64,000 bases of DNA from Corynebacterium genitalium ATCC 33030 (lineage in GTDB: Bacteria; Actinomycetota; Actinomycetes; Mycobacteriales; Mycobacteriaceae): assembly GCF_000143825.1 (NCBI RefSeq), contig NZ_CM000961.1, forward strand, positions 1,509,448 through 1,573,447, in the 5' to 3' direction. A model generated the notes under the pieces. That model had not been told where the DNA came from and did no database searches. It saw only the letters and a program-made list of their open reading frames with translations. The position numbers and the translations under genes are program-made. Below are positions 1 to 64,000 of this stretch, piece by piece (position 1 is the stretch's first letter; each line of letters starts with the position of its first letter).

Positions 1-20
1 TCGAACGTGATTGTGGGCAC
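1..20 (-). CDS. possible 5' end of the next ECF-transporter gene (bioM-like), partial
   Basis: Reading leftwards from a GTG at position 20, the six visible complete codons give M-P-T-I-T-F, a plausible start for an ECF ATPase. It lies nine bases after the bioY stop. In corynebacteria bioY is followed by bioM and bioN. The frame is too short for a firm call, no clear ribosome site is visible, and another GTG at 27 is possible. Confidence 0.3.
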
Positions 21-29
21 GGTGCACGC

Positions 30-620
30 CTAGCTGCGGCGCAGTTGCGGGAATGCCGCGTGGACAGCAAGCGCGATGGCGATCATGACGGCGAGCTTGC
101 CCAAATCGGGGAGAACGAACGCGCCCTGGGCGGCGATCGCCGCGCCGAAGCTCATGTCCGCGCGCCACATCATGCCCAGCGAACCGAAGAGGTACTGCAA
201 AGCGAGGGCGACCACGCCGGCGAGAATGAATATGGCCACGGTCGCGCCCTTCTTCACCCAGGGGGAGCGGTAGGCGATCAGACCAGCGATGAAGGCACCG
301 ATGAGGTAACCGACCAGATATCCGATTGTCACGCCCGCGAAAGCTTGAATGACGGTGCGGCCGCCGGCGAGAACCGGAAGAAAAAGTCCCACGAGAAGGA
401 ACAGGCCGGTGGCAAGGAACCCCCGACGGGCACCGAGGACGAGGCCGGCGAGGATGGTGGCGGCGTTCTGTAAGACAATCGGCACACCGGCAGCGCCGAC
501 CGGGATGGCCAAGAAACCGAGCACGGCGATCAGGGCGGCGAAGACTGCGACGTAGGCGATATCGAGCGCGGTACTAGAGCTGCCGTTGCCGCGGGCAGTG
601 GTGTCAGTCGTTGTCGTCAT
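30..620 (-). CDS. bioY: BioY, biotin-specific S component of an ECF transporter
   Basis: Integral membrane protein that binds biotin and hands it to an energy-coupling ECF module (BioM ATPase, BioN transmembrane protein). The 196-residue product is almost wholly hydrophobic, with about six membrane segments and the BioY-type stretch GLFLPVLAGGRTVIQAFAG near residues 80-100. The ATG at 620 is chosen; an in-frame GTG at 629 adds only M-L-S. A TATTGT box just upstream suggests a very short leader. The partner genes would lie just outside the window on the left. Corynebacteria are commonly biotin auxotrophs, so this is probably the main biotin uptake route (inference). Confidence 0.92.
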   Translation of the reverse strand: MTTTTDTTARGNGSSSTALDIAYVAVFAALIAVLGFLAIPVGAAGVPIVLQNAATILAGLVLGARRGFLATGLFLLVGLFLPVLAGGRTVIQAFAGVTIGYLVGYLIGAFIAGLIAYRSPWVKKGATVAIFILAGVVALALQYLFGSLGMMWRADMSFGAAIAAQGAFVLPDLGKLAVMIAIALAVHAAFPQLRRS

Positions 621-683
621 GGACAACACAATAGCGGACCCAATTGAACACCGTTCAAGAGGTGCTGCGCGGGGAACCCTGCG

Positions 684-1793
684 TTAGCTCGCTGCGGCGT
701 ACTGCACGGTGCCGAAGAGCGCGTCCATTGCTCCGTACGGATGCTTCGTGTTCGTCCGCGGGTAGCCCCTCGGTGAGACGTACACCGGGCGGCCCGCGCG
801 GATCTCGATGCGGCCGCGCTTGCTGATGTGGGGATCATCGTCGTTGACGCGGTTGTGGTACTCGCAGACGATGGCCAAGTTGTCAATGTTGGTGACACCG
901 CCGTTTTTCCACGGGTCGACGTGGTGGACTTGGCAGAGGTCGGCGGGCATCCGGCAATCCGGGTTCGCGCAGATAGGCTGAGTGATTTTGGCCAGGGTGC
1001 GCTGCTTCTCCGACGCGAAACGCAGGTCCCGGTAATGGTTGAGCGGGCCCTCGGTTGGGTGGAACAGGGCGGCCTCAAGGCCGTAGGCGGGATTCTGGAA
1101 GTACTGTGCCAGGAAGTCCTTGCCAGTGATGGTGGTGCCGTCGGTCAAGCCTAGGAGGACGTCATCACCCTTGCCGGCGTGAATCTGCGCCAGGTCAGGG
1201 GCGGGGACGATGATGGTCGGCCGCGGTGCCGCCTCGGGGACTCCTGCGCCTGAGCGCATCAGCTCTTCGAAGGCGTCGGCCATCTGCGGCGCGGCCGGCA
1301 AATCGCGAGAAATGTTCGAGCGCAGCGTCGCTTCGAGCGCCGCCATGACGTGCTCGCAGGCGGTGATGACTGCCGTGCGCATCCCCTTGACCGATGCGCC
1401 GAATGACACGCCCTTGCGCGGGTTGACTTCTTTCGCCGGAAGAATCGCCTTGGCGTAGCGCGCCAGCCCCGCACACGTTGTTACGGTGCTGGCAGCCGCA
1501 GCGATGAGCTTTGCCCGGAACCCGGCGCGCTCGACGTCGGAGGTGACGTGCTTGATGGAGCGTTCGATCTGGGCGAGCATGTCGACGCACACCCCGCCCG
1601 ACCGGGCGGCGTCGGCGGCGTCGCGCTGCGCCACGGCTAACGACGACGACCGTGCTGGCCCGTAGTAGGCCGCATGCACCAAGGTCAGCTCGGCTACCCG
1701 GGCTGGTGCAAGGCCGGCCGCGAGGAAGGCATCGCGGTCGAAACCCGCGAGGTCGTCCACCCCGATGCTGGTGAGGAAGTCAAGTAAGTTCAC
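684..1793 (-). CDS. DUF222 / HNH endonuclease domain protein
   Basis: 369 residues starting at a GTG preceded by GAGGG. The N-terminal two thirds resembles the DUF222 domain of actinobacterial REP13E12-like proteins. The C-terminal part carries an HNH nuclease motif: a zinc-type cysteine pair (CANPDCRMPADLCQ) followed by HHVDPWKNGG and the distal N/H of CEYHNR, near residues 285-335. These proteins are abundant and variable in actinobacteria and their role is unknown; a nuclease function is inferred from the motif. It stands alone between bioY and the recA locus, transcribed on the opposite strand to recA. Confidence 0.85.
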   Translation of the reverse strand: MNLLDFLTSIGVDDLAGFDRDAFLAAGLAPARVAELTLVHAAYYGPARSSSLAVAQRDAADAARSGGVCVDMLAQIERSIKHVTSDVERAGFRAKLIAAAASTVTTCAGLARYAKAILPAKEVNPRKGVSFGASVKGMRTAVITACEHVMAALEATLRSNISRDLPAAPQMADAFEELMRSGAGVPEAAPRPTIIVPAPDLAQIHAGKGDDVLLGLTDGTTITGKDFLAQYFQNPAYGLEAALFHPTEGPLNHYRDLRFASEKQRTLAKITQPICANPDCRMPADLCQVHHVDPWKNGGVTNIDNLAIVCEYHNRVNDDDPHISKRGRIEIRAGRPVYVSPRGYPRTNTKHPYGAMDALFGTVQYAAAS

Positions 1794-1910
1794 GCCCTCA
1801 CGCTAAGTGGGCCTCACCATGGCTGGCAAGGGATGTTTGCGCACTACAGTGAGCAAACTCAAAGAACGTGTCCCGTTGCCGGGCAGTCTTATATGGGGTT
1901 GGGCAATGGC

Positions 1911-1921
1911 CGTCGATAAGC
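1911..1921 (-). repeat. intergenic copy of the GCTTATCGACG word
   Basis: The plus strand reads CGTCGATAAGC here, upstream of the DUF3046 gene and outside any convincing gene. This copy and the one at 59306 show that the word is not only a by-product of protein coding. Confidence 0.9.
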
Positions 1922-1949
1922 GAACGGCGGTGCGCGTATCCTTGGCCGC

Positions 1950-2165
1950 ATGCGCTTGACGGAATTCCAACAGCTAATCCACGACGAGTTCGGTGACGCG
2001 AAAGGCCAGTGGGTCGTGTCATCCCACGTCTTTCCCGGGGAGGGTAAGACGGCGGAGGAGCTGATCGAAAGTGGAGTCGATCCGCGCTACGTGTGGGAGG
2101 GGCTGTGCGAGGCGTTTGACGTGCCGGAAGAGCGCAGGTTGGGCGTGGATAAGCCAGGGGAGTGA
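1950..2165 (+). CDS. DUF3046 small protein
   Basis: 71-residue acidic protein beginning MRLTEFQQLIHDEFGDAKGQ and containing the family's WVVSSHVF and YVWEGLCEAFDVPEERR stretches. DUF3046 proteins are typically encoded just upstream of recA in actinobacteria, as here. No function is known and no enzyme motif is visible. The recA promoter region with two SOS-like boxes lies immediately downstream, so it is probably transcribed separately from recA. Confidence 0.88.
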   Translation: MRLTEFQQLIHDEFGDAKGQWVVSSHVFPGEGKTAEELIESGVDPRYVWEGLCEAFDVPEERRLGVDKPGE

Positions 2166-2184
2166 CGCGACGGAAACTTTCTTT

Positions 2185-2200
2185 TCGAACATTCGTGCGT
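2185..2200 (+). promoter_or_regulatory. putative LexA (SOS) box upstream of recA
   Basis: TCGAACATTCGTGCGT matches 11 of the 14 fixed positions of the actinobacterial SOS box TCGAACANNTGTTCGA, with a perfect left arm and a degenerate right arm. It lies about 160 bp before the recA start. Inference from pattern only. Confidence 0.7.
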
Positions 2201-2206
2201 GTATAT

Positions 2207-2222
2207 TCGAAACAATGTCCGT
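2207..2222 (+). promoter_or_regulatory. second, weaker LexA-like box upstream of recA
   Basis: TCGAAACAATGTCCGT matches about 11 of 14 fixed SOS-box positions if A or C is allowed at position 6. It starts exactly 22 bp after the first box, close to two helical turns, so two LexA dimers could bind the same face. Confidence 0.45.
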
Positions 2223-2357
2223 TGCCAAAGTAGATTGAGTTTCTGACAACGGGGAACCGGAAACGGGTCTTCGGCGGTCTAACGAAATATGCAGACCGTA
2301 ACCGACCCAGATAACAGCACAGACAGCACAGTTATTAGCGAAAGGACTGACCACGCG

Positions 2358-3479
2358 ATGGCGACGAAGAAGAAGGCAAGCAACACAGGCAACGACCGCC
2401 AAAACGCGCTCGACGCGGCGATGGCCATGATCGAGAAGGACTTCGGCAAGGGCGCCATTATGCGCCTGGGCGACGATAACCGCCCGCCGATCCAGGCGAT
2501 TTCCTCCGGCAACACTGCCGTCGACGTGGCGCTGGGCATTGGCGGGTGGCCACGCGGCCGCATTGTCGAGATCTACGGCCCGGAGTCGTCCGGTAAGACC
2601 ACGGTGGCGCTGCACGCCATCGCAGAAGCTCAGCGCGCTGGCGGCATCGCAGCGTTCATCGACGCGGAGCACGCGCTGGACCCGGAGTACGCCAAGAAGC
2701 TCGGCGTGGACACCGACAACTTGCTGGTTTCCCAGCCGGACACCGGTGAGCAGGCGCTGGAGATTGCGGACATGCTGGTGCGTTCCGGCGCGATCGACAT
2801 GATCGTCATCGACTCCGTCGCCGCCCTGACCCCGAAGGCTGAGATCGAAGGCGAAATGGGCGACAGCCACGTCGGCCTCCAGGCCCGCTTGATGTCCCAG
2901 GCGCTGCGCAAGATGACGGGTGCGCTGTACAACTCCGGCACCACCGCCATCTTCATTAACCAGCTGCGTGAGAAGATTGGCGTCATGTTCGGCTCGCCGG
3001 AGACCACCACCGGTGGTAAGGCCCTGAAGTTCTACGCGTCCGTGCGGTGCGATGTCCGCCGCATCCAGACGCTCAAGGACGGACAGGACTCGATCGGTAA
3101 CCGCACGCGCCTGAAGATCGTGAAGAACAAGGTTTCCCCGCCGTTCAAGGTCGCCGAGTTCGACATCATGTACGGCGAAGGCATCTCGCGCGAGTCGTCG
3201 ATCATCGACATGGGTGTGGACAACGGGATCATCAAGAAGTCCGGTTCGTGGTTCACCTACGAGGGCGATCAGCTGGGCCAGGGCAAGGAAAAGGCGCGCA
3301 TTTTCTTGAAGGAGAACCCGGAGCTGGCGAATGAGTTGGAGCGCAAGATCTTCGAGAAGCTCGGGGTGGGCGAGTTCGCCGGTCAGGACCAGCTGTCCGA
3401 CGACCCGGTGGACATGGTGCCCAACATCGACTTCGACGACGATGAAGCCGACGAGCTCGCCGGCGCCGCTCAAGAGTAG
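2358..3479 (+). CDS. recA: RecA recombinase
   Basis: DNA strand exchange protein and co-protease that triggers LexA self-cleavage. The 373-residue product has Walker [10 protein letters not shown] near residue 70, the Walker B region [12 protein letters not shown], and the acidic C-terminal tail ([14 protein letters not shown]). The length is normal and there is no intein. The ATG at 2358 is preferred, preceded by AAAGGA and giving MATKKKASN; an upstream in-frame ATG at 2289 would add 23 atypical residues. The stop codon overlaps the recX GTG by one base, so the two are co-translated. Two SOS-like boxes upstream imply LexA control. Confidence 0.98.
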
Positions 3480-4090
3480 TGCCGGACTATCCCGCGCCTG
3501 ACCCGGAGAAGCTGCGCAAGCTGCAGGAAGCGCTCGACGAGTATGCGGCGGGCCAACACGCCCCGCTTATCGACGAAGCCCACGAGAAGGAAACCTCGCG
3601 CATCCGCGAGAAAGCACTGCGGTTGTTGGACCAGCGCTCCCGCTCGCGCCACGAGCTGCGCGAGCGGCTGGTGGGCACGGGGCCAGAGCCGCAGTTCGAG
3701 CCGGACCTCATCGACGAGGTGCTGGGCGCCTTAGAGTCGAGCGGGCTTATCGACGACGCATCCTTCGCCCACGAATGGGTCCGCCAGCGCGCTACTGCCC
3801 GGGGCAAGTCCGCTCGCGCCCTTGACCTCGAGCTGCGGAACAAGGGCGTTGCCGAGCCGCTGCGTGCCGAAGCGCTCGCGCAGATCACAGCCGAGGATGA
3901 GGAAGCTCAAGCGCGGGTAGTCGCGGAAAAGAAAGTCCGCGAAGTGAAGGCGCCGCCGGAAGACCGCGCCGAGTACGACAAGGTGCTCCGCCGCGTCGTC
4001 GGCGTGTTGGCTCGTCGTGGGTATAACTCGGAGCTGACCATGCGCGTTGCGCGGGAAACGCTCGACGCGCGCATCGCTGAGGTGGGCTGA
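3479..4090 (+). CDS. recX: RecX, regulator of RecA
   Basis: Small helical protein that binds RecA filaments and limits their activity. The 203 residues show the tandem three-helix RecX repeats: RIREKALRLLDQRSRSRHELRERL, then LESSGLIDDASFAHEWVRQR, then a third repeat ending RRVVGVLARRGYNSELTM. It starts at a GTG whose first base is the last base of the recA stop codon. The gene carries two copies of the GCTTATCGACG word (3565 and 3745) within 180 bp, the closest pair in the window, both reading L-I-D. Confidence 0.95.
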   Translation: MPDYPAPDPEKLRKLQEALDEYAAGQHAPLIDEAHEKETSRIREKALRLLDQRSRSRHELRERLVGTGPEPQFEPDLIDEVLGALESSGLIDDASFAHEWVRQRATARGKSARALDLELRNKGVAEPLRAEALAQITAEDEEAQARVVAEKKVREVKAPPEDRAEYDKVLRRVVGVLARRGYNSELTMRVARETLDARIAEVG

Positions 4091-4091
4091 G

Positions 4092-4139
4092 CCCGGGCGA
4101 CGATGGCAGCGCTAGTTCAGGAAGGACATGTCGCCCGGG
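4092..4139. terminator. inverted repeat between convergent recX and the gluB-like gene
   Basis: CCCGGGCGAC at 4092-4101 pairs with GTCGCCCGGG at 4130-4139, a 10-bp perfect stem with a 28-base loop. The right arm lies inside the last codons of the lipoprotein gene. No T-run follows; a bidirectional terminator is possible but unproven. Confidence 0.4.
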
Positions 4140-4966
4140 GTGTCCGCCTGCACGGCGGCATCGGAGGCGAGGTGCTCGTCGACGAAGCGGTCGAAGGAAC
4201 CGTCGTCGTGCATTTTCTCCAGCGCCTCATTGACGGCTGAGACGCTGGCATCATTGTCGCGGGGGAGGCCGAGGCCGTAGTGCTCGTCGTTAAGCGGTGC
4301 GCCATCGCGCTCCAATGGGACGAGCTGGAACACCCCTGGCTCGTGCGCGGAGAACCCGGAGAGAATCGCCGCGTCGGTGGACAGGGCGTCGACCGCCCCG
4401 GCGCGCAGAGCGTCGAGGCACGCGGTGTAGCTGTCGTATTCGGCAAGGACCACGCCCGGAATGTCCTCGCGCAGTGTTTTCGCGGCCGTCGTGCCGGTGA
4501 CAAAGCACAGGTTCTTGCCGTCGAGCGACTCCAGCCCCGTGATGTCAGACCCGTCCACCGTGAGTAGCGCCTGGTGGGTCAGCAGGTACGGCCCAGCGAA
4601 AGAAACTTCTTTAGTGCGCTTGGCGTCGATGGAATAGTTCGAGGCGACCATGTCCACGTACCCGTTGTCCAGCAGTGACGCACGTTGGCCGGGCGGGGTC
4701 TCGCGCCATTCGATCTCGGGGTGGTCCCACCCGTTGTCGTCGGCGATCGAGTTGATCACGTAGGTGGCGATGTCGATGTCGAGGCCGGCGGGGGAGCCGT
4801 CGTCACGCATCATGCTCAGACCGGGATTTGTGAACGCGGAGCCCACATCGACGCGGCCGGATTCGATCTGGGCCAGAAGATCCTGATCATCCGGCGAACC
4901 GCACGCACTGAGTCCACTGACTCCGAGAACCGAGACGAGCGCGGCAGCAAGGTGGATCGAGCGCAT
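4112..4966 (-). CDS. glutamate-type ABC substrate-binding lipoprotein (GluB-like), orphan
   Basis: 284 residues with a lipoprotein signal ending LSAC and a family 3 solute-binding fold: [51 protein letters not shown] and [19 protein letters not shown]. This matches glutamate/polar amino acid receptors. In C. glutamicum gluB sits at this position, next to recX, inside gluABCD. Here the neighbours are recX and miaB and no ATPase or permease gene is present, so the receptor must use a transporter encoded elsewhere, act as a sensor, or be a remnant. The reading frame is intact. Confidence 0.85.
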
Positions 4967-5022
4967 GGGACCAACGTTACGCGGTTAGGACTCTCTCGGT
5001 GCGCGGAATACACTGTGTCACC

Positions 5023-6585
5023 GTGACACTAGCGACGAGCACTGCAAACGGAACCAGCCAGCACCCCCGCACCTACGAGGTGCGCACGTTCGGCTGCCAG
5101 ATGAACGTGCACGATTCCGAGCGGCTGTCCGGCCTGCTGGAAGACGCTGGATACGTCGCGGCGACTGACGACGACGCCGACCTGATCGTCTTCAACACCT
5201 GCGCCGTCCGCGAAAACGCTGACAAGCGCCTTTACGGCACGCTGGGTGCGCTGCGCGACAAGAAGCGGCACCACCCGGGCATGCAGATCGCGGTCGGCGG
5301 CTGCCTCGCGCAGAAGGACCGCGACACGGTGGTGGAGAAGGCGCCGTGGGTTGACGCGGTGTTTGGCACGCACAACATGTCGGCGTTGCCGGCACTGCTT
5401 GACCGCGCCCGTGTTGAGGAGGAGGCGCAGGTCGAGGTCGTCGAATCCCTCGAAGTTTTCCCGTCGGTGCTGCCGGCGAAGCGAGAGTCCTCCTACGCCG
5501 GCTGGGTGAGCGTGTCGGTGGGGTGCAACAACACGTGCACGTTCTGCATCGTGCCGTCGTTGCGCGGCAAGGAACAGGACCGCCGCCCGGGCGACATCCT
5601 CGCTGAAGTGCAGGCGCTCGTGGACCAGGGTGTGTCCGAGGTGACTCTCCTGGGCCAGAACGTCAACGCGTACGGCGTGAACTTCGTCGACCCGGACATG
5701 CCGCGCGACCGCTCGGCGTTTTCGAAGCTCCCGCGCGCGTGCGGCGAGATCGAGGGCCTGGAGCGGCTGCGCTTCACCTCCCCGCACCCGGCGGAATTCA
5801 CCTCCGATGTCATCGACGCAATGGCCGAGACACCGAACATCTGCCCGCAGCTGCACATGCCTTTGCAATCCGGGTCCGACAAGGTGCTCAAGGATATGCG
5901 CCGATCGTACCGTTCGAAGAAGTTCCTCGGCATTCTCGACGAGGTCCGCGCGAAGCTGCCGCACGCGTCCATCACCACGGACATCATCGTGGGTTTCCCG
6001 GGTGAGACGGAGGAGGATTTCCAAGCGACGCTCAACGTCGTCGAAAAGGCGCGGTTTACGTCTGCGTACACGTTCCAGTACTCGCCGCGCCCCGGCACGC
6101 CCGCCGCGGAAATGGACGGCCAGGTTCCCAAAGAGGTCGTCCAGGAGCGTTTCGAGCGCCTGCTCGCCCTGCAGGAGCGGATCAGTTACGAAGAGAACCT
6201 GAAGCTCATCGGCACCTCCCAGGAGCTGCTCGTCCAGGAGACGAACGAGAAGAAGGCGGACCGCGCGCAGAGCACGCGGCTGTCCGGGCGCGCACGTGAC
6301 GGACGGTTGGTGCACTTCGACGCCGGTTCGCTTATCGACGCCGTCCGCCCCGGCGACATCGTCCACGTCACCATCACCGATGCCCGTCCCTTCTACCTCA
6401 TCGCGGATTCGGGCGTTACGGCGCACCGCCGCACGCTGGCCGGCGACAACTCCGAAGCCGGCCAGGTGCCTACGACCGCGCCTGTCGGGGTGGGGTTAGG
6501 CATGCCGAAGATCGGTGCGCCGGTAGCTGCGCCCGCTGCAGCTGGCGCGGCCGGCGCGGGCGGGGCATGCGGGAGCTGCGGATAG
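5023..6585 (+). CDS. miaB: MiaB, tRNA-2-methylthio-N6-dimethylallyladenosine synthase
   Basis: Radical-SAM methylthiotransferase that adds the 2-methylthio group to i6A37 of tRNA. Domains in order: an N-terminal UPF0004 domain with its three cysteines ([21 protein letters not shown]), the radical-SAM motif CNNTCTFC near residue 175, and a TRAM domain near residues 370-430. The GTG at 5023 (520 aa) is preferred; an upstream GTG at 4999 is possible. A long Ala/Gly tail ends GGACGSCG, beyond the usual MiaB end. The substrate i6A is made by MiaA, encoded at 14.7 kb. The downstream membrane gene is seven bases away. Confidence 0.97.
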
Positions 6586-6592
6586 GAGGATC

Positions 6593-7237
6593 ATGAGCAA
6601 CCCGACGCAGACCGAACTCGCCCAGCAGGAGAAGCACTCCGCTGACACCCTCGATCTAGGCTGGCACCAATGGCTACTGGTCGGTGCGATCGTTGTTTAC
6701 GTGGTGTCTCTGTTCCTACCCTTCGCTGGCGACACCACGGGCCTTCAGATGCTCACGTTCACCGAGGCGGACGGCATGTCGATCGCGGTCACGGAGCGGC
6801 TATTCACTCTCTTGTCGTTTCTGTGCCTGGTGGTATTCACGCTGTTGACGGTGATCCTGCGGCGCACGTCGTTAGCCTTGCTGGCGTGGATGGCCGGTTG
6901 CGTCGCGTTAGTCATGGCGCTGCTGGGCTTGTGGCTGCGCCAGACCAGCTCGGCAGCCGCCGCGGGGGTGACATCTGGGGCCGGTATTTACGTGGCAATC
7001 CTCGCGGTCATCGTGGCTATTCCGGTGCTGTCGGTCGCCTGGATGCGCCGCACCCCCGAGCAAAAACGCCTGGAGGAGCAGCGGCGCGAGCAGACGGAGT
7101 TCAACCCCGTCGCTGATCTGCAGACGGATGCGGCGACGCAGGCCGTGCGGCGCACAGACGGCGCGGGCTCCATTGTCGACGACCGCCGCCAGCGGGCAGC
7201 CCAGCGCCACCGTCAAACCGGGTACGCGCACGACTAA
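6593..7237 (+). CDS. conserved membrane protein (Rv2732c-like)
   Basis: 214 residues with four membrane segments (about 25-45, 68-90, 95-115 and 128-150) followed by a charged cytoplasmic tail rich in Arg and Gln. It follows miaB by seven bases with a clear AGGAG site, so the two form an operon. Mycobacteria have a conserved membrane protein (Rv2732c) at the same place. No catalytic motif is visible and the function is unknown. Confidence 0.8.
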   Translation: MSNPTQTELAQQEKHSADTLDLGWHQWLLVGAIVVYVVSLFLPFAGDTTGLQMLTFTEADGMSIAVTERLFTLLSFLCLVVFTLLTVILRRTSLALLAWMAGCVALVMALLGLWLRQTSSAAAAGVTSGAGIYVAILAVIVAIPVLSVAWMRRTPEQKRLEEQRREQTEFNPVADLQTDAATQAVRRTDGAGSIVDDRRQRAAQRHRQTGYAHD

Positions 7238-7365
7238 ATAGGGGCGGGACGCAGTACGCAGAGCATAGGCTCACCGCCCGGGATCGGTACAACCACCGCA
7301 GCATCAGGAACTTTTCATACTGACGCAGCATTCCACTTCCAGAGTGTGAATGGACGGAGTGCAGC

Positions 7366-8517
7366 GTGAACGAGCAGCGAAGAAGGTTAGAGAAGCCGAC
7401 ATACGGTGGCGGTACCGACACCCATCCGGAGTACCGCATTACCCCGAACGGGTTGGAGCCTCCGGGCAAGCTGAAGCCGTGGACCATGTTGTACATGGGC
7501 AACATGGTGTTGCACCCACCCATGGGCCTAGCGTTCATGTACTGCTTTGCTGCGGGATTGCCCTACGTCGGTAATTCTGGGTGGTTGGGTTTGACCTACG
7601 GTGGTGCGCCGTCGGAGCCTGCGGCCGCGAATCTAGCGGAGACGGTCTCCTTCTGGGCGGGTCTCCTCGGCATTTTGCTCGTGATGCTTGTCGCAGCGAA
7701 TTTTCGGTTCTACTTCCTCATCGTCACAACGACACTGACGTGTGCTGTTTCCACTGCATGCTGGTGCATCGGCGCATTGCAGCGATTCGCCGAGTCGATG
7801 AGTAACCCATCTTCTGCGGCAGCCAACCAGGTGCACATTGGTTACTTCCTGCTGCCCGTGCTGACGGCGAGCCTCACACTGATGCTCGGCAGCGTGTGGA
7901 AGGGATGCGAATGGGCCACCCGTCCGAACGGCAACCAGTTATACGAGCGAAACCGCTATGCGTGGGACCGCCGGTACTACAAGGTGGCCGAAATTAAACG
8001 GCCTTTCGAACGGGTCCCGCGTCGTGAGGTCGGCGGCAAGCGATGGCTGCTTCTCGGATGTGTGGGCGCGTTCGTTTTCTTGCTGTCCGCACCGGTGGTA
8101 GATGGCTTGAACACGTTTGATGTCTTTTCCGTCGTGGGCGATAACCAGCCCATTAGCAGTACCGGAATCGAGCTGATATTCCTCGTACTTGCCATCGTTG
8201 GAGTCGTTGGTTTTGGCATGTGGGTGGTTCTGAGCAACCGTGCCGGCAATGCCGTTTACTGGGCGTGGTTGTTGTCCTGCTCAGCTCAGTGGTGGTGGAT
8301 GTTCGGCCTTGTCATACAGGAGAAGGAAGGCTGTACCGGCGGAACAGGGAGCTGTTACGACTACGGGTACTACTGGCTATTCTTCACATCTATCGCTGCG
8401 TCGATTGTTCTGTATCTGATCAACAACGACCGCGATGCCCACGAGTCTGCGAACGCCCAGTGGCGCCAGGCACAACGACACGAAACGATGGCGAGGTTCA
8501 ACATCTACTTGCGGTAA
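7366..8517 (+). CDS. polytopic membrane protein of unknown function, tandem paralogue A
   Basis: 383 residues starting at GTG 7366. A conserved N-terminal cytoplasmic motif (KPTYGGGTD..PEYR.TPNGLEPPGK) is followed by about eight membrane segments, roughly at residues 45-68, 85-105, 108-130, 150-172, 223-243, 265-287, 295-315 and 332-352. Between segments 4 and 5 is a basic loop of about 50 residues (WATRPNGNQLYERNR, then RVPRREVGGKRW). The tail is NNDRDAHESANAQWRQAQ. The gene at 8668 is a clear paralogue. I do not recognise the family and see no enzyme or transporter signature. Two cysteines between segments 7 and 8 (GCTGGTGSCY) could form an extracellular disulphide. Confidence 0.75.
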   Translation: MNEQRRRLEKPTYGGGTDTHPEYRITPNGLEPPGKLKPWTMLYMGNMVLHPPMGLAFMYCFAAGLPYVGNSGWLGLTYGGAPSEPAAANLAETVSFWAGLLGILLVMLVAANFRFYFLIVTTTLTCAVSTACWCIGALQRFAESMSNPSSAAANQVHIGYFLLPVLTASLTLMLGSVWKGCEWATRPNGNQLYERNRYAWDRRYYKVAEIKRPFERVPRREVGGKRWLLLGCVGAFVFLLSAPVVDGLNTFDVFSVVGDNQPISSTGIELIFLVLAIVGVVGFGMWVVLSNRAGNAVYWAWLLSCSAQWWWMFGLVIQEKEGCTGGTGSCYDYGYYWLFFTSIAASIVLYLINNDRDAHESANAQWRQAQRHETMARFNIYLR

Positions 8518-8667
8518 GGGGCGGCTCGCTTAGCATTCGAGCCCCGAGCGAACCTGTCGCTCTGTAGCGATGGATTGTCGTGCCGCTGCGGTGGGAACTT
8601 TGCCCCGCTTTCGTCACATTGAACTAACAGTGTTCGTGCGGGAAACCGGGAAAAGGGGCGGTAGCTC

Positions 8668-9795
8668 ATGCAGAAGAGACCAACGTACGGCGGCGGTACC
8701 GATCACCACCCGGAGTACCGTGTTACCCCGAACGGGTTGGAACCCCCCGGAAAGCTGCGGCCGTGGACGCGGATGTACATGGGCAACATGGTTCGCACGC
8801 CGCTGTTTGGACTGGCCATGACGTTCATGATCGCCTTCATGCTGCCATACATCGACAACTACGGTTGGCTGGGAAGCTCCTATGCAAGCTCGAAAGACAT
8901 GGGATCCCCTCCTGCGAATGTCTTCGAGGCTGTGTCTGTAGTACTCGGATTCGTCGCCATGATGGTGGTGGCAATCGTGTCTATGTACCTGGCGCTCTAC
9001 GCGCTCATCGTCCTGGCAGCAGTCCTGTGCTTCGCATCCGTTGCCTTGTGGTGTTGTGGGGCAGTGTTTCGTGCAGTTGAAACGGTTGCCGGCTCCGCCT
9101 CTGTCGGTACCCATGAGTTCCACGTTGCTTACTACCTTCTCCCACTTATCACGCTGGCGATGGCTGTGATGCTGAGAGGCGTGTGGAAGGGACACGAATG
9201 GGCGACTCGTGCGAACGGCAACGAGTTCTACGAGCTCGTACGGCGGCTATGGATCCGAAACTACAATGGAATGCTTACCGTCCCGCCGCCGTACGAACGT
9301 GTCTCGCGCCGGGACGTCGGGTGGAAGAGGTGGCTGATGCTGGGGTGTACTGGTGCATTCGTGGTCTTCATGTTTACACCTTCGTTGGACCAGATGAGCG
9401 GCTGGAAGTTTCTGAGCATCTTGATCACCACCGGGCAGTTCCTTGGTTTTGACACAGAGTGGGTGTTCCTCGTGCTCGCCACGCTCGGAGTCGTCGTGCT
9501 TGGCGCGTGGATTGTCATGAGCAACCGCGCCGGAAACGCGGTGTACTGGGCCTGGTTACTTGCCTGCCTGGGCCAATGGTTCTGGGTTCTGGGGACTTTC
9601 GTGCGGGCAGCTGACGGCTGCGCTTCCGGGGCCGAGAACTGTTACAGCTCCGGCTATTACGCTTTGTTCCTTACCTCCGTAGCTGCATCGATCGTGCTGT
9701 ACCTGATTAACAACGATCGTGATGCCCACGAGTCTGCTCACGCCGAATGGCGCCAGGCGCTGCGCGAACAAGGTGGTGGAGATGGCAACGCCTAA
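8668..9795 (+). CDS. polytopic membrane protein of unknown function, tandem paralogue B
   Basis: 375 residues and colinear with the preceding gene. It shares the N-terminal RPTYGGGTD..PEYRVTPNG motif, the loop motif WATRANGNEFYE with RVSRRDVGWKRW, NRAGNAVYWAWLL, and the last membrane segment with its tail (SVAASIVLYLINNDRDAHES). The two extracellular cysteines are kept (GCASGAENCY). The membrane segments diverge much more than the cytosolic motifs, which suggests that the cytosolic face carries the conserved function. A 150-bp spacer separates it from copy A and it has its own GGGG-type ribosome site, so each may be expressed separately. Function unknown. Confidence 0.75.
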   Translation: MQKRPTYGGGTDHHPEYRVTPNGLEPPGKLRPWTRMYMGNMVRTPLFGLAMTFMIAFMLPYIDNYGWLGSSYASSKDMGSPPANVFEAVSVVLGFVAMMVVAIVSMYLALYALIVLAAVLCFASVALWCCGAVFRAVETVAGSASVGTHEFHVAYYLLPLITLAMAVMLRGVWKGHEWATRANGNEFYELVRRLWIRNYNGMLTVPPPYERVSRRDVGWKRWLMLGCTGAFVVFMFTPSLDQMSGWKFLSILITTGQFLGFDTEWVFLVLATLGVVVLGAWIVMSNRAGNAVYWAWLLACLGQWFWVLGTFVRAADGCASGAENCYSSGYYALFLTSVAASIVLYLINNDRDAHESAHAEWRQALREQGGGDGNA

Positions 9796-9819
9796 CGGAA
9801 AGAGTGCTCCTCCCGGCGG

Positions 9820-11394
9820 CTACCTGTGCTGCGTCTTCACAGGCAGTCGGAACTCGTCGGGTGAGGCGTGGCGCCAGGCTTCGGACCATTGAGAGGGGGC
9901 GTCGTCAAGCAATTGCCCGGGCTCGAGCCAGTCGAACAGTGCCTCGTAGGAAAGCGTGACACCTGGCTCGATGACTTTGCGCAGCATCGCTGGGGTGAGG
10001 TCGTCCGGGTGGGATGCGCCGCACGCCGCCATCATGGTGGTGGCTTGGCGCACGGTAGCCTGCTGGAAACGCTGCACGCGTTGGGCTTTGAGGTCGACGT
10101 CGATGGCGCGCTGGCGCCAGTTGCTCTGGGTGGCCACGCCGGAGGGGCACTTGCCGGTCTGGCACTTCTGGGCTTGGATGCAGCCGACGGCCATCATCAT
10201 TGCGCGGGCGGAGTTGGTGTAGTCAGCGCCCTGGATGAGGCGCTTCACAATGTCATTCGACGCCGCCACCTTGCCGGATGCCCCGAGCTTGACCTTGTCG
10301 CGCAGGTTCGTGCCGACGAGCGCATTGTGCATCATCTGCAAGCCCTCGGTCAGCGGGAGCCCCATGTGGTCCTCGAACTCGAGCGGGGCGGCGGCGGTAC
10401 CGCCTTCCGCGCCATCGATAGTGATGAAGTCTGGCGCGGTCCCCACCTGCTCAATTGCTTTGCAGATTGACAGCACGTCGATCATGGAGCCGACGCACAT
10501 CTTGAAGCCGATCGGCTTGCCGCCGGAGACCTCCCGGATGTGGGCGATGAACTCGATCAGCTCGACCGGGGTAGAAAAGACACGGTGGCGGCTGGGGGAG
10601 AGGCAGTCCTCGCCGACGGGGATGTCGCGCACGCGGGCGATCTCCTCGGTCACTTTCGGGCCGGGCAGCATGCCGCCGAGGCCGGGTTTGGCACCCTGCG
10701 ACAGCTTCAGCTCGATCATCTTCACCTGGTCGATCTGCGCGATGTCCTTGAACTTCGCCTCGTCGAAGCCGCCGTCTTCGGTGCGGCAGCCGAAGTAGCC
10801 GGTGCCCAGCTGCCACACGATGTCACCGTTGTTCTCCAGGTGGTATTTGCTCAGGCCACCTTCGCCGGTGTTATGGGCGAATCCGCCGAGCTCAGCACCC
10901 TTGTTCAGCGCGCGGATGGCATTGGCGGACAGTGCGCCGAAGGACATGCCAGAGATGTTCATCAGCGCCATGTCGTATGGTTGCGAGCACTCCGCACCAC
11001 CGATGTTCACCCGCGGCGGGTCCTCCGGCACCTCCGCCGGGACCACCGAGTGCACAAGGTACTCATAACCCGCCTGCGACACTTCCCTCTCGGTGCCGAA
11101 GGACCGTTCCCCATCGGTGCCGTCGGCGCGCTGGTTGATCACTTCACGGGTTTGCGCGTCGAACGGTTTGCCGTCGGCTTCGCCCTCGATGAAGTACTGA
11201 TGGATCTCCGGGCGGATCTCCTTTGCCAGGTAGCGCGCGTGCCCCAGCACAGGGTAATTGCGCAGAATGTTGTTTTTCGGCTGGATCAAATCGTTCGCAG
11301 CAAGGCCCGCGGCCGCGGCCGCCACAGCGCCAGCCACTGTTTTGCCCGGGTTGCTGCCTACAAGTTTGCTTATCGACGAAAATCGCTTACCCAC
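9820..11394 (-). CDS. FMN-binding glutamate-synthase-like protein
   Basis: 524 residues with one N-terminal membrane-anchor-like segment (residues 15-35), then the FMN-binding barrel of the glutamate synthase large subunit: MSFGALSANAIRALNKGAELGG, GEGGLSKYH, PKVTEEIARVRDIPVGEDCLSP, ITIDGAEGGTAAAP, and the iron-sulfur-type cysteines CIQAQKCQTGKCPSGVATQ near residues 405-425. It lacks the glutamine amidotransferase domain, so it is not a full GltB; members of this family are usually annotated as glutamate synthase-related. It starts at GTG 11394 after GAAGGTGAT. The physiological reaction is unknown. Confidence 0.85.
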   Translation of the reverse strand: MGKRFSSISKLVGSNPGKTVAGAVAAAAAGLAANDLIQPKNNILRNYPVLGHARYLAKEIRPEIHQYFIEGEADGKPFDAQTREVINQRADGTDGERSFGTEREVSQAGYEYLVHSVVPAEVPEDPPRVNIGGAECSQPYDMALMNISGMSFGALSANAIRALNKGAELGGFAHNTGEGGLSKYHLENNGDIVWQLGTGYFGCRTEDGGFDEAKFKDIAQIDQVKMIELKLSQGAKPGLGGMLPGPKVTEEIARVRDIPVGEDCLSPSRHRVFSTPVELIEFIAHIREVSGGKPIGFKMCVGSMIDVLSICKAIEQVGTAPDFITIDGAEGGTAAAPLEFEDHMGLPLTEGLQMMHNALVGTNLRDKVKLGASGKVAASNDIVKRLIQGADYTNSARAMMMAVGCIQAQKCQTGKCPSGVATQSNWRQRAIDVDLKAQRVQRFQQATVRQATTMMAACGASHPDDLTPAMLRKVIEPGVTLSYEALFDWLEPGQLLDDAPSQWSEAWRHASPDEFRLPVKTQHR

Positions 11395-11495
11395 TAGCCA
11401 TCACCTTCAATGATCACGGGATTGTTCCGCTCACCAACGTACCTATTCGCCGCTGCGCTGTCTGAGGAGCAATTCCCTCGCCTAGGAAAGAGGTC

Positions 11496-11595
11496 TGCGG
11501 AAAAGTTGACAGACCCGATCCGCGCTTTGAAAGTTCGTGCAGGTCAGAGGGCTGAGGGTGGGTAAACAAGAATCCAGTTTGTCAACTTTTCCGCA
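11496..11595. repeat. pair of exact 16-bp inverted repeats flanking a 68-bp spacer
   Basis: TGCGGAAAAGTTGACA at 11496-11511 and its exact reverse complement at 11580-11595. The right copy includes the last codons and stop of the GNAT gene. The spacer is too long and the 3' side too poor in T for a simple terminator. The left copy may be a duplicated and inverted gene end, or the pair may be a binding site. Confidence 0.75.
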
Positions 11596-12655
11596 CGTGC
11601 TTCTGCCACGCGGTCGCATACGAGATGATTTCGGGCGACAACGGCCGGAGAAGCCGTGCAGCAGGTTCGCTCTCGGCGGGGTAGGAGGCATACGCTGTCT
11701 CGACCTTCGGCCATTCAGTCTTCGCGGCGGCGAGGAGATTTTCAAGCATCCGCTTTGCGGCGCCCTGGCCCCGATACTCGGGAAGCACGTAGATGAGCCC
11801 GAGCTCCATGAGTCGGTCGTCGTCGACATCGTAGTGGACGGCTTCTGCCATCCCGATCACTTTGCCATCAGGGGCGTGGGCGACCGCGGTGAGTTGGGTC
11901 CCGCCCCGGTCCATCAAGCGGGCGCTCGCGTCACGGAGACGCTGCTCAGTCCAATTGATCGAGTCGAGGATGAGGTCACCGCGCGGATAATCCCGCGAAG
12001 AACCGGACAACAATGCCCGCAGCGATGGTAGGTCATCAGGGTTGAAGCCCATGTTGCGGACAACGGAGATGCCCGGGCCTGCTGCCTCCGCCGCAACCGC
12101 GCCCAGCGAGAACGTCGCCTGCGCCTCGTGGTACGCAGCTGAATATCCGTGACTGGTGAGACTCAGTTCGGGTTCAACTAGAGGCTCGCCCGAGTGCGTG
12201 ACCCACACTTGCCGGATGGGGCGGTCGAAGGAGGCGGAAAGGGCGTCGATAAGCGAAAGGGCGGCGACCCACGGCTCACGCGGAACGGGCTCTCCGGACC
12301 CGGGGACGGGCGCGACGGCGGCGTCGAGAGTGACGGTCGCTTCGATCACGCGTGTGTCCTCGAGTAGGGGCAGGGAGATGAAGACCCACGCGGCGATGTC
12401 GGCGAGATCGTCGACATGCACCTCCGGATATCCGAGCGGGCCGAGCGGACGCGGTGCCTGCAGGTCAGTTAGCGCGAACAAAAAAGCCTCGGACTCCGCG
12501 GAGCCCTCGAGGCGCTTCGCCATGTGGGCGGCGCTCACGCCGGAGTAGGGGCTGCCGGTGATGTCCTGGATGGCGAGGGTCGCTGAGAACACATACGCGC
12601 CCACGACGTCGCCGGAGTCGCGGCCGCCGTGGGCGTAGATGAGGGGAGTGAGCAA
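11582..12655 (-). CDS. GNAT-family N-acetyltransferase
   Basis: 357 residues. The C-terminal half (about 245-330) carries a GNAT acetyl-CoA fold with motif A, LGLIYVLPEYRGQGAAKRML. The N-terminal half is a degenerate GNAT-like or unrelated domain, as in double-GNAT proteins of actinobacteria. The acetylated substrate is unknown. It starts one base after the DUF349 gene stop, so the two are co-transcribed. It carries a copy of the GCTTATCGACG word at 12244 reading L-I-D. Confidence 0.8.
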   Translation of the reverse strand: MLTPLIYAHGGRDSGDVVGAYVFSATLAIQDITGSPYSGVSAAHMAKRLEGSAESEAFLFALTDLQAPRPLGPLGYPEVHVDDLADIAAWVFISLPLLEDTRVIEATVTLDAAVAPVPGSGEPVPREPWVAALSLIDALSASFDRPIRQVWVTHSGEPLVEPELSLTSHGYSAAYHEAQATFSLGAVAAEAAGPGISVVRNMGFNPDDLPSLRALLSGSSRDYPRGDLILDSINWTEQRLRDASARLMDRGGTQLTAVAHAPDGKVIGMAEAVHYDVDDDRLMELGLIYVLPEYRGQGAAKRMLENLLAAAKTEWPKVETAYASYPAESEPAARLLRPLSPEIISYATAWQKHVRKS

Positions 12656-12656
12656 G

Positions 12657-14039
12657 CTAGTCGTTCAACGCCTTCGCGGCGACATCAGCGAACTCCTGCC
12701 ACTGCTCCGCCTGCCCGCGCAGCTCCGCGGCCTGCTTTGCATTGCCCTTGGCTTCGGCGGCGTCGGCCTTGGCGCGGAAATCGTCCGCCTTGACCTGGAA
12801 CTGGTTGGCCTTGTCCTGCTGGACCGGGTTGGACTTGCGCCACTGGGCTTCCTCGGCGTCGGACACGCGCTGCTCGATGTCGCCGATCTTGTCCTCGTAT
12901 TCGCGCATCTTATTGCGCGGGACGTAACCGATCGCGTCCCATTTCTCCTGCAGCTCACGCAGTTTGGACTTGGCGGCGCCGAGGCCCTTCTCCGGGTCAA
13001 TCAGTGAGTCGTACTCAGCGATGAGTGCATCCTTGGCCTGCGCGTTGGCTTCGTACTCGCGGTCGCGCTCGTCATTGACGGCGTTGCGGGCCGCGAAGAA
13101 GTGGTCCTGAGCGGCGCGGAAGCGGTTCCACAGCTTGTCGTCGACGTCGCGCGGGGCGCGGCCGGCGGCTTTCCATTCCGTCATTAAGTCGCGGTAGGCG
13201 CGGGCGGTGTCGTTCCAGTCGGTGGAGTCCTTGAGCTTCTCGGCGCGCGCGATGAGCTCCTCCTTCTTCGCCTTCGCGGCGGCGCGGCCGCGGTCAAGTT
13301 CGGCGAAGTGGGCCCCGCGGCGGCGGTTGAAGGAATCGCGGGCCTTGGAGTAGCGCTTCCACAGCCCGTCATCGGTTTTGCGGTCGATGCCGCGGACGGT
13401 CTTCCATTCCTCGAGGATGTCGCGGATACGGTCGCCGGCTGCCTTCCACTCAGTGGAGTTCTCGGCCAAGTCTTCGGCCTCCGCGGCGAGGGCTTCCTTG
13501 CGCTGAATAGCCTCGGCGCGGCGAGCCTCTTTGGCTTCTTTAGCCTTCTCGCCGGCGGTGTCGGCCTCCTCCAGGAGGGTTTTCAAACGTGTTTCAATCG
13601 CGTCCAAGTCACCGACGACAGCCTGCTCATCGAGGGAGCCGATGAGCTGCTGCGCCTGGGTGCGCACCGAGTTCGCGTCTTCCGGGCGGGTGCGCAGGCG
13701 GTTTTCCAGCACGCCGACCTCCGTGGACAGATCAGCGAAGCGCTGGGCAAAGTGCTTTAGGCCCTCCTCGGGGCTGCCAGCCTGCCAAGAACCGACGGCG
13801 CGTTCAGCACCGCCGCGGATGACGTAGACAGTGCCGTCTTCATCCACGCGACCGAACTCAGCGGCCTTCGCGGTGTCAGCGGCAGAAGCGGGCACAGGGC
13901 TCGGCGTGGACGGGGCACCAGCGGGAGCAGCGGGACGTGCACCAGGGCGCGGGCCGGGCTTCGGTGCCCGAGAAGGCATTGCGCCGGGGGAGGGAACCGG
14001 CGAGGGCCGGTTGTTCTCAGGGGTGGGGGGCTGCGTCAT
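12657..14039 (-). CDS. DUF349 repeat protein
   Basis: 460 residues: a Pro/Ala-rich disordered N terminus (about 1-65) followed by several DUF349 helical repeats recognisable by W..R...A.D.F..R spacing, for example LWKRYSKARDSFNRRRGAHFAEL and LWNRFRAAQDHFFAARNAV. The C terminus is a long charged coiled coil rich in Lys, Glu and Ala. The family is widespread in actinobacteria with no settled role; related proteins in other phyla are linked to RNA or ribosome binding, which is only suggestive. The ATG at 14039 is chosen because AAAGGA lies just upstream; 18 more codons are open before it. Confidence 0.82.
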   Translation of the reverse strand: MTQPPTPENNRPSPVPSPGAMPSRAPKPGPRPGARPAAPAGAPSTPSPVPASAADTAKAAEFGRVDEDGTVYVIRGGAERAVGSWQAGSPEEGLKHFAQRFADLSTEVGVLENRLRTRPEDANSVRTQAQQLIGSLDEQAVVGDLDAIETRLKTLLEEADTAGEKAKEAKEARRAEAIQRKEALAAEAEDLAENSTEWKAAGDRIRDILEEWKTVRGIDRKTDDGLWKRYSKARDSFNRRRGAHFAELDRGRAAAKAKKEELIARAEKLKDSTDWNDTARAYRDLMTEWKAAGRAPRDVDDKLWNRFRAAQDHFFAARNAVNDERDREYEANAQAKDALIAEYDSLIDPEKGLGAAKSKLRELQEKWDAIGYVPRNKMREYEDKIGDIEQRVSDAEEAQWRKSNPVQQDKANQFQVKADDFRAKADAAEAKGNAKQAAELRGQAEQWQEFADVAAKALND

Positions 14040-14162
14040 AGTGGGCCGTCCTTTCATCCTGTGCCGCGCGTCGCGGCTGCCGTTATGCCCCAAAACAATA
14101 CCGCGACGGGGAGCGCAATGTAACGGTTCGGCTCACACGGACTCTTCTATAGGGTGAGGTTC

Positions 14163-14738
14163 ATGCGCGGTTTCAATCTGCTTGTCGTTCCGGGGTCCCC
14201 AGCGGTAGTCGCTGAGCTGTCTCCGCAGGATGCGGCGGGGCGCGCGATCGTAGCCAAAGCTCGCGAGCTGACCGAGGGAGATACCCGCCCGGTTGAGATC
14301 GTCGGTTCGCGCGATCCGCGGTGGCGCACCGAGCACACTGGCAGCTTCCGCGCATGGGGTGCTGATGTGCACGTCGGAGGCGGCAACTACCTGCCGGAAC
14401 TCATCGCACGCTACATCCTGCCGGGCCGCACCATTGGGGATTCCCGCGAGCACATCCAGCCGCTCAACCCCGACGCGCTCACCGTGGTGGTCGTCGATGG
14501 CTCCGCCGGACTCACTCCCCGCGCACCCCTTGCGCTTATCGACGGCGCCACCGACACCCACGACGCCATGACCGCCTTCCTTGACGGCACCGGTGAACTC
14601 CCCACCGATCTGCCCGGAGTGATAGAGCCGGGGTTGTGGGAAGAGTTGGGGGAACTGGAAGCGTCGAAAAGCGTGCTTCTAAGCGATGACACACTCGGCG
14701 TCGGGCGCTTCCTTGCGGCGTGGGAGGTTCACGCATGA
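14163..14738 (+). CDS. conserved protein upstream of miaA (Rv2728c-like)
   Basis: 191 residues beginning [19 protein letters not shown]. It resembles the alanine-rich protein encoded before miaA in mycobacteria and looks like a class III extradiol dioxygenase-like (LigB/MEMO) fold with motifs [21 protein letters not shown] and [22 protein letters not shown], but the metal ligands are not obvious. Its stop overlaps the miaA start (ATGA), so the two are translationally coupled. It carries the GCTTATCGACG word at 14534. Function unknown. Confidence 0.75.
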
Positions 14739-15652
14739 TCAGGCCTATCTCTGTCGTCGGCCCCACCGCGTCCGGGAAATCTGATCTCGGGCTGGCGCTC
14801 GCGCATGAGCTCGGTGGGGAAGTGGTCAACGTCGATTCCATGCAGCTCTACCGTGGCATGGACATCGGCACGGCGAAGCTGCCACTGGCTAAACGTGAAG
14901 GTATCCCGCACCACTTACTGGACATCTGGGATGTCACGCAGACTGCCTCAGTTGCCGAGTATCAGGCACGCGCGATCGAGGTTGTCGAGGCCATCGCTGC
15001 ACGGGGCAGGGTCCCCATCCTCGTCGGCGGTTCGATGATGTACGTCCAATCGCTGATCGACGACTGGCAGTTCCCGCCGACCGATCCCGCCGTCCGCAAT
15101 AAATACGAGCAACGGCTGGAAGACGTTGGTGTGCACGCGCTCCACGCAGAATTGGCTGAAGTTGATCCAGAGGCCGCGGCCATCATTGAGGACAACGATC
15201 CGCGCCGAACGGTGCGTGCGCTGGAGGTCATTGAACTGACGGGTAGGCCGTTTCAAGCCTCGCAGCCGCCGAAAGACGCGCCGCCGCGGTGGGGCACCCG
15301 GATTCTGGGGTTGCGGACGGACGCGGAGTGGCTCAACCCGCGCATCGATAGGCGCACCGAGTTGATGTTCGCTGCCGGGTTCGTCGACGAGGTCCGAGGT
15401 TTGATAGCCGAGGGACTGGTCGCGGAGTCCACCGCCGGCCGCGCGATTGGCTACTCGCAGGTTCTCGGCTACCTTGCCGGCGCGATCACCCTCGAGGAAG
15501 CTCAGGAGCGGACCGTCACGGGGACCCGCCGCTACGTGCGCCGGCAACGTTCCTGGTTCAATCGCGACAAGCGCATCACCTGGCTCGACGCCTCCACAGC
15601 CGACAAGGGCCGCGAGGCGATCCTCACCGCCGCGCTAGACTCGCTGGCGTGA
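14735..15652 (+). CDS. miaA: MiaA, tRNA dimethylallyltransferase
   Basis: Adds the dimethylallyl group to N6 of A37 in tRNAs reading UNN codons. The 305-residue product has the P-loop [10 protein letters not shown] at the N terminus, [17 protein letters not shown], and the C-terminal [12 protein letters not shown] tRNA-binding stretch. The ATG at 14735 overlaps the stop of the previous gene, and the miaA stop overlaps the dapF GTG. Its i6A product is the substrate of MiaB. The dimethylallyl donor comes from the MEP pathway, whose first enzyme Dxs is encoded at 51.5 kb. Confidence 0.97.
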
Positions 15653-16593
15653 ACGAGAACACCCCGCAGCCGCAGACGACCCAGGCACCGGAGAACCTGT
15701 CCACCCTGCTGTTCATCAAGGCGCACGGAACAGAGAACGACTTCGTGGTGCTTATCGACGTCGACGACCAACTAGAACAACTCGGCATCCTCGATGATGA
15801 CCTTGTCGCCTCGCTGTGCGACCGGCGTGCCGGCGTAGGAGGCGACGGATTCCTGCGCATAGTGAGCTCGGACGCTCACGATGCGCAGGGTGCGAACGGC
15901 AACCGCTGGTTCATGGATTACCGTAACGCCGACGGCTCCATCGCGGAAATGTGCGGAAACGGCATCCGCGTGTTCGCCCACGTCCTCGTCGCCCAAGGCT
16001 TGGAGCAGGCTCGCCAGTTCGACGTGGACACCCGCGCCGGGGTCAAGCACATCACCATCCACTCCCTGACGGGGGAGGACCCGAACGGCTCGACGCACGC
16101 AGTCGTGGAAGTGGGGATGGGCCCCGTCGGCGTGACCGGGGTATCCACAGGCCGCATGGGGGACTTCGAATTCGCTGGACTAGGCGTGGATGTGGGCAAC
16201 CCGCACCTCGCTGCCGTCATCCCGGGTTTGACACCTGTGCAGCTGGCGGAGCTGGCCTTTGAGCAGCCGGCCTTCGACCACGAGTTCTTCCCCGAGGGCG
16301 TGAACGTGGAGATCGTCACCGACCCTGAAACCGCCGACGGCGACATGCGGGTGGGAATGCGCGTGTGGGAACGCGGCGTGGGCGAAACCCGGTCGTGCGG
16401 CACAGGCACTGTCGCCGCAGCGCGGGCAGCGCTTGCCGATGCCGGCGTGGAGAACGGCACCATTACCGTTGACGTTCCGGGCGGCACACTCACCATCGCG
16501 ATCAATGACGGCGAGGCGACGATGACGGGGCCGTCTGTCATTGTCGCGCGCGGCGAGGTCTCGCTGAAATCGCTGCGCAAGGACTTCACGTAA
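15649..16593 (+). CDS. dapF: DapF, diaminopimelate epimerase
   Basis: Converts LL- to meso-diaminopimelate for peptidoglycan cross-links and lysine synthesis. The 314-residue product has both catalytic cysteines in their family contexts: [14 protein letters not shown] near residue 103 and [13 protein letters not shown] near residue 250. The start is GTG 15649, overlapping the miaA stop. The copy of GCTTATCGACG at 15750 falls in the family-conserved F-V-V-L-I-D stretch. The stop codon directly abuts that of the convergent ABC receptor gene, leaving no intergenic DNA. Confidence 0.97.
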
Positions 16594-17646
16594 CTAGCGC
16601 ATTGCGCGCTGGAAGAACGCGACAGCGTCCGTCTTCTCCTGCGTGATGTTGGTTAAGTCGGCTTCGAGCAGAGCGATGTCCTCCAGCGTGGGCGCGCCTG
16701 GCGGACTGTCGACGTCGGTGCGCACCGGCAGGTAGTTCAGCTCCGCGGCGGTGGTCTGCCCTTGGCGGGAGACAAGATAAGACACGAGCCGCTGGGCAGC
16801 CTCGCGTGACGGCGATGCCGCAAAGACCGCCGCGGGCTGGGTGATGTACGGGGCGCCGTCGGCGGGATAAACGGCCTTGATGGGGGAGCCCTCGTCGGCC
16901 AAGTCGCGCACACGGTAATCAGTGACGATGCCGATAGGGTGGCCGCCAGCAGCGACCTCTTCTGCGACAGGGCCAGCGGACTGCGCAATCATCGGGCGGT
17001 TTTCGCCCAGCTTGTTCACCCAGTCTTCGCCGAGTTCGGGAGTCTGCAGCCACACCGCCGCATTGAACGCGGTGGCGCCGGACACTGCTGGGTCGCCGAG
17101 CACGATCTCGCCCTTGTACTTCGGGTCGGTCAGGTCGCCCCAGGATGTGGGAGCCTCGTTCTCCGGGATCCGGTTGGAGTTGTAGGCGATGATGGTGGGC
17201 ATCATGCGGGTTCCTACGTAATAACCGTCGTCGTCGATCGCCTCCGGCAGGATCGCGGTGAGGTCGATATTGGTCAACTCCGCCAGGTCGCCCTCCTGCT
17301 TGTACACCTCGAAGGTGGGGGCGTCGGCGCACCACAGCACGTCGCCCTCGATCCCGCCGGTGGCTTTCTCGGAGGCGACGCGGGCGACAAGCTCGCCGGT
17401 TCCTGCGCGGTACATCTTCACCTTGATGTCGGGGTTGAGTTCCTCGAACTCGCGGATGGCGATGTCCGCCTTCGCTTCCGGCTCGGAGGTGTACAGGGTG
17501 ATGGTGGTGACGCCGTTGCGCATGTTTGGCGAGCGTTCGCCCTCCGCGGGCGGTTCGGCGCAGGAGGACAGGAACGCCAGTGACGTTGCGAGAACGGCTG
17601 ACACGAGCGAGGTGCGGCTGCGGGCGAGGTTTGCAGAAAAGGTCAC
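16594..17646 (-). CDS. ABC transporter substrate-binding lipoprotein (iron/thiamine/phosphonate type)
   Basis: 350 residues with a lipoprotein signal ending FLSSC and a family 1 periplasmic fold typical of AfuA/FbpA-like receptors: ITLYTSEPEAKADIAIREFEEL, YNSNRIPENEAPTSWGDLTDPKYKGEIVLGDPAVSGATAFNA. The Tyr-Tyr pair of classical ferric-binding proteins is not evident, so Fe3+ is only one candidate; 2-aminoethylphosphonate and polyamine-type ligands are alternatives. It is the last gene of a permease-ATPase-receptor operon and overlaps the ATPase stop by four bases. Confidence 0.82.
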   Translation of the reverse strand: MTFSANLARSRTSLVSAVLATSLAFLSSCAEPPAEGERSPNMRNGVTTITLYTSEPEAKADIAIREFEELNPDIKVKMYRAGTGELVARVASEKATGGIEGDVLWCADAPTFEVYKQEGDLAELTNIDLTAILPEAIDDDGYYVGTRMMPTIIAYNSNRIPENEAPTSWGDLTDPKYKGEIVLGDPAVSGATAFNAAVWLQTPELGEDWVNKLGENRPMIAQSAGPVAEEVAAGGHPIGIVTDYRVRDLADEGSPIKAVYPADGAPYITQPAAVFAASPSREAAQRLVSYLVSRQGQTTAAELNYLPVRTDVDSPPGAPTLEDIALLEADLTNITQEKTDAVAFFQRAMR

Positions 17647-18731
17647 GGTGCGGTCCTCTCGTCGGCGGCGGTCCTGTCATCCACCGGGTAGGCGAGTACA
17701 CGTTCTGTGCGCACACCGACGGTCTCGCCAATGCGCGGGCGTCGGCCGCGGACCTTGGCACGGAAGGTTGTGCCGTCGACATCGAGGGTGACGGAGTGCC
17801 CGTCGAGCTCGAACAGAGCGGATTCGATCGTGCCGCGCGCGGCATACGGGTCGGAGGAGTCGACGACGCGCACGGCAGCTGGCAGGACCGCGATGTCGAT
17901 GACCTCGCCGAGATCCTCCATTCGGCCGCCGACGGTTACCAGATTGGATGTATGGAAGCTCATAGCCGGGTCCTGGCTGACGTATTCGAATCCGTTGCGG
18001 CGGGCGCGCAGCACGGTCGCGTCGGAGAAGAACTGTGCGACCCAGGCCGTGGCGGGTGCGGAGTAGAGCTCATCGGGGGTGGCGACCTGTTGAAGTTGCG
18101 CGTCGGCAAGCACTGCGATGCGATCGGCCATGGCCAGGGCTTCGCCGCGGTCGTGCGTGACATGCAGCGTGGTCAGTCCGTGGGTGCGAGTCAGAGCCAC
18201 AAGTTCACGCCGCAGCACGTCGCGTAAGGGTTCGTCGAGGGCGGAGAGGGCTTCGTCTAGAAGCAAAACGCGCGGATCGCCCACAATGGCGCGAGCGAGC
18301 GAGACGCGCTGACGCTGGCCGCCGGACAGGGCGTCCGGTTTGCGTTCCTGGAGGCCGTCGAGTCCCACCAGTTCAAGTGCGTCGGTGACGCGGCTTGCGC
18401 GCTCACGCTTATCGACGCCCGCCCGCACCAGCGGGTACTCCACATTCTGGGCGACAGTCATATGGGGCCACACCGCGTGCTGCTGGAAGACCATGCCCAT
18501 GTGGCGGTCCTCCGGCGGAATGCCGGTCATGTCCTTGCCGCCCACGTAGATGGAACCGGAGTTCGGCTCGACGAACCCTGCGAGGGCACGCAACAGCGTC
18601 GTCTTGCCCGAGCCGGACGGGCCGACGAGCGCGAGGAATTCGCCGGCTTCGATGTCGAGGGTCACATCGCGCAGGCCCTGCGTGCCACCCGGGAACGTGA
18701 CGCTGACGGTGTCGAAACGGATGTCTTCCAC
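17643..18731 (-). CDS. ABC transporter ATP-binding subunit (FbpC/PotA type)
   Basis: 362 residues. The N-terminal nucleotide-binding domain shows Walker A GPSGSGKTT, Q-loop GMVFQQHAVWPH, signature LSGGQRQRVSLARA, Walker B VLLLDEALSALDEP and the switch His in LHVTHDRGEA. The C-terminal regulatory TOBE-like domain (about 270-350) is typical of iron, spermidine and sulfate importers. The gene lies three bases after the permease gene and overlaps the receptor gene. It carries the GCTTATCGACG word at 18407, in the V-D-K frame. Confidence 0.92.
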   Translation of the reverse strand: MEDIRFDTVSVTFPGGTQGLRDVTLDIEAGEFLALVGPSGSGKTTLLRALAGFVEPNSGSIYVGGKDMTGIPPEDRHMGMVFQQHAVWPHMTVAQNVEYPLVRAGVDKRERASRVTDALELVGLDGLQERKPDALSGGQRQRVSLARAIVGDPRVLLLDEALSALDEPLRDVLRRELVALTRTHGLTTLHVTHDRGEALAMADRIAVLADAQLQQVATPDELYSAPATAWVAQFFSDATVLRARRNGFEYVSQDPAMSFHTSNLVTVGGRMEDLGEVIDIAVLPAAVRVVDSSDPYAARGTIESALFELDGHSVTLDVDGTTFRAKVRGRRPRIGETVGVRTERVLAYPVDDRTAADERTAP

Positions 18732-18734
18732 GGT

Positions 18735-20342
18735 CTACCTCCTAGCGGATGCCGAGCCACGGGAAATGCCCGCGCTGGCGAGGACGAGAACGATAAGCCC
18801 ACCGAGCGTGAACATGAACGCCAGCGCGGAGGCTTGGTTATAATTTCCGGCTTGCTGCAGGTTGAACAGTTGCACACCGAGCGTGGTGGTGCCGGGAGCG
18901 ATGAGCAGGACCGAGACCGTCAACTCGCGGATCGCGGTAACGGCGACAAGGACGGCACCCGAGACCGCGGCGGGGATCGCCATGGCACCCGAGGTGTTGA
19001 AGATGGCGCGCAGCGGCCCCGCCCCGGAGATACGCGCGGCCTCTTCCATGGCGAGTGGAGTGCTTTTCAACGGCGCGCGGACTGCCTGCAGCACCGTGGC
19101 GGTGTAGGCGCACAGGTAGGCGGCGAGAATGATCCACGGGGTGTTGTAGGTGCCGGTGTAGCGGCTGATGATAAGCCAGCCGACACCGATGATGAGCCCC
19201 GGAAGGGCGGTGGGTAACAGCGTCACCAGGGTCAACAGGGTGTTGTCGCGGCTAATGGTACGGGTGACGAGGATGCCGATGAGCCAGCCGAGTACGCCGC
19301 ACAGCACCGCCGCGGTGAGCGACATCCACAGGGAGTTAGTGAACCCGTCGATGACGCGCGGGTTCTGTAGGGTGCGTTCGAAGTTGCGCCATGTCAGCGT
19401 CTCCCACGTTAGCGGCACACCCGGAGCGGGCAGGAGAGCGCGGTAGATCAACCCGCCGATTGGCAACAAGGTCACGGCGAGGCCAGTAATCCAGGTGGCC
19501 ACTGTCACCGGCCACGTGGCGGCGCCGAGCTCGAAACGCAGCGGTGCGCCAGCGTTCGTACCGGAGCTGGCGGCGCGCTCGGCGACGATGTAGTCCGCGA
19601 TGACTGCCAAAATGCCCATCACCAGCAGCACAACACCGATTGTGGACACCACCTGCAACGGGTTAGGCACCGTTCCGGATTCGACGAAGCGGTACACCAT
19701 CGTGGCCAACGTTTCGAAGCGGGCAGGTGATCCGACCAGGGCCGGAATGCCGAAGTCCCCCAGGTTGGACACGAACGTCAAGGTGAATGCGCTGAGCAAG
19801 GCTGGGCGGACCAGCGGCAAGGTGATGGTGCGCAGGGTGGTCCAGGTATCAGAACCTGACAGGCGCGCAGCGAGCTCTAGATCGCGCGGGATTTTGCGCA
19901 GCGCAGCGGCCATGATGACGTAGACGATCGGGTAGGCGTGCAGCGTGAGCAGAAAAATGACGCCGTCAGCACCGTAGATGTTCCAGATCGGTCGATCGAA
20001 GATGGCGTTGAAGCCCTGGTTGCGGCCGAAGAGCTGCAGCCACGCGATCGCGCCGACAAACGGCGGCACAAGCAGCGGGGACAGCAGCAGCAACCGCGCC
20101 ACGTGGGCACCGGCGATGGTGGTGCGCTCCACGATGACGGCGGCAAGCGTTCCCACGACCACCGCGAACAAAGACGACAACAGCGTCGAGTAGAAGGAGT
20201 TCCAGGCCGCCCGGCCAAGACCTGATTCAATCAGGACGGGGATCTGGTTTCCGCCCAGAGCAAGGCCCACCACGAGGTACAGCGGCGCGATGAAGAATCC
20301 GGCGGCAATGAGCCACATTCCGGCCCGGAATAGCTTGGGCAT
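18735..20342 (-). CDS. ABC transporter permease, fused double domain (FbpB/AfuB type)
   Basis: 535 residues with about twelve membrane segments and two copies of the ATPase-contacting EAA loop, LAARLSGSDTWTTLRTITLPL near residue 175 and EAARISGAGPLRAIFN near residue 450. It is therefore a fusion of two permease halves, as in the FbpB/AfuB family. It is the first gene of the operon. No convincing DtxR box (TTAGGTTAGSCTAACCTAA type) was found upstream, which slightly weakens the iron assignment. Confidence 0.9.
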   Translation of the reverse strand: MPKLFRAGMWLIAAGFFIAPLYLVVGLALGGNQIPVLIESGLGRAAWNSFYSTLLSSLFAVVVGTLAAVIVERTTIAGAHVARLLLLSPLLVPPFVGAIAWLQLFGRNQGFNAIFDRPIWNIYGADGVIFLLTLHAYPIVYVIMAAALRKIPRDLELAARLSGSDTWTTLRTITLPLVRPALLSAFTLTFVSNLGDFGIPALVGSPARFETLATMVYRFVESGTVPNPLQVVSTIGVVLLVMGILAVIADYIVAERAASSGTNAGAPLRFELGAATWPVTVATWITGLAVTLLPIGGLIYRALLPAPGVPLTWETLTWRNFERTLQNPRVIDGFTNSLWMSLTAAVLCGVLGWLIGILVTRTISRDNTLLTLVTLLPTALPGLIIGVGWLIISRYTGTYNTPWIILAAYLCAYTATVLQAVRAPLKSTPLAMEEAARISGAGPLRAIFNTSGAMAIPAAVSGAVLVAVTAIRELTVSVLLIAPGTTTLGVQLFNLQQAGNYNQASALAFMFTLGGLIVLVLASAGISRGSASARR

Positions 20343-20393
20343 TGCTCAAAGATACAACATGCCCGCCTGCCACAGCAGCGCTGTGCAGGAGTT

Positions 20394-20918
20394 CTATGCA
20401 GGCCCGTAGTCGCGCGCGGCTCGGCGGGCATCCGTCCACGACTCAGCAAGGTCCGCTGCCCGCTGGTCAGCGATGGAGAGCATGCGTTCGAGGGAGGTGC
20501 GGTCGAGATCGTCGCTCAGCAAATGCGTGTCAACGCGCGCGAGGAAACGCTTCGCAGAGCTGCGCCGCAAGTGGAAATCTTGCACCTCCGCGAGCCGCGA
20601 ATGCGGGTTGGCCAGCTCGGGGTAGTGCAGGGTGCGGTCGGCGAGAGCGTCTGTGGAGGGGCCTTGGAGCAGGTCGTCGTACTCGCCCAGGACCTGCTCG
20701 ATGTCGTCGCGCGCGACACGCAGCGATGCCCGGAGGGATTCAATCTCCGGGTCGGTGGTGCTGTTGCAGAAACCGATGAACGCGACGGCCGCGACGACAC
20801 CACCGAGGATCAGCCCTAGCCAGCCGAAGCGTGCTCCGAGCAGGATCGCCACAACCAGCGCGAGGGTGAGCCATATGGCTGCCTCGACGCTGCGTCGCGG
20901 TTTGTGGTTCTGCGCCAT
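20394..20918 (-). CDS. small membrane protein with coiled-coil tail, unknown
   Basis: 174 residues from ATG 20918 (the open frame extends further with an Ala-rich stretch that is unlikely to be real). Two closely spaced membrane segments near the N terminus (about 14-50) are followed by a helical, charged cytosolic domain with dispersed Leu and Arg. It lies about 35 bases downstream of the Gly/Cys-tailed gene on the same strand, so they probably form an operon. No family recognised. Confidence 0.6.
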   Translation of the reverse strand: MAQNHKPRRSVEAAIWLTLALVVAILLGARFGWLGLILGGVVAAVAFIGFCNSTTDPEIESLRASLRVARDDIEQVLGEYDDLLQGPSTDALADRTLHYPELANPHSRLAEVQDFHLRRSSAKRFLARVDTHLLSDDLDRTSLERMLSIADQRAADLAESWTDARRAARDYGPA

Positions 20919-20952
20919 CACAATGTCACTGGCCGGGTTCTTTTTAGGGGGA

Positions 20953-21714
20953 CTAGTGGCCGCCGCAGCCTCCAGAGCCGCATCCGCAAGCGCCGCCACC
21001 GCAGCCGCCACCGGTGGCCATCATGACGGAGCCGGATAGGACACCGGTGCCAGCGATGACGGTGTTGCGCTCGGGCAGCGTGTCCGCGTTGGGGAGGACC
21101 ACATCGAAGGGGAACGCGCCGTCGACAGAGACGTGGATGAACTGCTCACCGGTGAGCATGTTGGTGCGGTACTCGGATTCCAGCACGCGGGCAGAGAACT
21201 GGGCACCTGCATCCGGGCTGGCCGGGGCTCCCGTGGAGACGATCTCCGCACCCTTCGAGGTGATGGTTCCCATCACCCCGCCGGTCTCGGACAGGTAGTG
21301 ATCAACACTGTCGTACCGTGCCACGTCCATCCCGAGGATGGTGAAGCCCATTTCCTGCCAGGTGAGGGTGGATTCGTCGACAAGCAGCGGGCCCTGGGCG
21401 ATGTTGGCCGTGACGGAGGTGAGCACCGTGCCGGTGGGATCGATGATCTCGCAGAACCCGACGACATCCGTGACCATGGTGACGTTCGCGTACGTGCGGG
21501 TGGTGGAGTCGAAGCCGGCGAATGTTGCGAACGGCTCGACTGCCAGGATGTTCAGCTGCGCTCCGGAGATGTCGGCGAACTGGATGAGCTGGCCCCCGCG
21601 GACCTCGCCGGTAACGGCAAGCTGATTCGAGGCGATCGCCGCCTCCACCGCGTCCTGCCATCGCGCATAGTTCATGCCGATGCTGGAAAGATCCGTGCTG
21701 ATCGCTTGAGTCAT
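20953..21714 (-). CDS. conserved protein with Gly/Cys-rich C-terminal tail, unknown
   Basis: 253 residues from ATG 21714, preceded by GGAG; the longer open frame to 21828 would overlap the hflX start. The body is beta-rich with no membrane segment or signal peptide. The last 20 residues are Gly/Cys rich (GGGCGGGACGCGSGGCGGH) with four cysteines, which could bind metal or carry a modification. The gene is divergent from hflX. No function recognised. Confidence 0.65.
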   Translation of the reverse strand: MTQAISTDLSSIGMNYARWQDAVEAAIASNQLAVTGEVRGGQLIQFADISGAQLNILAVEPFATFAGFDSTTRTYANVTMVTDVVGFCEIIDPTGTVLTSVTANIAQGPLLVDESTLTWQEMGFTILGMDVARYDSVDHYLSETGGVMGTITSKGAEIVSTGAPASPDAGAQFSARVLESEYRTNMLTGEQFIHVSVDGAFPFDVVLPNADTLPERNTVIAGTGVLSGSVMMATGGGCGGGACGCGSGGCGGH

Positions 21715-21820
21715 GTCTCCAGATCCTACAACTGCCGTCAAAGAATCCCGCATACGGAGGGAACAAGCTGGATGGCTGGGTTGTTGAGGTAGAAAACTAC
21801 TGTGCAACAATAAGGACTCA

Positions 21821-23338
21821 ATGACCACTTCTTCGCACGCAAGTTCTCAACCCAGCCATGACGAGCTGCTCGCCCAGGCTTTCCGCCACAATGCGCCGCA
21901 ACCGACCGATCGGGGCCGCGACGAGGCCCATGAGCCGTCTGTCGGCACGCTGGACTTGGCCGAACGCAATGCTTTTCGGCGTGTCACCCGCGAGACCGAA
22001 ATCCGCTCCGAAGAGCACAAGGATGTCTACGAGGTTGAGTACCGAAAGCTCCAGCTGGAGCAGGTCATCCTCGTCGGCGTGTGGACGGAAGGGACGACGG
22101 CCGAAGTCGAGGCAAGCATGAACGAGCTCGCGGCTCTGGCTGAAACCGCCGGCGCTGAAGTGGTAGAGATGATCTACCAAAAGCGCGACAAGCCGGACCC
22201 GGGCACCTACGTCGGTTCCGGAAAGGTGAGCGAACTACGTGACATTGTGCACGCCACCGGCGCCGACACCGTCGTGTGCGATGGTGGTCTCTCGCCGGGC
22301 CAGTTGGTGGCGCTTGAGGAAGCCCTGAAGATCAAAGTCATCGACCGCACCATGCTCATTCTGGATATCTTCGCCCAGCACGCGAAGTCCAAAGAGGGTA
22401 AAGCGCAAGTGTCCTTGGCGCAGATGGAATACCTCTACACCCGTACCCGTGGTTGGGGTGGCAACCTGTCGCGTCAGGCTGGCGGCCGGGCAGGCTCCAA
22501 CGGTGGTGTGGGTCTGCGTGGTCCTGGTGAGACGCGTATTGAGGCCGACCGTCGCCGTCTGCGCACTGACATGGCTAAGCTACGCCGCGACCTTTCCGGG
22601 ATGAAGACCGCCCGCGACATCAAGCGCGCTCAGCGCCAGCGCTCGACGCTGCCGAAGATCGCCATCGCCGGGTATACGAACGCCGGCAAGTCCTCGCTAA
22701 TCAACGCGATGACCGACGCTGGGGTGCTCGTCGAAGACGCACTGTTTGCCACCCTGGATCCCTCCACGCGACGCGCCGAGCTTGCTGACGGCCGCACCGT
22801 CGTCCTGACCGACACTGTCGGCTTCGTCCGCCACCTGCCCACGCAGCTTGTCGAGGCGTTCAAGTCCACCCTGGAAGAGGTGGTCGGCGCTGACCTCATG
22901 CTCCACGTTGTCGATGGCTCCGACCCGTTCCCGTTGAAGCAGATCAAGGCCGTCAACGATGTCCTGGCGGAGATCACCCGGGACACGGGCGAGGAGATTC
23001 CGCCGGAGATCATCGTGGTGAACAAGATCGACGAAGCGGACCCCGTCGTGCTAGCCGAGCTACGCCACGCGTTCGCGGATTCGAAGCACAATGTCGTCTT
23101 CGTCTCCGCCGTGACCGGCGAGGGGATTGACGAGCTTGAGGGCCGGATCGAGATGTTCTTGAACACTCTCGATGCCCACGTGAAGCTGCTCGTCCCGTTC
23201 ACCCGCGGCGATGTTGTCTCACGCGTCCATGAGGAGGGCACTGTGCGCAGCGAGGAGTACAACGAAGAGGGCACGCTTATCGACGTCCGCCTGCCCCGCG
23301 TCCTCGCCGAGCAGTACGCAGAATTCGTCGTAGCGTAG
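21821..23338 (+). CDS. hflX: HflX, ribosome-associated GTPase
   Basis: GTPase that binds the large ribosomal subunit and rescues or splits ribosomes under stress. The 505-residue product has the HflX N-terminal domain (DPGTYVGSGKVSELRDIV; GLSPGQLVALEEAL), the linker GPGETRIEADRRRLR, and the G domain with G1 GYTNAGKSSL, G3 DTVGFVRHLP and G4 VVNKIDE. AAGGA precedes the ATG. The GCTTATCGACG word is at 23275, near the C terminus. In C. glutamicum the PTS genes lie between hflX and sugR; here only eight bases separate the two stop codons. Confidence 0.96.
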   Translation: MTTSSHASSQPSHDELLAQAFRHNAPQPTDRGRDEAHEPSVGTLDLAERNAFRRVTRETEIRSEEHKDVYEVEYRKLQLEQVILVGVWTEGTTAEVEASMNELAALAETAGAEVVEMIYQKRDKPDPGTYVGSGKVSELRDIVHATGADTVVCDGGLSPGQLVALEEALKIKVIDRTMLILDIFAQHAKSKEGKAQVSLAQMEYLYTRTRGWGGNLSRQAGGRAGSNGGVGLRGPGETRIEADRRRLRTDMAKLRRDLSGMKTARDIKRAQRQRSTLPKIAIAGYTNAGKSSLINAMTDAGVLVEDALFATLDPSTRRAELADGRTVVLTDTVGFVRHLPTQLVEAFKSTLEEVVGADLMLHVVDGSDPFPLKQIKAVNDVLAEITRDTGEEIPPEIIVVNKIDEADPVVLAELRHAFADSKHNVVFVSAVTGEGIDELEGRIEMFLNTLDAHVKLLVPFTRGDVVSRVHEEGTVRSEEYNEEGTLIDVRLPRVLAEQYAEFVVA

Positions 23339-23345
23339 AACCGAG

Positions 23346-23999
23346 TTAGTGGTCTGGGTCGGTTCGGACTACGTCGATGCCGTGTTCAGACAGCTTCTGC
23401 ACCACCTCATCCGAAGCGTCCGCGTCAGTGATGAGCACGTCGATGCTGTCGAGCGGGGCGTAACTGACTACCGCTTCCTGGCCGAACCGTGCGGAGTTGC
23501 AAAGAACCACGACCTTCTCAGCGTTGATCACCATTGCCGACTTCACTGCGGCTTGTTGGGCATCATCCGTAGACAGGCCGTGGTTGACGGTGAGAGCGTC
23601 GGCATCGATCACGGCGACCTTTGCCCGCATCAACGCGAGCGTACGCAAGGTCGTGTCACCAGCGGTGGACTGTGCCGCGTAGTTCACGGAGCCGCCCAGG
23701 AGCTGAACATGTGTACCGGCTGTGCTGGATAACTCCAGGGCGACAGGAATGGAGTGCGTGACAAAGGACAACGCCGCTGCGTTGCCGGTGCCGCTTGATG
23801 TCACCGCCTCTGCGAACGATTGGGCCACATGCACGGCCATTGCACCGGAATCAACGAACACGACGCCATCGTCTGGCAGGTGCGCCAAAGCTGCTCGAGC
23901 GATAGAGGAGCTCGCCCGAGAGGCCGATTGCGAGCGCGGGTCAGCAGACTCCACATGCCCGTGGGAGGCGGTGAGCTGGCATCGCTCTTCGGCGTTCAT
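23346..23999 (-). CDS. SugR-like DeoR-family protein lacking its DNA-binding domain
   Basis: 217 residues. The C-terminal DeoR sensor domain (phosphorylated-sugar binding) is complete: ALAHLPDDGVVFVDSGAMAVHVAQ, QLLGGSVNYAAQSTAGDTTLRTL, VVVLCNSARFGQEAVVSYAPL and IDVLITDADASDEV. The N terminus starts like SugR (MNAEERCQLTAS) and then jumps to the region just before the sensor domain, so about 50 residues that should form the winged helix are missing without a frameshift. It cannot bind DNA in the normal way. It sits downstream of lexA on the same strand, as SugR does in C. glutamicum. The frame is open throughout, so it may still be expressed. Confidence 0.82.
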   Translation of the reverse strand: MNAEERCQLTASHGHVESADPRSQSASRASSSIARAALAHLPDDGVVFVDSGAMAVHVAQSFAEAVTSSGTGNAAALSFVTHSIPVALELSSTAGTHVQLLGGSVNYAAQSTAGDTTLRTLALMRAKVAVIDADALTVNHGLSTDDAQQAAVKSAMVINAEKVVVLCNSARFGQEAVVSYAPLDSIDVLITDADASDEVVQKLSEHGIDVVRTDPDH

Positions 24000-24032
24000 G
24001 GGTCTTCCTTACCTGCTCAAAGGGGACATGGT

Positions 24033-24704
24033 CTAGAGCTTACGAAACACGGAGACAACGAGCCCCATGATTTCAGCATCATCCCCCTTGATCGGGGCGA
24101 AGGCTTCGTTGTGGGGGAGAAGCCACACACCGGAGGAATCCCTGTGGAACTCCTTCACCGTTGCTTCCCCCTCAATAAGCGCCGCGACGAACTGACCTTC
24201 CTCCGCTACCGGCTGGGTACGCACGGCAACCCAATCGCCGTCGAGGATGCCCGCGTCGCGCATGGACTCACCCACGACTTGGAGCAGGTAGAGATCACCG
24301 TCGCCGACGAGTTCTTCCGGCAGAGGGAAGTAGCCGTCGACGTTCTCTTCAGCGAGAATCGGGTTGCCCGCAGCAATCTGCCCGACGACGGGGATGTAGC
24401 GCGGCGGTGCCGCATCGTCCGGTTTCGGATCAGCCTTGCGCTTCTTCCGGCCATTCTCCGGCAGGTGACGCAGATCAACGGCGCGGGGCTTGTTCGGGTC
24501 GCGACGGAGAAAGCCCTTCTTCTCCAATTCCTTGAGCTGGTAGGCCACAGACGACGTCGACTGAAGGCCGGCGGCATCGCCGATCTCCCGAATGCTCGGC
24601 GGGTAGCCGCGGAGCACCACCGCATCCTGAATGACTTCGAGAATGCGGCGCTGCCTCTCTGTCAGGGTCTTAATGTCCGGTTTCTTGTCTGCGCTCTGGG
24701 GCAT
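24033..24704 (-). CDS. lexA: LexA, SOS repressor
   Basis: Represses DNA-damage genes and cleaves itself when RecA filaments form. The 223-residue product has the N-terminal winged helix ([34 protein letters not shown]), the Ala-Gly cleavage site in GQIAAGNPI, catalytic Ser in [14 protein letters not shown] and catalytic Lys in GEATVKEF. A charged insert of about 25 residues rich in Lys lies between the domains. The ATG follows AGGAGAACAGGAAC. It is divergent from divS, with several half-SOS boxes between them. Confidence 0.97.
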
Positions 24705-24780
24705 GTTCCTGTTCTCCTCTGATCGGTTGTCCTCGGTGCCTTGTTCCTATCGGTGTGGCGAGAAACTCAGCGCTGGAATT

Positions 24781-24796
24781 CCTCACCAATGTTCGA
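24781..24796 (-). promoter_or_regulatory. SOS half-site on the lexA side
   Basis: The plus strand reads CCTCACCAATGTTCGA. The right arm TGTTCGA is perfect and the left arm is degenerate. It lies about 80 bp upstream of the lexA start. Confidence 0.5.
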
Positions 24797-24844
24797 CGAC
24801 ACGCGGCACCGTTCGGTTCCCTTGTGTCCACTTTTACCATGCGT

Positions 24845-24860
24845 AGGCAAATTTGTTCGA
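24845..24860. promoter_or_regulatory. SOS half-site in the lexA-divS spacer
   Basis: AGGCAAATTTGTTCGA has a perfect TGTTCGA arm and a poor left arm (10 of 14 fixed positions). Confidence 0.45.
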
Positions 24861-24906
24861 TATTTCTTGACCACGTCTAGACAAACTCTACGGCCCTTGC
24901 TATAAA

Positions 24907-24963
24907 TCGAACATAGGAACTATCGAACATTCTAGCGATCATTGCAATCGAACATGTCCGGTG
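24907..24963 (+). promoter_or_regulatory. cluster of three TCGAACA SOS half-sites before divS
   Basis: TCGAACA begins at 24907, 24923 and 24948, each with a degenerate right arm. The last one would cover the -35 region of a TAGAAT promoter at 24971. The high density of perfect left arms in under 60 bp makes LexA control of divS likely. Confidence 0.6.
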
Positions 24964-24970
24964 CGGTTCG

Positions 24971-24976
24971 TAGAAT
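24971..24976 (+). promoter_or_regulatory. -10 element of the divS promoter
   Basis: TAGAAT lies 24 bases before the divS start and directly after the SOS half-site cluster. Confidence 0.5.
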
Positions 24977-25000
24977 CAAATCCGAACCAAGAAAGGAAGA

Positions 25001-25393
25001 ATGATGACTATCTCTCTCGCCCGCCCTAACAGTGCTAATACTACCGATAACCTCCGTTCTGCTGAGGTTGAGCCAGCGGATGTTTGGGACCTTGACCGTG
25101 CACCGGTGATTCGTGCCTCGCACCGTCATGTTCGAACACTCGATGAGCATAATCGAATGAATGAATCACCCCTGCGAGCGCGCCCAGAGGATCCGGACAG
25201 CCCGAACACGGCTCTCGAAACTCGCCGCGAGAAGCGCGCGGCCACGCTTATGGGCGCACTGCTCGGCCTCGGTCTCGTTGCGGGTTCTATCTTCGGCGGC
25301 GCGTTCTCTTTCGAGGACGACGGTTTCAGCCCGGAGCCGGTGAACGAGTCTGCGAATCTCCAGAACGCCGTTGCAACAGTGAACAACCGCTAA
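25001..25393 (+). CDS. divS: DivS-like SOS cell-division suppressor
   Basis: 130 residues: a polar N-terminal region, one membrane segment (about residues 81-98, ATLMGALLGLGLVAGSIFGG) and a short outer tail. Position between lexA and nrdR matches C. glutamicum divS, a LexA-controlled inhibitor of septum formation. There is no LysM domain, unlike the mycobacterial ChiZ counterpart. AAAGGAAG precedes a double ATG. Similarity beyond topology and context cannot be tested here, so the name rests mainly on synteny. Confidence 0.75.
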   Translation: MMTISLARPNSANTTDNLRSAEVEPADVWDLDRAPVIRASHRHVRTLDEHNRMNESPLRARPEDPDSPNTALETRREKRAATLMGALLGLGLVAGSIFGGAFSFEDDGFSPEPVNESANLQNAVATVNNR

Positions 25394-25423
25394 AGATTTT
25401 TCTGGGGGAGTAGAGTTTGAGGG

Positions 25424-25888
25424 GTGCACTGCCCCTTTTGCCAGAACGATAGCTCTCGGGTTTCTGACTCGCGCCTAGTCGACGCAGGATCGGCCATTCG
25501 GCGCCGACGTGAATGCACCGTGTGCGGTGGTCGTTTCACCACGGTCGAGAAAGCTGTCCTGACCGTGGTCAAGCGCAACGGAGTCAGCGAACCCTTCGAC
25601 CGTGACAAGCTCATTGTCGGCGTACGCCGCGCGTGCCAGGGACGCGATGTCTCCGATGACGCTTTGAAGCGCCTCGCCCAAGAGGTGGAAGAGATCGTCC
25701 GCGCGCAGGGAAGCTCGCAGATTCCGTCGAACCAAATCGGCCTTGCCATCCTCGAGCCGCTCCGCGCACTCGACGAGGTCGCCTACCTGCGCTTCGCGTC
25801 CGTGTACAAGTCTTTCGAAAGCGCCGACGACTTCGAATCCGAGATCAGGCTGATGCGCCGCAAAGACCGCGGCATGGAAGGCATCTAG
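25424..25888 (+). CDS. nrdR: NrdR, ribonucleotide reductase repressor
   Basis: Zinc-finger and ATP-cone repressor that senses ATP/dATP and controls nrd genes. The 154-residue product starts at GTG with the zinc ribbon [11 protein letters not shown]...[12 protein letters not shown], followed by the ATP cone ([27 protein letters not shown]). Length is standard. The stop codon overlaps the convergent hrpA stop in the tetramer CTAG. Confidence 0.97.
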
Positions 25889-28800
25889 AGCTTATCCACC
25901 ATCTTCTCGATCCGCCTCGGGCTTACCGGTTTCGCTGTACCGAGTCGCTGAGCGAATAAGCTCACACGCAGCTCTTGGATCCGCCACAGAATGTCCTTGA
26001 CTGCCCGGGATTTACGGGCCGCCTGCGGTAGCCGGGCCAGTTTGGCATCGAGGTACTTCTTCACGTCGTCGACTACCGATTGGCGGTCTGCATCGCGGTC
26101 GGGGTCGCGGTTCATCTCCTCGAGCCGAATCTGGATCGCCGACATGTACCGCGGAAGGTGTTGAAGATTCTCCATCCCGTGCACTGTGATGGCGTTCTTG
26201 GGTAGAAGGAAGTTCATCTGCTGGCGGATGTCGTCGATAGCTGGGCCATCCCAGTTCTGAAGTTCCGCCGCAGTGTTGATGTATTCGACCACACCACCGG
26301 CGATGCCGACGACCGTGCGCCGAACCATGCCGGCCACCTCGGGCTTGACCTTGTTCAGTAGCGCGTCGAATTCTGCAGGTGTACGCACTGGTCCACCGTG
26401 GGCGAACATGAGATCGCGGATCGCGGCGACGCGCGCATCTTCGACCAGCCCAGCGGCACCACCGTGCGGATACTTATCGACGGCCACACGCTGCCGCAAC
26501 GGCAGGCCTTTCACCATCTGGGAGACCGAGACGTCGATTTGGCGCATGAGCATTGCCAACGTCGCCGTCACCATGGATTGATCAGCAGCGGCCTTTGTCG
26601 GGAACACCTTCACACGTACGCCGTCATTGGTCGCCTCCAAGGCGGGGAAAGCATCGACGTTGTTGCCTTCGATCTTTGTTGTCACAGTTTCCGGCACATC
26701 ACCAAGGGTGTCTTCCGTCCACTTCGTAACTGAGTCGGATTCAGCCTTCTTGGTCGCCTTTGCTACAGACGAGGTGATTTGGCCGGCGCGGCGCTTCTTC
26801 AGCGCGGCCAGCGACGTGTCGTGGTCGGTGATCTTCCCTTTACGGTCGATGGAGGCAAAGGTGATCTTCAGGTGAGGCGGCAACGCTTCGGGCCGGAAAT
26901 CGGATGCGTTAATGCCGTGCCCTCCGAGGGAGCGCAACACCTCGGCGAGCTGCTCGTTCAACGGAGATTCGTAAGGAACGAGCTTGTCTAGGGCGCGCGC
27001 GGCAAACTCTGGTGCAGGAACGACTGTCTTGCGCAACGCCTTTGGTAGGGAGCGGATGAGCTCTGTGACTAGTTCTTCGCGCAAACCGGGCACGAGCCAG
27101 TCGAATTCGCGCTCCTCCAGACCCGCTAACAGGGGAACAGGGACAAGGACGGTGACGCCGTCAAAGGGGTCGCCCGGTTCGAACTTGTATTGCAGGTCGT
27201 AGTCAATGCTTCCCTGGCGGATCTTGTCGGGGAAGGAGTCTTCGCTGGTGTCAGCGTCGGAATCGTCGATAAGTGCGCTCGGGTCGAAGTCGAGGAATGC
27301 GGCGTCCTCATGCTTTTTCTTCTTCCACCATGCGTCGAAGTGGCGGCCGGTCCCAATGTTGTCCGGCAGGCGTTCGTCGTAAAAGTCGAACAACGCCTCC
27401 TCGTCGACAACGAGACCGCGGCGGCGCACCTTCTCCTCGACTTTGGCGGCCTCTTCGAGGAGCTTGGCGTTGTGTTTGAGAAAGGCGTGGTGGGCGTTCC
27501 ATTCGCCGTCGATAAGCGCGTGCCTGATGAACATGGTGCGCGCAGCATCCATGTCCACGCGGTGGTACGGCACCAGGCGATCAGCGACAACCGTGACTCC
27601 GTAGAGCATGGACTTTTGATGCACCATGGGCGCGGCGCGCTTGATGGACCAGATCGGCTCGGAATAGTTGTGCTTGAGCAGGCCGCCGGCGACTTTCTCC
27701 ACCCAGGCGGGATCGATAGCGGCGACGTCACGCGCCCACAGACGAGACGTTTCGACGAGTTCGGCAGCCATCACGAACTCCGGCGGCTTCTTCGCCAGCA
27801 CCGAACCGGGGAAGATCATGAAGCGTGTGCCGCGTGCTCCCTTGAACTCCTTCGAAGTGCCGTCGCGGGCACCGATATTGGACAACAGGCCGGTGAGCAA
27901 GGCCTGGTGGATGGACTTGGGGTCGCGGTCCCGCGAGTCATCGTGATCGTCCGTTGCGGTGGCGGTGCGGGCCCAGCCGAGCTGCCTCTCCGCCTCACGG
28001 AGCTGGCGCACAAGGTCGAACCACTCGCGGATGCGCATGTAGTGGAGGTACTCCTTCTTCATGCGCTTGCGGAAGGCGTTGCCGGACAGTTCATTCCGGG
28101 AGTCTTTGAGGTAATCCCACAAATTCAGCGCAGCGAGAAAGTCGGAGGTCTTGTCCTTGAAACGCGCGTGGGCCTGGTCGGCTTGCGCCTGGAACTCCAA
28201 CGGACGTTCGCGGACATCCTGGATGGTCATGCTGGCGACAATGACAGTGACATCGTCCAGTACACCGAGGCGGTGTGCCTCCACCAGCATGCGGGCCATC
28301 CGCGGGTCGACAGGAATGCGCGCGATGTCGCGGCCGATGCCTGTGAGCACCGGCATGTCTTGGTCTTCCTTATCGGTGATGGCGCCGAGCTCGTGCAAGA
28401 GCATGAGGCCGTCGCGCACAGCCTTCTTGTCCGGTGGCTGGACGAACGGGAACTCCGCGATGTCGCCCAAGCGCAGGTTCGTCATCTGGAGGATGACGCT
28501 GGCCAGGTTGGTGCGCAGAATCTCGGGGTCGGTGAATTCGGGGCGGGCGTGGAAATTGTCCTCTGAATAAAGGCGGATCGCGATACCGTCCGCGATGCGG
28601 CCGGAGCGGCCCGAGCGCTGGTTGGCGCTGGCTTGCGAGATCTCTTCGATGGGGAGGCGCTGCACCTTGGTGCGCGTGGAATAGCGGGAGATGCGCGCCA
28701 GGCCGGTGTCCACCACGTAGTGGATGCCGGGGACAGTCAGTGACGTCTCCGCGATGTTGGTGGCTAGCACGATGCGGCGCCCGGAGTGCGGGGAGAATAC

Positions 28801-29826
28801 CCGGTGCTGTTCGGCGTTGGAGAGTCGGCCGAACAGGGGAGTGACCTCGACACCGCGCCAGCGCTGCTTTTCAATGAGCTCCATTGCGTCACGGATGTCA
28901 CGCTCGGAGGCGAAGAAGCACAGGATGTCGCCGTCACCTTCCGCCATGAGCTCCTTCAAGGCTTCAATCAGCCCGTCGAGCATGTCTGTGTCGACGACCT
29001 TCGTGCCGCCGTCTTTCGTGGGCACCTCCGTCTCAAGCGGACGGTAGCGGATCTCCACTGGGTAGGTGCGCCCCGAGACTTCAATGATGGGCGCCGGGTT
29101 ACCGTCACTGTCGGCGAAGTGCTCCGCGAACGACTCTGGGTCGATCGTGGCGGAGGTAATGATGATTTTCAGGTCCGGCCGGTACGGCAAAAGCCGCTTG
29201 AGGTAGCCCAACAAGAAATCGATGTTGAGGGAGCGCTCGTGGGCCTCATCGATGATGATCGTGTCGTAGGCGTTCAGGTAGCGGTCCCGCTGCATCTCGG
29301 CGAGCAGGATGCCGTCCGTCATGAGCTTGACCGCGGTCGTGGCAGACACACGGTCATCGAAGCGGATGGCGTAGCCGACGGAGCGCCCAATGTCCTGGCC
29401 GAGCTCGTCGGCGATGCGCTCAGCGACAGTGCGCGCAGCGATTCGCCGCGGTTGGGTGTGGCCGATCAGCCCACGCCGGCCACGGCCCAGTTCAAGCAGC
29501 ATCTTCGGGATCTGGGTAGTTTTACCAGATCCCGTTTCACCTGCAATGACGACGACTTGGTTGTCCCTGATGAGGTTCTTGATGTCCTCGCGTCGGGCGG
29601 AGACAGGAAGCTGCTCCGGGTAGGTGATCTGCGGGACCAGAGCGTCAATCGCGGCGACCTTCGCAACTTCTTCTTCTAAGTCGGTGTGGATCGCGGCTAA
29701 AGCGTTCGGAGCCTTCGCCTTCTTCAGGCGCCTGTCAAAGCGGCGGACTTGGGCAATCGGCAGCTCGTCGAGACGCGCTTTGAGGGCGTCGCGGGTGATG
29801 GGCGGGGAAGACTCGGGGGTGCTCAT
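25885..29826 (-). CDS. hrpA: HrpA-type ATP-dependent RNA helicase (DEAH)
   Basis: 1313 residues. Motif [15 protein letters not shown], motif [11 protein letters not shown] and motif [14 protein letters not shown] identify a DEAH helicase. A helicase-associated domain and the long C-terminal DUF3418 domain follow, as in bacterial HrpA, which acts on mRNA or stalled ribosomes. The ATG at 29826 is chosen; a TTG two codons upstream is possible. A TAAGAT box a few bases before the start suggests a leaderless message. The gene carries one exact copy of the repeated word (27507) and two one-base variants (26472, 27264). Confidence 0.95.
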
Positions 29827-29901
29827 AATCAACGGCTGATCTTACCCGCGCAGCAGGTAAAGGTAGAAGCTACTGAGAGTGAACAACCTGAGCGAACGGG
29901 A

Positions 29902-30861
29902 CTAGACAGTGAGACCCAGCGGTTCGCCTTCGGCGACAGTGTTCTCGTAGGCCTTTGTAATCGCAGCGCCCAGCGCGGTGAACTCTGCGGCGCGGGTGGA
30001 GGAGGAACGGTAGACCAACCCCACGTTACGTTCTGCCGCCACGGCGGTATCGAACTCAGCCACTGTCACGCCGGGGCGGGAGCATTCGGCGGAGACTGCT
30101 GACACCGGCAGCAGTGTGGAACCGAAGCCGGCTGCGACGAGCTGAATGATCGTGGTTAGTGACGATGCCCGGGTGACGGACTCGGTGACCTCGGTCAGGC
30201 TGATCTTGGCCAGTCGGCAGAGGTCCATGATTTGGTCACGGAGACAGTGGCCGTCGTCAAGCAGCAGCAGATCAAGGTCGTCGAGCACGCTGAGCTCGAG
30301 GTCGTGCTTGCCCGCCAACGGGTGGTCGTCTTTGACCGCTACCGCGAAGTTCTCGGTGTACAAAGGGATTTCGCTCAATCCGGCCACGTTGGAGGGGAAC
30401 GCGATAAGAGCGACGTCGAGGCGCCCGTCGCGCAGCTGGTCCAGCAGCGTAGGGGTCGTTTCCTCCACGATCTTCGGGTTCAGTGCCGGGAAGCGTTCGT
30501 GAATAATGCGCAGCAGCTCCGGCAGAATGTACGGCGCGATGGTGGGAATGATGCCGATTGCTAGCGACCCCGTCAGCATGCCCTGTGCACCGCGTGCCCG
30601 ATGCACAAACGCATCGGCAGCCTCCAAGGTGGCTTTGGCGTAGGGGAGCAGCTCTTCGCCGCTGGGGGTGACAATGACTTTACGTGTGGAGCGCTCAATC
30701 AACTGGATCTCCAATCCCGACTCCAGCGCGACGAGCGCCTGGGACAGTGAGGGCTGGGAGATATTCAGCTTGGCCGCGGCAGAGCCAAAGTGGCGGTTCT
30801 CCGCGATCGTGACAAACGTGCGCAGCTGCGCAAGCGTCGGACGATACTCCTTATTGTTCAT
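29902..30861 (-). CDS. oxyR: OxyR, peroxide-sensing LysR regulator
   Basis: 319 residues: an N-terminal LysR winged helix (LAQLRTFVTIAENRHFGSAAAKLNISQPSLSQALVALE) and an effector domain with the redox cysteine pair of OxyR spaced as in the family (GHCLRDQIMDLC, near residues 205-215). An inverted repeat spans its start codon. No catalase or peroxidase gene is adjacent, so its targets lie elsewhere. LysR regulators often repress themselves through such sites. Confidence 0.93.
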   Translation of the reverse strand: MNNKEYRPTLAQLRTFVTIAENRHFGSAAAKLNISQPSLSQALVALESGLEIQLIERSTRKVIVTPSGEELLPYAKATLEAADAFVHRARGAQGMLTGSLAIGIIPTIAPYILPELLRIIHERFPALNPKIVEETTPTLLDQLRDGRLDVALIAFPSNVAGLSEIPLYTENFAVAVKDDHPLAGKHDLELSVLDDLDLLLLDDGHCLRDQIMDLCRLAKISLTEVTESVTRASSLTTIIQLVAAGFGSTLLPVSAVSAECSRPGVTVAEFDTAVAAERNVGLVYRSSSTRAAEFTALGAAITKAYENTVAEGEPLGLTV

Positions 30862-30890
30862 ACCTATTAGGCTACAACCGGCAATAGGTA
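30861..30890. promoter_or_regulatory. inverted repeat at the oxyR start, likely autoregulatory site
   Basis: TACCTATT (30861-30868) and AATAGGTA (30883-30890) form an 8-bp inverted repeat with a 14-base spacer, the geometry expected for a LysR-type dimer site, directly at the oxyR start codon. Confidence 0.5.
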
Positions 30891-30951
30891 GAAATGGCCT
30901 ATTTGGGATTCTTGTTTTCCAGCCCTAAGGATGAAGGTCTCCGTAGACGGT

Positions 30952-33507
30952 TTATACCTGCTTCATCTCCAGCGAACTCAAACGCACTTCACCGGCGGCG
31001 TCTGATGCGTCGAGGTCCACCGTGCCATGCAGCTGGAAGGCATTGTCGCCTTCTGGGTCTTTGAGAATCTGCACGACTTCCCACATTCGGGTGTCGTCGC
31101 CGGAGACGCTGAAGTAGGACGGGCCGCGGGCGTCGTTGTCCAACTCCACGTCCTCGTAGTCGTCGAAGTAATCGTCCATGAGTGCCGGCCAGTCAGGCTG
31201 GTCCGCAAAGTCCATATAATCGAGCATCTCCTCGAGCTGTTTCTCCTTCTCGTAGGCGAAGAGCTCAACCAAGCGGAAGAAATAATTGCGCACCATGATG
31301 GTGAACGCGCGGCGGTTCGCCGTCAGCGCTGTCGGGTCCTCCACGCCGAAGGCCAGCTCTCGTTCCAGGTCGGATTGAGAGATCGGGGTGGTCTCGTCGG
31401 TCATGTGGGCCCATTCGTCGATCAGCGAGGAGTCGACCTGGCGGATAAGCTCACCGAGCCACACGATGATGTCGTCCAGCCGCTGTGTCATGTACGCCTC
31501 TGGAATGGAGTGTGACAGCGTGCGCCACGCGTCGGTGAGGTAGCGCAGCACCACGCCTTCGCTGCGGGCGAGACCGTAAGTCGCGATGACATCGGAGAAG
31601 GTCATCGCATGCTCAATCATGTCGCGCACGACCGACTTGGGGCGCAGCTCGAACTCTTTGGCCCACGGGTTTCCCTGAACGAAGGTCTCGTAGGCGTCTT
31701 CCAGCTCCTCGCGCAGTGGCTGCGGGTAGGTGACGTCTTCGATGAGCACCATGCGTTCTGTGTAGTCCACACCGTCAGCCTTGAGCGCCGCGATCTCTTC
31801 ACCGCGAGCCGCCGACTGCTGGGCTTGGAGCAACTGGCGCGGATCATCCAGGATCGCCTCGAACGCGGAGATGACATCCAGGTCGTACGTCTCGCTCTCC
31901 GGGTCAAGCAGGGTGAGAAAAGCCAGAGCGAAGGGGGACAGCGGCTGGTTGAGCGCGAAATCGCGGTCAAGCTCCGCCGTCAACGTGTACGGCCGGAACG
32001 CGGGCGAGTCCGGGGTTCGTTCCACCACACCGGCGTTGATCAGGCCGCGGAACAGGTCGAGGGCGGTGAGAATATCGCGGTTCTGCTTCGCCCGGGTGTC
32101 GTGGTTGGTGCGCAGCAGATGCTTCATGTGCTCATACCCGTCACCTGGGCGGGCGACCACGTTGAGCAACATCGAGTTGGACACCGTGAACTGGCTCTGC
32201 AGCTCTTCCGGCTCTGCCTCGGTCAGCCGCAGATACGTTTTTTCTGACCACGACACTTCACCGTCGCGCGCGGACTTTTTGCGGATCTTCTTCAGCTTCT
32301 TCGGATCGTCGCCGGCCTTGCGCCGCAGCTTGACGTTCTCGATCTCGTGCTCGGGCGCTTCGACGATCATCGTTCCTTCTGTGTCGTAGCCAGCGCGTCC
32401 CGCACGTCCTGCAATCTGGTGGAATTCGCGGGATTTCACGATGCGCTGCCGGGTTCCGTCATACTTCGCCAGCCCCGTCATGAGCACCGTGCGGATCGGG
32501 ACGTTGATGCCCACCCCGAGCGTGTCCGTGCCGCAGATGACCTTCAGCAGACCAGTCTGCGACAGTCGCTCGACCAGACGCCGGTACTTCGGCAGCATCC
32601 CAGCGTGGTGGATGCCGATGCCGCGGCGCAGCAGCTTTGACAGCGTCTTGCCGAAGGTCGTCGTGAAGCGGAAGTCTCCGATCGCTTCAGCGATCGCGTC
32701 CTTCTCGTCGCGCGTGAGCATGTCGCTTATCGACGTCAGAGCCTGCGCCCGTTCTGTCGCCTCCCGCTGCGAGAAATGCACCACGTAGATCGGCGCTTTC
32801 CCGTCTTCGAGCAACTCCTCAATCGTCTCGTGAACGGGGGTGAACACGTAGTGGAAATCCAGCGGGACCGGGCGCTGCGAACCACCAACGAAGGTCGTCT
32901 CACGGCCGGTGCGGCGAGTGAGGTCCTCCTCCAGCCAGGCCGTGTCGCCGAGGGTGGCGGACATGAGCAGAAATTGTGCTTTCGGAAGCTCCAACAGCGG
33001 CACCTGCCACGCCCAGCCGCGCTCTGGGTCCGAGTAGTAGTGGAACTCGTCCATAACCACCTGGCGGATGTCGGAGTTCTTTCCCTCGCGCAAGGCGATG
33101 TTGGCGACGATTTCCGCAGTGGCCGCAATGATGGGTGCATTGCCGTTCACGGTGGCATCGCCTGTCATCATGCCGACGTTCTCCGGGCCGAAGATCTCGC
33201 ACAGCGCGAAGAACTTCTCACTCACCAGCGCTTTGATCGGAGCGGTGTAGAAGCTACGCTGGCCGCGGGCCATGGCGATGAAATGGGCGGCGTTGGCCAC
33301 CATGGATTTTCCTGACCCGGTGGGGGTAGCCAGAATGACATTGTCTCCGGCCAGAATGGCCACAGAGGCCTCCTCCTGCGCCGGATAAAGGGAGATGCCA
33401 CGGTCGGTGGTCCAGCGGATGAAGGTGTCCCAGACGGCGTCGTCGAAAAGCGACTGCGGGACGTCACTCAGATCCGCAAGGCTGTCACCGAGCGTGGCGT
33501 CACTCAT
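30952..33507 (-). CDS. Ski2/Mtr4-like superfamily 2 RNA helicase (DUF3516 type)
   Basis: 851 residues from ATG 33507. Motif I ATPTGSGKSMVAN, motif II MDEFHYYSD, motif III MSATLGD and motif VI QIAGRAGRAGYDTEG are present. The C-terminal half matches the actinobacterial DUF3516-type extension, distinct from HelY. It overlaps the PAC2 gene stop by eight bases, so the two are translationally coupled. A role in RNA processing is inferred from the family. The word GCTTATCGACG is at 32725 in the Ser-Ile-Ser frame. Confidence 0.88.
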   Translation of the reverse strand: MSDATLGDSLADLSDVPQSLFDDAVWDTFIRWTTDRGISLYPAQEEASVAILAGDNVILATPTGSGKSMVANAAHFIAMARGQRSFYTAPIKALVSEKFFALCEIFGPENVGMMTGDATVNGNAPIIAATAEIVANIALREGKNSDIRQVVMDEFHYYSDPERGWAWQVPLLELPKAQFLLMSATLGDTAWLEEDLTRRTGRETTFVGGSQRPVPLDFHYVFTPVHETIEELLEDGKAPIYVVHFSQREATERAQALTSISDMLTRDEKDAIAEAIGDFRFTTTFGKTLSKLLRRGIGIHHAGMLPKYRRLVERLSQTGLLKVICGTDTLGVGINVPIRTVLMTGLAKYDGTRQRIVKSREFHQIAGRAGRAGYDTEGTMIVEAPEHEIENVKLRRKAGDDPKKLKKIRKKSARDGEVSWSEKTYLRLTEAEPEELQSQFTVSNSMLLNVVARPGDGYEHMKHLLRTNHDTRAKQNRDILTALDLFRGLINAGVVERTPDSPAFRPYTLTAELDRDFALNQPLSPFALAFLTLLDPESETYDLDVISAFEAILDDPRQLLQAQQSAARGEEIAALKADGVDYTERMVLIEDVTYPQPLREELEDAYETFVQGNPWAKEFELRPKSVVRDMIEHAMTFSDVIATYGLARSEGVVLRYLTDAWRTLSHSIPEAYMTQRLDDIIVWLGELIRQVDSSLIDEWAHMTDETTPISQSDLERELAFGVEDPTALTANRRAFTIMVRNYFFRLVELFAYEKEKQLEEMLDYMDFADQPDWPALMDDYFDDYEDVELDNDARGPSYFSVSGDDTRMWEVVQILKDPEGDNAFQLHGTVDLDASDAAGEVRLSSLEMKQV

Positions 33508-34537
33508 CGTCGTCGGTGAGATCGATCTGGTCGTTGTCCTGCCACATGCTGGACTCACCCGACTGGCCGGTCTGGTCTGACTGGCCAGAGCCAATGCCCT
33601 TGTTCAGGCCGCGATCCCTGTCGTCGATAGCGGCGAGGAAGTTCTCAAACGCCTCACCGATCTCGTCGCCGGACGGCATCTGAGCTTCACCCGGCATCAT
33701 CTTCTGCGGGTTCTTGTCGCGGTAGGAAGCCATCTCAGAGTCGTAGTGCTGCTCGAGCTGGGAGACCACTTGCGCGATTTCCTCCGACTCGTTCGTCTGC
33801 TCCGCCAGCTGCTGCTGGACGCGCGCGATGTCCTGCTCGATGGAGCGCAGCGGGAACTGCAGCTTGGACGTGTCAGACACCGACTGCAGGAGCTGGTAGA
33901 CAGCCTGTGGATACGGGGAGGCTGCGACGTAGTGCGGCACATGCGCGGTGTAGCCGGCGACCCGGCGACCGCGGTTGTGCAGCTCACGCTCGATCATCAC
34001 AGCGGCAGCACCCGGCATGGAGACCATCCCGTCGTAGGTGAACATCGGGCCGACCAAATCGCGGTCATTGCCGTGCGCCGAGACCACCAGGGGACGCGTG
34101 TGCGGCGCACCCATCGGAGCGGCGTACAGGCAGATTGTCTTGTCCACGTTGAACCGGTCTGCGAGATCTGCAACCGCCTTGGAGAATGCCTCCCACCGCA
34201 GGTCCGGCTCCGGACCCGACAACAGCAGGAAGGATTCTCCCTTAGCATCGCGCATGACGCGGATGTCCAAGTCGATCTCTTCGATGTCGGTGATTTCGTG
34301 CTCGCTCATCGTGATCATGGGGCGACGGGAGCGGTAATCGATGAGCTCGTCGTTATTGAATGTCGCCACCGTGCGGGAATCCAGTGCCGCCTTGAGGTGC
34401 CCGGCGGCACCTTCGACTGCGTGCCCCGCGTCAGCGTAACCCTGCATGGCCACAATGAGAGTCGGGCCAGAGGAGGTGCCGTCGACAGCTGGAGCGGGGT
34501 ACTCCAATTCGTACATTTTCCTCTCGTTCGAGGTCAT
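33500..34537 (-). CDS. PAC2-family protein (possible proteasome-assembly-chaperone fold)
   Basis: 345 residues from ATG 34537, preceded by GGAGGATG. The core shows the PAC2 signature LIVAMQGYADAGHAVEGAAGHL and LLLSGPEPDLRWEAF. Actinobacterial PAC2 proteins are conserved and in some genomes linked to the proteasome, but no proteasome gene is in this window. A disordered acidic Ser/Gln-rich tail ends the protein. It is the first gene of a two-gene operon with the DUF3516-type helicase. Confidence 0.85.
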   Translation of the reverse strand: MTSNERKMYELEYPAPAVDGTSSGPTLIVAMQGYADAGHAVEGAAGHLKAALDSRTVATFNNDELIDYRSRRPMITMSEHEITDIEEIDLDIRVMRDAKGESFLLLSGPEPDLRWEAFSKAVADLADRFNVDKTICLYAAPMGAPHTRPLVVSAHGNDRDLVGPMFTYDGMVSMPGAAAVMIERELHNRGRRVAGYTAHVPHYVAASPYPQAVYQLLQSVSDTSKLQFPLRSIEQDIARVQQQLAEQTNESEEIAQVVSQLEQHYDSEMASYRDKNPQKMMPGEAQMPSGDEIGEAFENFLAAIDDRDRGLNKGIGSGQSDQTGQSGESSMWQDNDQIDLTDDDE

Positions 34538-34719
34538 GTCGCATCCTCCTTTACCTATGCGCACTTTCGTGTGAGCTTGTTAGCGTTCGACAATAATCAC
34601 AACAATGTCGGTTCAGTTAAATTCCCACTCTAGATCCGATTGCCTCTCGGGTGTGGACTGCGTCGGCGATTGTCAGTGAATTGCAGAAACTGTCAGGCCG
34701 CAGCCAGCCTCACACGGTT

Positions 34720-34735
34720 GCGCACTGCAGTGCGC
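34720..34735. promoter_or_regulatory. perfect 16-bp palindrome GCGCACTGCAGTGCGC
   Basis: A perfect palindrome about 45 bp before the DUF4192 start, in the divergent spacer between the PAC2 gene and the DUF4192 gene. Candidate operator for an unidentified dimeric regulator. Confidence 0.55.
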
Positions 34736-34781
34736 GACGGGCAGGGAACCGTATAGGGGGTTTGGGAAGACTAACAAGGGC

Positions 34782-35930
34782 ATGACGCATTCTTCAGATC
34801 ACCACCATCAAGCGACAGTAGACAACCCTTCAACCATCATTGCGACGGTGCCCGGCACCCTGGGCTACTACCCGCACGAATCAGTCGTCGTCATCGGGCT
34901 CATCGCCAGCGAGGACACCGACAGCGTGTATCTCGGCCCTGTTCTGCGCGCAGACCTTGGCCGCGTGCGCGAACTGACTGCCTATCTGGGCAGCGCGCCC
35001 GTGGACACGTGCATTGCGTTCCTGGGCATTTTGGTCACGCGCGTGCCGGGGTCCGGTGCGGCGCTTAACGCCGTCGAAGAATTGGAGAAGTTGGAGCGCA
35101 CCAACAGCGAGCCGCTTATCGACGTGTTGTGGCACGTCTCCGAAATCGCCCACGGCACCCCGTACTCTATGGTTTTCGGGCCCGAGCCTGCCGAGTTGGG
35201 CATGTTCTGGTCCGAGCTGGCCTGGGAGCATGGGGTCGTGGGCTCTGTCATGGCATCGCCTGCGATGGAAGCAATGCGTGCCAACGGCACACTGCCCGCC
35301 TTAGATCGCAACGACACTTTTTCCTACTTCGAGCCTGTCGTCCTGTCCGGCGCGGAAGAGCACCGCATCACCTCGCTGACCCAGCAGGCGCTTGCGCGTT
35401 CTGCTCAACTCCAGGTGGAACTTGCCCGGGGCAGCAGCTCCCGCCCAGCGAGTGTTGTGCATCAGGCGTGCACGGCTTTGATCAATGCCCCAGCGCAGCC
35501 CATCATCGGGGCCGACGAGCCGCTCAGCGTCGCCGAAGCTGTTCCGGATCAGAACAGTCTTCTTGCACTCGCTACCGTTCTCGCGCGCCCCACGCTGCGC
35601 GATTGCGTCATCGGGGAGGCGGTCCGCCACCCACAGGAATCCGCCAGTGCGCTCCTCGCCGTCGCGCGGTCCTTCCGGGGCGTCATCCGAGCAAATGCAT
35701 TGAGCATCTGGGCGCTCGTGGCCATCTCCCGCGGTGTGTCGTCGTGGGCATCAGCGGCACTGCATTGCGCTCAAGAGGAAATGCCCGAGCACTCCATGTC
35801 CGCGATTTGCCTGGAAGTGTTGGCGCTGGGGGAGCAGAAGAAGCTGGTCACTACCATCCTCGAAGGGTGCGAGCTCGCCTGCGAGAAGCTGCTCGGCCCA
35901 GCGGATCCGCCAATGAGGAAAAGCGCTTAA
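34782..35930 (+). CDS. DUF4192 protein
   Basis: 382 residues starting [20 protein letters not shown], with the family's N-terminal [17 protein letters not shown] motif. DUF4192 proteins are conserved in actinobacteria with no known function. There are no membrane segments or catalytic motif. A perfect 16-bp palindrome lies just upstream. The stop overlaps the convergent galE stop in the tetramer TTAA. The repeated word is at 35114. Confidence 0.82.
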
Positions 35931-36898
35931 CCCCTTGCCTGGGTGAATTCCCACGCGTCGGTGACAATGCGGTCCAGTTGTGTGCGGGTGGGGTTCCAAC
36001 CGAGTTCGTCTTTCGCGCGCTGCGAGGAGGCGATCAGGGTGGCTGGGTCGCCTGCGCGACGCGGAGCTACTTCGGCGGGGATGTCGTGCCCGGTCACGCT
36101 GCGGCAAGTCTCAATGACCTCTTTCACGGAGTAGCCGTCGCCAGAACCGAGGTTGAAGATCTTGTGGGTGCCCGGTGTGTTCGCCTCCAAGGCGAGCATG
36201 TGCGCGTCCGCCAAATCGCGGATGTGGATGTAGTCGCGCACGCACGTGCCGTCCGCAGTAGGCCAATCGTCACCGAAAATGAGAATCTTCTCGCGCTTTC
36301 CTTGAGCCACCTGCAGCACCAACGGAATCAAGTGAGTCTCCGTGGCGTGGCGTTCACCGTAGCCCGCGTAGGCTCCAGCGACATTGAAGTAGCGCAGGCT
36401 GGTCGCACCGAGCCCGAACGCCGCAGCGTAGGAACTCATTGCGTAGTCGATGGCTAGCTTCGACGCGCCGTACGGGTTTGTCGGTGCCGTGGGCATGTCC
36501 TCGGTGATCGGCACGTGCTCCGGTTCGCCGTAGGTCGCGGCGGTGGAGGAGAATACCAGCGAGTTCACATTGTGGTCGCGCATCGCGTTGAGCAGCGCCA
36601 GAGAGGTGACAAAATTGTCGCGCCAGTACTCATCCGGCTTTTCCACAGATTCACCCACCAGGGACCGTGCCGCGAAGTGGAGCACACCATCGACGGGGCC
36701 GCCGCTGCGGTCGCCCAGCACATCGTCGATCACATCGGTGATGGTGCCTTCCACCAAGGTGGCCTCCGGGACGACTGCGTCGCGGTTACCCGTGGAGAAA
36801 TCGTCGATAATGGTCACATCATGGCCAGCTTCTACAAGCACCTTCGAACAGACGCTGCCGACGTATCCAGCGCCGCCGGTGACTACGAGACGAGCCAT
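35927..36898 (-). CDS. galE: GalE, UDP-glucose 4-epimerase
   Basis: Interconverts UDP-glucose and UDP-galactose; the galactofuranose of the mycolyl-arabinogalactan wall derives from this pool. The 323-residue product has the Rossmann motif [10 protein letters not shown] at the N terminus, the catalytic Tyr and Lys in [11 protein letters not shown] near residue 140, and typical SDR spacing. galE and dtxR are four bases apart on the same strand, with sigB upstream: the conserved corynebacterial order. Confidence 0.95.
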
Positions 36899-36901
36899 TG
36901 A

Positions 36902-37594
36902 TTAACCTTCCAGCGGCTTCACGCGCAGCGCGTGAGCCAAGTCGGGGGCGAGATCCACGTGGCCATCGTTACTGGTGATCACCGTGATGATGCCGTTGCT
37001 CTTTTTCTCCAGAGTGACCACTGACCCGCGATCGACACCATAGCGGCAGATCGAAGAGTACTGCTCCGAGTCGAGCTGCAGAATCTCATTGATCTGCACG
37101 ACTTCAGCCGTGACCGGTTCACTGAGATCCAGTTCGGTGGCACGGGTGCCCAGAGTCTCTCCGACAGCGTCGGAGTATCCCAATTCGTCCAACGCCGGAA
37201 TCGGGTTTCCGAAGGGGGAGCGGGTTGGATCGTCGAGCACGTGGATGAGGCGGCGTTCCACCTCTTCACTCATCACGTGCTCCCAACGGCAGGCTTCAGC
37301 ATGGACTTGGCTGATATCCAAGTCGAGCACGTCCGTCAGCAGACGCTCCGCCAAGCGGTGCTTGCGCATGACCGAGGTGGCCAACTCGCGGCCGCGCTTG
37401 GTCAGGCTGAGAGAACGATCGTGCTCGACGACAATGAGGCCGTCGCGCTCCATACGGGCGACGGTTTGGGACACGGTCGGGCCGGACTGGTCGAGGCGTT
37501 CCGCAATGCGCGCACGCAGCGGAGTAATGCCTTCTTCCTCCAGCTCATACACCGTGCGCAGGTACATCTCGGTGGTGTCGACGAGGTCTCTCAA
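36902..37594 (-). CDS. dtxR: DtxR, iron-dependent repressor
   Basis: Fe2+-activated repressor of iron uptake and, in pathogenic corynebacteria, of toxin genes. The 230-residue product has the N-terminal winged helix ([42 protein letters not shown]), the metal-site residues of the dimerisation domain ([31 protein letters not shown]) and a C-terminal SH3-like domain. It lies between sigB and galE, as in C. glutamicum and C. diphtheriae. Confidence 0.97.
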
Positions 37595-37709
37595 AACTGC
37601 ATTCCTTACCTACTTGACCAACTCAGTCGGCCCAGCCTGCGTGGCCCGATACATGCCCAAAACTCGGGACCATGGTAGCGCACTCACGCGCCCATGGCCG
37701 GGACTCGAA

Positions 37710-38702
37710 CTACTGGGCGTAATCGCGGAGGCGATCTGCGCGCTCGCCGACGCGCAGCTTGCTCATTACTTCGCGCTCAATCTGGCGCACACGCTCACGC
37801 GAAAGGCCGAACTTGCGGCCGATTTGGTCGAGGGTGCGCGGCACACCGTCATCCAGGCCGTAGCGCAAACGAATAACGTCCTGCTCACGTTGCTCAAGAC
37901 CGTTAATGATGTCGTGAATGTCGTCGTGGCGCAGCACGGAAACAACAGCATCTTCAGCGTCCGCGGCCTCAGCATCTTCAATGAAGTCGCCCAACGGTGC
38001 TTCCTCGTCAGCGCCGACCGGCATGTCCAAGCTCACCGGGTCGCGGGACTGGCGCAACAGCATCTCGATCTTGGACTCATCAATGCCAGACTCTTCCGCC
38101 AACTCCTCGTTGGAAGGCTCGCGGCCAAGAGACTGGTACATCTCGCGACGGATGCGGGAGAGCTTGTTCACCTGCTCCACAAGGTGGACTGGGAGACGGA
38201 TGGTGCGCGACTGGTCAGCCATGCCGCGGGTGATCGCTTGGCGGATCCACCAGGTGGCGTAGGTGGAGAACTTGAAGCCCTTGGAGTAGTCGAACTTCTC
38301 CATCGCGCGAATCAGGCCCAGGTTGCCCTCCTGGATGAGATCCAGCAGCGGCATGCCGCGTCCGGTGTAGCGCTTGGCTAGAGAGACAACCAAACGCAGG
38401 TTCGCCTCCAGCAGGTGAGCGCGGGCTTTGCGGCCCTGCTTAGCCAAGATCTTCAGGTCGCGCGACTTCGCGCGGGTCAACTCGGTGTCAGGATCGTCGA
38501 GCAGGTGCTGCGCGTACAGACCGACCTCGATCTGCTGGGCCAGTTCAACCTCTTCCTCAGCGTTGAGGAGTGCGGTCTTGCCGATGCCGTTCAGATACAC
38601 ACGGACAAGGTCAGCAGACGGATTATCGTTCGTCTGGTTCCGGCGGCTTCCGCGGTCGACCTCTTCTTTTTCATCGACATGATCCACATCGGGTTGAGTC
38701 AT
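37710..38702 (-). CDS. sigB: SigB, primary-like (group 2) sigma factor
   Basis: 330 residues with regions 1.2 ([28 protein letters not shown]), 2 ([38 protein letters not shown]), 3 and 4 ([21 protein letters not shown]), nearly matching SigA but lacking its long N-terminal tail. The ATG at 38702 is chosen because AAGGAG precedes it; the open frame extends 17 codons further. A SigH-type promoter is predicted just upstream, in line with SigB being a stress and transition-phase factor. Confidence 0.95.
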
Positions 38703-38741
38703 GAGATGGTGCTCCTTCAAATCTCGCGAATCTAACCTACT

Positions 38742-38768
38742 AACGCCGGACAAAGCGACATTGTTCCC
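38742..38768 (-). promoter_or_regulatory. predicted SigH-dependent promoter of sigB
   Basis: On the minus strand, GGGAA (plus 38764-38768) and GTT (plus 38742-38744) are separated by 19 bases between GGAA and GTT, matching the SigH consensus GGAA-N18-20-GTT. The start codon lies about 40 bases downstream. Confidence 0.65.
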
Positions 38769-38833
38769 GCTGTGAAACGTCAGCGCGGACTGAAGAGTTT
38801 GTGCAGTTCAGAGGCGTTGCTTTACGGGAGCGG

Positions 38834-38852
38834 ATGCACGGTTGCCGTGCAT
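38834..38852. terminator. perfect hairpin between dtd and sigB
   Basis: ATGCACGG, three-base loop, CCGTGCAT. It lies 20 bases after the dtd stop. There is no T-run, so it may be a rho-independent-like stop, an mRNA 3' end stem, or a protein-binding palindrome. Confidence 0.45.
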
Positions 38853-38872
38853 GGAACTCTAGCAGTTTCTGC

Positions 38873-39307
38873 CTAACATTCAACCAATAGCGTAAAGGGG
38901 CCGGAGTTGACCGAGCTGACCTCCATCATCGCTCCGAAGCGGCCTTCTTCGACGTGAATTCCGCGTTCGCGCAGCGCCTGAGCGATCGCCGCAATGATTG
39001 GTTCTGCTTGATCCCCGGGGGCTGCATCGGACCACGATGGGCGGCGGCCTTTCTTGGTCCTGCCCATGAGGGTGAACTGGCTGACCAGAAGCACCGGCGC
39101 TCCGGCTTCTTCGACCGACACTTCGCCGTCGAGCATGCGCAGTTCGGCGATCTTGCGTGCCATGGTTTCCCACGCGTCGTCGGCGTCCTCCCGACCGATG
39201 CCCACGAGCGCCAGGACTCCGCCTGTGTCGGGACAGTCGATCGCGCCGACCACCTCTCCGTCAACCGTTACAGATGCTTGGGTCACTCGAGTCAATACTG
39301 CTTTCAC
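38873..39307 (-). CDS. dtd: Dtd, D-aminoacyl-tRNA deacylase
   Basis: Removes D-amino acids wrongly attached to tRNA. The 144-residue product shows the DTD core: [18 protein letters not shown], the Ser-Gln-Phe-Thr motif in [20 protein letters not shown], and [22 protein letters not shown] at the C terminus (Gly-cisPro-type region). The start overlaps the preceding methyltransferase stop by four bases, so it is the last gene of a three-gene operon. Confidence 0.95.
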
Positions 39308-40821
39308 GGCAGAACCACCTCCTGGGGGAGCACTAGGCCGTGGCGGATCAGGTCCACCACCACACTGGCGGCTTGCTTGGTCAGGGTCTCTTCGTCGGTG
39401 TCATCAAGCCCTTGCGACGCGGCGAAGATAGAGACGATGTCGCGCAGCGGAAGCCCGTTTGGGTTGAGGCCGGAGACGATGGCCGCGACAGCGTCGTCGA
39501 TCTCGTGGGTGAAACGCGGGCCGTCGGTACGCGTGAGGCGCTTCACCTGCGTTTCAAAGCCCATGCCTGTTTCGGAGTCAGCCACAGCGACATCTTCGAG
39601 CGCGACACCGGGCCGCACGGTGAAGCGGGAGTCCAGGATGTCATCGGTGGTTGCGGTGCGCAGCCAGTCCATACGTATGAAGTACTCTTCGACCTCCGGG
39701 CCAAGAGGATCGGTGAACGGTTGGTCGAGCGTTTCAAATGTGGCTTCGGTCGGGGCATCTCCGATGTCGCGAAGGAAAATCCAGCCAAAGCCCACGGCAC
39801 GCACTCCGGCTTGACGGAAGTGGTCCAGCCAACGGCGCGTGCGCTCCACGCCCTCCTTCGAGCGTGGATCGATCGACTCGTCCTTGAGCCACGTGGACAC
39901 ATACAGTGCCGGGTCAACGACATCCCGCTGGCATACCCAGGCAGAAACTCCATTGGGAGGCAGCCACGCTGCAACGCGGTGCTCCCACGGCTGGTCATCC
40001 GTGTGGACCCAGGCCCCGAGAATGTACGCGGTCCCGTCCGCGGCGAGATGCTCAGGAGCTTGCTTGACGACGAGCTCCGTCGCCCCGTCCAGATCCAACC
40101 CCGAATCACGGTAAACGTGGCCGACCTCCGGCGGACCAACCACGAACGGGGGATTGGCGACGATACGGTCGAAGCGTTGCCCTGCCACCAGGTCGAACCA
40201 CGGTCCTTCCCGCAGCTCAACGTTGGTGATGTCGGCGCCAGCCATGGTGGCAGCGGCGAGGTCGAGCGCCCTTGGATGAACGTCGGTCGCGGTGACGTGT
40301 TGTGCCGTACCCGCCTGCGCCAGCGCCTGCACGCCTGAACCGGTACCCAGATCCAGGACAGTCCCCACCGGTGTCAGCGGTGTCGCGGAGAGCAGCGATA
40401 GGCTCGCCGCGCCCACACCGAGCACGTGGTCTGGCCCAGGGACGTGCTCTGTGACCGATGCGTCCATGTCGGAGAAAATGAACCGGTCTGCACCAGCAAT
40501 GATGTGCGGACGGACATCCAGGGCGACTTCGATGTCGCCGGAGGGGGTGCGGGTGGCCACAGAAGCGTCGATAAGCGAAAGCACGAGCCGCGCCGGGAGG
40601 AACCTAGCCAGCTCTTCGGCGCTCATGGGCTGGCGCAGGAGGAAGAAGCGAATGAGCCCGGAGAGGACACAATCGTCGCATGCTTCAAGCACCGCGCCGG
40701 GCTCACCGCGGTGGAGGGCTTCCGTCGCATCCGGGCCCAGGTGGGCAGCGATGGTGTCGGCGGTGAAGCCAGCCCGCTCCAACTCGCGGGTCAACTCTCG
40801 TGCGATGTCAGCCGGATTCAT
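39304..40821 (-). CDS. class I SAM methyltransferase (HemK/RsmC-like with extra N- and C-domains)
   Basis: 505 residues. The central SAM domain has [16 protein letters not shown] (motif I) near residue 160 and [10 protein letters not shown] (N-P-P-F, typical of N-methyltransferases acting on nucleic acid or Gln) near residue 225. The N-terminal 130 residues resemble winged-helix-like DUF7059, and the C-terminal 180 residues are an extra domain. The substrate is unknown; rRNA or DNA N-methylation is likely from N-P-P-F. It is the middle gene of an operon with the DUF3099 gene and dtd. Confidence 0.82.
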
Positions 40822-40839
40822 CCTCTTCCTCCTGCTCGT

Positions 40840-41292
40840 TTACTCTTCGTGGTCGATTGTGCCCGGCCCCGCCGCGTCTGGGCGAGGCGCAGACTGCAGC
40901 TGGGCTTGCTGCTGGTAGGCCAGCGCGGCCTGCCGGGCGGCGGCCGGCTTGTACACGTTGGCGGTGCGTTTGTCCCGGACCTCATTGCTGTCGTTGGCAA
41001 TGACAACGGAGATCCACGGCAACGGGATGGAGATGCAGAAGAAGATCAACGCCAGCCACCAGTTCTCCCACCACAGCACAGCGGCAATAGATAACAGCAC
41101 GAACGGGATGCGCATGCCCTGCAAAATCAAGTACTTGATCTCGCGCTCTTTGCGGTTCTGGGCGGGGGAGCGCTGGGCGGAGGTGATCAGTTCAGCCCGC
41201 TTGCGGGAGAACTTCCTGCTCGGCCGTGAATCGCGCGCATCTTCGGCCTGGTCCACGGTCTCGTGGTCACCGAAACTGCTCGCTGTGCTCAT
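40840..41292 (-). CDS. DUF3099 membrane protein
   Basis: 150 residues with two adjacent membrane segments (about 66-108, MRIPFVLLSIAAVLWWENWWLALIFF) flanked by charged regions; the N terminus begins SERTQ-like polar and the C terminus is Gln/Ala rich. DUF3099 is actinobacterial and uncharacterised. It starts the operon continuing into the methyltransferase gene 18 bases away. Confidence 0.78.
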   Translation of the reverse strand: MSTASSFGDHETVDQAEDARDSRPSRKFSRKRAELITSAQRSPAQNRKEREIKYLILQGMRIPFVLLSIAAVLWWENWWLALIFFCISIPLPWISVVIANDSNEVRDKRTANVYKPAAARQAALAYQQQAQLQSAPRPDAAGPGTIDHEE

Positions 41293-41339
41293 GATCTTCT
41301 AGGGTAGAGCACATTGCATTCCGGTAGGCACCTTGAGGC

Positions 41340-41603
41340 ATGATGGGGAGCGTGACGCACATGAGCCAGACCACCACGAAGACGATCGAACGCCCCGACG
41401 TCCGGGAAGACACGTCGCAGGACAACGACACCCCGAAGTTCTTCCACTACGTCAAAAAAGACCAGATCGTGCACTCCGCTGTCAGCGGTGACATGGTGGT
41501 TGCCCTGTGCGGCGAGACGTTCCCTGTGCGCAAGCAAGCGAAGCCCGGCTCACCCGTGTGCCCGGATTGCGAGAGGATCTACAAGGGGCTGCGTCGGCGG
41601 TGA
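41340..41603 (+). CDS. DUF3039 protein
   Basis: 87 residues with a likely zinc-binding pattern: HSAVSGDMVVALCGETFPV and CPDCERIYKGLRRR, with conserved His and Cys pairs. The family is actinobacterial and of unknown function. The stop overlaps the GTG of the next helicase gene, so they are coupled. Confidence 0.8.
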   Translation: MMGSVTHMSQTTTKTIERPDVREDTSQDNDTPKFFHYVKKDQIVHSAVSGDMVVALCGETFPVRKQAKPGSPVCPDCERIYKGLRRR

Positions 41604-43360
41604 CGTCAGTTCCAGGCACAACGAAAGGGCCTTCGCTCCGCCAATGGCAGCAGGAGGCCCTCGATCTTTTCCTCCAGCGCAAGCCGAAGGACTTCATGGC
41701 CGTGGCTACCCCCGGTGCAGGAAAGACCACCTTCGCGCTGACCCTAGCGTCAACGCTGCACGCAGATAAGACCGTCGAGCGCATCATTGTCGTCGTGCCC
41801 ACGGAGCACCTGAAGATCCAGTGGGCGCAGGCGGCAGCGCGCTTCGGGCTGTCGCTGGATCACGCCTTCACCAACTCGTCTGCGGTCAATCCTGCCTATG
41901 ACGGTGTGGTAGTCACCTACGCGCAAGTGGGCATGCACCCGTTCAAGCACCACGCTGTGGCATCAGCACGCAGAACCATGGTCATCCTTGACGAGATCCA
42001 CCACGCCGGCGACGCGAAGAGCTGGGGTGACGGCGTCCGCGAGGCGTACAACGACGTCGAACACCGTCTCGCGCTGACCGGTACGCCGTTCCGCTCCGAC
42101 GATTCCGCGATCCCCTTTGTCACCTACGACGATGACGGTGAGGGGCATCTGGTCTCCCGCGCGGATTACACCTACGGGTATGCCGAAGCGCTTCGCGACG
42201 GCGTTGTCCGCCCCGTGGTCTTCCTCGCGTATTCCGGTGAGGCCCAGTGGCGCGATTCAGCAGGGGAGGAGTACTCGGCACGCTTGGGCGAGCCCCTCGA
42301 CGCCGCGCAGACAACCCGCGCCTGGAAGACCGCATTGGATCCGAAGGGCGACTGGATCGCGGCTGTTCTGCAAGCAGCCCACACCCGCCTGACCAAGATC
42401 CGCGCCAACATGCCGGATGCCGGCGGACTGGTCATCGCTACCGACACCACGACCGCACGTGCCTACGCCAAGATCCTGCGCACGATCTCAAACACGCCTG
42501 TCACCGTGGTGCTTTCTGACGAGCCCGGTTCCTCCAAGCGCATCGAAGAATTCTCCGCCTCCCAGGACGAATGGATGGTGGCGGTGCGCATGGTCTCTGA
42601 GGGCGTGGACGTGCCGCGTCTCGCGGTCGGCGTGTACGCCACCTCTGCCTCCACGCCACTGTTCTTTGCCCAGGCAATCGGCCGTTTCGTCCGCTCACGC
42701 ATGCCAGGAGAGTCAGCATCGATCTTCTTGCCGTCTGTTCCTGTGCTGCTGCGTCTGGCCGAGGAGATGGAGGTCTCCCGTGACCATGTGCTCGGCAAAG
42801 CCCACCGTGAATCCGGCTGGTCCGATGAACTGCTCGAGCAGGCGAACCGGAAGGAAACCGAGCCTGATGAAGCAGCGGCGTATCAGTCCATCGGTGCGTC
42901 TGCAGAGCTCGATTCGCTCATTTTCGACGGATCGACCTACGGAACGCCGACCCTCACCGGCTCCGATGAGGAACAGGACTTTCTGGGCCTGCCGGGGCTC
43001 CTCGACGCCGATCAGGTGAAGCTGCTGCTGAGCAAGCGCCAGTCTGACCAGCTCGACGCGCGGGAAGCCGAGGCGAAGGCCGAAAAGGCTAAAGCCGAAC
43101 AGGAAAAGGTGCGGAAGGAGAAGATGGGTGCGTCGATAAGCGATGCTCCCTCCGCAGGTGCCGGCACTGGCGTGGCTTCCGAAGACATCCCGGCACTGCG
43201 CCAGGAGCTCAACGCCCGCGTGGCAATTGTTGCGTCGCGCACGGGCCGGCCCCACGGGGCAATCCATACGGAGGTCCGCAATGCCTGCGGCGGCCCGCCG
43301 ACGGCGCTGTGCTCTGCGGAGCAACTTCGGGCGCGTATCGACTATCTGCGTGACTGGTAA
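41600..43360 (+). CDS. DEAD/DEAH-box superfamily 2 helicase
   Basis: 586 residues from GTG 41600, overlapping the DUF3039 stop (GTGA). Motif I ATPGAGKTTFAL near residue 38, motif II DEIHHAGD, motif III ALTGTPFRSD and motif VI QAIGRFVRSR are present. The C terminus (about 490-530) is a Lys/Glu/Ala coiled region. It resembles actinobacterial type III restriction-like/UvrB-like SF2 helicases of unknown substrate. The repeated word is at 43131 in the Ser-Ile-Ser frame, inside the low-complexity linker. Confidence 0.88.
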   Translation: MTSVPGTTKGPSLRQWQQEALDLFLQRKPKDFMAVATPGAGKTTFALTLASTLHADKTVERIIVVVPTEHLKIQWAQAAARFGLSLDHAFTNSSAVNPAYDGVVVTYAQVGMHPFKHHAVASARRTMVILDEIHHAGDAKSWGDGVREAYNDVEHRLALTGTPFRSDDSAIPFVTYDDDGEGHLVSRADYTYGYAEALRDGVVRPVVFLAYSGEAQWRDSAGEEYSARLGEPLDAAQTTRAWKTALDPKGDWIAAVLQAAHTRLTKIRANMPDAGGLVIATDTTTARAYAKILRTISNTPVTVVLSDEPGSSKRIEEFSASQDEWMVAVRMVSEGVDVPRLAVGVYATSASTPLFFAQAIGRFVRSRMPGESASIFLPSVPVLLRLAEEMEVSRDHVLGKAHRESGWSDELLEQANRKETEPDEAAAYQSIGASAELDSLIFDGSTYGTPTLTGSDEEQDFLGLPGLLDADQVKLLLSKRQSDQLDAREAEAKAEKAKAEQEKVRKEKMGASISDAPSAGAGTGVASEDIPALRQELNARVAIVASRTGRPHGAIHTEVRNACGGPPTALCSAEQLRARIDYLRDW

Positions 43361-43383
43361 ACGCTGCTAGGCTAGCGGGCATT

Positions 43384-43971
43384 ATGGTGCATCCCAATCC
43401 TTACGGCCCGCAGTACCCCCGCAGCCCCAGGGACCCGATGAACGAACCATACGGCGGTTACAGCCACGAGCAACGGGGACAGCTAGACGGCTACGGTCAA
43501 CCATTTGAAGCTGGTCCTGTCGACCAGTGGGGGCGCTACAACCCGCACGGGCCGAACGCGTACGCGACCGGGTTCGTGCCCCACGCCTACGCGCCGGTAC
43601 CTGCAGAGAAGAACCAAACAGCCGTCGCCGCTTTGGTGGTCGGCCTTTGTTCGTTCGCGATGGTGTTCATCGCTGGGCCGTTCGCCCTGCTGCTCGGCAT
43701 TTGCGGCATCATTTGCGGCATTATGGGGATCACCAACAGCCGTCGCTTCCCCGGCTCCAACGGTATGGGAATGGCTATCACCGGCCTGATAGCGAGCATC
43801 ATCAGCACCCTCATGGCCATTGCTTTTCTCGCATTCATGGCACTTGCCATTTATGAGCTGGAGCAGGAGGTGGACTCTGGCACTGGCAGTAATAAAGGGC
43901 CGGAAAGCAGCAGCGAGAGTGTGCTCGAGCGCACAGCGGACCGCGACCGGGCGTATAAAGAAAACACCTAG
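43384..43971 (+). CDS. DUF4190 membrane protein
   Basis: 195 residues: an N-terminal Pro/Tyr/Gly-rich cytosolic region (about 1-70), two long membrane segments with the DUF4190 Gly pattern (LLLGICGIICGIMGITNSRRF between them) and an acidic Ser-rich tail. The family is common in actinobacteria and uncharacterised. The stop codon is inside the left arm of the hairpin at 43965. Confidence 0.8.
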   Translation: MVHPNPYGPQYPRSPRDPMNEPYGGYSHEQRGQLDGYGQPFEAGPVDQWGRYNPHGPNAYATGFVPHAYAPVPAEKNQTAVAALVVGLCSFAMVFIAGPFALLLGICGIICGIMGITNSRRFPGSNGMGMAITGLIASIISTLMAIAFLAFMALAIYELEQEVDSGTGSNKGPESSSESVLERTADRDRAYKENT

Positions 43972-44010
43972 CCAGACACTCCCGGTTGAGCCGGGCTGTC
44001 TGGCTAGGTG
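43965..44010. terminator. long perfect hairpin between convergent DUF4190 and sigA
   Basis: CACCTAGCCAGACA pairs exactly with TGTCTGGCTAGGTG (14 bp), with a second inner stem CCCGG/CCGGG. It lies between two convergent genes, and its left arm overlaps the DUF4190 stop. Likely a bidirectional transcript end; it lacks a clear T-run on either side. Confidence 0.75.
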
Positions 44011-44031
44011 GTGGCGAGGGGGCTCGCTGCT

Positions 44032-45624
44032 TTAGTCCAAGTAGTCGCGCAGCACCTGCGAACGCGACGGGTGGCGCAGCTTCGACATCGTCTTCGATTC
44101 GATTTGCCGAATGCGCTCGCGCGTGACGCCGTAGACTTGTCCGATCTCGTCGAGGGTGCGCGGCATGCCGTCGGTCAATCCGAAGCGCAGGCGCACAACG
44201 CCCGCCTCACGCTCGGACAGCGTGTGCAGCACGTCCTGGAGCTGGTCCTGTAGAAGCGTGAAGGACACAGCGTCGACGGCCACCACAGCCTCAGAGTCTT
44301 CGATGAAGTCGCCGAGTTGGCTGTCGCCCTCATCACCGATGGTCTGGTCCAGGGAGATCGGCTCGCGCGCGTACTGCTGGATCTCAAGGACCTTCTCCTC
44401 AGTGATGTCCATTTCCTTCGCCAGCTCCTGCGGAGTCGGCTCGCGACCGAGGTCCTGCAGCAGCTCACGCTGGATGCGGCCGAGCTTGTTGATCACCTCG
44501 ACCATGTGCACCGGGATACGGATGGTGCGGGCCTGGTCTGCCATCGCGCGGGTGATCGCCTGACGGATCCACCATGTGGCGTAAGTGGAGAACTTGTACC
44601 CCTTGGAGTAGTCGAACTTCTCCACGGCACGAATCAGGCCCAAGTTGCCTTCCTGAATCAAGTCCAAGAAAGCCATGCCACGGCCGGTGTAGCGCTTTGC
44701 CAGGGACACCACGAGACGCAGGTTCGCCTCAAGCAAGTGGTTCTTCGCCTTGCGGCCGTCGCGGGCGACGGCGCGCAGATCACGCTTCACAGCCGGGGTG
44801 AGTTTCGCGTCCTTGTCGCCTTCGTCGGCGGCACGCTGCATCTCATCCAGGCGGTGCTGGGCGTAGAGACCGGCCTCGATGCGCTTGGCCAGAGAGACTT
44901 CCTGCTCAGCGTCAAGCAGCGCGACTTTACCGATCTGCTTGAGGTAAGCACGCACCGAGTCCGCAGAGGCGGTGAGCTGAGCGTCTTTGCGTGCTTGGCG
45001 CAGAGCAGCAGACTCTTCGATGTCCCACACTGACGGGGGAGCAGCATCATCTTCGTCGTCATCGTCGCTTGCCGGAGCCGAGGCTGCGGCCTCACCCTCT
45101 TCACCGAGTTCCGGCACGAACTCGTCAGAGTCCTCCTCGCCATCCTCCTCGTCGGTGGCAGTGGCAGCATCGACGACAGCTTCGCTGTCGAGCTCCTCGT
45201 CTTCTTCGAGCTCCGGATCGAAGTCGTCGCCGTCCATGTCCTCGTCGGCCAGATCCTCATCCAGGTCGCCGTCGAGCATGTCGTCGTCGCCGAGACCGTC
45301 CACGTCGTCGACATCGTCTACGTCATCGGTGTCGTCGGCGTCAGCGGACTCGTCCTCGTTCTCAGCTGCGTCGGCCGCAGTGGCTGCCTGTGCGGACTTG
45401 CGCACGGTCTTCTTCGCGGCCGTCTTCTTCACCGTCTTCTTGGCGGCTTTCTTCGTGGTCTTCTTCGCAGCCTTCTTGGTGGTCTTCTTAGCCGCAGTCT
45501 TCTTGGCGGCCTTCTTAGCCGTCTTCTTCACGGCCTTTTTCCGCGCAGGCTGAGACGCCTGACCCGCGTCTTCCTCGACAGCGGCATCAGGGCTGTTATT
45601 GGTGGATGGGGTGCTAGCTGCCAC
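44032..45624 (-). CDS. sigA: SigA, primary vegetative sigma factor
   Basis: 530 residues from GTG 45624, preceded by AAAGG. The N terminus (about 20-75) is a run of Lys/Ala/Thr repeats of the type KKTAKKA, similar to histone H1-like tails, followed by a very acidic stretch (about 80-190). Regions 1.2 to 4.2 are complete: [76 protein letters not shown]. The body is close to mycobacterial SigA. A strong hairpin separates it from the convergent DUF4190 gene. Confidence 0.97.
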
Positions 45625-45839
45625 GTACGACCTTTCGTGCACTCATCGCTTGACTACGTTGGTGTCCCACCACGATACGCAAACCTGCATAATCAAGTCG
45701 GTAGCGGGGTGAGCCGGTTGATTTCCGATGACGTTAACCGCGGAAAGCGGAAGGCTATTCCTCCCACCATGACGTAGACCGCTCCTACGCGGCCTTTGCG
45801 GTAACCCTACAGCATAGGCACGGCTCCCCGGTTCCCGCC

Positions 45840-45876
45840 ACCCCCTCCAGCGAATTATTTTCGCGAATGCGGGGGT
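45840..45876. other. nested inverted repeat downstream of ppgK
   Basis: ACCCCC ... GCGAA-TTATT-TTCGC ... GGGGGT form nested stems just after the ppgK stop, followed by TTTT on the plus strand only. It may end ppgK transcripts or be part of the sigA control region. Otherwise the 250-bp stretch upstream of sigA shows no gene. Confidence 0.35.
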
Positions 45877-45877
45877 T

Positions 45878-46642
45878 TTAGGGCGCGACGTGCTTCCACA
45901 CAGCCATCGCGGCACCGACGATTCCCGCGCGATTGCGCAGTTTGGCCGGGATAACGGGCGTGTCCACGGTAAGCAGCGGCACCCACTTATCTGCCTTGCG
46001 CGAGATGCCGCCACCGACGACGAAGGCAATGGGATTGAACAGCCGCGCGTACTCAGTCAGGACTTTGTCGACGCGCTTCGCCCACTGTGAGTAACTCAGT
46101 TCTTCGCGGTCGCGGACAGCCGAAGACGCCTGGTGCTCTGCCTCCTTCTTGCCCACAAACATGTGGCCAAGTTCCGTATTGGGGAACAGATCGCCGTCCA
46201 TGAGCAGCGCCGAGCCGATTCCGGTGCCGAAGGTCAAGAACATCACAGCCCCGGTGCGACAGATCTCGTCACCGAACGCGACTTCGGCCAGGCCGGCTGC
46301 GTCAGCGTCATTCAGCACCGCGATGTCGCGGCCAGGCACATGCTCGCTGAACAGCTCATGAACGTCGGTGCCGATCCACGCGTCATCGATGTTCGCGGCG
46401 GTCATTGCTACCTGCTCCTTGACCACGGAGGGTAGGCAGATGCCCACGGGTCCGTCCCATTCGAGCTGGCGGACAATCTCAGCAACGGTTTCTGCCACAG
46501 CCTCTGGGGTCGCGGGTTGGGGAGTGGCGATCTTGATGCGGTCGGTGGCGAACTCGCCGGTGTCCATGTCGACGATCGCGCCTTTAACGCCAGAGCCTCC
46601 GATGTCGATGCCGCAGCAGTAGTTGCCCGAGGTGTGATCCAT
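45878..46642 (-). CDS. ppgK: PpgK, polyphosphate glucokinase
   Basis: Phosphorylates glucose using polyphosphate or ATP. The 254-residue ROK-type product begins with the ATPase motif [20 protein letters not shown], then [15 protein letters not shown] (catalytic Asp), [13 protein letters not shown] and the ELGHMFVG motif. The ATG at 46642 is chosen because an upstream 40-codon extension has no homology-like features. As SugR and PTS genes appear degraded in this genome, glucose phosphorylation by PpgK may matter more here (inference). Confidence 0.95.
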
Positions 46643-46700
46643 ACCCGCCGATTCTACGCACTTCCGCACCCCGCGCGGACGCTGGCTACTTTGAGGCACG

Positions 46701-47579
46701 ATGGCAAGCATGAGTACCGCAGATTTGCTTGTCGACGAGCTTCTCGACGTCGCCCTTTCCACCTGCTTGCTGGCCGCAGGTCACGTCCGCGATAGGCGGG
46801 CCGAACTGATCGGTGAAGGCGCATTGACCGCGGCGGAGACAAAATCCTCGGCAGTGGACCCGGTCACTGTCGTAGATAAAGAGTCGGAGCAGTTGATCAT
46901 GTCCACTCTTCTCGAGCGTCGACCAGACGACGGCATTCTGGGGGAAGAAGGCGCCGACGTTCCGTCTCGTTCCGGAGTGCGGTGGATCGTCGACCCGATT
47001 GATGGCACGGTGAACTTTCTCTATGGGGTCCCGCAGTATGCGGTGTCGATCGCAGCCGCGCGCGGGGAGGAACTGCTTGCTGGAGCGGTAGTCAATGTTG
47101 CTACTGGCCGCGCCTATCAGGCAGGTAGAGGTCGCGGGGCCTTCACGCGTGGGGGAGGGGAAGAGGAATGGCGGCGGTTGGGTGTGTCGTCGATAAGCGA
47201 TGTGCCTCTCGCGCTTGTGGCCACCGGTTTCTCCTACACGCCACAGTGGCGCGCCCAGCAAGCGGACATTCTGCGCGCGGTATTGCCGCGTGTGCGCGAC
47301 ATCCGCCGCGCCGGCAGTGCTGCTTTAGACTTGTGCATGCTTGCAGACGGCGTAGTGGATGCCTACTACGAGCACGCCACCCACCCGTGGGACTACGCCG
47401 CCGGAGCCGTGATTGCCACCGAGGCTGGCGCACAGGTTGAGCATCCTGGCCTGGGTGCCAGCGGCCATGACGGGGCGGTGACAATGGCATCCGCTCCGGG
47501 GATTTGGAATAACTTCCGCGCCCTCCTTGCGGAAGCGGGGGCAGATCAGCCCCTGAAACCATTCTCTGACCAGGTCTGA
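46701..47579 (+). CDS. suhB: SuhB-type inositol monophosphatase family protein
   Basis: 292 residues with the two metal-binding motifs of the family, GEEGADVPSRSGVRWIVDPIDGTVNFLYGVP near residues 80-115 and HPWDYAAGAVIATEAGAQVEHP near residues 232-255. It hydrolyses inositol-1-phosphate or related sugar phosphates and supplies inositol for phosphatidylinositol and mycothiol (family knowledge). It is divergent from ppgK, with a 58-bp spacer. The repeated word is at 47188. A second ATG at 46710 is possible. Confidence 0.92.
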   Translation: MASMSTADLLVDELLDVALSTCLLAAGHVRDRRAELIGEGALTAAETKSSAVDPVTVVDKESEQLIMSTLLERRPDDGILGEEGADVPSRSGVRWIVDPIDGTVNFLYGVPQYAVSIAAARGEELLAGAVVNVATGRAYQAGRGRGAFTRGGGEEEWRRLGVSSISDVPLALVATGFSYTPQWRAQQADILRAVLPRVRDIRRAGSAALDLCMLADGVVDAYYEHATHPWDYAAGAVIATEAGAQVEHPGLGASGHDGAVTMASAPGIWNNFRALLAEAGADQPLKPFSDQV

Positions 47580-47716
47580 TTTAGAAAGGGGAAGTCGAGG
47601 TGCGACACGCCGAAACGTCTGTGCGCGGGGCAAACATGACATAAAGAAATTCTTGTTTTAATATCACGCTGACAGTAAGCATTTTGAAAGCATTCTCAGG
47701 CTCAGAAGGAGACCTC

Positions 47717-48010
47717 GTGGCCACCGATTACGACGCCCCTCGCCGCCGCCTCGATGATGAGATCGAGACGGATTCCCTTGAAGGTCTCAAGGCCGAAGAG
47801 GTCGCCGGCAGCAGCATGGACGACGATGGGGAAGTTGTTGACGCATTCGATCCGCCGACCGTCGACCTGTCCGGCGAAGAACTCAATGTCTCTGTCGTGC
47901 CGAAACAGGAGAACGAGTTCACCTGCGCATCCTGCTTCTTAGTGCAGAAGCACAACCGCCTGGGCCACGTTGAGCCAGACGGTTCGAAGATTTGCCTCGA
48001 CTGCGAGTAA
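47717..48010 (+). CDS. DUF4193 protein
   Basis: 97 residues from GTG 47717, after AGAAGGAG. Very acidic N-terminal half, then a zinc-ribbon-like C terminus with CASC...CLDC cysteines (FTCASCFLVQKHNRLG..KICLDCE). DUF4193 is an actinobacterial family of unknown function, often found near dut and DUF3093, as here. Confidence 0.85.
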   Translation: MATDYDAPRRRLDDEIETDSLEGLKAEEVAGSSMDDDGEVVDAFDPPTVDLSGEELNVSVVPKQENEFTCASCFLVQKHNRLGHVEPDGSKICLDCE

Positions 48011-48028
48011 CCGACGTCCCGCGTTGGC

Positions 48029-48610
48029 CTACTGGCCAGTGCGGTGGAGGGGCTCGGCGGCCGTGTCAGCCTGCTCCGGAACGTAGGCCCGAAGCAGTTC
48101 CTCCGGATTCTTAGAGGACACGAGCCAGTAAGGGGTGGGGTCCTCCGGGTCGTCGAGAACGAACAAGGCCATTTCTTTCACCCATGCGCGGTGGACGAGA
48201 TACGCCGCGGGATCGAGCTGCCGGCCAAGCGCGTTCTGCTTCGCCGAACGGGGGACAGCCAGAGAGCGCGACACCACTGACGACGGCAAGTTCGCGTCAC
48301 CCACGACGAGCCAGCGCGTTCCGTCACCGTCGCGCTCCACGCGCACCACAGTCGACGACAAGTGAATAAGGAACCATGCGGTCAGGGCGCCGATGACAAT
48401 GAACGTCGCGACGAACCACCACATCCCGCGGTTGACACCCATTTGAGCACCCAACAGCGCCGCGAATGCAGTCCCCGCGATCCACCACCACAACGGCACC
48501 CACTGGCGTTCGGAGTACAGCACTTCTGGCGCCGCGGAAGGGGTAGTAGGCGGTGTTGACGGGGTGTTCGCGCTTTCAGTCACACCGTCCATGGTAGGCA
48601 AGTGCCCCAT
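48029..48610 (-). CDS. DUF3093 membrane protein
   Basis: 193 residues. A Pro/Thr-rich N terminus is followed by two membrane segments (about 39-80) and a cytosolic domain with family motifs LPSSVVSRSLAVP and DPAAYLVHRAWVKEMALFVLDDPEDPTPYWLVSS. The start is uncertain: ATG 48610 has AAGGA just upstream, while ATG 48592 and GTG 48583 are alternatives. Divergent from dut. Confidence 0.82.
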   Translation of the reverse strand: MGHLPTMDGVTESANTPSTPPTTPSAAPEVLYSERQWVPLWWWIAGTAFAALLGAQMGVNRGMWWFVATFIVIGALTAWFLIHLSSTVVRVERDGDGTRWLVVGDANLPSSVVSRSLAVPRSAKQNALGRQLDPAAYLVHRAWVKEMALFVLDDPEDPTPYWLVSSKNPEELLRAYVPEQADTAAEPLHRTGQ

Positions 48611-48676
48611 GATTCCTTAAATGGTTTGGCGAATGGCGGAGATACGTGCCCCGTCAACCTCACGTAGTGTGGGGAC

Positions 48677-49135
48677 GTGACCAAAGAGACGAAATCGATC
48701 GGACCGATCCCCCTCAAGCGGCTCGATCCGGACCTACCCATTCCGCAACGCGCCCACCGCGGCGATGCCGGTGTGGACCTGTATTCCGCCCACGATGTCG
48801 CGATCGGCCCCGGTGAGCGCGCGTTGGTGAGTACCGGTGTCGCTATCGCGTTGCCGCTTGGCACTGTGGGTCTGATCCACCCGCGTTCGGGCCTGGCGGC
48901 CAAGCACGGCCTGACCATCGTGAACACTCCCGGCACGATCGATGCGGATTACCGGGGGGAACTCAAGGTGTGCCTGCTCAACACGGACAAAGACACTCCC
49001 TTTGAGGTCACCCGCGGGATGCGCATCGCCCAACTGGTGGTGCAACGAGTGGAACTGCCGGACTTCATCGAAGTCGACGACCTCGATGAGACTGTCCGCG
49101 GTTCGGGCGGATACGGCTCCACCGGCGTGAATTAG
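48677..49135 (+). CDS. dut: Dut, deoxyuridine triphosphatase
   Basis: Hydrolyses dUTP to keep uracil out of DNA. The 152-residue product has all five dUTPase motifs: [43 protein letters not shown] and the C-terminal [10 protein letters not shown]. It starts at GTG with a TAGTGT box a few bases upstream, probably leaderless. The gene for DUF3710 follows 40 bases downstream. Confidence 0.96.
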
Positions 49136-49175
49136 CAGCAACTTAGCACTTAAGGAACGAGCGAAAGAGACAATC

Positions 49176-50099
49176 ATGGCACTGTGGCCCTTCGGCAAGA
49201 AAAAGAACAGCGACTCCGCTGAATATGGCAATTACCGCAGGCGGGAATGGGAAGACCCGTTTGTTTCTCGTCCCGCGGAGGCCCCCGCCACCCCCACGCG
49301 GCCCCGTGCATCTAGCGGGGACTTTCACGACGTGCAATACATGAACCCGGTGAAAGACAAGGGCAGCACAATCGTCCAGACCACGCCTGATCCCGAGCAG
49401 GTCAAAGAGGCCGAAGAGGCTGCCGTTGTCCAGCGTGAGCACGACGCCGTGAACGGGAAGACCGGCCCCTTTGATGGTGACAACGTTGACATCAACGACT
49501 TCGACTTCAGCGACTTCTCCGCAGGGTTGCTCAACCTCGGCTCGATCCAGTTAGCGCTTCCGAAGAACTCCCAGGTCCAGGTGGAGATGGGTGAGCAGGG
49601 CCCGCGCATGCTCCACGTCATCACCGAATTCGGCCGTGTCACCCCGGTGGCGTTCGCCGCACCGAACTCCGGCGGCATGTGGGAAGAGTCCTCCGATGAG
49701 ATCGCAGAGGGCATGCGCGCTGAAGGCATGCCGGTCGAATATGAAGAGGGCCCATGGGGCCGCGAAGTGGTCGGCACTGGCGACAACGGCATCATCCGCA
49801 TCATCGGTGTGCAAGGCCCGCGCTGGCTGTACCGCGTCACCCTCGCAGCGCCGCACGGTAAGGAAGACCGGTTGGCGGATCTCGGCCGCGAAATCATCGC
49901 TCGCTCCTTCATCTATCGCGGCAACACGCCCGTGCTGGCAGGCAACTCCCTGCCGGTCGAGTTGCCCGCACAGCTCGCTCTGCAAATCCAGCAAGCTATG
50001 CAGCAGCAACAGCTGCGGCAGCAGAACCAGCAGAACCAACAGAACCAACAGGGGCAGGGAGAGCAGACCGGCCAGCCTGACCAGCCCGAACAGCAGTAA
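49176..50099 (+). CDS. DUF3710 protein
   Basis: 307 residues. A polar N-terminal region (about 1-100) with Pro and acidic patches precedes a compact domain (about 105-255) with INDFDFSDFSAGLLNLGSIQLALP and GRVTPVAFAAPNSGGMWEE typical of DUF3710. The C-terminal 40 residues are almost pure Gln/Asn with some Pro. Function unknown; it always sits near dut in actinobacteria. One base separates it from the next gene. Confidence 0.85.
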   Translation: MALWPFGKKKNSDSAEYGNYRRREWEDPFVSRPAEAPATPTRPRASSGDFHDVQYMNPVKDKGSTIVQTTPDPEQVKEAEEAAVVQREHDAVNGKTGPFDGDNVDINDFDFSDFSAGLLNLGSIQLALPKNSQVQVEMGEQGPRMLHVITEFGRVTPVAFAAPNSGGMWEESSDEIAEGMRAEGMPVEYEEGPWGREVVGTGDNGIIRIIGVQGPRWLYRVTLAAPHGKEDRLADLGREIIARSFIYRGNTPVLAGNSLPVELPAQLALQIQQAMQQQQLRQQNQQNQQNQQGQGEQTGQPDQPEQQ

Positions 50100-50100
50100 T

Positions 50101-51351
50101 ATGGAGCTTACTTCTGGCGATCGCGTCAGGCTTGAACCCACCGCGATGGCGCACGGGGGCGAGGCAATTGCGCACGCCTCGGACGGTCGCGTGGTGTTCG
50201 TGGCAGGAGCACTTCCCGGTGATGTGGTGGAAGCCGAGCTGACCACTGTGAAGAAGCGGTGGGCTCGTGCCGCGCTCACCCAGGTAGTGGAACCGTCGCC
50301 TGACCGGACTGAGGTCGCCTGCCCAGCAGCGGCAGCTGGCGCAGGGTGCTGCGACTACTCCCACATCGATCCCGCCGCGCAAACGCGGTTCAAGCGCGAG
50401 ATCTTGGTCGGGCAGTTGGAAAAGCACGCCCGGCCCAGTGGTGTACTCGAGGGCTTTGACGCAGCGATCGACCTCGAAGAAGAATCGCTCGAACCGACCC
50501 TTGGGTGGCGCACCCGTGTCCGTCTTGGTGTCGATGAACAGGGGCGTGCTGGAATGCGCCGCGCACGCAGCCGCGAGATCGTTGCGGGGCAGCCGTGCTC
50601 CCAGGTGGTCCCGGAGGCCCTCGATGGAATCGTCGGCGGTGATGCCAGATTCACCCCCGGTGCTGAGCTCGTGGTGGTCGTTGACGGGGCAGGGCAGCGT
50701 CACGTCGTCGAAACGCGGCGGGCGCAACGCGGTAAACGTGTGGAGCACATTGATACGCGCATCGAGGGTGGCGATGCCGCGACCGAGATCGTTCCGGTCG
50801 CCGGGGAGGAATTCCATTTCAGCTTTCCCCCGACAGCGTTTTGGCAGGCACATCTCGCTGCTCCTGCGGCCTATTCGGCCTATATCCTTGATTGGGCTGC
50901 GGACGACTACGGTGAGCGCACAGGGTGGGATTTGTATGGCGGGGTGGGGTTGTTTGTGCCGTCGATAAGCGCTGCCATGGAGGGGGACCAGGCACCGCGC
51001 ATCGTCAGCGTCGACTACTCTCCCGCCGCGACGCGCACGCCGCAGCCCGCACTGAGCGCGTTCAACGTGGACATGCGCAACCAGAAAGTGGAAGCGGCGC
51101 TGGATGAGCTGCCGGACCCAGGGCTCGTGGTGCTCGATCCTCCGCGCACAGGGGCCGGGGAAAACGTCGTCGCCGGCATCGCTGCGCGCCGCCCGCAGCG
51201 CGTCATCCACGTCGGGTGCGATCCGGCGACATTCACGCGCGATCTGGCCACATGGGGCGCGGCAGGATACGTCGTCGAACGCATGGCGCTTATCGACGCT
51301 TTTCCCGCCACCCACCACTTCGAAGTCCTCACCAGCCTCGTTCCGGCCTGA
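50101..51351 (+). CDS. TrmA/RlmCD-type RNA (uracil-5-)-methyltransferase
   Basis: 416 residues from ATG 50101. Domains: an N-terminal TRAM (VRLEPTAMAHGGEAIAHASDGRVVFVAGALPGDVVEAE), a cysteine cluster for an iron-sulfur centre (VACPAAAAGAGCCDY), and the SAM domain with LYGGVGLF and the catalytic segment DPPRTGAGENVV, ending with the C-G-C-D type VGCDPATFTRDLATW. It methylates U in rRNA or tRNA. Copies of the repeated word lie at 50960 (reverse) and 51288 (forward), the only gene with two orientations. Confidence 0.9.
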   Translation: MELTSGDRVRLEPTAMAHGGEAIAHASDGRVVFVAGALPGDVVEAELTTVKKRWARAALTQVVEPSPDRTEVACPAAAAGAGCCDYSHIDPAAQTRFKREILVGQLEKHARPSGVLEGFDAAIDLEEESLEPTLGWRTRVRLGVDEQGRAGMRRARSREIVAGQPCSQVVPEALDGIVGGDARFTPGAELVVVVDGAGQRHVVETRRAQRGKRVEHIDTRIEGGDAATEIVPVAGEEFHFSFPPTAFWQAHLAAPAAYSAYILDWAADDYGERTGWDLYGGVGLFVPSISAAMEGDQAPRIVSVDYSPAATRTPQPALSAFNVDMRNQKVEAALDELPDPGLVVLDPPRTGAGENVVAGIAARRPQRVIHVGCDPATFTRDLATWGAAGYVVERMALIDAFPATHHFEVLTSLVPA

Positions 51352-51383
51352 AAAGCCGATGCCGGGTTAGAGCGGGGAAAGTG

Positions 51384-51389
51384 TAGAAT
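51384..51389 (+). promoter_or_regulatory. -10 element of the dxs promoter
   Basis: TAGAAT about 70 bases before the dxs GTG. Confidence 0.45.
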
Positions 51390-51458
51390 TGTCCTTCAAC
51401 CATTCGAGACGCTTTCTCCAACCGTCCGACAACCTCGACCAAGGAGCTACGACGAGCA

Positions 51459-53372
51459 GTGAGCAGGCTTGAGCACCTCACATCCCCGGCCGAACTGAAG
51501 GGCATGTCGGCGGACGAGCTCGAACGTCTCGCGCGGGAAATCCGCGAGTTTCTCATCCAGAAGGTCTCCGCCACCGGCGGCCACCTCGGACCGAACTTGG
51601 GGGTCGTCGAGCTGACGGTCGCCCTGCACGCCGTCTTTGACTCGCCGAGCGACCCTATCATCTTCGACACGTCCCACCAGTCCTACGTGCACAAGATCCT
51701 CACGGGGCGTTCCGGGCAGTTCGACACACTGCGCAAAAAGGATGGATTGTCCGGGTACACCAGCCGCAGCGAGTCCGATCATGACTGGACCGAGTCCTCC
51801 CACGCTTCCGCGGCGTTGTCCTACGCGGACGGGTTGTCAAAGGCGAAGGTGCTTCAGGGCCACGCCGACAGCAATGTTGTCGCAGTGGTGGGTGATGGTG
51901 CTCTGACCGGCGGAATGTGCTGGGAAGCGCTGAATAACATCGCTGAAGGGGAGCGCAACGTCACCATCGTGGTGAACGACAACGGCCGGTCCTACTCACC
52001 GACCATCGGCGGGTTCGCCCGCAACCTGGACAATCTCCGTTCCCAGATCGCCTCCATCCGGATTCAGCCTGGTTACGACGAAGTGATGGAGCAGGGAAAG
52101 CGCACCTTGAAGTCCATGGGCTGGGTCGGCGAGCGCGCATTCGGCGCTATGAAGATGGTGAAGGATGGCATCAAGCACCAGGTGGTGCCGACGCAGATGT
52201 TCCAAGATTTGGGTCTGAAATACGTCGGCCCGATCGAAGGACACGACATTCCGTCGCTGCTGAGCGCATTTACCTATGCGCACCAGTACGACGGACCGCT
52301 GATCATTCACGTTGCAACTGAGAAGGGCCACGGTTTCGCCCCGGCGGTCAACGATATTGCCGACCAGATGCACTCCACCGGTGTCATTGACCCCGTCACT
52401 GGCGAGGCGCTGGGGGAAGCGCGTCCGGGGTGGACATCGGTGTTCTCCGAGGAGCTGCTCCGCGCCGGGCACGAGCGCGAAGACATCGTGGCACTCACCG
52501 CAGCGATGGCGGGCCCAACGGGGTTGACACCGTTCGCGGAGAAGTTCCCCTCGCGGTTCTTCGATGTGGGCATCGCTGAGCAACACGCTGTGACGTCGGC
52601 GGCGGGCATGGCTCTCGGCGGGTTGCACCCGGTGGTGGCGGTCTACTCGACGTTCCTCAACCGCGCTTTTGACCAGTTGCTCATGGACGTAGCCCTGATC
52701 AATCAGCCGGTGACGTTCGTGCTCGACCGAGCAGGCGTGACCGGCAGCGACGGCGCGAGCCACAACGGTGTCTGGGACATGGCCTTGACCTCCATTGTTC
52801 CGGGTATTCGTGTCGCCGCCCCGCGCGATGCTGACCGTTTGCGCGAAGAGTTCCAAGAAGCCATCGCTGTGGAGACCGGCCCGACCGTCGTCCGCTTCCC
52901 GAAGGGCGACGTGGGGGACCCGGTCACGGAACTTCGCCGCACGGACGGTGGGAGCGACATTCTCGTCGAGCCCGCTGGAGACGCCGACGAGGACATCCCC
53001 GAGGTGCTTCTCGTCGCAATCGGTGAGTTCAGCAAGAACGCAGTTCAGGTTGCACGCGAGCTGAATGACGACGGTGCCCGCATCACCGTCGTTGACCCCC
53101 GGTGGATCATTCCGATCAACCCTGAGCTGATCGACATGGCAGCCGAAGCGGACCTGGTGGTCGTGTACGAAGACGGTGTTGTTCGCGGAGGCATCGGCTC
53201 GGCACTGTCTGAGGCGCTGTCCGCTGCCGAAGTGGACACCCCGCTGCGACGCCTGGCCTTCCCGGATATCTTCCCGCCGCACGCGTCGCGCTCCGAGTTG
53301 CTTGCCGAGGTTGGACTCGACGCCGATTCCGCCCGCGAATCCATCCGCGAGTGGATTGAAGGGCTGGCCTAA
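51459..53372 (+). CDS. dxs: Dxs, 1-deoxy-D-xylulose-5-phosphate synthase
   Basis: Thiamine-diphosphate enzyme that condenses pyruvate and glyceraldehyde 3-phosphate, the first step of the MEP isoprenoid pathway. The 637-residue product has the ThDP-binding motif [16 protein letters not shown] near residue 150, the transketolase pyrimidine domain ([19 protein letters not shown]) and the C-terminal domain ([18 protein letters not shown]). The GTG at 51459 gives SRLEHLTSP. The stop overlaps the convergent rnd stop (CTAA). Confidence 0.97.
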
Positions 53373-54553
53373 ACTTCTTCGCCTGGCCTGTTCGCGGCGA
53401 ACAGATCCGCTGTGTTTGCGACCTGCCATGGACGTGCCCCCTGCTCGGCCAGAAGGCCGGCGACAGCGTGTGTGTCCCATGAGACCGTGCCCTGGGAAAG
53501 TGCCCAGGCGGTTTCCCGGAGAACTGCCGGGGTTAGCAGCACTTCGGCAGGCAGGTCCATGTCATCAGCGGCCTCTGCGATGGCGGAACGCATCGTTTGC
53601 AGGTAGTCCCACGACTCCGGGTGGTGGCGCTGCCAGGCAGACTTCCCGGGTGTGCCCTCATTGTTGCGCGGTTTGTCCGGCCACGTGGCGGGATCAGATT
53701 GATATACCCCGCGCAGGACCCGGAACCACTTGTGGCTCGCGCCTGTGCGGCGGGCAGGGAAGCCCTTCATGGCCGCGAGATCGGCGGGGGAGCGCGGTTG
53801 TTCTTTCGCTATCGCGATGATCAGTTTGGACGGCAGGATGTGGGAGGGGGAGATGTCGCGTCGTAAAGCATCGGCGTTGCGCTGCTCCCACACTGCACGA
53901 GCGATGGCACGGGAGAGGGCAGAGGGAAGGTTGTTCACGCCTTTGAGCCCTTCCCATGTCAGCGTGGGGGCAGTCCACTCCGCGAACGTGTCCACGATGT
54001 GCGCGAATTCTTGCTCCGCATAGTCCAGCTTGCCCAGCCCACCCAGCAACTCCGCCTGAGCCTCTGCCAGATCGGGCAGGTAAATCACGTCGAGGGCGGC
54101 GTAGTCCAGCCACTCCCGCGGAAGGGTTGGAAGCGACCAGTCTTCGCGGCCATGGCCCTTCTCCAGCTCGACTCCGCAGAACTCGGCGACCATGGCGGCG
54201 AGGTTCGGTTTCTCGAAGCCGGCAATGCGGCCAGCGAGAGCAGTGTCGAAGAGTGTTCCGGGATGCAGACCGAGCTCAGCGAGACTCGGCAGGTCCTCAG
54301 GGGCGGCGTGAATGATCCAGTCTTCGCCGTTCACAGCAGGCGCGAGGGCGGACGTCAGTTCTTCGCGTAGGCCCTCTGGTTGGAAGAGGAACGTTCCTGC
54401 GCCGCGGCGGTGAATCTGGATGAGAAAGGCGCGGTCGTCGTAGCGGTACGCAGACGCTCGCTCCGTATCCACGGCGAAAGGTCCGTGCCCTGCGGCGAGT
54501 TGTTTCGCAGCGCGCGCGAACCCGTCGGGGGTGTGAACGAGTTCGTAGTGCAT
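53369..54553 (-). CDS. rnd: Rnd-type ribonuclease D
   Basis: 394 residues. The N-terminal 3'-5' exonuclease domain has the DEDDy motifs, [22 protein letters not shown] (Asp-x-Glu), [17 protein letters not shown] and [14 protein letters not shown] (Asp...Tyr-Ala-Ala-x-Asp). The C-terminal half carries an HRDC domain ([23 protein letters not shown]). It trims tRNA 3' ends. It lies in an operon with the upstream DUF3000 gene, 18 bases apart. Confidence 0.93.
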
Positions 54554-54571
54554 CCCCCACAGCTTAGACGG

Positions 54572-55201
54572 TCACCTTCGGTCGAGCCCCGCCACGCCCT
54601 CCGGCGGGAGACCGGCGACATGGGCGAGCACCTTAGAGAAAGCCTCAACATGGTGGGAGAGATCGGTGGTGTCAGCCGTCCACGAGGCGCGCATCTCGAT
54701 CTGGTAGGCGCGCGGAGGGCCCCCGATGTCGCCGAAGCGCACCGATGACGTGGACGTCACCGTGCCGCCCAGATCCGTATACCCGGCGTGTGTCTCAGCC
54801 AGGGATTCACCGAGCCACTGCCATGCGATGTCGGGAAGCAGCGGATCGGACGCAACGGCATCGTCCATATCCGCCTGGATGTAGGCGACAAGGCGCATGG
54901 AGCCTTCCCATTGCTCCTCCCCGGACGGCGAGTACAGCAGGATGAGACGGCCGAAGGCATCACCTTGGGCGTCGGTCGGGATCGGACCGTCATCGTCGTT
55001 GCCCCGAACTTCCAGGCCCACTGCGTGGCTGAACGGGGCCGGGCGCTGCGGGGGACGGATGGTGCCCAGGCTGATCTCGGGGCGCAGCTGGGCGCGGTGC
55101 ATCGATTCGACAGCTTCCGTGAATTCCGCTGGGATCTGGGTGGTTTCGGCGCTCTCGGATGATGTTGCGGCGGAGAGCTTAGGGTGGTCCGAATGTGTCA
55201 C
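54572..55201 (-). CDS. DUF3000 protein
   Basis: 209 residues from GTG 55201 (a TTG at 55210 is possible). The core shows RAQLRPEISLGTIRPPQRPAPFSHAVGLEV and WLGESLAETHAGYTDLGGTVTSTSSVRFG. DUF3000 is strictly actinobacterial and nearly always next to rnd, as here. There is no known function; a link to RNA processing is inferred from position only. Confidence 0.82.
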   Translation of the reverse strand: MTHSDHPKLSAATSSESAETTQIPAEFTEAVESMHRAQLRPEISLGTIRPPQRPAPFSHAVGLEVRGNDDDGPIPTDAQGDAFGRLILLYSPSGEEQWEGSMRLVAYIQADMDDAVASDPLLPDIAWQWLGESLAETHAGYTDLGGTVTSTSSVRFGDIGGPPRAYQIEMRASWTADTTDLSHHVEAFSKVLAHVAGLPPEGVAGLDRR

Positions 55202-55308
55202 GGGTTCCAAGCTATCCAGCCTGTCGCTGATTACGTGGAGGCGCGCCGCTGCGAGGGGGTAGGGTGAAAGATAATACTTTGGTTTGATTGTTTCAGGAGG
55301 TCTTCGCT

Positions 55309-56010
55309 ATGGCGGAACTAGATATTGAAAAGCTCAACAACACCCAGCGATACGCTCAGTGGGCGACCTTCCGGGTGATTCCGGGCGCACTCGGTGCCGA
55401 CCGCAGCGAGATCATCGCAGAAGCGCAGCGTTTCTTCTCTGGCCTTGAGGACGAAGGCAAAGTTGTCGTCCGCGGGATCTACGACATTTCCGGCATCCGG
55501 GCTGAGGCTGATGTGATGATCTGGTGGCACGCCGAGAACTTCGATGAGATCCAGGAGGCCTACAACGCGTTCCGCCGCACCACGGTGCTGGGCCAGGCGC
55601 TCGAGGTGTTCTGGATCGGTGTCGGTCTGCACCGCCCGGCGGAGTTCAACCGCGGCCACCTGCCGGCATTTATCATGGGCGAGGAGCCGCAGGACTGGAT
55701 CACTGTTTACCCGTTCACCCGCTCCTACGACTGGTACATCATGGATCCGGCTAAACGCCGCGATCTGCTCATCGAGCACGGCCAGGCCGCCGCGGACTAC
55801 AAAGATGTGCGCGCCAACACGATGTCGGCGTTCTCACTCGGCGACTATGAGTGGATGCTGGCGTTTGAGGCGCCCTCGCTGGAACGCATCTCCGACTTGA
55901 TGCACAAGATGCGCTACACCGAAGCGCGCCTGCACGTGCGTGAAGAGCTGCCGTTCTTCTCCGGCCGCCGCGTCAACGACGTCGCGGAGATCATTGAAGC
56001 GCTGCCTTAA
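55309..56010 (+). CDS. chdC: ChdC (HemQ), coproheme decarboxylase
   Basis: Converts Fe-coproporphyrin III to heme b in the coproporphyrin-dependent heme route of Gram-positives. The 233-residue product has the chlorite-dismutase-like fold signatures: YAQWATFRVIPGALGADRSEI, VDVMIWWHA-like GIRAEADVMIWWHA, and YPFTRSYDWYIMDPAKRRDLL with the catalytic Tyr. GGAGG precedes the ATG. A GATAATACT promoter lies at about 55270. The stop overlaps the convergent msrB stop (TTAA). Confidence 0.95.
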   Translation: MAELDIEKLNNTQRYAQWATFRVIPGALGADRSEIIAEAQRFFSGLEDEGKVVVRGIYDISGIRAEADVMIWWHAENFDEIQEAYNAFRRTTVLGQALEVFWIGVGLHRPAEFNRGHLPAFIMGEEPQDWITVYPFTRSYDWYIMDPAKRRDLLIEHGQAAADYKDVRANTMSAFSLGDYEWMLAFEAPSLERISDLMHKMRYTEARLHVREELPFFSGRRVNDVAEIIEALP

Positions 56011-56432
56011 CGCTTGTCCGCGGCGCCTTCCTCCAGCGTCAGCGAAATCGAGTTGATGCAGTACCGCAGATCGGTGGGGGTGGGGTAGCCCTCACCGGCG
56101 AAGACATGGCCCAGGTGCGAGTTGCAGGTGGCGCAGAGCACCTCTGTGCGCACCATGCCATGCGAGCGGTCTTCGCGCTCAATCACTGCGTCGCCGGCCA
56201 GTGGGGTGAAGAAAGACGGCCAGCCGCAGTGGGAGGAGAACTTCTCGGTGGAGCGGAACAGCTCCGCTCCACAGGCGCGGCAACGGTACACACCCTCAGT
56301 GGTGGTGTCGGTGTACTCACCGACCCCGGGAGGTTCAGTTCCGGCCTCGCGCAGAACGTAGTACTCCTCAGGGCTGAGCTTCTCGCGCCACTGCTCCTCG
56401 GTCCAGTCGCGGTAGTTCGTCGGCTTGTCCAT
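56007..56432 (-). CDS. msrB: MsrB, methionine-R-sulfoxide reductase
   Basis: Repairs methionine-R-sulfoxide. The 141-residue product has both zinc Cys pairs (YRCRACGAELF and VLCATCNSHLGHVF) and the catalytic Cys in LRYCINSISLTL. Its ATG (56432, or 56438) lies about 65 bases inside the 3' end of the aftC gene, an unusually long overlap that would couple the two. Position after the chdC gene matches C. glutamicum. Confidence 0.95.
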   Translation of the reverse strand: MDKPTNYRDWTEEQWREKLSPEEYYVLREAGTEPPGVGEYTDTTTEGVYRCRACGAELFRSTEKFSSHCGWPSFFTPLAGDAVIEREDRSHGMVRTEVLCATCNSHLGHVFAGEGYPTPTDLRYCINSISLTLEEGAADKR

Positions 56433-57651
56433 GGTCATGTTTCGGCTCCCTCCGAATCAGTGCTTCTGACACTACCCAGGCCGCGACGGCGACGATGAAG
56501 ATCATCCATCCTGCGGTGGGCAAGAACGTGTTCGCCCAACGGCCTGCCAAGTAGGTGCCATCGGTCACCCACGTCAGCGGTGAGAGGCACAGGAATATTC
56601 CCACCCATGCCGCGGGAGTGTGGAAGACGCTGTGGCGGCCCAGAACAGTGAATACAGCGGGGAAGACCATCATGGAGTAGTACGCCTGGCCCAGCGATGA
56701 CAGCAAGCACACCCCCGTAATCAGTACGGTGGCGGAAGTGGCCGCCCACATGAACTCGTCGGAGTAGCGGTAGCGGGCAAGTCCCAGCACGGCCACCGCG
56801 ACGGCGGCGGCGATGATCCCGAACAGCAGCCCGTGCAGCCACCCCGGCATATCGAAGTACACGGCGGCACCGGCCAGCGAAGAGTTCGCGTAATCGCGCG
56901 TGATGCCCAGGTAGGGAACGACGATGTCGACGTAATCGCGTGCTCCTGGCGTCAGCGGCCACGCCACAAGGTTGAACAGCACCGGCATTGCCACGGCGGA
57001 CACGACCGCACGCCATTCCAGCCGCATCAACGGCAACACAATCAAGGGGGCGAACATCGGCTTGACCAGAATGCACAGGCCCAACACAGCCCCCGCAGCC
57101 CATGAGCTTCCCCTGCTCCCGTGCAGCAACAGCGCCAAGAAGGCGGTCAAACCGAGCAAGAGAACGCCGTTGATGTTGGTGAACATCAGAGTGTTGGTGA
57201 CGGCTTCCGTCCCAAAGCATGCGGCGATGGCGCCAGGGAACACAGGGTGGGCCAGACCGCGGCCAACCAGACGGGTCAGCCATGCCAGTGCCCCAATGAT
57301 GCACGCGGCGTTGAACAGGATGAACAGTGGCCGCACAACAGACATGTCCGGGAACACACCCAGCGGCGACAACAACAGCGTCGCGCCAGGGTTGTAGAGG
57401 TAGTGCGGGTCCACGTGGTGGTAGGTCTCGCTGTAGACCGGCACGCGCTCAACGAAGCGGCGTGCAGCGGACCAGACCGTGGTGAAATCATCCGTCGCGG
57501 TGCCCGGCAGCGCCAGCACGATAATGCGATGAATGACCAGAAGGATTGCCAGCGGCCACAGAGCCCCGTTTGCCACCTGCTGCCAGCGCGGAGCCCGATC
57601 AGGGGGCTGGGCGGTCCACAGCTGGGTCAACTGGCTCAGGCGGGTAGTCAC
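56368..57651 (-). CDS. aftC: AftC-like arabinofuranosyltransferase (GT87/DUF2029)
   Basis: 427 residues with about ten membrane segments and a GT87-type first loop holding the acidic residues ALPGTATDDFTTVWSAARRFVERVPVYSETYHHVDPHYLYNPGATLLLSPLG-like stretch near residues 45-95. AftC adds alpha-1,3 branches to the arabinan of the corynebacterial cell wall from decaprenyl-phospho-arabinose, so this gene supports a mycolata-type envelope. It lies in the same place as C. glutamicum aftC, nine bases after the reductase gene. The name is supported by synteny as well as motif. Confidence 0.88.
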   Translation of the reverse strand: MTTRLSQLTQLWTAQPPDRAPRWQQVANGALWPLAILLVIHRIIVLALPGTATDDFTTVWSAARRFVERVPVYSETYHHVDPHYLYNPGATLLLSPLGVFPDMSVVRPLFILFNAACIIGALAWLTRLVGRGLAHPVFPGAIAACFGTEAVTNTLMFTNINGVLLLGLTAFLALLLHGSRGSSWAAGAVLGLCILVKPMFAPLIVLPLMRLEWRAVVSAVAMPVLFNLVAWPLTPGARDYVDIVVPYLGITRDYANSSLAGAAVYFDMPGWLHGLLFGIIAAAVAVAVLGLARYRYSDEFMWAATSATVLITGVCLLSSLGQAYYSMMVFPAVFTVLGRHSVFHTPAAWVGIFLCLSPLTWVTDGTYLAGRWANTFLPTAGWMIFIVAVAAWVVSEALIRREPKHDHGQADELPRLDRGAVAREAQP

Positions 57652-57660
57652 CCCCTCAAC

Positions 57661-58374
57661 CTACACGCGGCGATAGCGCGCGAAGAGGAACGACCCGTCC
57701 GTTTGCACCTGCTCCAACTCGAGATTCACGGTGAAATCGCCCTGCAAACCGGCGGGTTCGCCGTTGGTGCGGGGGTCGATGGTGAGATGGAGGACGTCGA
57801 TAAGCGAATGCGCGAACATGTCCGCATACAGCGAGGGGCCGCCTTCACAAATGATTCGCCCGTACCCCAGCTCCCGCAGCTTTTCGACGATCTCACCCGC
57901 ACCCCCTTCCCCCGTGGACACCAAAGAGCAACCCGCGCGGGTCAGAGCCTGGCGGCGGTCGGCGAGCGCGGTGTCTGTCAGCGACGCCTCTGGCGTGAGA
58001 ATGAGCGGGGGAGCCCCGCCGAACAGTATCGCGGAGGTGTCGAAGTTGAGTGAGCGCGACACCACCGCTATCGGAGTGTCCGCCGGGCCGTAATCCTCCG
58101 CTTTGACCGTGCCGGAGCCGACCAGGATGACATCCGCCCACTCACGTAGGGCGGCCAGGACCTGTGAGTCCGTGTCATTGCCCAGCTCCTCGGAGGTTCC
58201 ACCAGCCGTGAACGAGCCGAAAACCGTGGTGACCGCGACAGCGCGGATTTCTTCGCGGGCGCTTGTCGGGCCGATGATCATGTCGAGCATGAGGCCGATC
58301 GTAGTGGGGTGGGCGCTGGGGGGCAGCTGATCGTCTATGCCGATGTCTTGGCGCGCTTTTGTTGTTACATCCAT
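57661..58374 (-). CDS. RibD C-terminal-domain (pyrimidine) reductase
   Basis: 237 residues with the dihydrofolate-reductase-like fold of RibD-C proteins: GLMLDMIIGPTSAREEIRAV, DVILVGSGTVKAEDYGP, IICEGGPSLYADMF near residue 175 and IDPRTNGEPAGL. It lacks a deaminase domain, so it is not a complete RibD. Role in riboflavin-like or F420-linked reductions is uncertain. It heads the operon with aftC and msrB. The repeated word is at 57795. Confidence 0.85.
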   Translation of the reverse strand: MDVTTKARQDIGIDDQLPPSAHPTTIGLMLDMIIGPTSAREEIRAVAVTTVFGSFTAGGTSEELGNDTDSQVLAALREWADVILVGSGTVKAEDYGPADTPIAVVSRSLNFDTSAILFGGAPPLILTPEASLTDTALADRRQALTRAGCSLVSTGEGGAGEIVEKLRELGYGRIICEGGPSLYADMFAHSLIDVLHLTIDPRTNGEPAGLQGDFTVNLELEQVQTDGSFLFARYRRV

Positions 58375-58532
58375 AAATAATGGCTTATTTTCGTGCCGTT
58401 TGAAACCGGTCGGTGAACGCCCAGGTCAGATGTTTCGAAAGTGACTCCAGTTAGTTGACGTGTGGACGGCACGAAAACGCGCCCGGTTTCCCGCGTGCAA
58501 GCTCTTGCCGCGGCGCCTCCAGACGCGACGAA

Positions 58533-58556
58533 CCCCGGCGACTATTGCCGCCGGGG
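58533..58556 (-). terminator. terminator hairpin of the tRNA cluster
   Basis: CCCCGGCG, an eight-base loop and CGCCGGGG form an 8-bp stem three bases after the last tRNA on the minus strand. There is little T-run after it, but the position suits a transcript end. Confidence 0.65.
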
Positions 58557-58559
58557 TAG

Positions 58560-58635
58560 TGGAGCGGATGACGAGACTCGAACTCGCGGCCCTCACCTTG
58601 GCAAGGTGATGCGCTACCAACTGCGCTACATCCGC
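58560..58635 (-). tRNA. tRNA-Gly(GCC), copy 1
   Basis: Acceptor GCGGATG/CATCCGC, anticodon GCC in the loop TTGCCAA, discriminator T and encoded CCA. It differs from the other two Gly copies by one base next to the variable loop (C for T). Confidence 0.95.
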
Positions 58636-58680
58636 GTTGTGCAAACTACAGTTTGCACAACGGAGCCCTTAACGGACTCC

Positions 58681-58755
58681 TGGTGCGCGATACTGGGATT
58701 GAACCAGTGACCTCTTCCGTGTCAGGGAAGCGCTCTCCCGCTGAGCTAAACGCGC
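58681..58755 (-). tRNA. tRNA-Val(GAC), copy 1
   Basis: Anticodon GAC in the loop CTGACAC; CCA encoded. The 5' acceptor reads GCGCGTT against ATCGCGC, so position 6 is a T-T mismatch; copy 2 has GCGCGAT and pairs fully. Confidence 0.93.
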
Positions 58756-58773
58756 GCAATATTCAAATGAATA

Positions 58774-58847
58774 TGGAGGTGGAAACGGGAATCGAACCCG
58801 TGTACAAGGTTTTGCAGACCTTTGCCTCACCACTCGGCCATTCCACC
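58774..58847 (-). tRNA. tRNA-Cys(GCA)
   Basis: Acceptor GGTGGAA/TTCCACC, discriminator T, CCA encoded, anticodon GCA in the loop CTGCAAA. Confidence 0.95.
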
Positions 58848-58897
58848 GTGGGCGATTTCCGCCTCTTTCACAGTACCAATTGCTGCCAATTGGGACT

Positions 58898-58973
58898 TGG
58901 AGCGGATGACGAGACTCGAACTCGCGACCCTCACCTTGGCAAGGTGATGCGCTACCAACTGCGCTACATCCGC
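58898..58973 (-). tRNA. tRNA-Gly(GCC), copy 2
   Basis: Same sequence as copy 3 and one base different from copy 1; CCA encoded. Confidence 0.95.
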
Positions 58974-58994
58974 AAAAGGGTCAGAGACCCTTCG

Positions 58995-59066
58995 TGCGCG
59001 ATACTGGGATTGAACCAGTGACCTCTTCCGTGTCAGGGAAGCGCTCTCCCGCTGAGCTAATCGCGC
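58995..59066 (-). tRNA. tRNA-Val(GAC), copy 2
   Basis: Anticodon GAC, fully paired acceptor stem. The 3' sequence after the discriminator A is CGA, so the CCA end is not encoded, unlike copy 1. Confidence 0.93.
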
Positions 59067-59092
59067 TAACGATAAGCCCCCGTGAGGGGACT

Positions 59093-59168
59093 TGGAGCGG
59101 ATGACGAGACTCGAACTCGCGACCCTCACCTTGGCAAGGTGATGCGCTACCAACTGCGCTACATCCGC
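59093..59168 (-). tRNA. tRNA-Gly(GCC), copy 3
   Basis: First gene of the minus-strand tRNA operon Gly-Val-Gly-Cys-Val-Gly; CCA encoded. Confidence 0.95.
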
Positions 59169-59416
59169 ACTCACTGCGCCCAGATGAACTGTGTTGAACT
59201 CTGTTCATCTGAACTAGTGCGACTCAAAACTTTAATGTGTCGTCGTGGCCTAAGCCAAATCGCCACCATGTTACTTACATTTGCGGTGGTCACTGTCGCG
59301 CGCATGCTTATCGACGGCTCCACCCCACCCTTGAAGGTCCCGCGATTATGGTCTTTTGGCAACCTGGTGTTAATGTATCTCTCGCGCTAAGTACAGCATC
59401 GCTTGATCGCTTGCGA
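59169..59416. promoter_or_regulatory. divergent spacer between the tRNA cluster and tRNA-Val(CAC)
   Basis: No gene is seen. It holds an inverted repeat CAGATGAAC/GTTCATCTG (59181-59189 and 59203-59211) next to the tRNA operon start, and an intergenic copy of the GCTTATCGACG word at 59306. Promoters for both directions should lie here. Confidence 0.5.
59306..59316 (+). repeat. intergenic copy of the GCTTATCGACG word
   Basis: Second non-coding copy of the dispersed word, in the tRNA spacer. Confidence 0.9.
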
Positions 59417-59488
59417 GGTCCTATGGCTCAGTGGAAGAGCGTTCCGTTCACACCGGAAAGGTCGCTGGTTCGATCCCAGCTAGGACCA
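59417..59488 (+). tRNA. tRNA-Val(CAC)
   Basis: Acceptor GGTCCTA/TAGGACC, anticodon CAC in the loop TTCACAC, discriminator A, CCA not encoded. An IS481-family element is inserted three bases after its end, with the 3' end of the tRNA as target. Confidence 0.95.
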
Positions 59489-59491
59489 CAG
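59477..59491 (+). repeat. left copy of the 15-bp target duplication
   Basis: CAGCTAGGACCACAG, the 3' end of tRNA-Val(CAC), repeated exactly at 60981-60995. Confidence 0.9.
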
Positions 59492-59496
59492 TGTCA

Positions 59497-60980
59497 TCAG
59501 TCGCGACATTGTTGACAGATGAGTCGCGACATGGTGGACAAACCGGCGTCTTGGTGTTTATTTTTTCCAAGGCGCCGGTTGTGGTTTTCAGGTCAGTGGG
59601 GGTTGGCCTTTTCGCCAGTATGGTTTTTGGTAGTTGCGGGATGTGTCGATGTAGTGCTCGGTGATGGGTTCGCCGGTTTCTTTTAGTGATGTCGTGATGT
59701 GGTTGTCGGTGATGATCATCAGGACTTCTTCGCCGCTGTGGGCTCGGCCGATTCCTAGGCTGTAGAGCCTGCCGGCGTAGCGGATGGTGACTTTGCCGCT
59801 GGCGGCGACGACGTCGTTGCGGGTGCGCCATTCTTCTTTCGGGGTGAAGGTTGGTTCAGCTTTAGGTCCTGTTGTGTAGGCCTGGTGTGGGGTACGGCGT
59901 CCGAGTGATCGGTGGGGGCGTTCGGTGTTGTAGTAGGCGGTGAATTCGTTGAGCTGCCGTTGTAGTTGGGGGATGGTTTCTGCTGGTGGTTGTGCGTTGA
60001 TCCAGCGTTTGAGTGTTTGGTGGAAGCGTTCGATTTTGCCTTGGGTTTGTGGGTGGCCTGGCCGGCCGTTTTTCTGCTGGATACGGTTGTCGTTAAGTGT
60101 TTTCTCGAATGCGTTTCTGCCGCCTTTGCGTCCGGCTAGTCGGGCGGTGAACACCAGCCCGTTGTCAGTGAGTGTGGATGCCGGTGGGCCGTAGGTGTCG
60201 ATGAGGCGCTGTAGTTCTGCTGCGACAGCTGGCCCTGTAAATGCTGGCCGGGCGGTGATCGATAGCAGGTAGCGGGAGTGGTCGTCGATGAAGTCGAGGA
60301 CTTCTACGCGCCTGCCGTCGATGAGGAAGAGGTAGGTGATGTCGGCCTGCCAGCATTCGTTGGGCATGGCCGCTTCAAACCTGATGTAGGAGCTGCGTGG
60401 TTTCTTTTGCGGTTGCGGGGCAACAAGTCCGGCTTCAGTGATGATCCGGCGGATCGTCGATGTTGACGGCACACGCAGGCCTTGTTGTCCTAAGTGGAAA
60501 GCGATGGTGTCGGGCCCTGCGTCGAAACCTGCTTTGGTGAGTTCTTTGCGCATGTCGATGATGTGGTTGCGCAGGGTCTCCGGCACGGCATTGGGGTGGG
60601 TGTGCGGCGCGCGCGATTTGGGGGCGATGGCTTGTTCGCCTCCGGCGTCGAACTCGGAGAGGATCTTGTAGATGCGTTGGCGGGAGATGCCGAATCGTTT
60701 GGCGACTTTGGTGACTGGTTCGCCTTGATCGCGGACGGCTTTGACGATGGCGAGATTTCGGTTCGGGCTGTTCATCTGTCAACGATGTCCCGACTGATAC
60801 CAGCACCGTCACTAAACACGCGGGGGTGGCGGGAGGTGTCAATGATGTCGCGACTGAGGTGTCAACCATCACCCCAGATTGTTTCTACCCCCTAAGTGTC
60901 AACAATGTCGCGACTGACCTGTCAACCATCAGGAATGCTGTCCCAGGCACGCCGTGTCAACTATGTCATGACTTCAGACA
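59497..60980. repeat. subterminal repeats of the insertion sequence
   Basis: The consensus TGTCAACNATGTCGCGACTGA occurs at the right end from 60777, 60837, 60897 and 60955 (60, 60 and 58 bp apart). It occurs inverted at the left end at 59497-59517 and 59520-59540. Short TGTCAACCAT pieces follow copies 2 and 3. They look like transposase-binding sites; the first right copy lies two bases from the transposase start codon. Confidence 0.85.
59588..60775 (-). CDS. IS481-family transposase
   Basis: 395 residues: an N-terminal helix-turn-helix (KVAKRFGISRQRIYKILSEF), an HTH-like second domain, then the rve integrase core with the DDE triad in WQADITYLFLIDG, STLTDNGLVF and GKIERFHQTLKRW (Asp, Asp, Glu about 35 residues later). 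Full length with no frameshift. No ribosome site is visible before the ATG at 60775; the promoter region is made of the subterminal repeats, which suggests autoregulation. Confidence 0.95.
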   Translation of the reverse strand: MNSPNRNLAIVKAVRDQGEPVTKVAKRFGISRQRIYKILSEFDAGGEQAIAPKSRAPHTHPNAVPETLRNHIIDMRKELTKAGFDAGPDTIAFHLGQQGLRVPSTSTIRRIITEAGLVAPQPQKKPRSSYIRFEAAMPNECWQADITYLFLIDGRRVEVLDFIDDHSRYLLSITARPAFTGPAVAAELQRLIDTYGPPASTLTDNGLVFTARLAGRKGGRNAFEKTLNDNRIQQKNGRPGHPQTQGKIERFHQTLKRWINAQPPAETIPQLQRQLNEFTAYYNTERPHRSLGRRTPHQAYTTGPKAEPTFTPKEEWRTRNDVVAASGKVTIRYAGRLYSLGIGRAHSGEEVLMIITDNHITTSLKETGEPITEHYIDTSRNYQKPYWRKGQPPLT

Positions 60981-60995
60981 CAGCTAGGACCACAG
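60981..60995 (+). repeat. right copy of the 15-bp target duplication
   Basis: CAGCTAGGACCACAG. It is followed by the original terminator of tRNA-Val(CAC). Confidence 0.9.
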
Positions 60996-61000
60996 TATAG

Positions 61001-61032
61001 CCCCAGTTCTGGTCTGAACTGGGGTTTCTTTG
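61001..61032 (+). terminator. terminator of tRNA-Val(CAC), displaced by the insertion
   Basis: CCCCAGTTC, six-base loop, GAACTGGGG, then TTTCTTTG: a classical rho-independent terminator. Before the insertion it would have started about a dozen bases after the tRNA; it is now about 1.5 kb away. Confidence 0.85.
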
Positions 61033-61213
61033 TGCCGCGACTGCCGCTTTCGCGCGCCAGAGTGACGCAGAACGTTGAGGCCATAGATAAGGCCGAAGGG
61101 GGGCGCGGTGCGATTAGCTAGATCCAAACAGCTAGATCGTTCGGATTTGGGCCGAGAAAGCAACGATCTAGTCGTTGAGAACTAGTCAATCGGGAAGCGG
61201 CGGGCCGGTCGGT
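61033..61213. other. non-coding stretch before the efflux-pump gene end
   Basis: No gene seen. AGCTAGATC occurs twice in direct orientation (61116 and 61130), and CTAGATCG/CGATCTAG (61132-61139 and 61164-61171) form an inverted repeat. Possibly a transcript end of the MFS gene or a protein-binding site. Confidence 0.4.
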
Positions 61214-62677
61214 CTAGCGCGGTACTGCAGACTTCGGATTCCCGCGGAAGCACCATGCCGTAGCGACTCCGAAGAGGGCGGCGGCTGTGGCGACAAAGAG
61301 AATGACCACCTCGTGCGCGTGGGTGTACGCAGGAGAGGCGAGCGGGTTGGTGGTGGGGTTGAACATGGCGTCCATGCCGGCGCTAGCAAGCTCGGGCGGC
61401 AGGTTGGACGCGTAGACGGCAGGCAGAATGGAGCCAGTGATGGCGACGGTAATGAGTGTGCCGAACTCGTAAGAGACTTCCTCAACGCCGGCGGCCATGC
61501 CGGAGCGCTCCAGCGGGGCAGCACCGATGATGGCGATGGAGGACACCGACATGATGAAGCTCGAGCCCGCACCCAGGATAAGAAAGCCGGCGAGGAAGAG
61601 CGGGAAACTGTCCGATTGGGATCCCCACCAGGACATGACGGCACCGAGGGCGTTGGCGAGAAAGCCGGAGCCAATGATGCTGAGGAACCCGATCCGATCG
61701 AGCAACGCCCCGCCTGCAATGGAGAACGGGAATGCCACCAGTGCGACTGCGGCGATGGAGAGGCCGGCGTGGAAGGGGGAGAAGCCGTCGACAAGCTGAA
61801 GGCGTTGGGTGGAAGTCATCTCCATGCCGATGAGAACGAACATGCCGCCCGTCGCTGCGAGGACGCCGCCGGCGAAGATGCGGCTGCGGAAGATGTCGAA
61901 GGTGAGAAGGGGGTCGTCGAGACGCTTCTGCCGCTGATGGAAAGCGACAGCTCCAACGACTGTTGCGATCACAGCACCGATGAGAAGCGCGTTTCCGGAC
62001 CCGGTGCGGGTGGCTTCCTTGATGGTCATGGTCAGGCCCGACAACGCCAACAGGGCGTAGGCCGAGCTGATGAAGTCCCAATGTTTGGCGGGGTTGGCCT
62101 TATTCGGCGGGCCGAGGAGGACTGTACCGGCGAGTGCAACGGTGACGATGGGGACATTGATGAGGAAGACGGAGCCCCACCAGAAGAACTCGAGCAGGAG
62201 ACCGCCGACAAGCGGGCCGGCAGCTGCGCCGATGATTGCTGTCGACGCCCAGATGCCGATGGCGACGTTGCGCTCGTGCTCCTCGACGAAGATCTGGTTG
62301 ATCAACGCCAGTGTTGCCGGCATCATCGCAGCAGCCCCGGTGCCGAGCACCGCACGCGCCGCGACAAGCGCCCACGCGGAGGGGGCGAATGCGGCAGCGA
62401 GCGAGGCGAGACCGAAGATGACTAGGCCGATGAGGAACATCTTTTTGTGGCCGATCTTGTCGCCAAGCGTGCCCGTCCCCAGCAACAGGCCGGTGATGAG
62501 AAGGGGATAGGCGTTGATGATCCACAACGACTGCAAAGGGGTGGCACCGAGCTGCGCGTTCAGCGCTGGAAGCGCGGTGTACAGGATCGCGTTATCTAGC
62601 GCGACCATGACCAAGCCGAGGGAGATGACCGTGAAAAACGGCCAACTACTTGCGGTGGGGACACGATCGCGGGACAC
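61214..62677 (-). CDS. MFS efflux transporter of the DHA2 (14-TMS) family
   Basis: 487 residues with about 14 membrane segments. Motif A lies in the first loop between segments 2 and 3 (GTLGDKIGHKKMFLIGL) and motif C in GAAAGPLVGGLLLEFFWWG. The start is GTG 62677. Members of this family (QacA/Smr-type) export drugs or toxic compounds by proton antiport; the substrate here is unknown. Transcribed alone, with no regulator gene beside it. Confidence 0.9.
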   Translation of the reverse strand: MSRDRVPTASSWPFFTVISLGLVMVALDNAILYTALPALNAQLGATPLQSLWIINAYPLLITGLLLGTGTLGDKIGHKKMFLIGLVIFGLASLAAAFAPSAWALVAARAVLGTGAAAMMPATLALINQIFVEEHERNVAIGIWASTAIIGAAAGPLVGGLLLEFFWWGSVFLINVPIVTVALAGTVLLGPPNKANPAKHWDFISSAYALLALSGLTMTIKEATRTGSGNALLIGAVIATVVGAVAFHQRQKRLDDPLLTFDIFRSRIFAGGVLAATGGMFVLIGMEMTSTQRLQLVDGFSPFHAGLSIAAVALVAFPFSIAGGALLDRIGFLSIIGSGFLANALGAVMSWWGSQSDSFPLFLAGFLILGAGSSFIMSVSSIAIIGAAPLERSGMAAGVEEVSYEFGTLITVAITGSILPAVYASNLPPELASAGMDAMFNPTTNPLASPAYTHAHEVVILFVATAAALFGVATAWCFRGNPKSAVPR

Positions 62678-62794
62678 CCGGCTAACCTACCCCGCGAAAC
62701 CGCGTCGGGTAAGTCGAGCCCCGAACCACCCGGGGCTTGTGGGCGCTTTGTCCAGTTCTACTGCAACAGCAGTTAGCCTGGATATGACCCTGAC

Positions 62795-62834
62795 TGTTCG
62801 CAGTTTCGCAGATTCGCAGTTTCGCAGTTTCGCA
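62795..62834 (+). repeat. five tandem 8-bp repeats (GTTTCGCA)
   Basis: TGTTCGCA, GTTTCGCA, GATTCGCA, GTTTCGCA, GTTTCGCA in a row, about 30 bases before the copC-domain gene, in its likely promoter or leader. Confidence 0.9.
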
Positions 62835-62865
62835 GCAGAGACGTTAAGACGCTAAGGAGACTCCC

Positions 62866-63615
62866 ATGGCTGGATTGCGCCGCCGCAGTATGGCGCTCAT
62901 CGTTGCCGCACCCGCACTCGCATTGGCGGCCACGCCGTTGGCGCACGCTCACGACTCAGTGGTCAGCGCGACACCGGGCATTGAGGAAACGGTGACGGAG
63001 TTCCCCGAGGAATTGACGCTCGAGTTTTCCGGGAATCCGAAGCCGGACTTCAACACTTTCGCGCTGTCGCGCATCTCCGACGACGAGGTACTGTTCAGCG
63101 GCGAGCCTGAGGTAGACGGCCGCAACGTGAGCATCGATGTGCCGGACGGTCTGAACCCAGAGCCGGGTGACTACCGGATCGGTTTCCAGATCACGTCCTC
63201 CGACGGGCACGCGACAAAGGGCATGACCCAGTTCACTTATGCCCCCGACGGAATGCAGGCTGCCCAGGAAACCGAAGACGCGACCGTGCACCAGGAGGAC
63301 TCTTCTGAAGTGGGGTCTGACGAGACATCGCAGAACTCCGATGAGGTGACCGACGGAGGCTACACCTGGCTGTGGCTGCTCATGGGTGTCCTGCTGCTCG
63401 GCGGTGTCGGCATTGCTGCGATGGGCAAGCGCCAACAACATAAGAAAGCGGATAAGCGGATCCGCGACTTGGACTACAACGAGACCAAAGAGGGTAACCA
63501 GTACAACCGCTCCGGCCACACCGGAGCCGGCTACACGGCAGGGGAAGGCACCCAGGGAGCCGGCACCGCCGAGCGTGAAACCGACGGAGAAGACGGTGTA
63601 GATCCGCGCAACTAG
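62866..63615 (+). CDS. CopC-domain copper-binding exported protein
   Basis: 249 residues with a signal peptide ending LAHAHDS, so that the mature protein would begin with or near His, the CopC amino-terminal copper ligand. A CopC beta-barrel (about 29-130) ends with SSDGHATKG. An acidic linker, one membrane segment (about 165-185) and a polar tail follow. No CopD-like membrane partner is adjacent. It may shuttle or buffer copper at the cell surface. Confidence 0.88.
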   Translation: MAGLRRRSMALIVAAPALALAATPLAHAHDSVVSATPGIEETVTEFPEELTLEFSGNPKPDFNTFALSRISDDEVLFSGEPEVDGRNVSIDVPDGLNPEPGDYRIGFQITSSDGHATKGMTQFTYAPDGMQAAQETEDATVHQEDSSEVGSDETSQNSDEVTDGGYTWLWLLMGVLLLGGVGIAAMGKRQQHKKADKRIRDLDYNETKEGNQYNRSGHTGAGYTAGEGTQGAGTAERETDGEDGVDPRN

Positions 63616-63655
63616 CAGGTCTGTGACCGGCCCGGGGTAAGATCGCACACGCGAA

Positions 63656-63696
63656 GCACCAAGACCAGTGCCAGCGGCCAGGTATGCCGCCGGTGC
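63656..63696 (+). promoter_or_regulatory. structured leader of thrS
   Basis: GCACC (63656) pairs with GGTGC (63692), and GCGGC (63674) with GCCGC (63686), giving a stacked hairpin between a TAAGAT -10 box (about 63638) and the thrS ribosome site. AAAGGAG at 63705 sits in a second small stem (AGCGC/GCGCT). No T-box features are visible. A translation-attenuating leader is possible. Confidence 0.4.
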
Positions 63697-63725
63697 GCGA
63701 GCGCAAAGGAGCGCTGAAAACAGAT

Positions 63726-64000
63726 ATGTCGAGCGGGATGTCCCCAGCCCCAGCTTTCGAGCCTTTCGAGGTTCCTGCCGGTACCCCGGTCGGGGCGGCA
63801 ATGCGGGAGTTGAACCTACCGAATAAGGGCGAAGACGCCATTGTGGTCGTCCAGGATGAGGAAGGCACTCTCAAGGACCTTTCCCATGTGCCCGAGGAAA
63901 CTGCAACCTTCATGCCGGTAGCGGCCAACACGGAACTGGGTCGCAGCGTCATCCGCCACTCCTGCGCGCACGTGCTGGCGCAGGCTGTCCAGGAGGAATT
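63726..64000 (+). CDS. thrS: ThrS, threonyl-tRNA synthetase, N-terminal part
   Basis: Open to the window end (91 codons seen). The product starts [19 protein letters not shown] and continues with the TGS domain ([32 protein letters not shown]) and the start of the editing/SAD region, [19 protein letters not shown], in which His-x3-His is seen. It charges tRNA-Thr. AAAGGAG lies 14 bases before the ATG, and a structured leader precedes it. Confidence 0.93.

What the first reader, a model, noticed from the sequence alone, without database searches (positions are those of the whole stretch)
1911..59316. A 12-bp word, CGCTTATCGACG, is repeated across the window far above chance
The 11-mer GCTTATCGACG or its complement occurs exactly 20 times in 64 kb (expected about 0.03 by chance) and 16 copies extend to the 12-mer. 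It appears on both strands (12 forward, 8 reverse), in three codon frames (Leu-Ile-Asp, Ser-Ile-Ser, Val-Asp-Lys), in unrelated genes and in two intergenic spots, so selection acts on DNA rather than protein. Spacing is about one per 3 kb. There is no inverted pairing at terminators (unlike Neisseria uptake sequences) and no strong strand bias (against a KOPS-like role). Candidates: a DNA uptake sequence, a Chi-like signal for AdnAB, or a nucleoid or condensin binding site.
Basis: seen in the sequence. Interest (0 to 1): 0.92.

Follow-up and report, generated by a model that had tools for sequence, protein, structure and literature searches.

The report
DNA uptake words in Corynebacterium genomes
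Most Corynebacterium species examined scatter hundreds to nearly two thousand copies of a short two-part DNA word through their chromosome, in species-specific spellings, which looks like the self-recognition tags that some other bacteria use when taking up DNA.

Summary
The 12-mer is the commonest spelling of a bipartite word, GCTT-NN-CGACG: 35 copies in the window, 1,514 in the 2.35-Mb Corynebacterium genome (reversed control 89). Of 242 species searched, 171 carry it at 195 to 1,964 copies; 18 (one of them also among the 171) carry mainly GCTT-NN-CGATG; 54 pass for neither, one of which has TT-NN-TGACGYCGCG 359 times. None of 185 genomes from other genera of the family reached three times its control.

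Copies are strand-balanced (91,999 against 92,100 over 171 genomes), show no replichore bias in G000, and lie in sense, antisense and intergenic DNA. Synonymous-codon shuffling leaves 29 of 340. In G000 intact copies are followed by a C-rich, G-poor tract of about 35 bp that control words lack. At codons where G000 has the first spelling, second-spelling species show the second in 13 of 37 aligned positions and the first in none. A prophage-like stretch and two corynebacterial plasmids lack the word.

Best reading: an independently evolved DNA-uptake-sequence system with dialects, perhaps read by the Tad-pilus/ComEA/ComEC machinery. Uptake is untested, and the machinery also occurs in species without the word. 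Chi, KOPS and nucleoid-site readings fit worse.

The parts
1911..1921 (-). GCTTATCGACG (12-mer copy), intergenic
3565..3575 (+). GCTTATCGACG (12-mer copy), sense in ORF 3479-4090
3745..3755 (+). GCTTATCGACG, sense in ORF 3479-4090
4285..4295 (-). GCTTAACGACG, sense in ORF 4112-4966
6330..6340 (+). GCTTATCGACG (12-mer copy), sense in ORF 4999-6585
9900..9910 (-). GCTTGACGACG, sense in ORF 9820-11394
11368..11378 (+). GCTTATCGACG, antisense in ORF 9820-11394
12244..12254 (-). GCTTATCGACG (12-mer copy), sense in ORF 11582-12655
14534..14544 (+). GCTTATCGACG (12-mer copy), sense in ORF 14154-14738
14662..14672 (-). GCTTTTCGACG, antisense in ORF 14154-14738
15750..15760 (+). GCTTATCGACG, sense in ORF 15649-16593
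18101..18111 (-). GCTTGCCGACG, sense in ORF 17643-18731
18407..18417 (+). GCTTATCGACG (12-mer copy), antisense in ORF 17643-18731
21375..21385 (-). GCTTGTCGACG, sense in ORF 20953-21828
23275..23285 (+). GCTTATCGACG (12-mer copy), sense in ORF 21821-23338
27507..27517 (-). GCTTATCGACG (12-mer copy), sense in ORF 25885-29832
30252..30262 (-). GCTTGACGACG, sense in ORF 29902-30861
32659..32669 (-). GCTTCACGACG, sense in ORF 30952-33594
32725..32735 (+). GCTTATCGACG (12-mer copy), antisense in ORF 30952-33594
33441..33451 (-). GCTTTTCGACG, sense in ORF 30952-33594
35114..35124 (+). GCTTATCGACG (12-mer copy), sense in ORF 34782-35930
40062..40072 (+). GCTTGACGACG, antisense in ORF 39304-40821
40566..40576 (-). 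GCTTATCGACG (12-mer copy), sense in ORF 39304-40821
42190..42200 (+). GCTTCGCGACG, sense in ORF 41507-43360
43131..43141 (-). GCTTATCGACG (12-mer copy), antisense in ORF 41507-43360
46727..46737 (+). GCTTGTCGACG, antisense in ORF 45878-46762
46739..46749 (+). GCTTCTCGACG, antisense in ORF 45878-46762
47188..47198 (-). GCTTATCGACG (12-mer copy), antisense in ORF 46701-47579
50960..50970 (-). GCTTATCGACG (12-mer copy), sense in ORF 49996-51318
51288..51298 (+). GCTTATCGACG (12-mer copy), antisense in ORF 49996-51318
53859..53869 (-). GCTTTACGACG, sense in ORF 53369-54553
57795..57805 (-). GCTTATCGACG (12-mer copy), sense in ORF 57661-58374
57879..57889 (+). GCTTTTCGACG, antisense in ORF 57661-58374
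59306..59316 (+). GCTTATCGACG, intergenic, between tRNA genes
61786..61796 (-). GCTTGTCGACG, sense in ORF 61214-62677

Best explanation
GCTT-NN-CGACG plus a directional C-rich tract of about 35 bp is an uptake sequence. It tags self DNA for natural transformation in Corynebacterium, and species differ in dialect, as Neisseriaceae do. Shown here: a two-part DNA word kept by selection on DNA, not protein; strand-neutral; genome-wide; with single-base dialects that largely exclude each other among species; rare in the mobile DNA sampled; in genomes that encode ComEC, with ComEA and a Tad (Flp) pilus in G000. Inferred: a minor pilin of the Tad pilus, or ComEA, reads the word on DNA outside the cell. 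The pilus draws that DNA through the mycolic-acid outer layer, ComEA/ComEC import one strand, and RecA recombines it. Because tagged alleles are imported preferentially, copies accumulate by biased gene transfer (molecular drive). A change in the receptor then resets the dialect, partly copy by copy at the same places.
For: Density: 1,514 copies per 2.35 Mb, control 89; a paper gives 1,465 nine-base cores for H. influenzae and 1,892 ten-base DUS for N. meningitidis (PMC7811141, passage). Architecture: strict 2-nt spacer (269 copies; 9, 15 and 1 with spacers of 1, 3 and 4) and a C-rich tract, (C-G)/(C+G) 0.346 against 0.048 (permuted words) and -0.006 (wrong spacer). DNA-level selection: 340 in called CDS against 28.7 (sd 6.7) after synonymous shuffling. 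Dialects: dialect 1 in 171 of 242 species, dialect 2 the larger in 18 of 242, a third at 359 copies in G012. Change in place: at codons where G000 has dialect 1, nine dialect-2 species have dialect 2 in 13 of 37 aligned positions (6 distinct sites) and dialect 1 in 0 of 37; 15 dialect-1 species have dialect 1 in 28 of 61; 12 species with neither have it in 1 of 31 (which corrects the grouping); two lepA sites show it base by base. Strand-neutral. None in a prophage-like stretch and two plasmids. Machinery: ComEC in 241 of 242, TadA-type ATPase in 80 of 80, ComEA beside ComEC and a Tad operon in G000. Tad genes are required for transformation in the actinobacterium Micrococcus luteus (PMC4322843, abstract and passages).
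Against: No uptake or binding was measured, and I saw no report of natural transformation in Corynebacterium among the papers listed (10 of 10, 15 of 169 and 8 of 151 hits). ComEC and TadA are also present in species without the word (G131 and G043 have all seven Tad proteins looked for), so the machinery does not predict the word; conversely the one genome without a ComEC match, G185 (90% complete), carries dialect 2. No receptor was identified: by eye no residue of the three small Tad proteins clearly follows the dialect in the up to 20 loci aligned. 54 of 242 species pass for neither main dialect; of 16 such species sampled besides G012, 14 showed no gapped word above about z 11. One copy-free 20 kb of G000 (about 1.049-1.069 Mb) holds ordinary metabolic genes, not obvious mobile DNA. 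The mobile-DNA test is small, and the dialects of the plasmid and phage hosts were not tested.
Confidence: 0.78

Rival explanations
1. A Chi-like recombination signal: an exonuclease-helicase (AdnAB or a RecBCD relative) reads the word on one strand and switches to recombination.
For: The element is directional (core plus one-sided C-rich tract); Chi words differ between bacteria (recalled, no call).
Against: No leading-strand excess: 193 against 176 in G000; 100:92 to 105:87 for 12-mers under three placements of origin and terminus; 119:101 and 91:93 in relatives by GC skew of each stretch. Origin and terminus were inferred from GC skew, not located. A nine-base bipartite word is long for Chi (recalled). 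Both main spellings are missing from 54 of 242 species. AdnAB distribution was not tested.
Confidence: 0.08
2. A binding site for a nucleoid, condensin or chromosome-segregation protein.
For: Genome-wide spread; in G000 and dialect-1 relatives adjacent copies face opposite ways more often than chance (211 of 340; 129 of 202).
Against: No strand skew about the inferred origin and terminus. 12-mers are spread over all 150-kb bins up to 2.06 Mb. Missing from about a fifth of the genus. Single-base dialect changes in place suit a receptor with biased transfer better than a house-keeping protein (inference).
Confidence: 0.07
3. A coding or compositional by-product: the word spells Leu-x-Asp, a common peptide, in the usual frame.
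For: 213 of 369 copies (57.7%) lie in the frame CTT-NNC-GAC.
Against: Synonymous shuffling leaves 28.7 of 340. 98 copies are antisense and 31 intergenic. At aligned positions that still encode Leu-x-Asp, Leu is CTT in 32 of 40 in dialect-1 species, 14 of 24 in dialect-2 species and 2 of 24 in species with neither.
Confidence: 0.01
4. Remnants or insertion targets of a dispersed mobile element.
For: High copy number.
Against: Only nine core bases are fixed; flanks show a base-composition bias but no fixed sequence. Copies sit in conserved codons at the same place in several species.
Confidence: 0.02

Closest known systems
DNA uptake sequence (DUS) of Neisseriaceae, read by the minor pilin ComP
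   Same: Short word at high copy number, and dialects that share a core and follow phylogeny (PMC3630211, abstract and passages); DUS distribution used to find acquired islands (PMC7371117, abstract in listing and passages).
   Different: Unrelated sequence; two halves with a free 2-nt spacer; one-sided C-rich tract; Tad/Flp pilus instead of the pilus of Neisseria; actinobacterial host; copies mostly within genes and under-represented in non-coding DNA (8.4% of copies, 16.8% of bases).
Uptake signal sequence (USS) of Pasteurellaceae
   Same: Nine-base core, about 1,465 copies in H. influenzae, compositionally biased flanks (AT tracts there, C tract here) (PMC7811141, passages).
   Different: Unrelated core; flank bias is C over G on one strand; the receptor there is predicted to be a type IV minor pilin (PMC12616744, title and abstract start in listing, passages).
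Chi sites / KOPS
   Same: Directional over-represented words (recalled).
   Different: Those are strand-biased about origin and terminus (recalled); this word is not.

Membership tests
DNA uptake sequence (functional class) | Short word far above expectation across the whole genome | tested here: met
   1,514 against reversed control 89; synonymous-shuffle null 28.7 against 340
DNA uptake sequence (functional class) | Both strands, no replication-linked skew | tested here: met
   91,999:92,100 over 171 genomes, 3 of 171 with p<0.05; 193:176 by replichore in a 624-kb sample of G000
DNA uptake sequence (functional class) | Dialects among related species with a shared core | tested here: met
   Three dialects sharing TT-NN-(C/T)GA(C/T)G; the third in one species
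DNA uptake sequence (functional class) | Depleted in recently acquired or mobile DNA | tested here: met
   0 dialect-1 copies in 20 kb sampled of a prophage-like stretch, 0 in 56,304 bases of two plasmids (one dialect-2 word), 1 in 49,999 bases of phage P1201; small sample, host dialects untested, and one copy-free 20-kb stretch is not obviously mobile
DNA uptake sequence (functional class) | Genome encodes DNA-import machinery (ComEC, DNA-binding ComEA, pilus) | tested here: met
   the machinery is also present in species without the word, so this does not discriminate
DNA uptake sequence (functional class) | The word raises DNA uptake or transformation | not testable with these tools
   needs an uptake assay
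DNA uptake sequence (functional class) | A surface receptor binds the word specifically | not testable with these tools
   candidates only: TadE-like and TadG-like proteins with pilin-like predicted models
Neisseria DUS in particular | Conserved CTG core | tested here: not met
   The fixed bases of GCTTNNCGACG hold no CTG or CAG (CTG core from PMC3630211)
Neisseria DUS in particular | ComP receptor | not tested
   ComP was not searched for
Neisseria DUS in particular | Frequent inverted pairs at terminators | tested here: not met
   4 opposite-facing pairs with starts within 60 bp among 340 adjacent pairs; terminators as structures were not searched
Chi site | Strand bias towards the leading strand | tested here: not met
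   (origin and terminus inferred from GC skew)
KOPS | Polarity from origin to terminus | tested here: not met

The most novel reading that the evidence does not exclude
Corynebacterium has evolved, independently of Neisseriaceae and Pasteurellaceae, a self-DNA tagging system with at least three dialects, read by a Tad/Flp pilus that crosses the mycolic-acid outer membrane. Most of the genus would then be (or recently have been) naturally transformable, with dialect barriers between species. The alternating direction of neighbouring copies and the one-sided C tract would reflect a directional pull on DNA.
Probability: 0.7. Interest if true: 0.94.

Novelty: new variant of a known kind. Interest (0 to 1): 0.9.

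Why it matters
The papers that I saw describe uptake sequences in Neisseriaceae and Pasteurellaceae (PMC7811141, abstract), and none of those listed by my searches reports one in Actinobacteria as far as titles and abstract starts show; I read few of them and other taxa may have been described elsewhere. If confirmed, this would be an independent origin in a lineage with a different pilus and a different outer membrane, with 188 of 242 species carrying one of two main dialects. It would predict natural competence across Corynebacterium, give a genetic tool (put the right dialect on donor DNA), mark acquired DNA by its lack of the word, and make the evolution of dialects and receptors testable, because codons show the switch site by site.

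Tried and rejected
Exact 12-mer as the unit: rejected; it is one spelling of GCTTNNCGACG. ComEC presence as the discriminator between species with and without the word: rejected, 241 of 242. TadA-type ATPase likewise: 80 of 80. There the best E-value was 1.6e-47 or better in 42 of 43 word-bearing genomes and 9 of 37 others, probably a clade effect. Small Tad proteins as dialect-linked receptor: no clear residue by eye. A TadA tree of 20 loci left dialect switches unresolved (9 of 17 inner branches open). De novo words in species without the two main dialects: the third dialect in G012 was clear; TCSGACGCCAC was enriched (45 or more copies and at least 3 times control) in 8 of 80 genomes; otherwise weaker or none. 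Repeats in G018 and most in G021 had redundant flanks, i.e. repeated genes. The C tract is weak in G070, G056, G237, G054, G184 and G036 and absent in G012. Alternation of neighbours was significant in G000 and dialect-1 relatives but not in dialect 2 (73 same, 87 opposite, p 0.30). The first orthologue count had put G028 (dialect 2) and G012 (dialect 3) among the species with neither; moves G028 to dialect 2, leaves G012 out and adds G054, G014 and G202 to dialect 1, and its numbers are the ones used. One tblastn of an L040 ORF and one of the TadG-like protein against phages found no match. Not tested: DprA, AdnAB, prepilin peptidase, methylation, terminator structures.
Full report
The observation. 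The 12-mer CGCTTATCGACG occurs 16 times and the 11-mer 20 times in the window, 12 forward and 8 reverse, with shuffle expectations of 0.00 and 0.02. Its parts, itself or a one-base extension head the word lists from 8 to 13 bases against an order-4 Markov model. The whole genome (G000, one contig, 2,349,853 bases) has 113 + 99 copies, and 0 of the reversed pattern. Named relatives found with lepA include 15 Corynebacterium among 80 loci, with the highest identities, so the genus is Corynebacterium.

The real unit. In 464 kb of the genome, 88 of 100 single mismatches to the 12-mer fell at position 1 or at the two middle bases. Opening both middle bases gives GCTT-NN-CGACG with 269 copies, against 1 to 30 for seven permuted words and 9, 15 and 1 for spacers of 1, 3 and 4. 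Genome-wide there are 771 + 743 = 1,514 copies, reversed control 89. The window has 35. The favoured spacer AT probably reflects coding: the usual frame reads CTT-NNC-GAC, Leu-x-Asp, in 213 of 369 copies in 624 kb. Another 98 are antisense, 23 lie in the other two sense frames, 31 are intergenic and 4 are at gene edges (genes called by a simple codon score of my own).

Selection on DNA. Dealing synonymous codons out anew among the 516 called genes (codons pooled, proteins kept) leaves 28.7 copies (sd 6.7, maximum 47 in 60 shuffles) of the 340 observed. The other dialect's word is not in excess there (9 observed, 11.3 expected).

A directional tract. In G000 the 35 bases after the word are C-rich and G-poor: (C-G)/(C+G) is 0.346, against 0.020 upstream and 0.028 in the next 25 bases. 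Permuted words give 0.048 (112 copies), wrong spacers -0.006 (32 copies), and words with one core base changed 0.130 (304 copies; the GCGT variant, 84 copies, keeps 0.25). The bias is there in sense, antisense and intergenic copies alike. It is also seen in the dialect-2 species sampled and in G009, G002, G010 and G013; it is weak in G070, G056, G237, G054, G184 and G036, and absent in G012 (small samples).

Dialects across the genus. Over 242 species, GCTTNNCGACG passes 150 copies and three times its control in 171 (195 to 1,964, median 1,090). GCTTNNCGATG passes 150 in 25, and is the larger of the two in 18. 8 species pass for both words, 7 of them mainly dialect 1 and one (G024) mainly dialect 2. 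54 pass for neither. Among the 54, G012 has TTNNTGACGYCGCG 359 times (control 0); the next highest is G014, a dialect-1 species, with 29. TCSGACGCCAC is enriched in 8 of 80 examined. The three dialects share a skeleton TT-NN-(C/T)GA(C/T)G; reading TCSGACGCCAC in the same way is my interpretation. In samples of 60 to 100 kb from 16 species with neither main word, besides G012, 14 showed no gapped word above about z 11, where G000, G106 and G012 gave 20 to 28; G206 and G021 had near-palindromic words that look unrelated. In 185 genomes from 30 other genera of the family none reached three times its control (the highest ratio was about 2.6).

Change in place. At two lepA codons, 7 of 8 species labelled dialect 1 read GCTTGTCGACG and 7 of 8 read GCTTAACGACG, while both dialect-2 species (C. 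phoceense and Corynebacterium sp. ACRPS) read GCTTGTCGATG and GCTTAACGATG at the same spots with the same amino acids there. The three species labelled as without the word have neither spelling, although C. lubricantis has CTT-GTC-GAT preceded by A; labels rest on 10 to 22 kb per named species, and three further species were left unlabelled. Over 206 G000 sites searched against the relatives that I held, dialect-1 species had dialect 1 at 28 of 61 aligned positions (dialect 2 at 1), dialect-2 species had dialect 2 at 13 of 37 (6 distinct sites) and dialect 1 at 0, and species with neither had dialect 1 at 1 of 31. These rows are not independent, because several species share a site. In the usual frame the switch is a synonymous GAC to GAT.

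Strand, direction and place. Forward and reverse totals over the 171 genomes are 91,999 and 92,100, with 3 of 171 uneven at p<0.05. By replichore, judged from GC skew of sampled stretches, G000 has 193 leading and 176 lagging (p 0.40); relatives 119:101 and 91:93. Neighbouring copies face opposite ways in 211 of 340 pairs in G000 (p 1e-5), 129 of 202 in dialect-1 relatives (p 1e-4), 48 of 81 in named dialect-1 loci, and 87 of 160 in dialect 2 (p 0.30). Forty random words gave 227 of 428. I cannot explain this alternation.

Mobile DNA. In G000 the 20 kb sampled between 2.102 and 2.124 Mb hold no copy (2 kb between were not sampled). The 16 kb to the left of 2.082 Mb hold 2 to 5 per 4 kb, the 24 kb to the right of 2.124 Mb 2 to 4, and the 20 kb from 2.082 to 2.102 Mb 0 to 2. 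The empty stretch encodes a phage-type DNA polymerase and a segment about 99% identical to plasmids of C. tuberculostearicum and C. aurimucosum. Two of those plasmids (56,304 bases) hold 0 copies, where G000's density would give about 33, and one dialect-2 word. Phage P1201 holds 1 in the 49,999 bases fetched. Against this, another empty 20 kb (about 1.049-1.069 Mb) has ordinary genes such as a dehydroquinate-synthase relative, so not every gap is mobile DNA.

Machinery. ComEC is found in 241 of 242 species; the exception, G185, is 90% complete and carries dialect 2. In G000 ComEA (helix-hairpin-helix and SLBB domains) lies directly upstream of ComEC. A Tad operon lies at about 0.42 Mb: a first gene without Pfam match (Ssd-like by position, recalled), TadA, two T2SSF proteins, a DUF4244 protein (the Flp-type pilin, recalled), and TadE-like and TadG-like proteins. 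The last two are weak Pfam matches, below the curated cut-offs. AlphaFold models of these two (mean pLDDT 89.9 and 91.1) show a long N-terminal helix followed by a three-stranded sheet, a pilin-like plan; the TadG-like one has a cysteine pair invariant in 16 sequences. No fold search was possible. The Tad locus is also present in two species where no word was found (G131 and G043). Tad genes are required for natural transformation in Micrococcus luteus, and the combination of tad with comEA/comEC is said to be frequent in Actinobacteria (PMC4322843, abstract and passages).

Reading. Density, word size, strand balance, biased flanks, dialects with a shared core, and rarity in the mobile DNA sampled match the uptake sequences of Neisseriaceae and Pasteurellaceae (PMC3630211; PMC7811141; PMC7371117; passages only). 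Sequence, host, pilus type and gene placement differ, so this would work like an uptake sequence without being a member of either family by descent. Uptake, receptor and competence remain unproven. My full-text searches listed no report of such a word in Corynebacterium (9 of 9 listed, 10 of 10, 20 of 102, 15 of 311, 15 of 169, 2 of 2, 8 of 151); most subscription papers and all bioRxiv preprints are outside that library.

Noticed in passing
window 2289-4090: ORF 2289-3479 matches recA (BLAST to records annotated recA); the next ORF (3479-4090, probably recX by position, recalled) carries two copies of the word.
   Followed up: no
window 58560-59489: Cluster of seven tRNA genes: Gly(gcc) three times, Val(gac) twice, Cys, and Val(cac) on the other strand, with an intergenic copy of the word at 59306-59316.
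   Followed up: no
G000 about 2.082-2.124 Mb (L247, L048): Prophage-like or composite mobile region: phage-type DNA polymerase near an MFS/winged-helix segment about 99% identical to corynebacterial plasmids; its 2.102-2.124 Mb part is free of the word where sampled.
   Followed up: partly
L249 and L040, G000 about 1.049-1.069 Mb: A 20-kb stretch of normal GC with ordinary metabolic genes and not a single copy of the word.
   Followed up: partly
G000 and dialect-1 relatives: Neighbouring copies alternate in direction more often than chance (211 of 340; 129 of 202); not significant in dialect 2.
   Followed up: partly
G000 sample, 624 kb: The variant GCGTNNCGACG is also frequent (84 copies) and keeps part of the C-rich tract, so position 3 may tolerate G.
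   Followed up: no
L094, L095, L096 and L162 (G230): A separate partly palindromic word, GAAATTTCGCCAC / GTGGCGAAATTTC, is enriched in G230; it may be a regulator site.
   Followed up: no
G206, G120 and G049 samples: Near-palindromic words CTCGNCGAGG and relatives are over-represented; unexplained.
   Followed up: no
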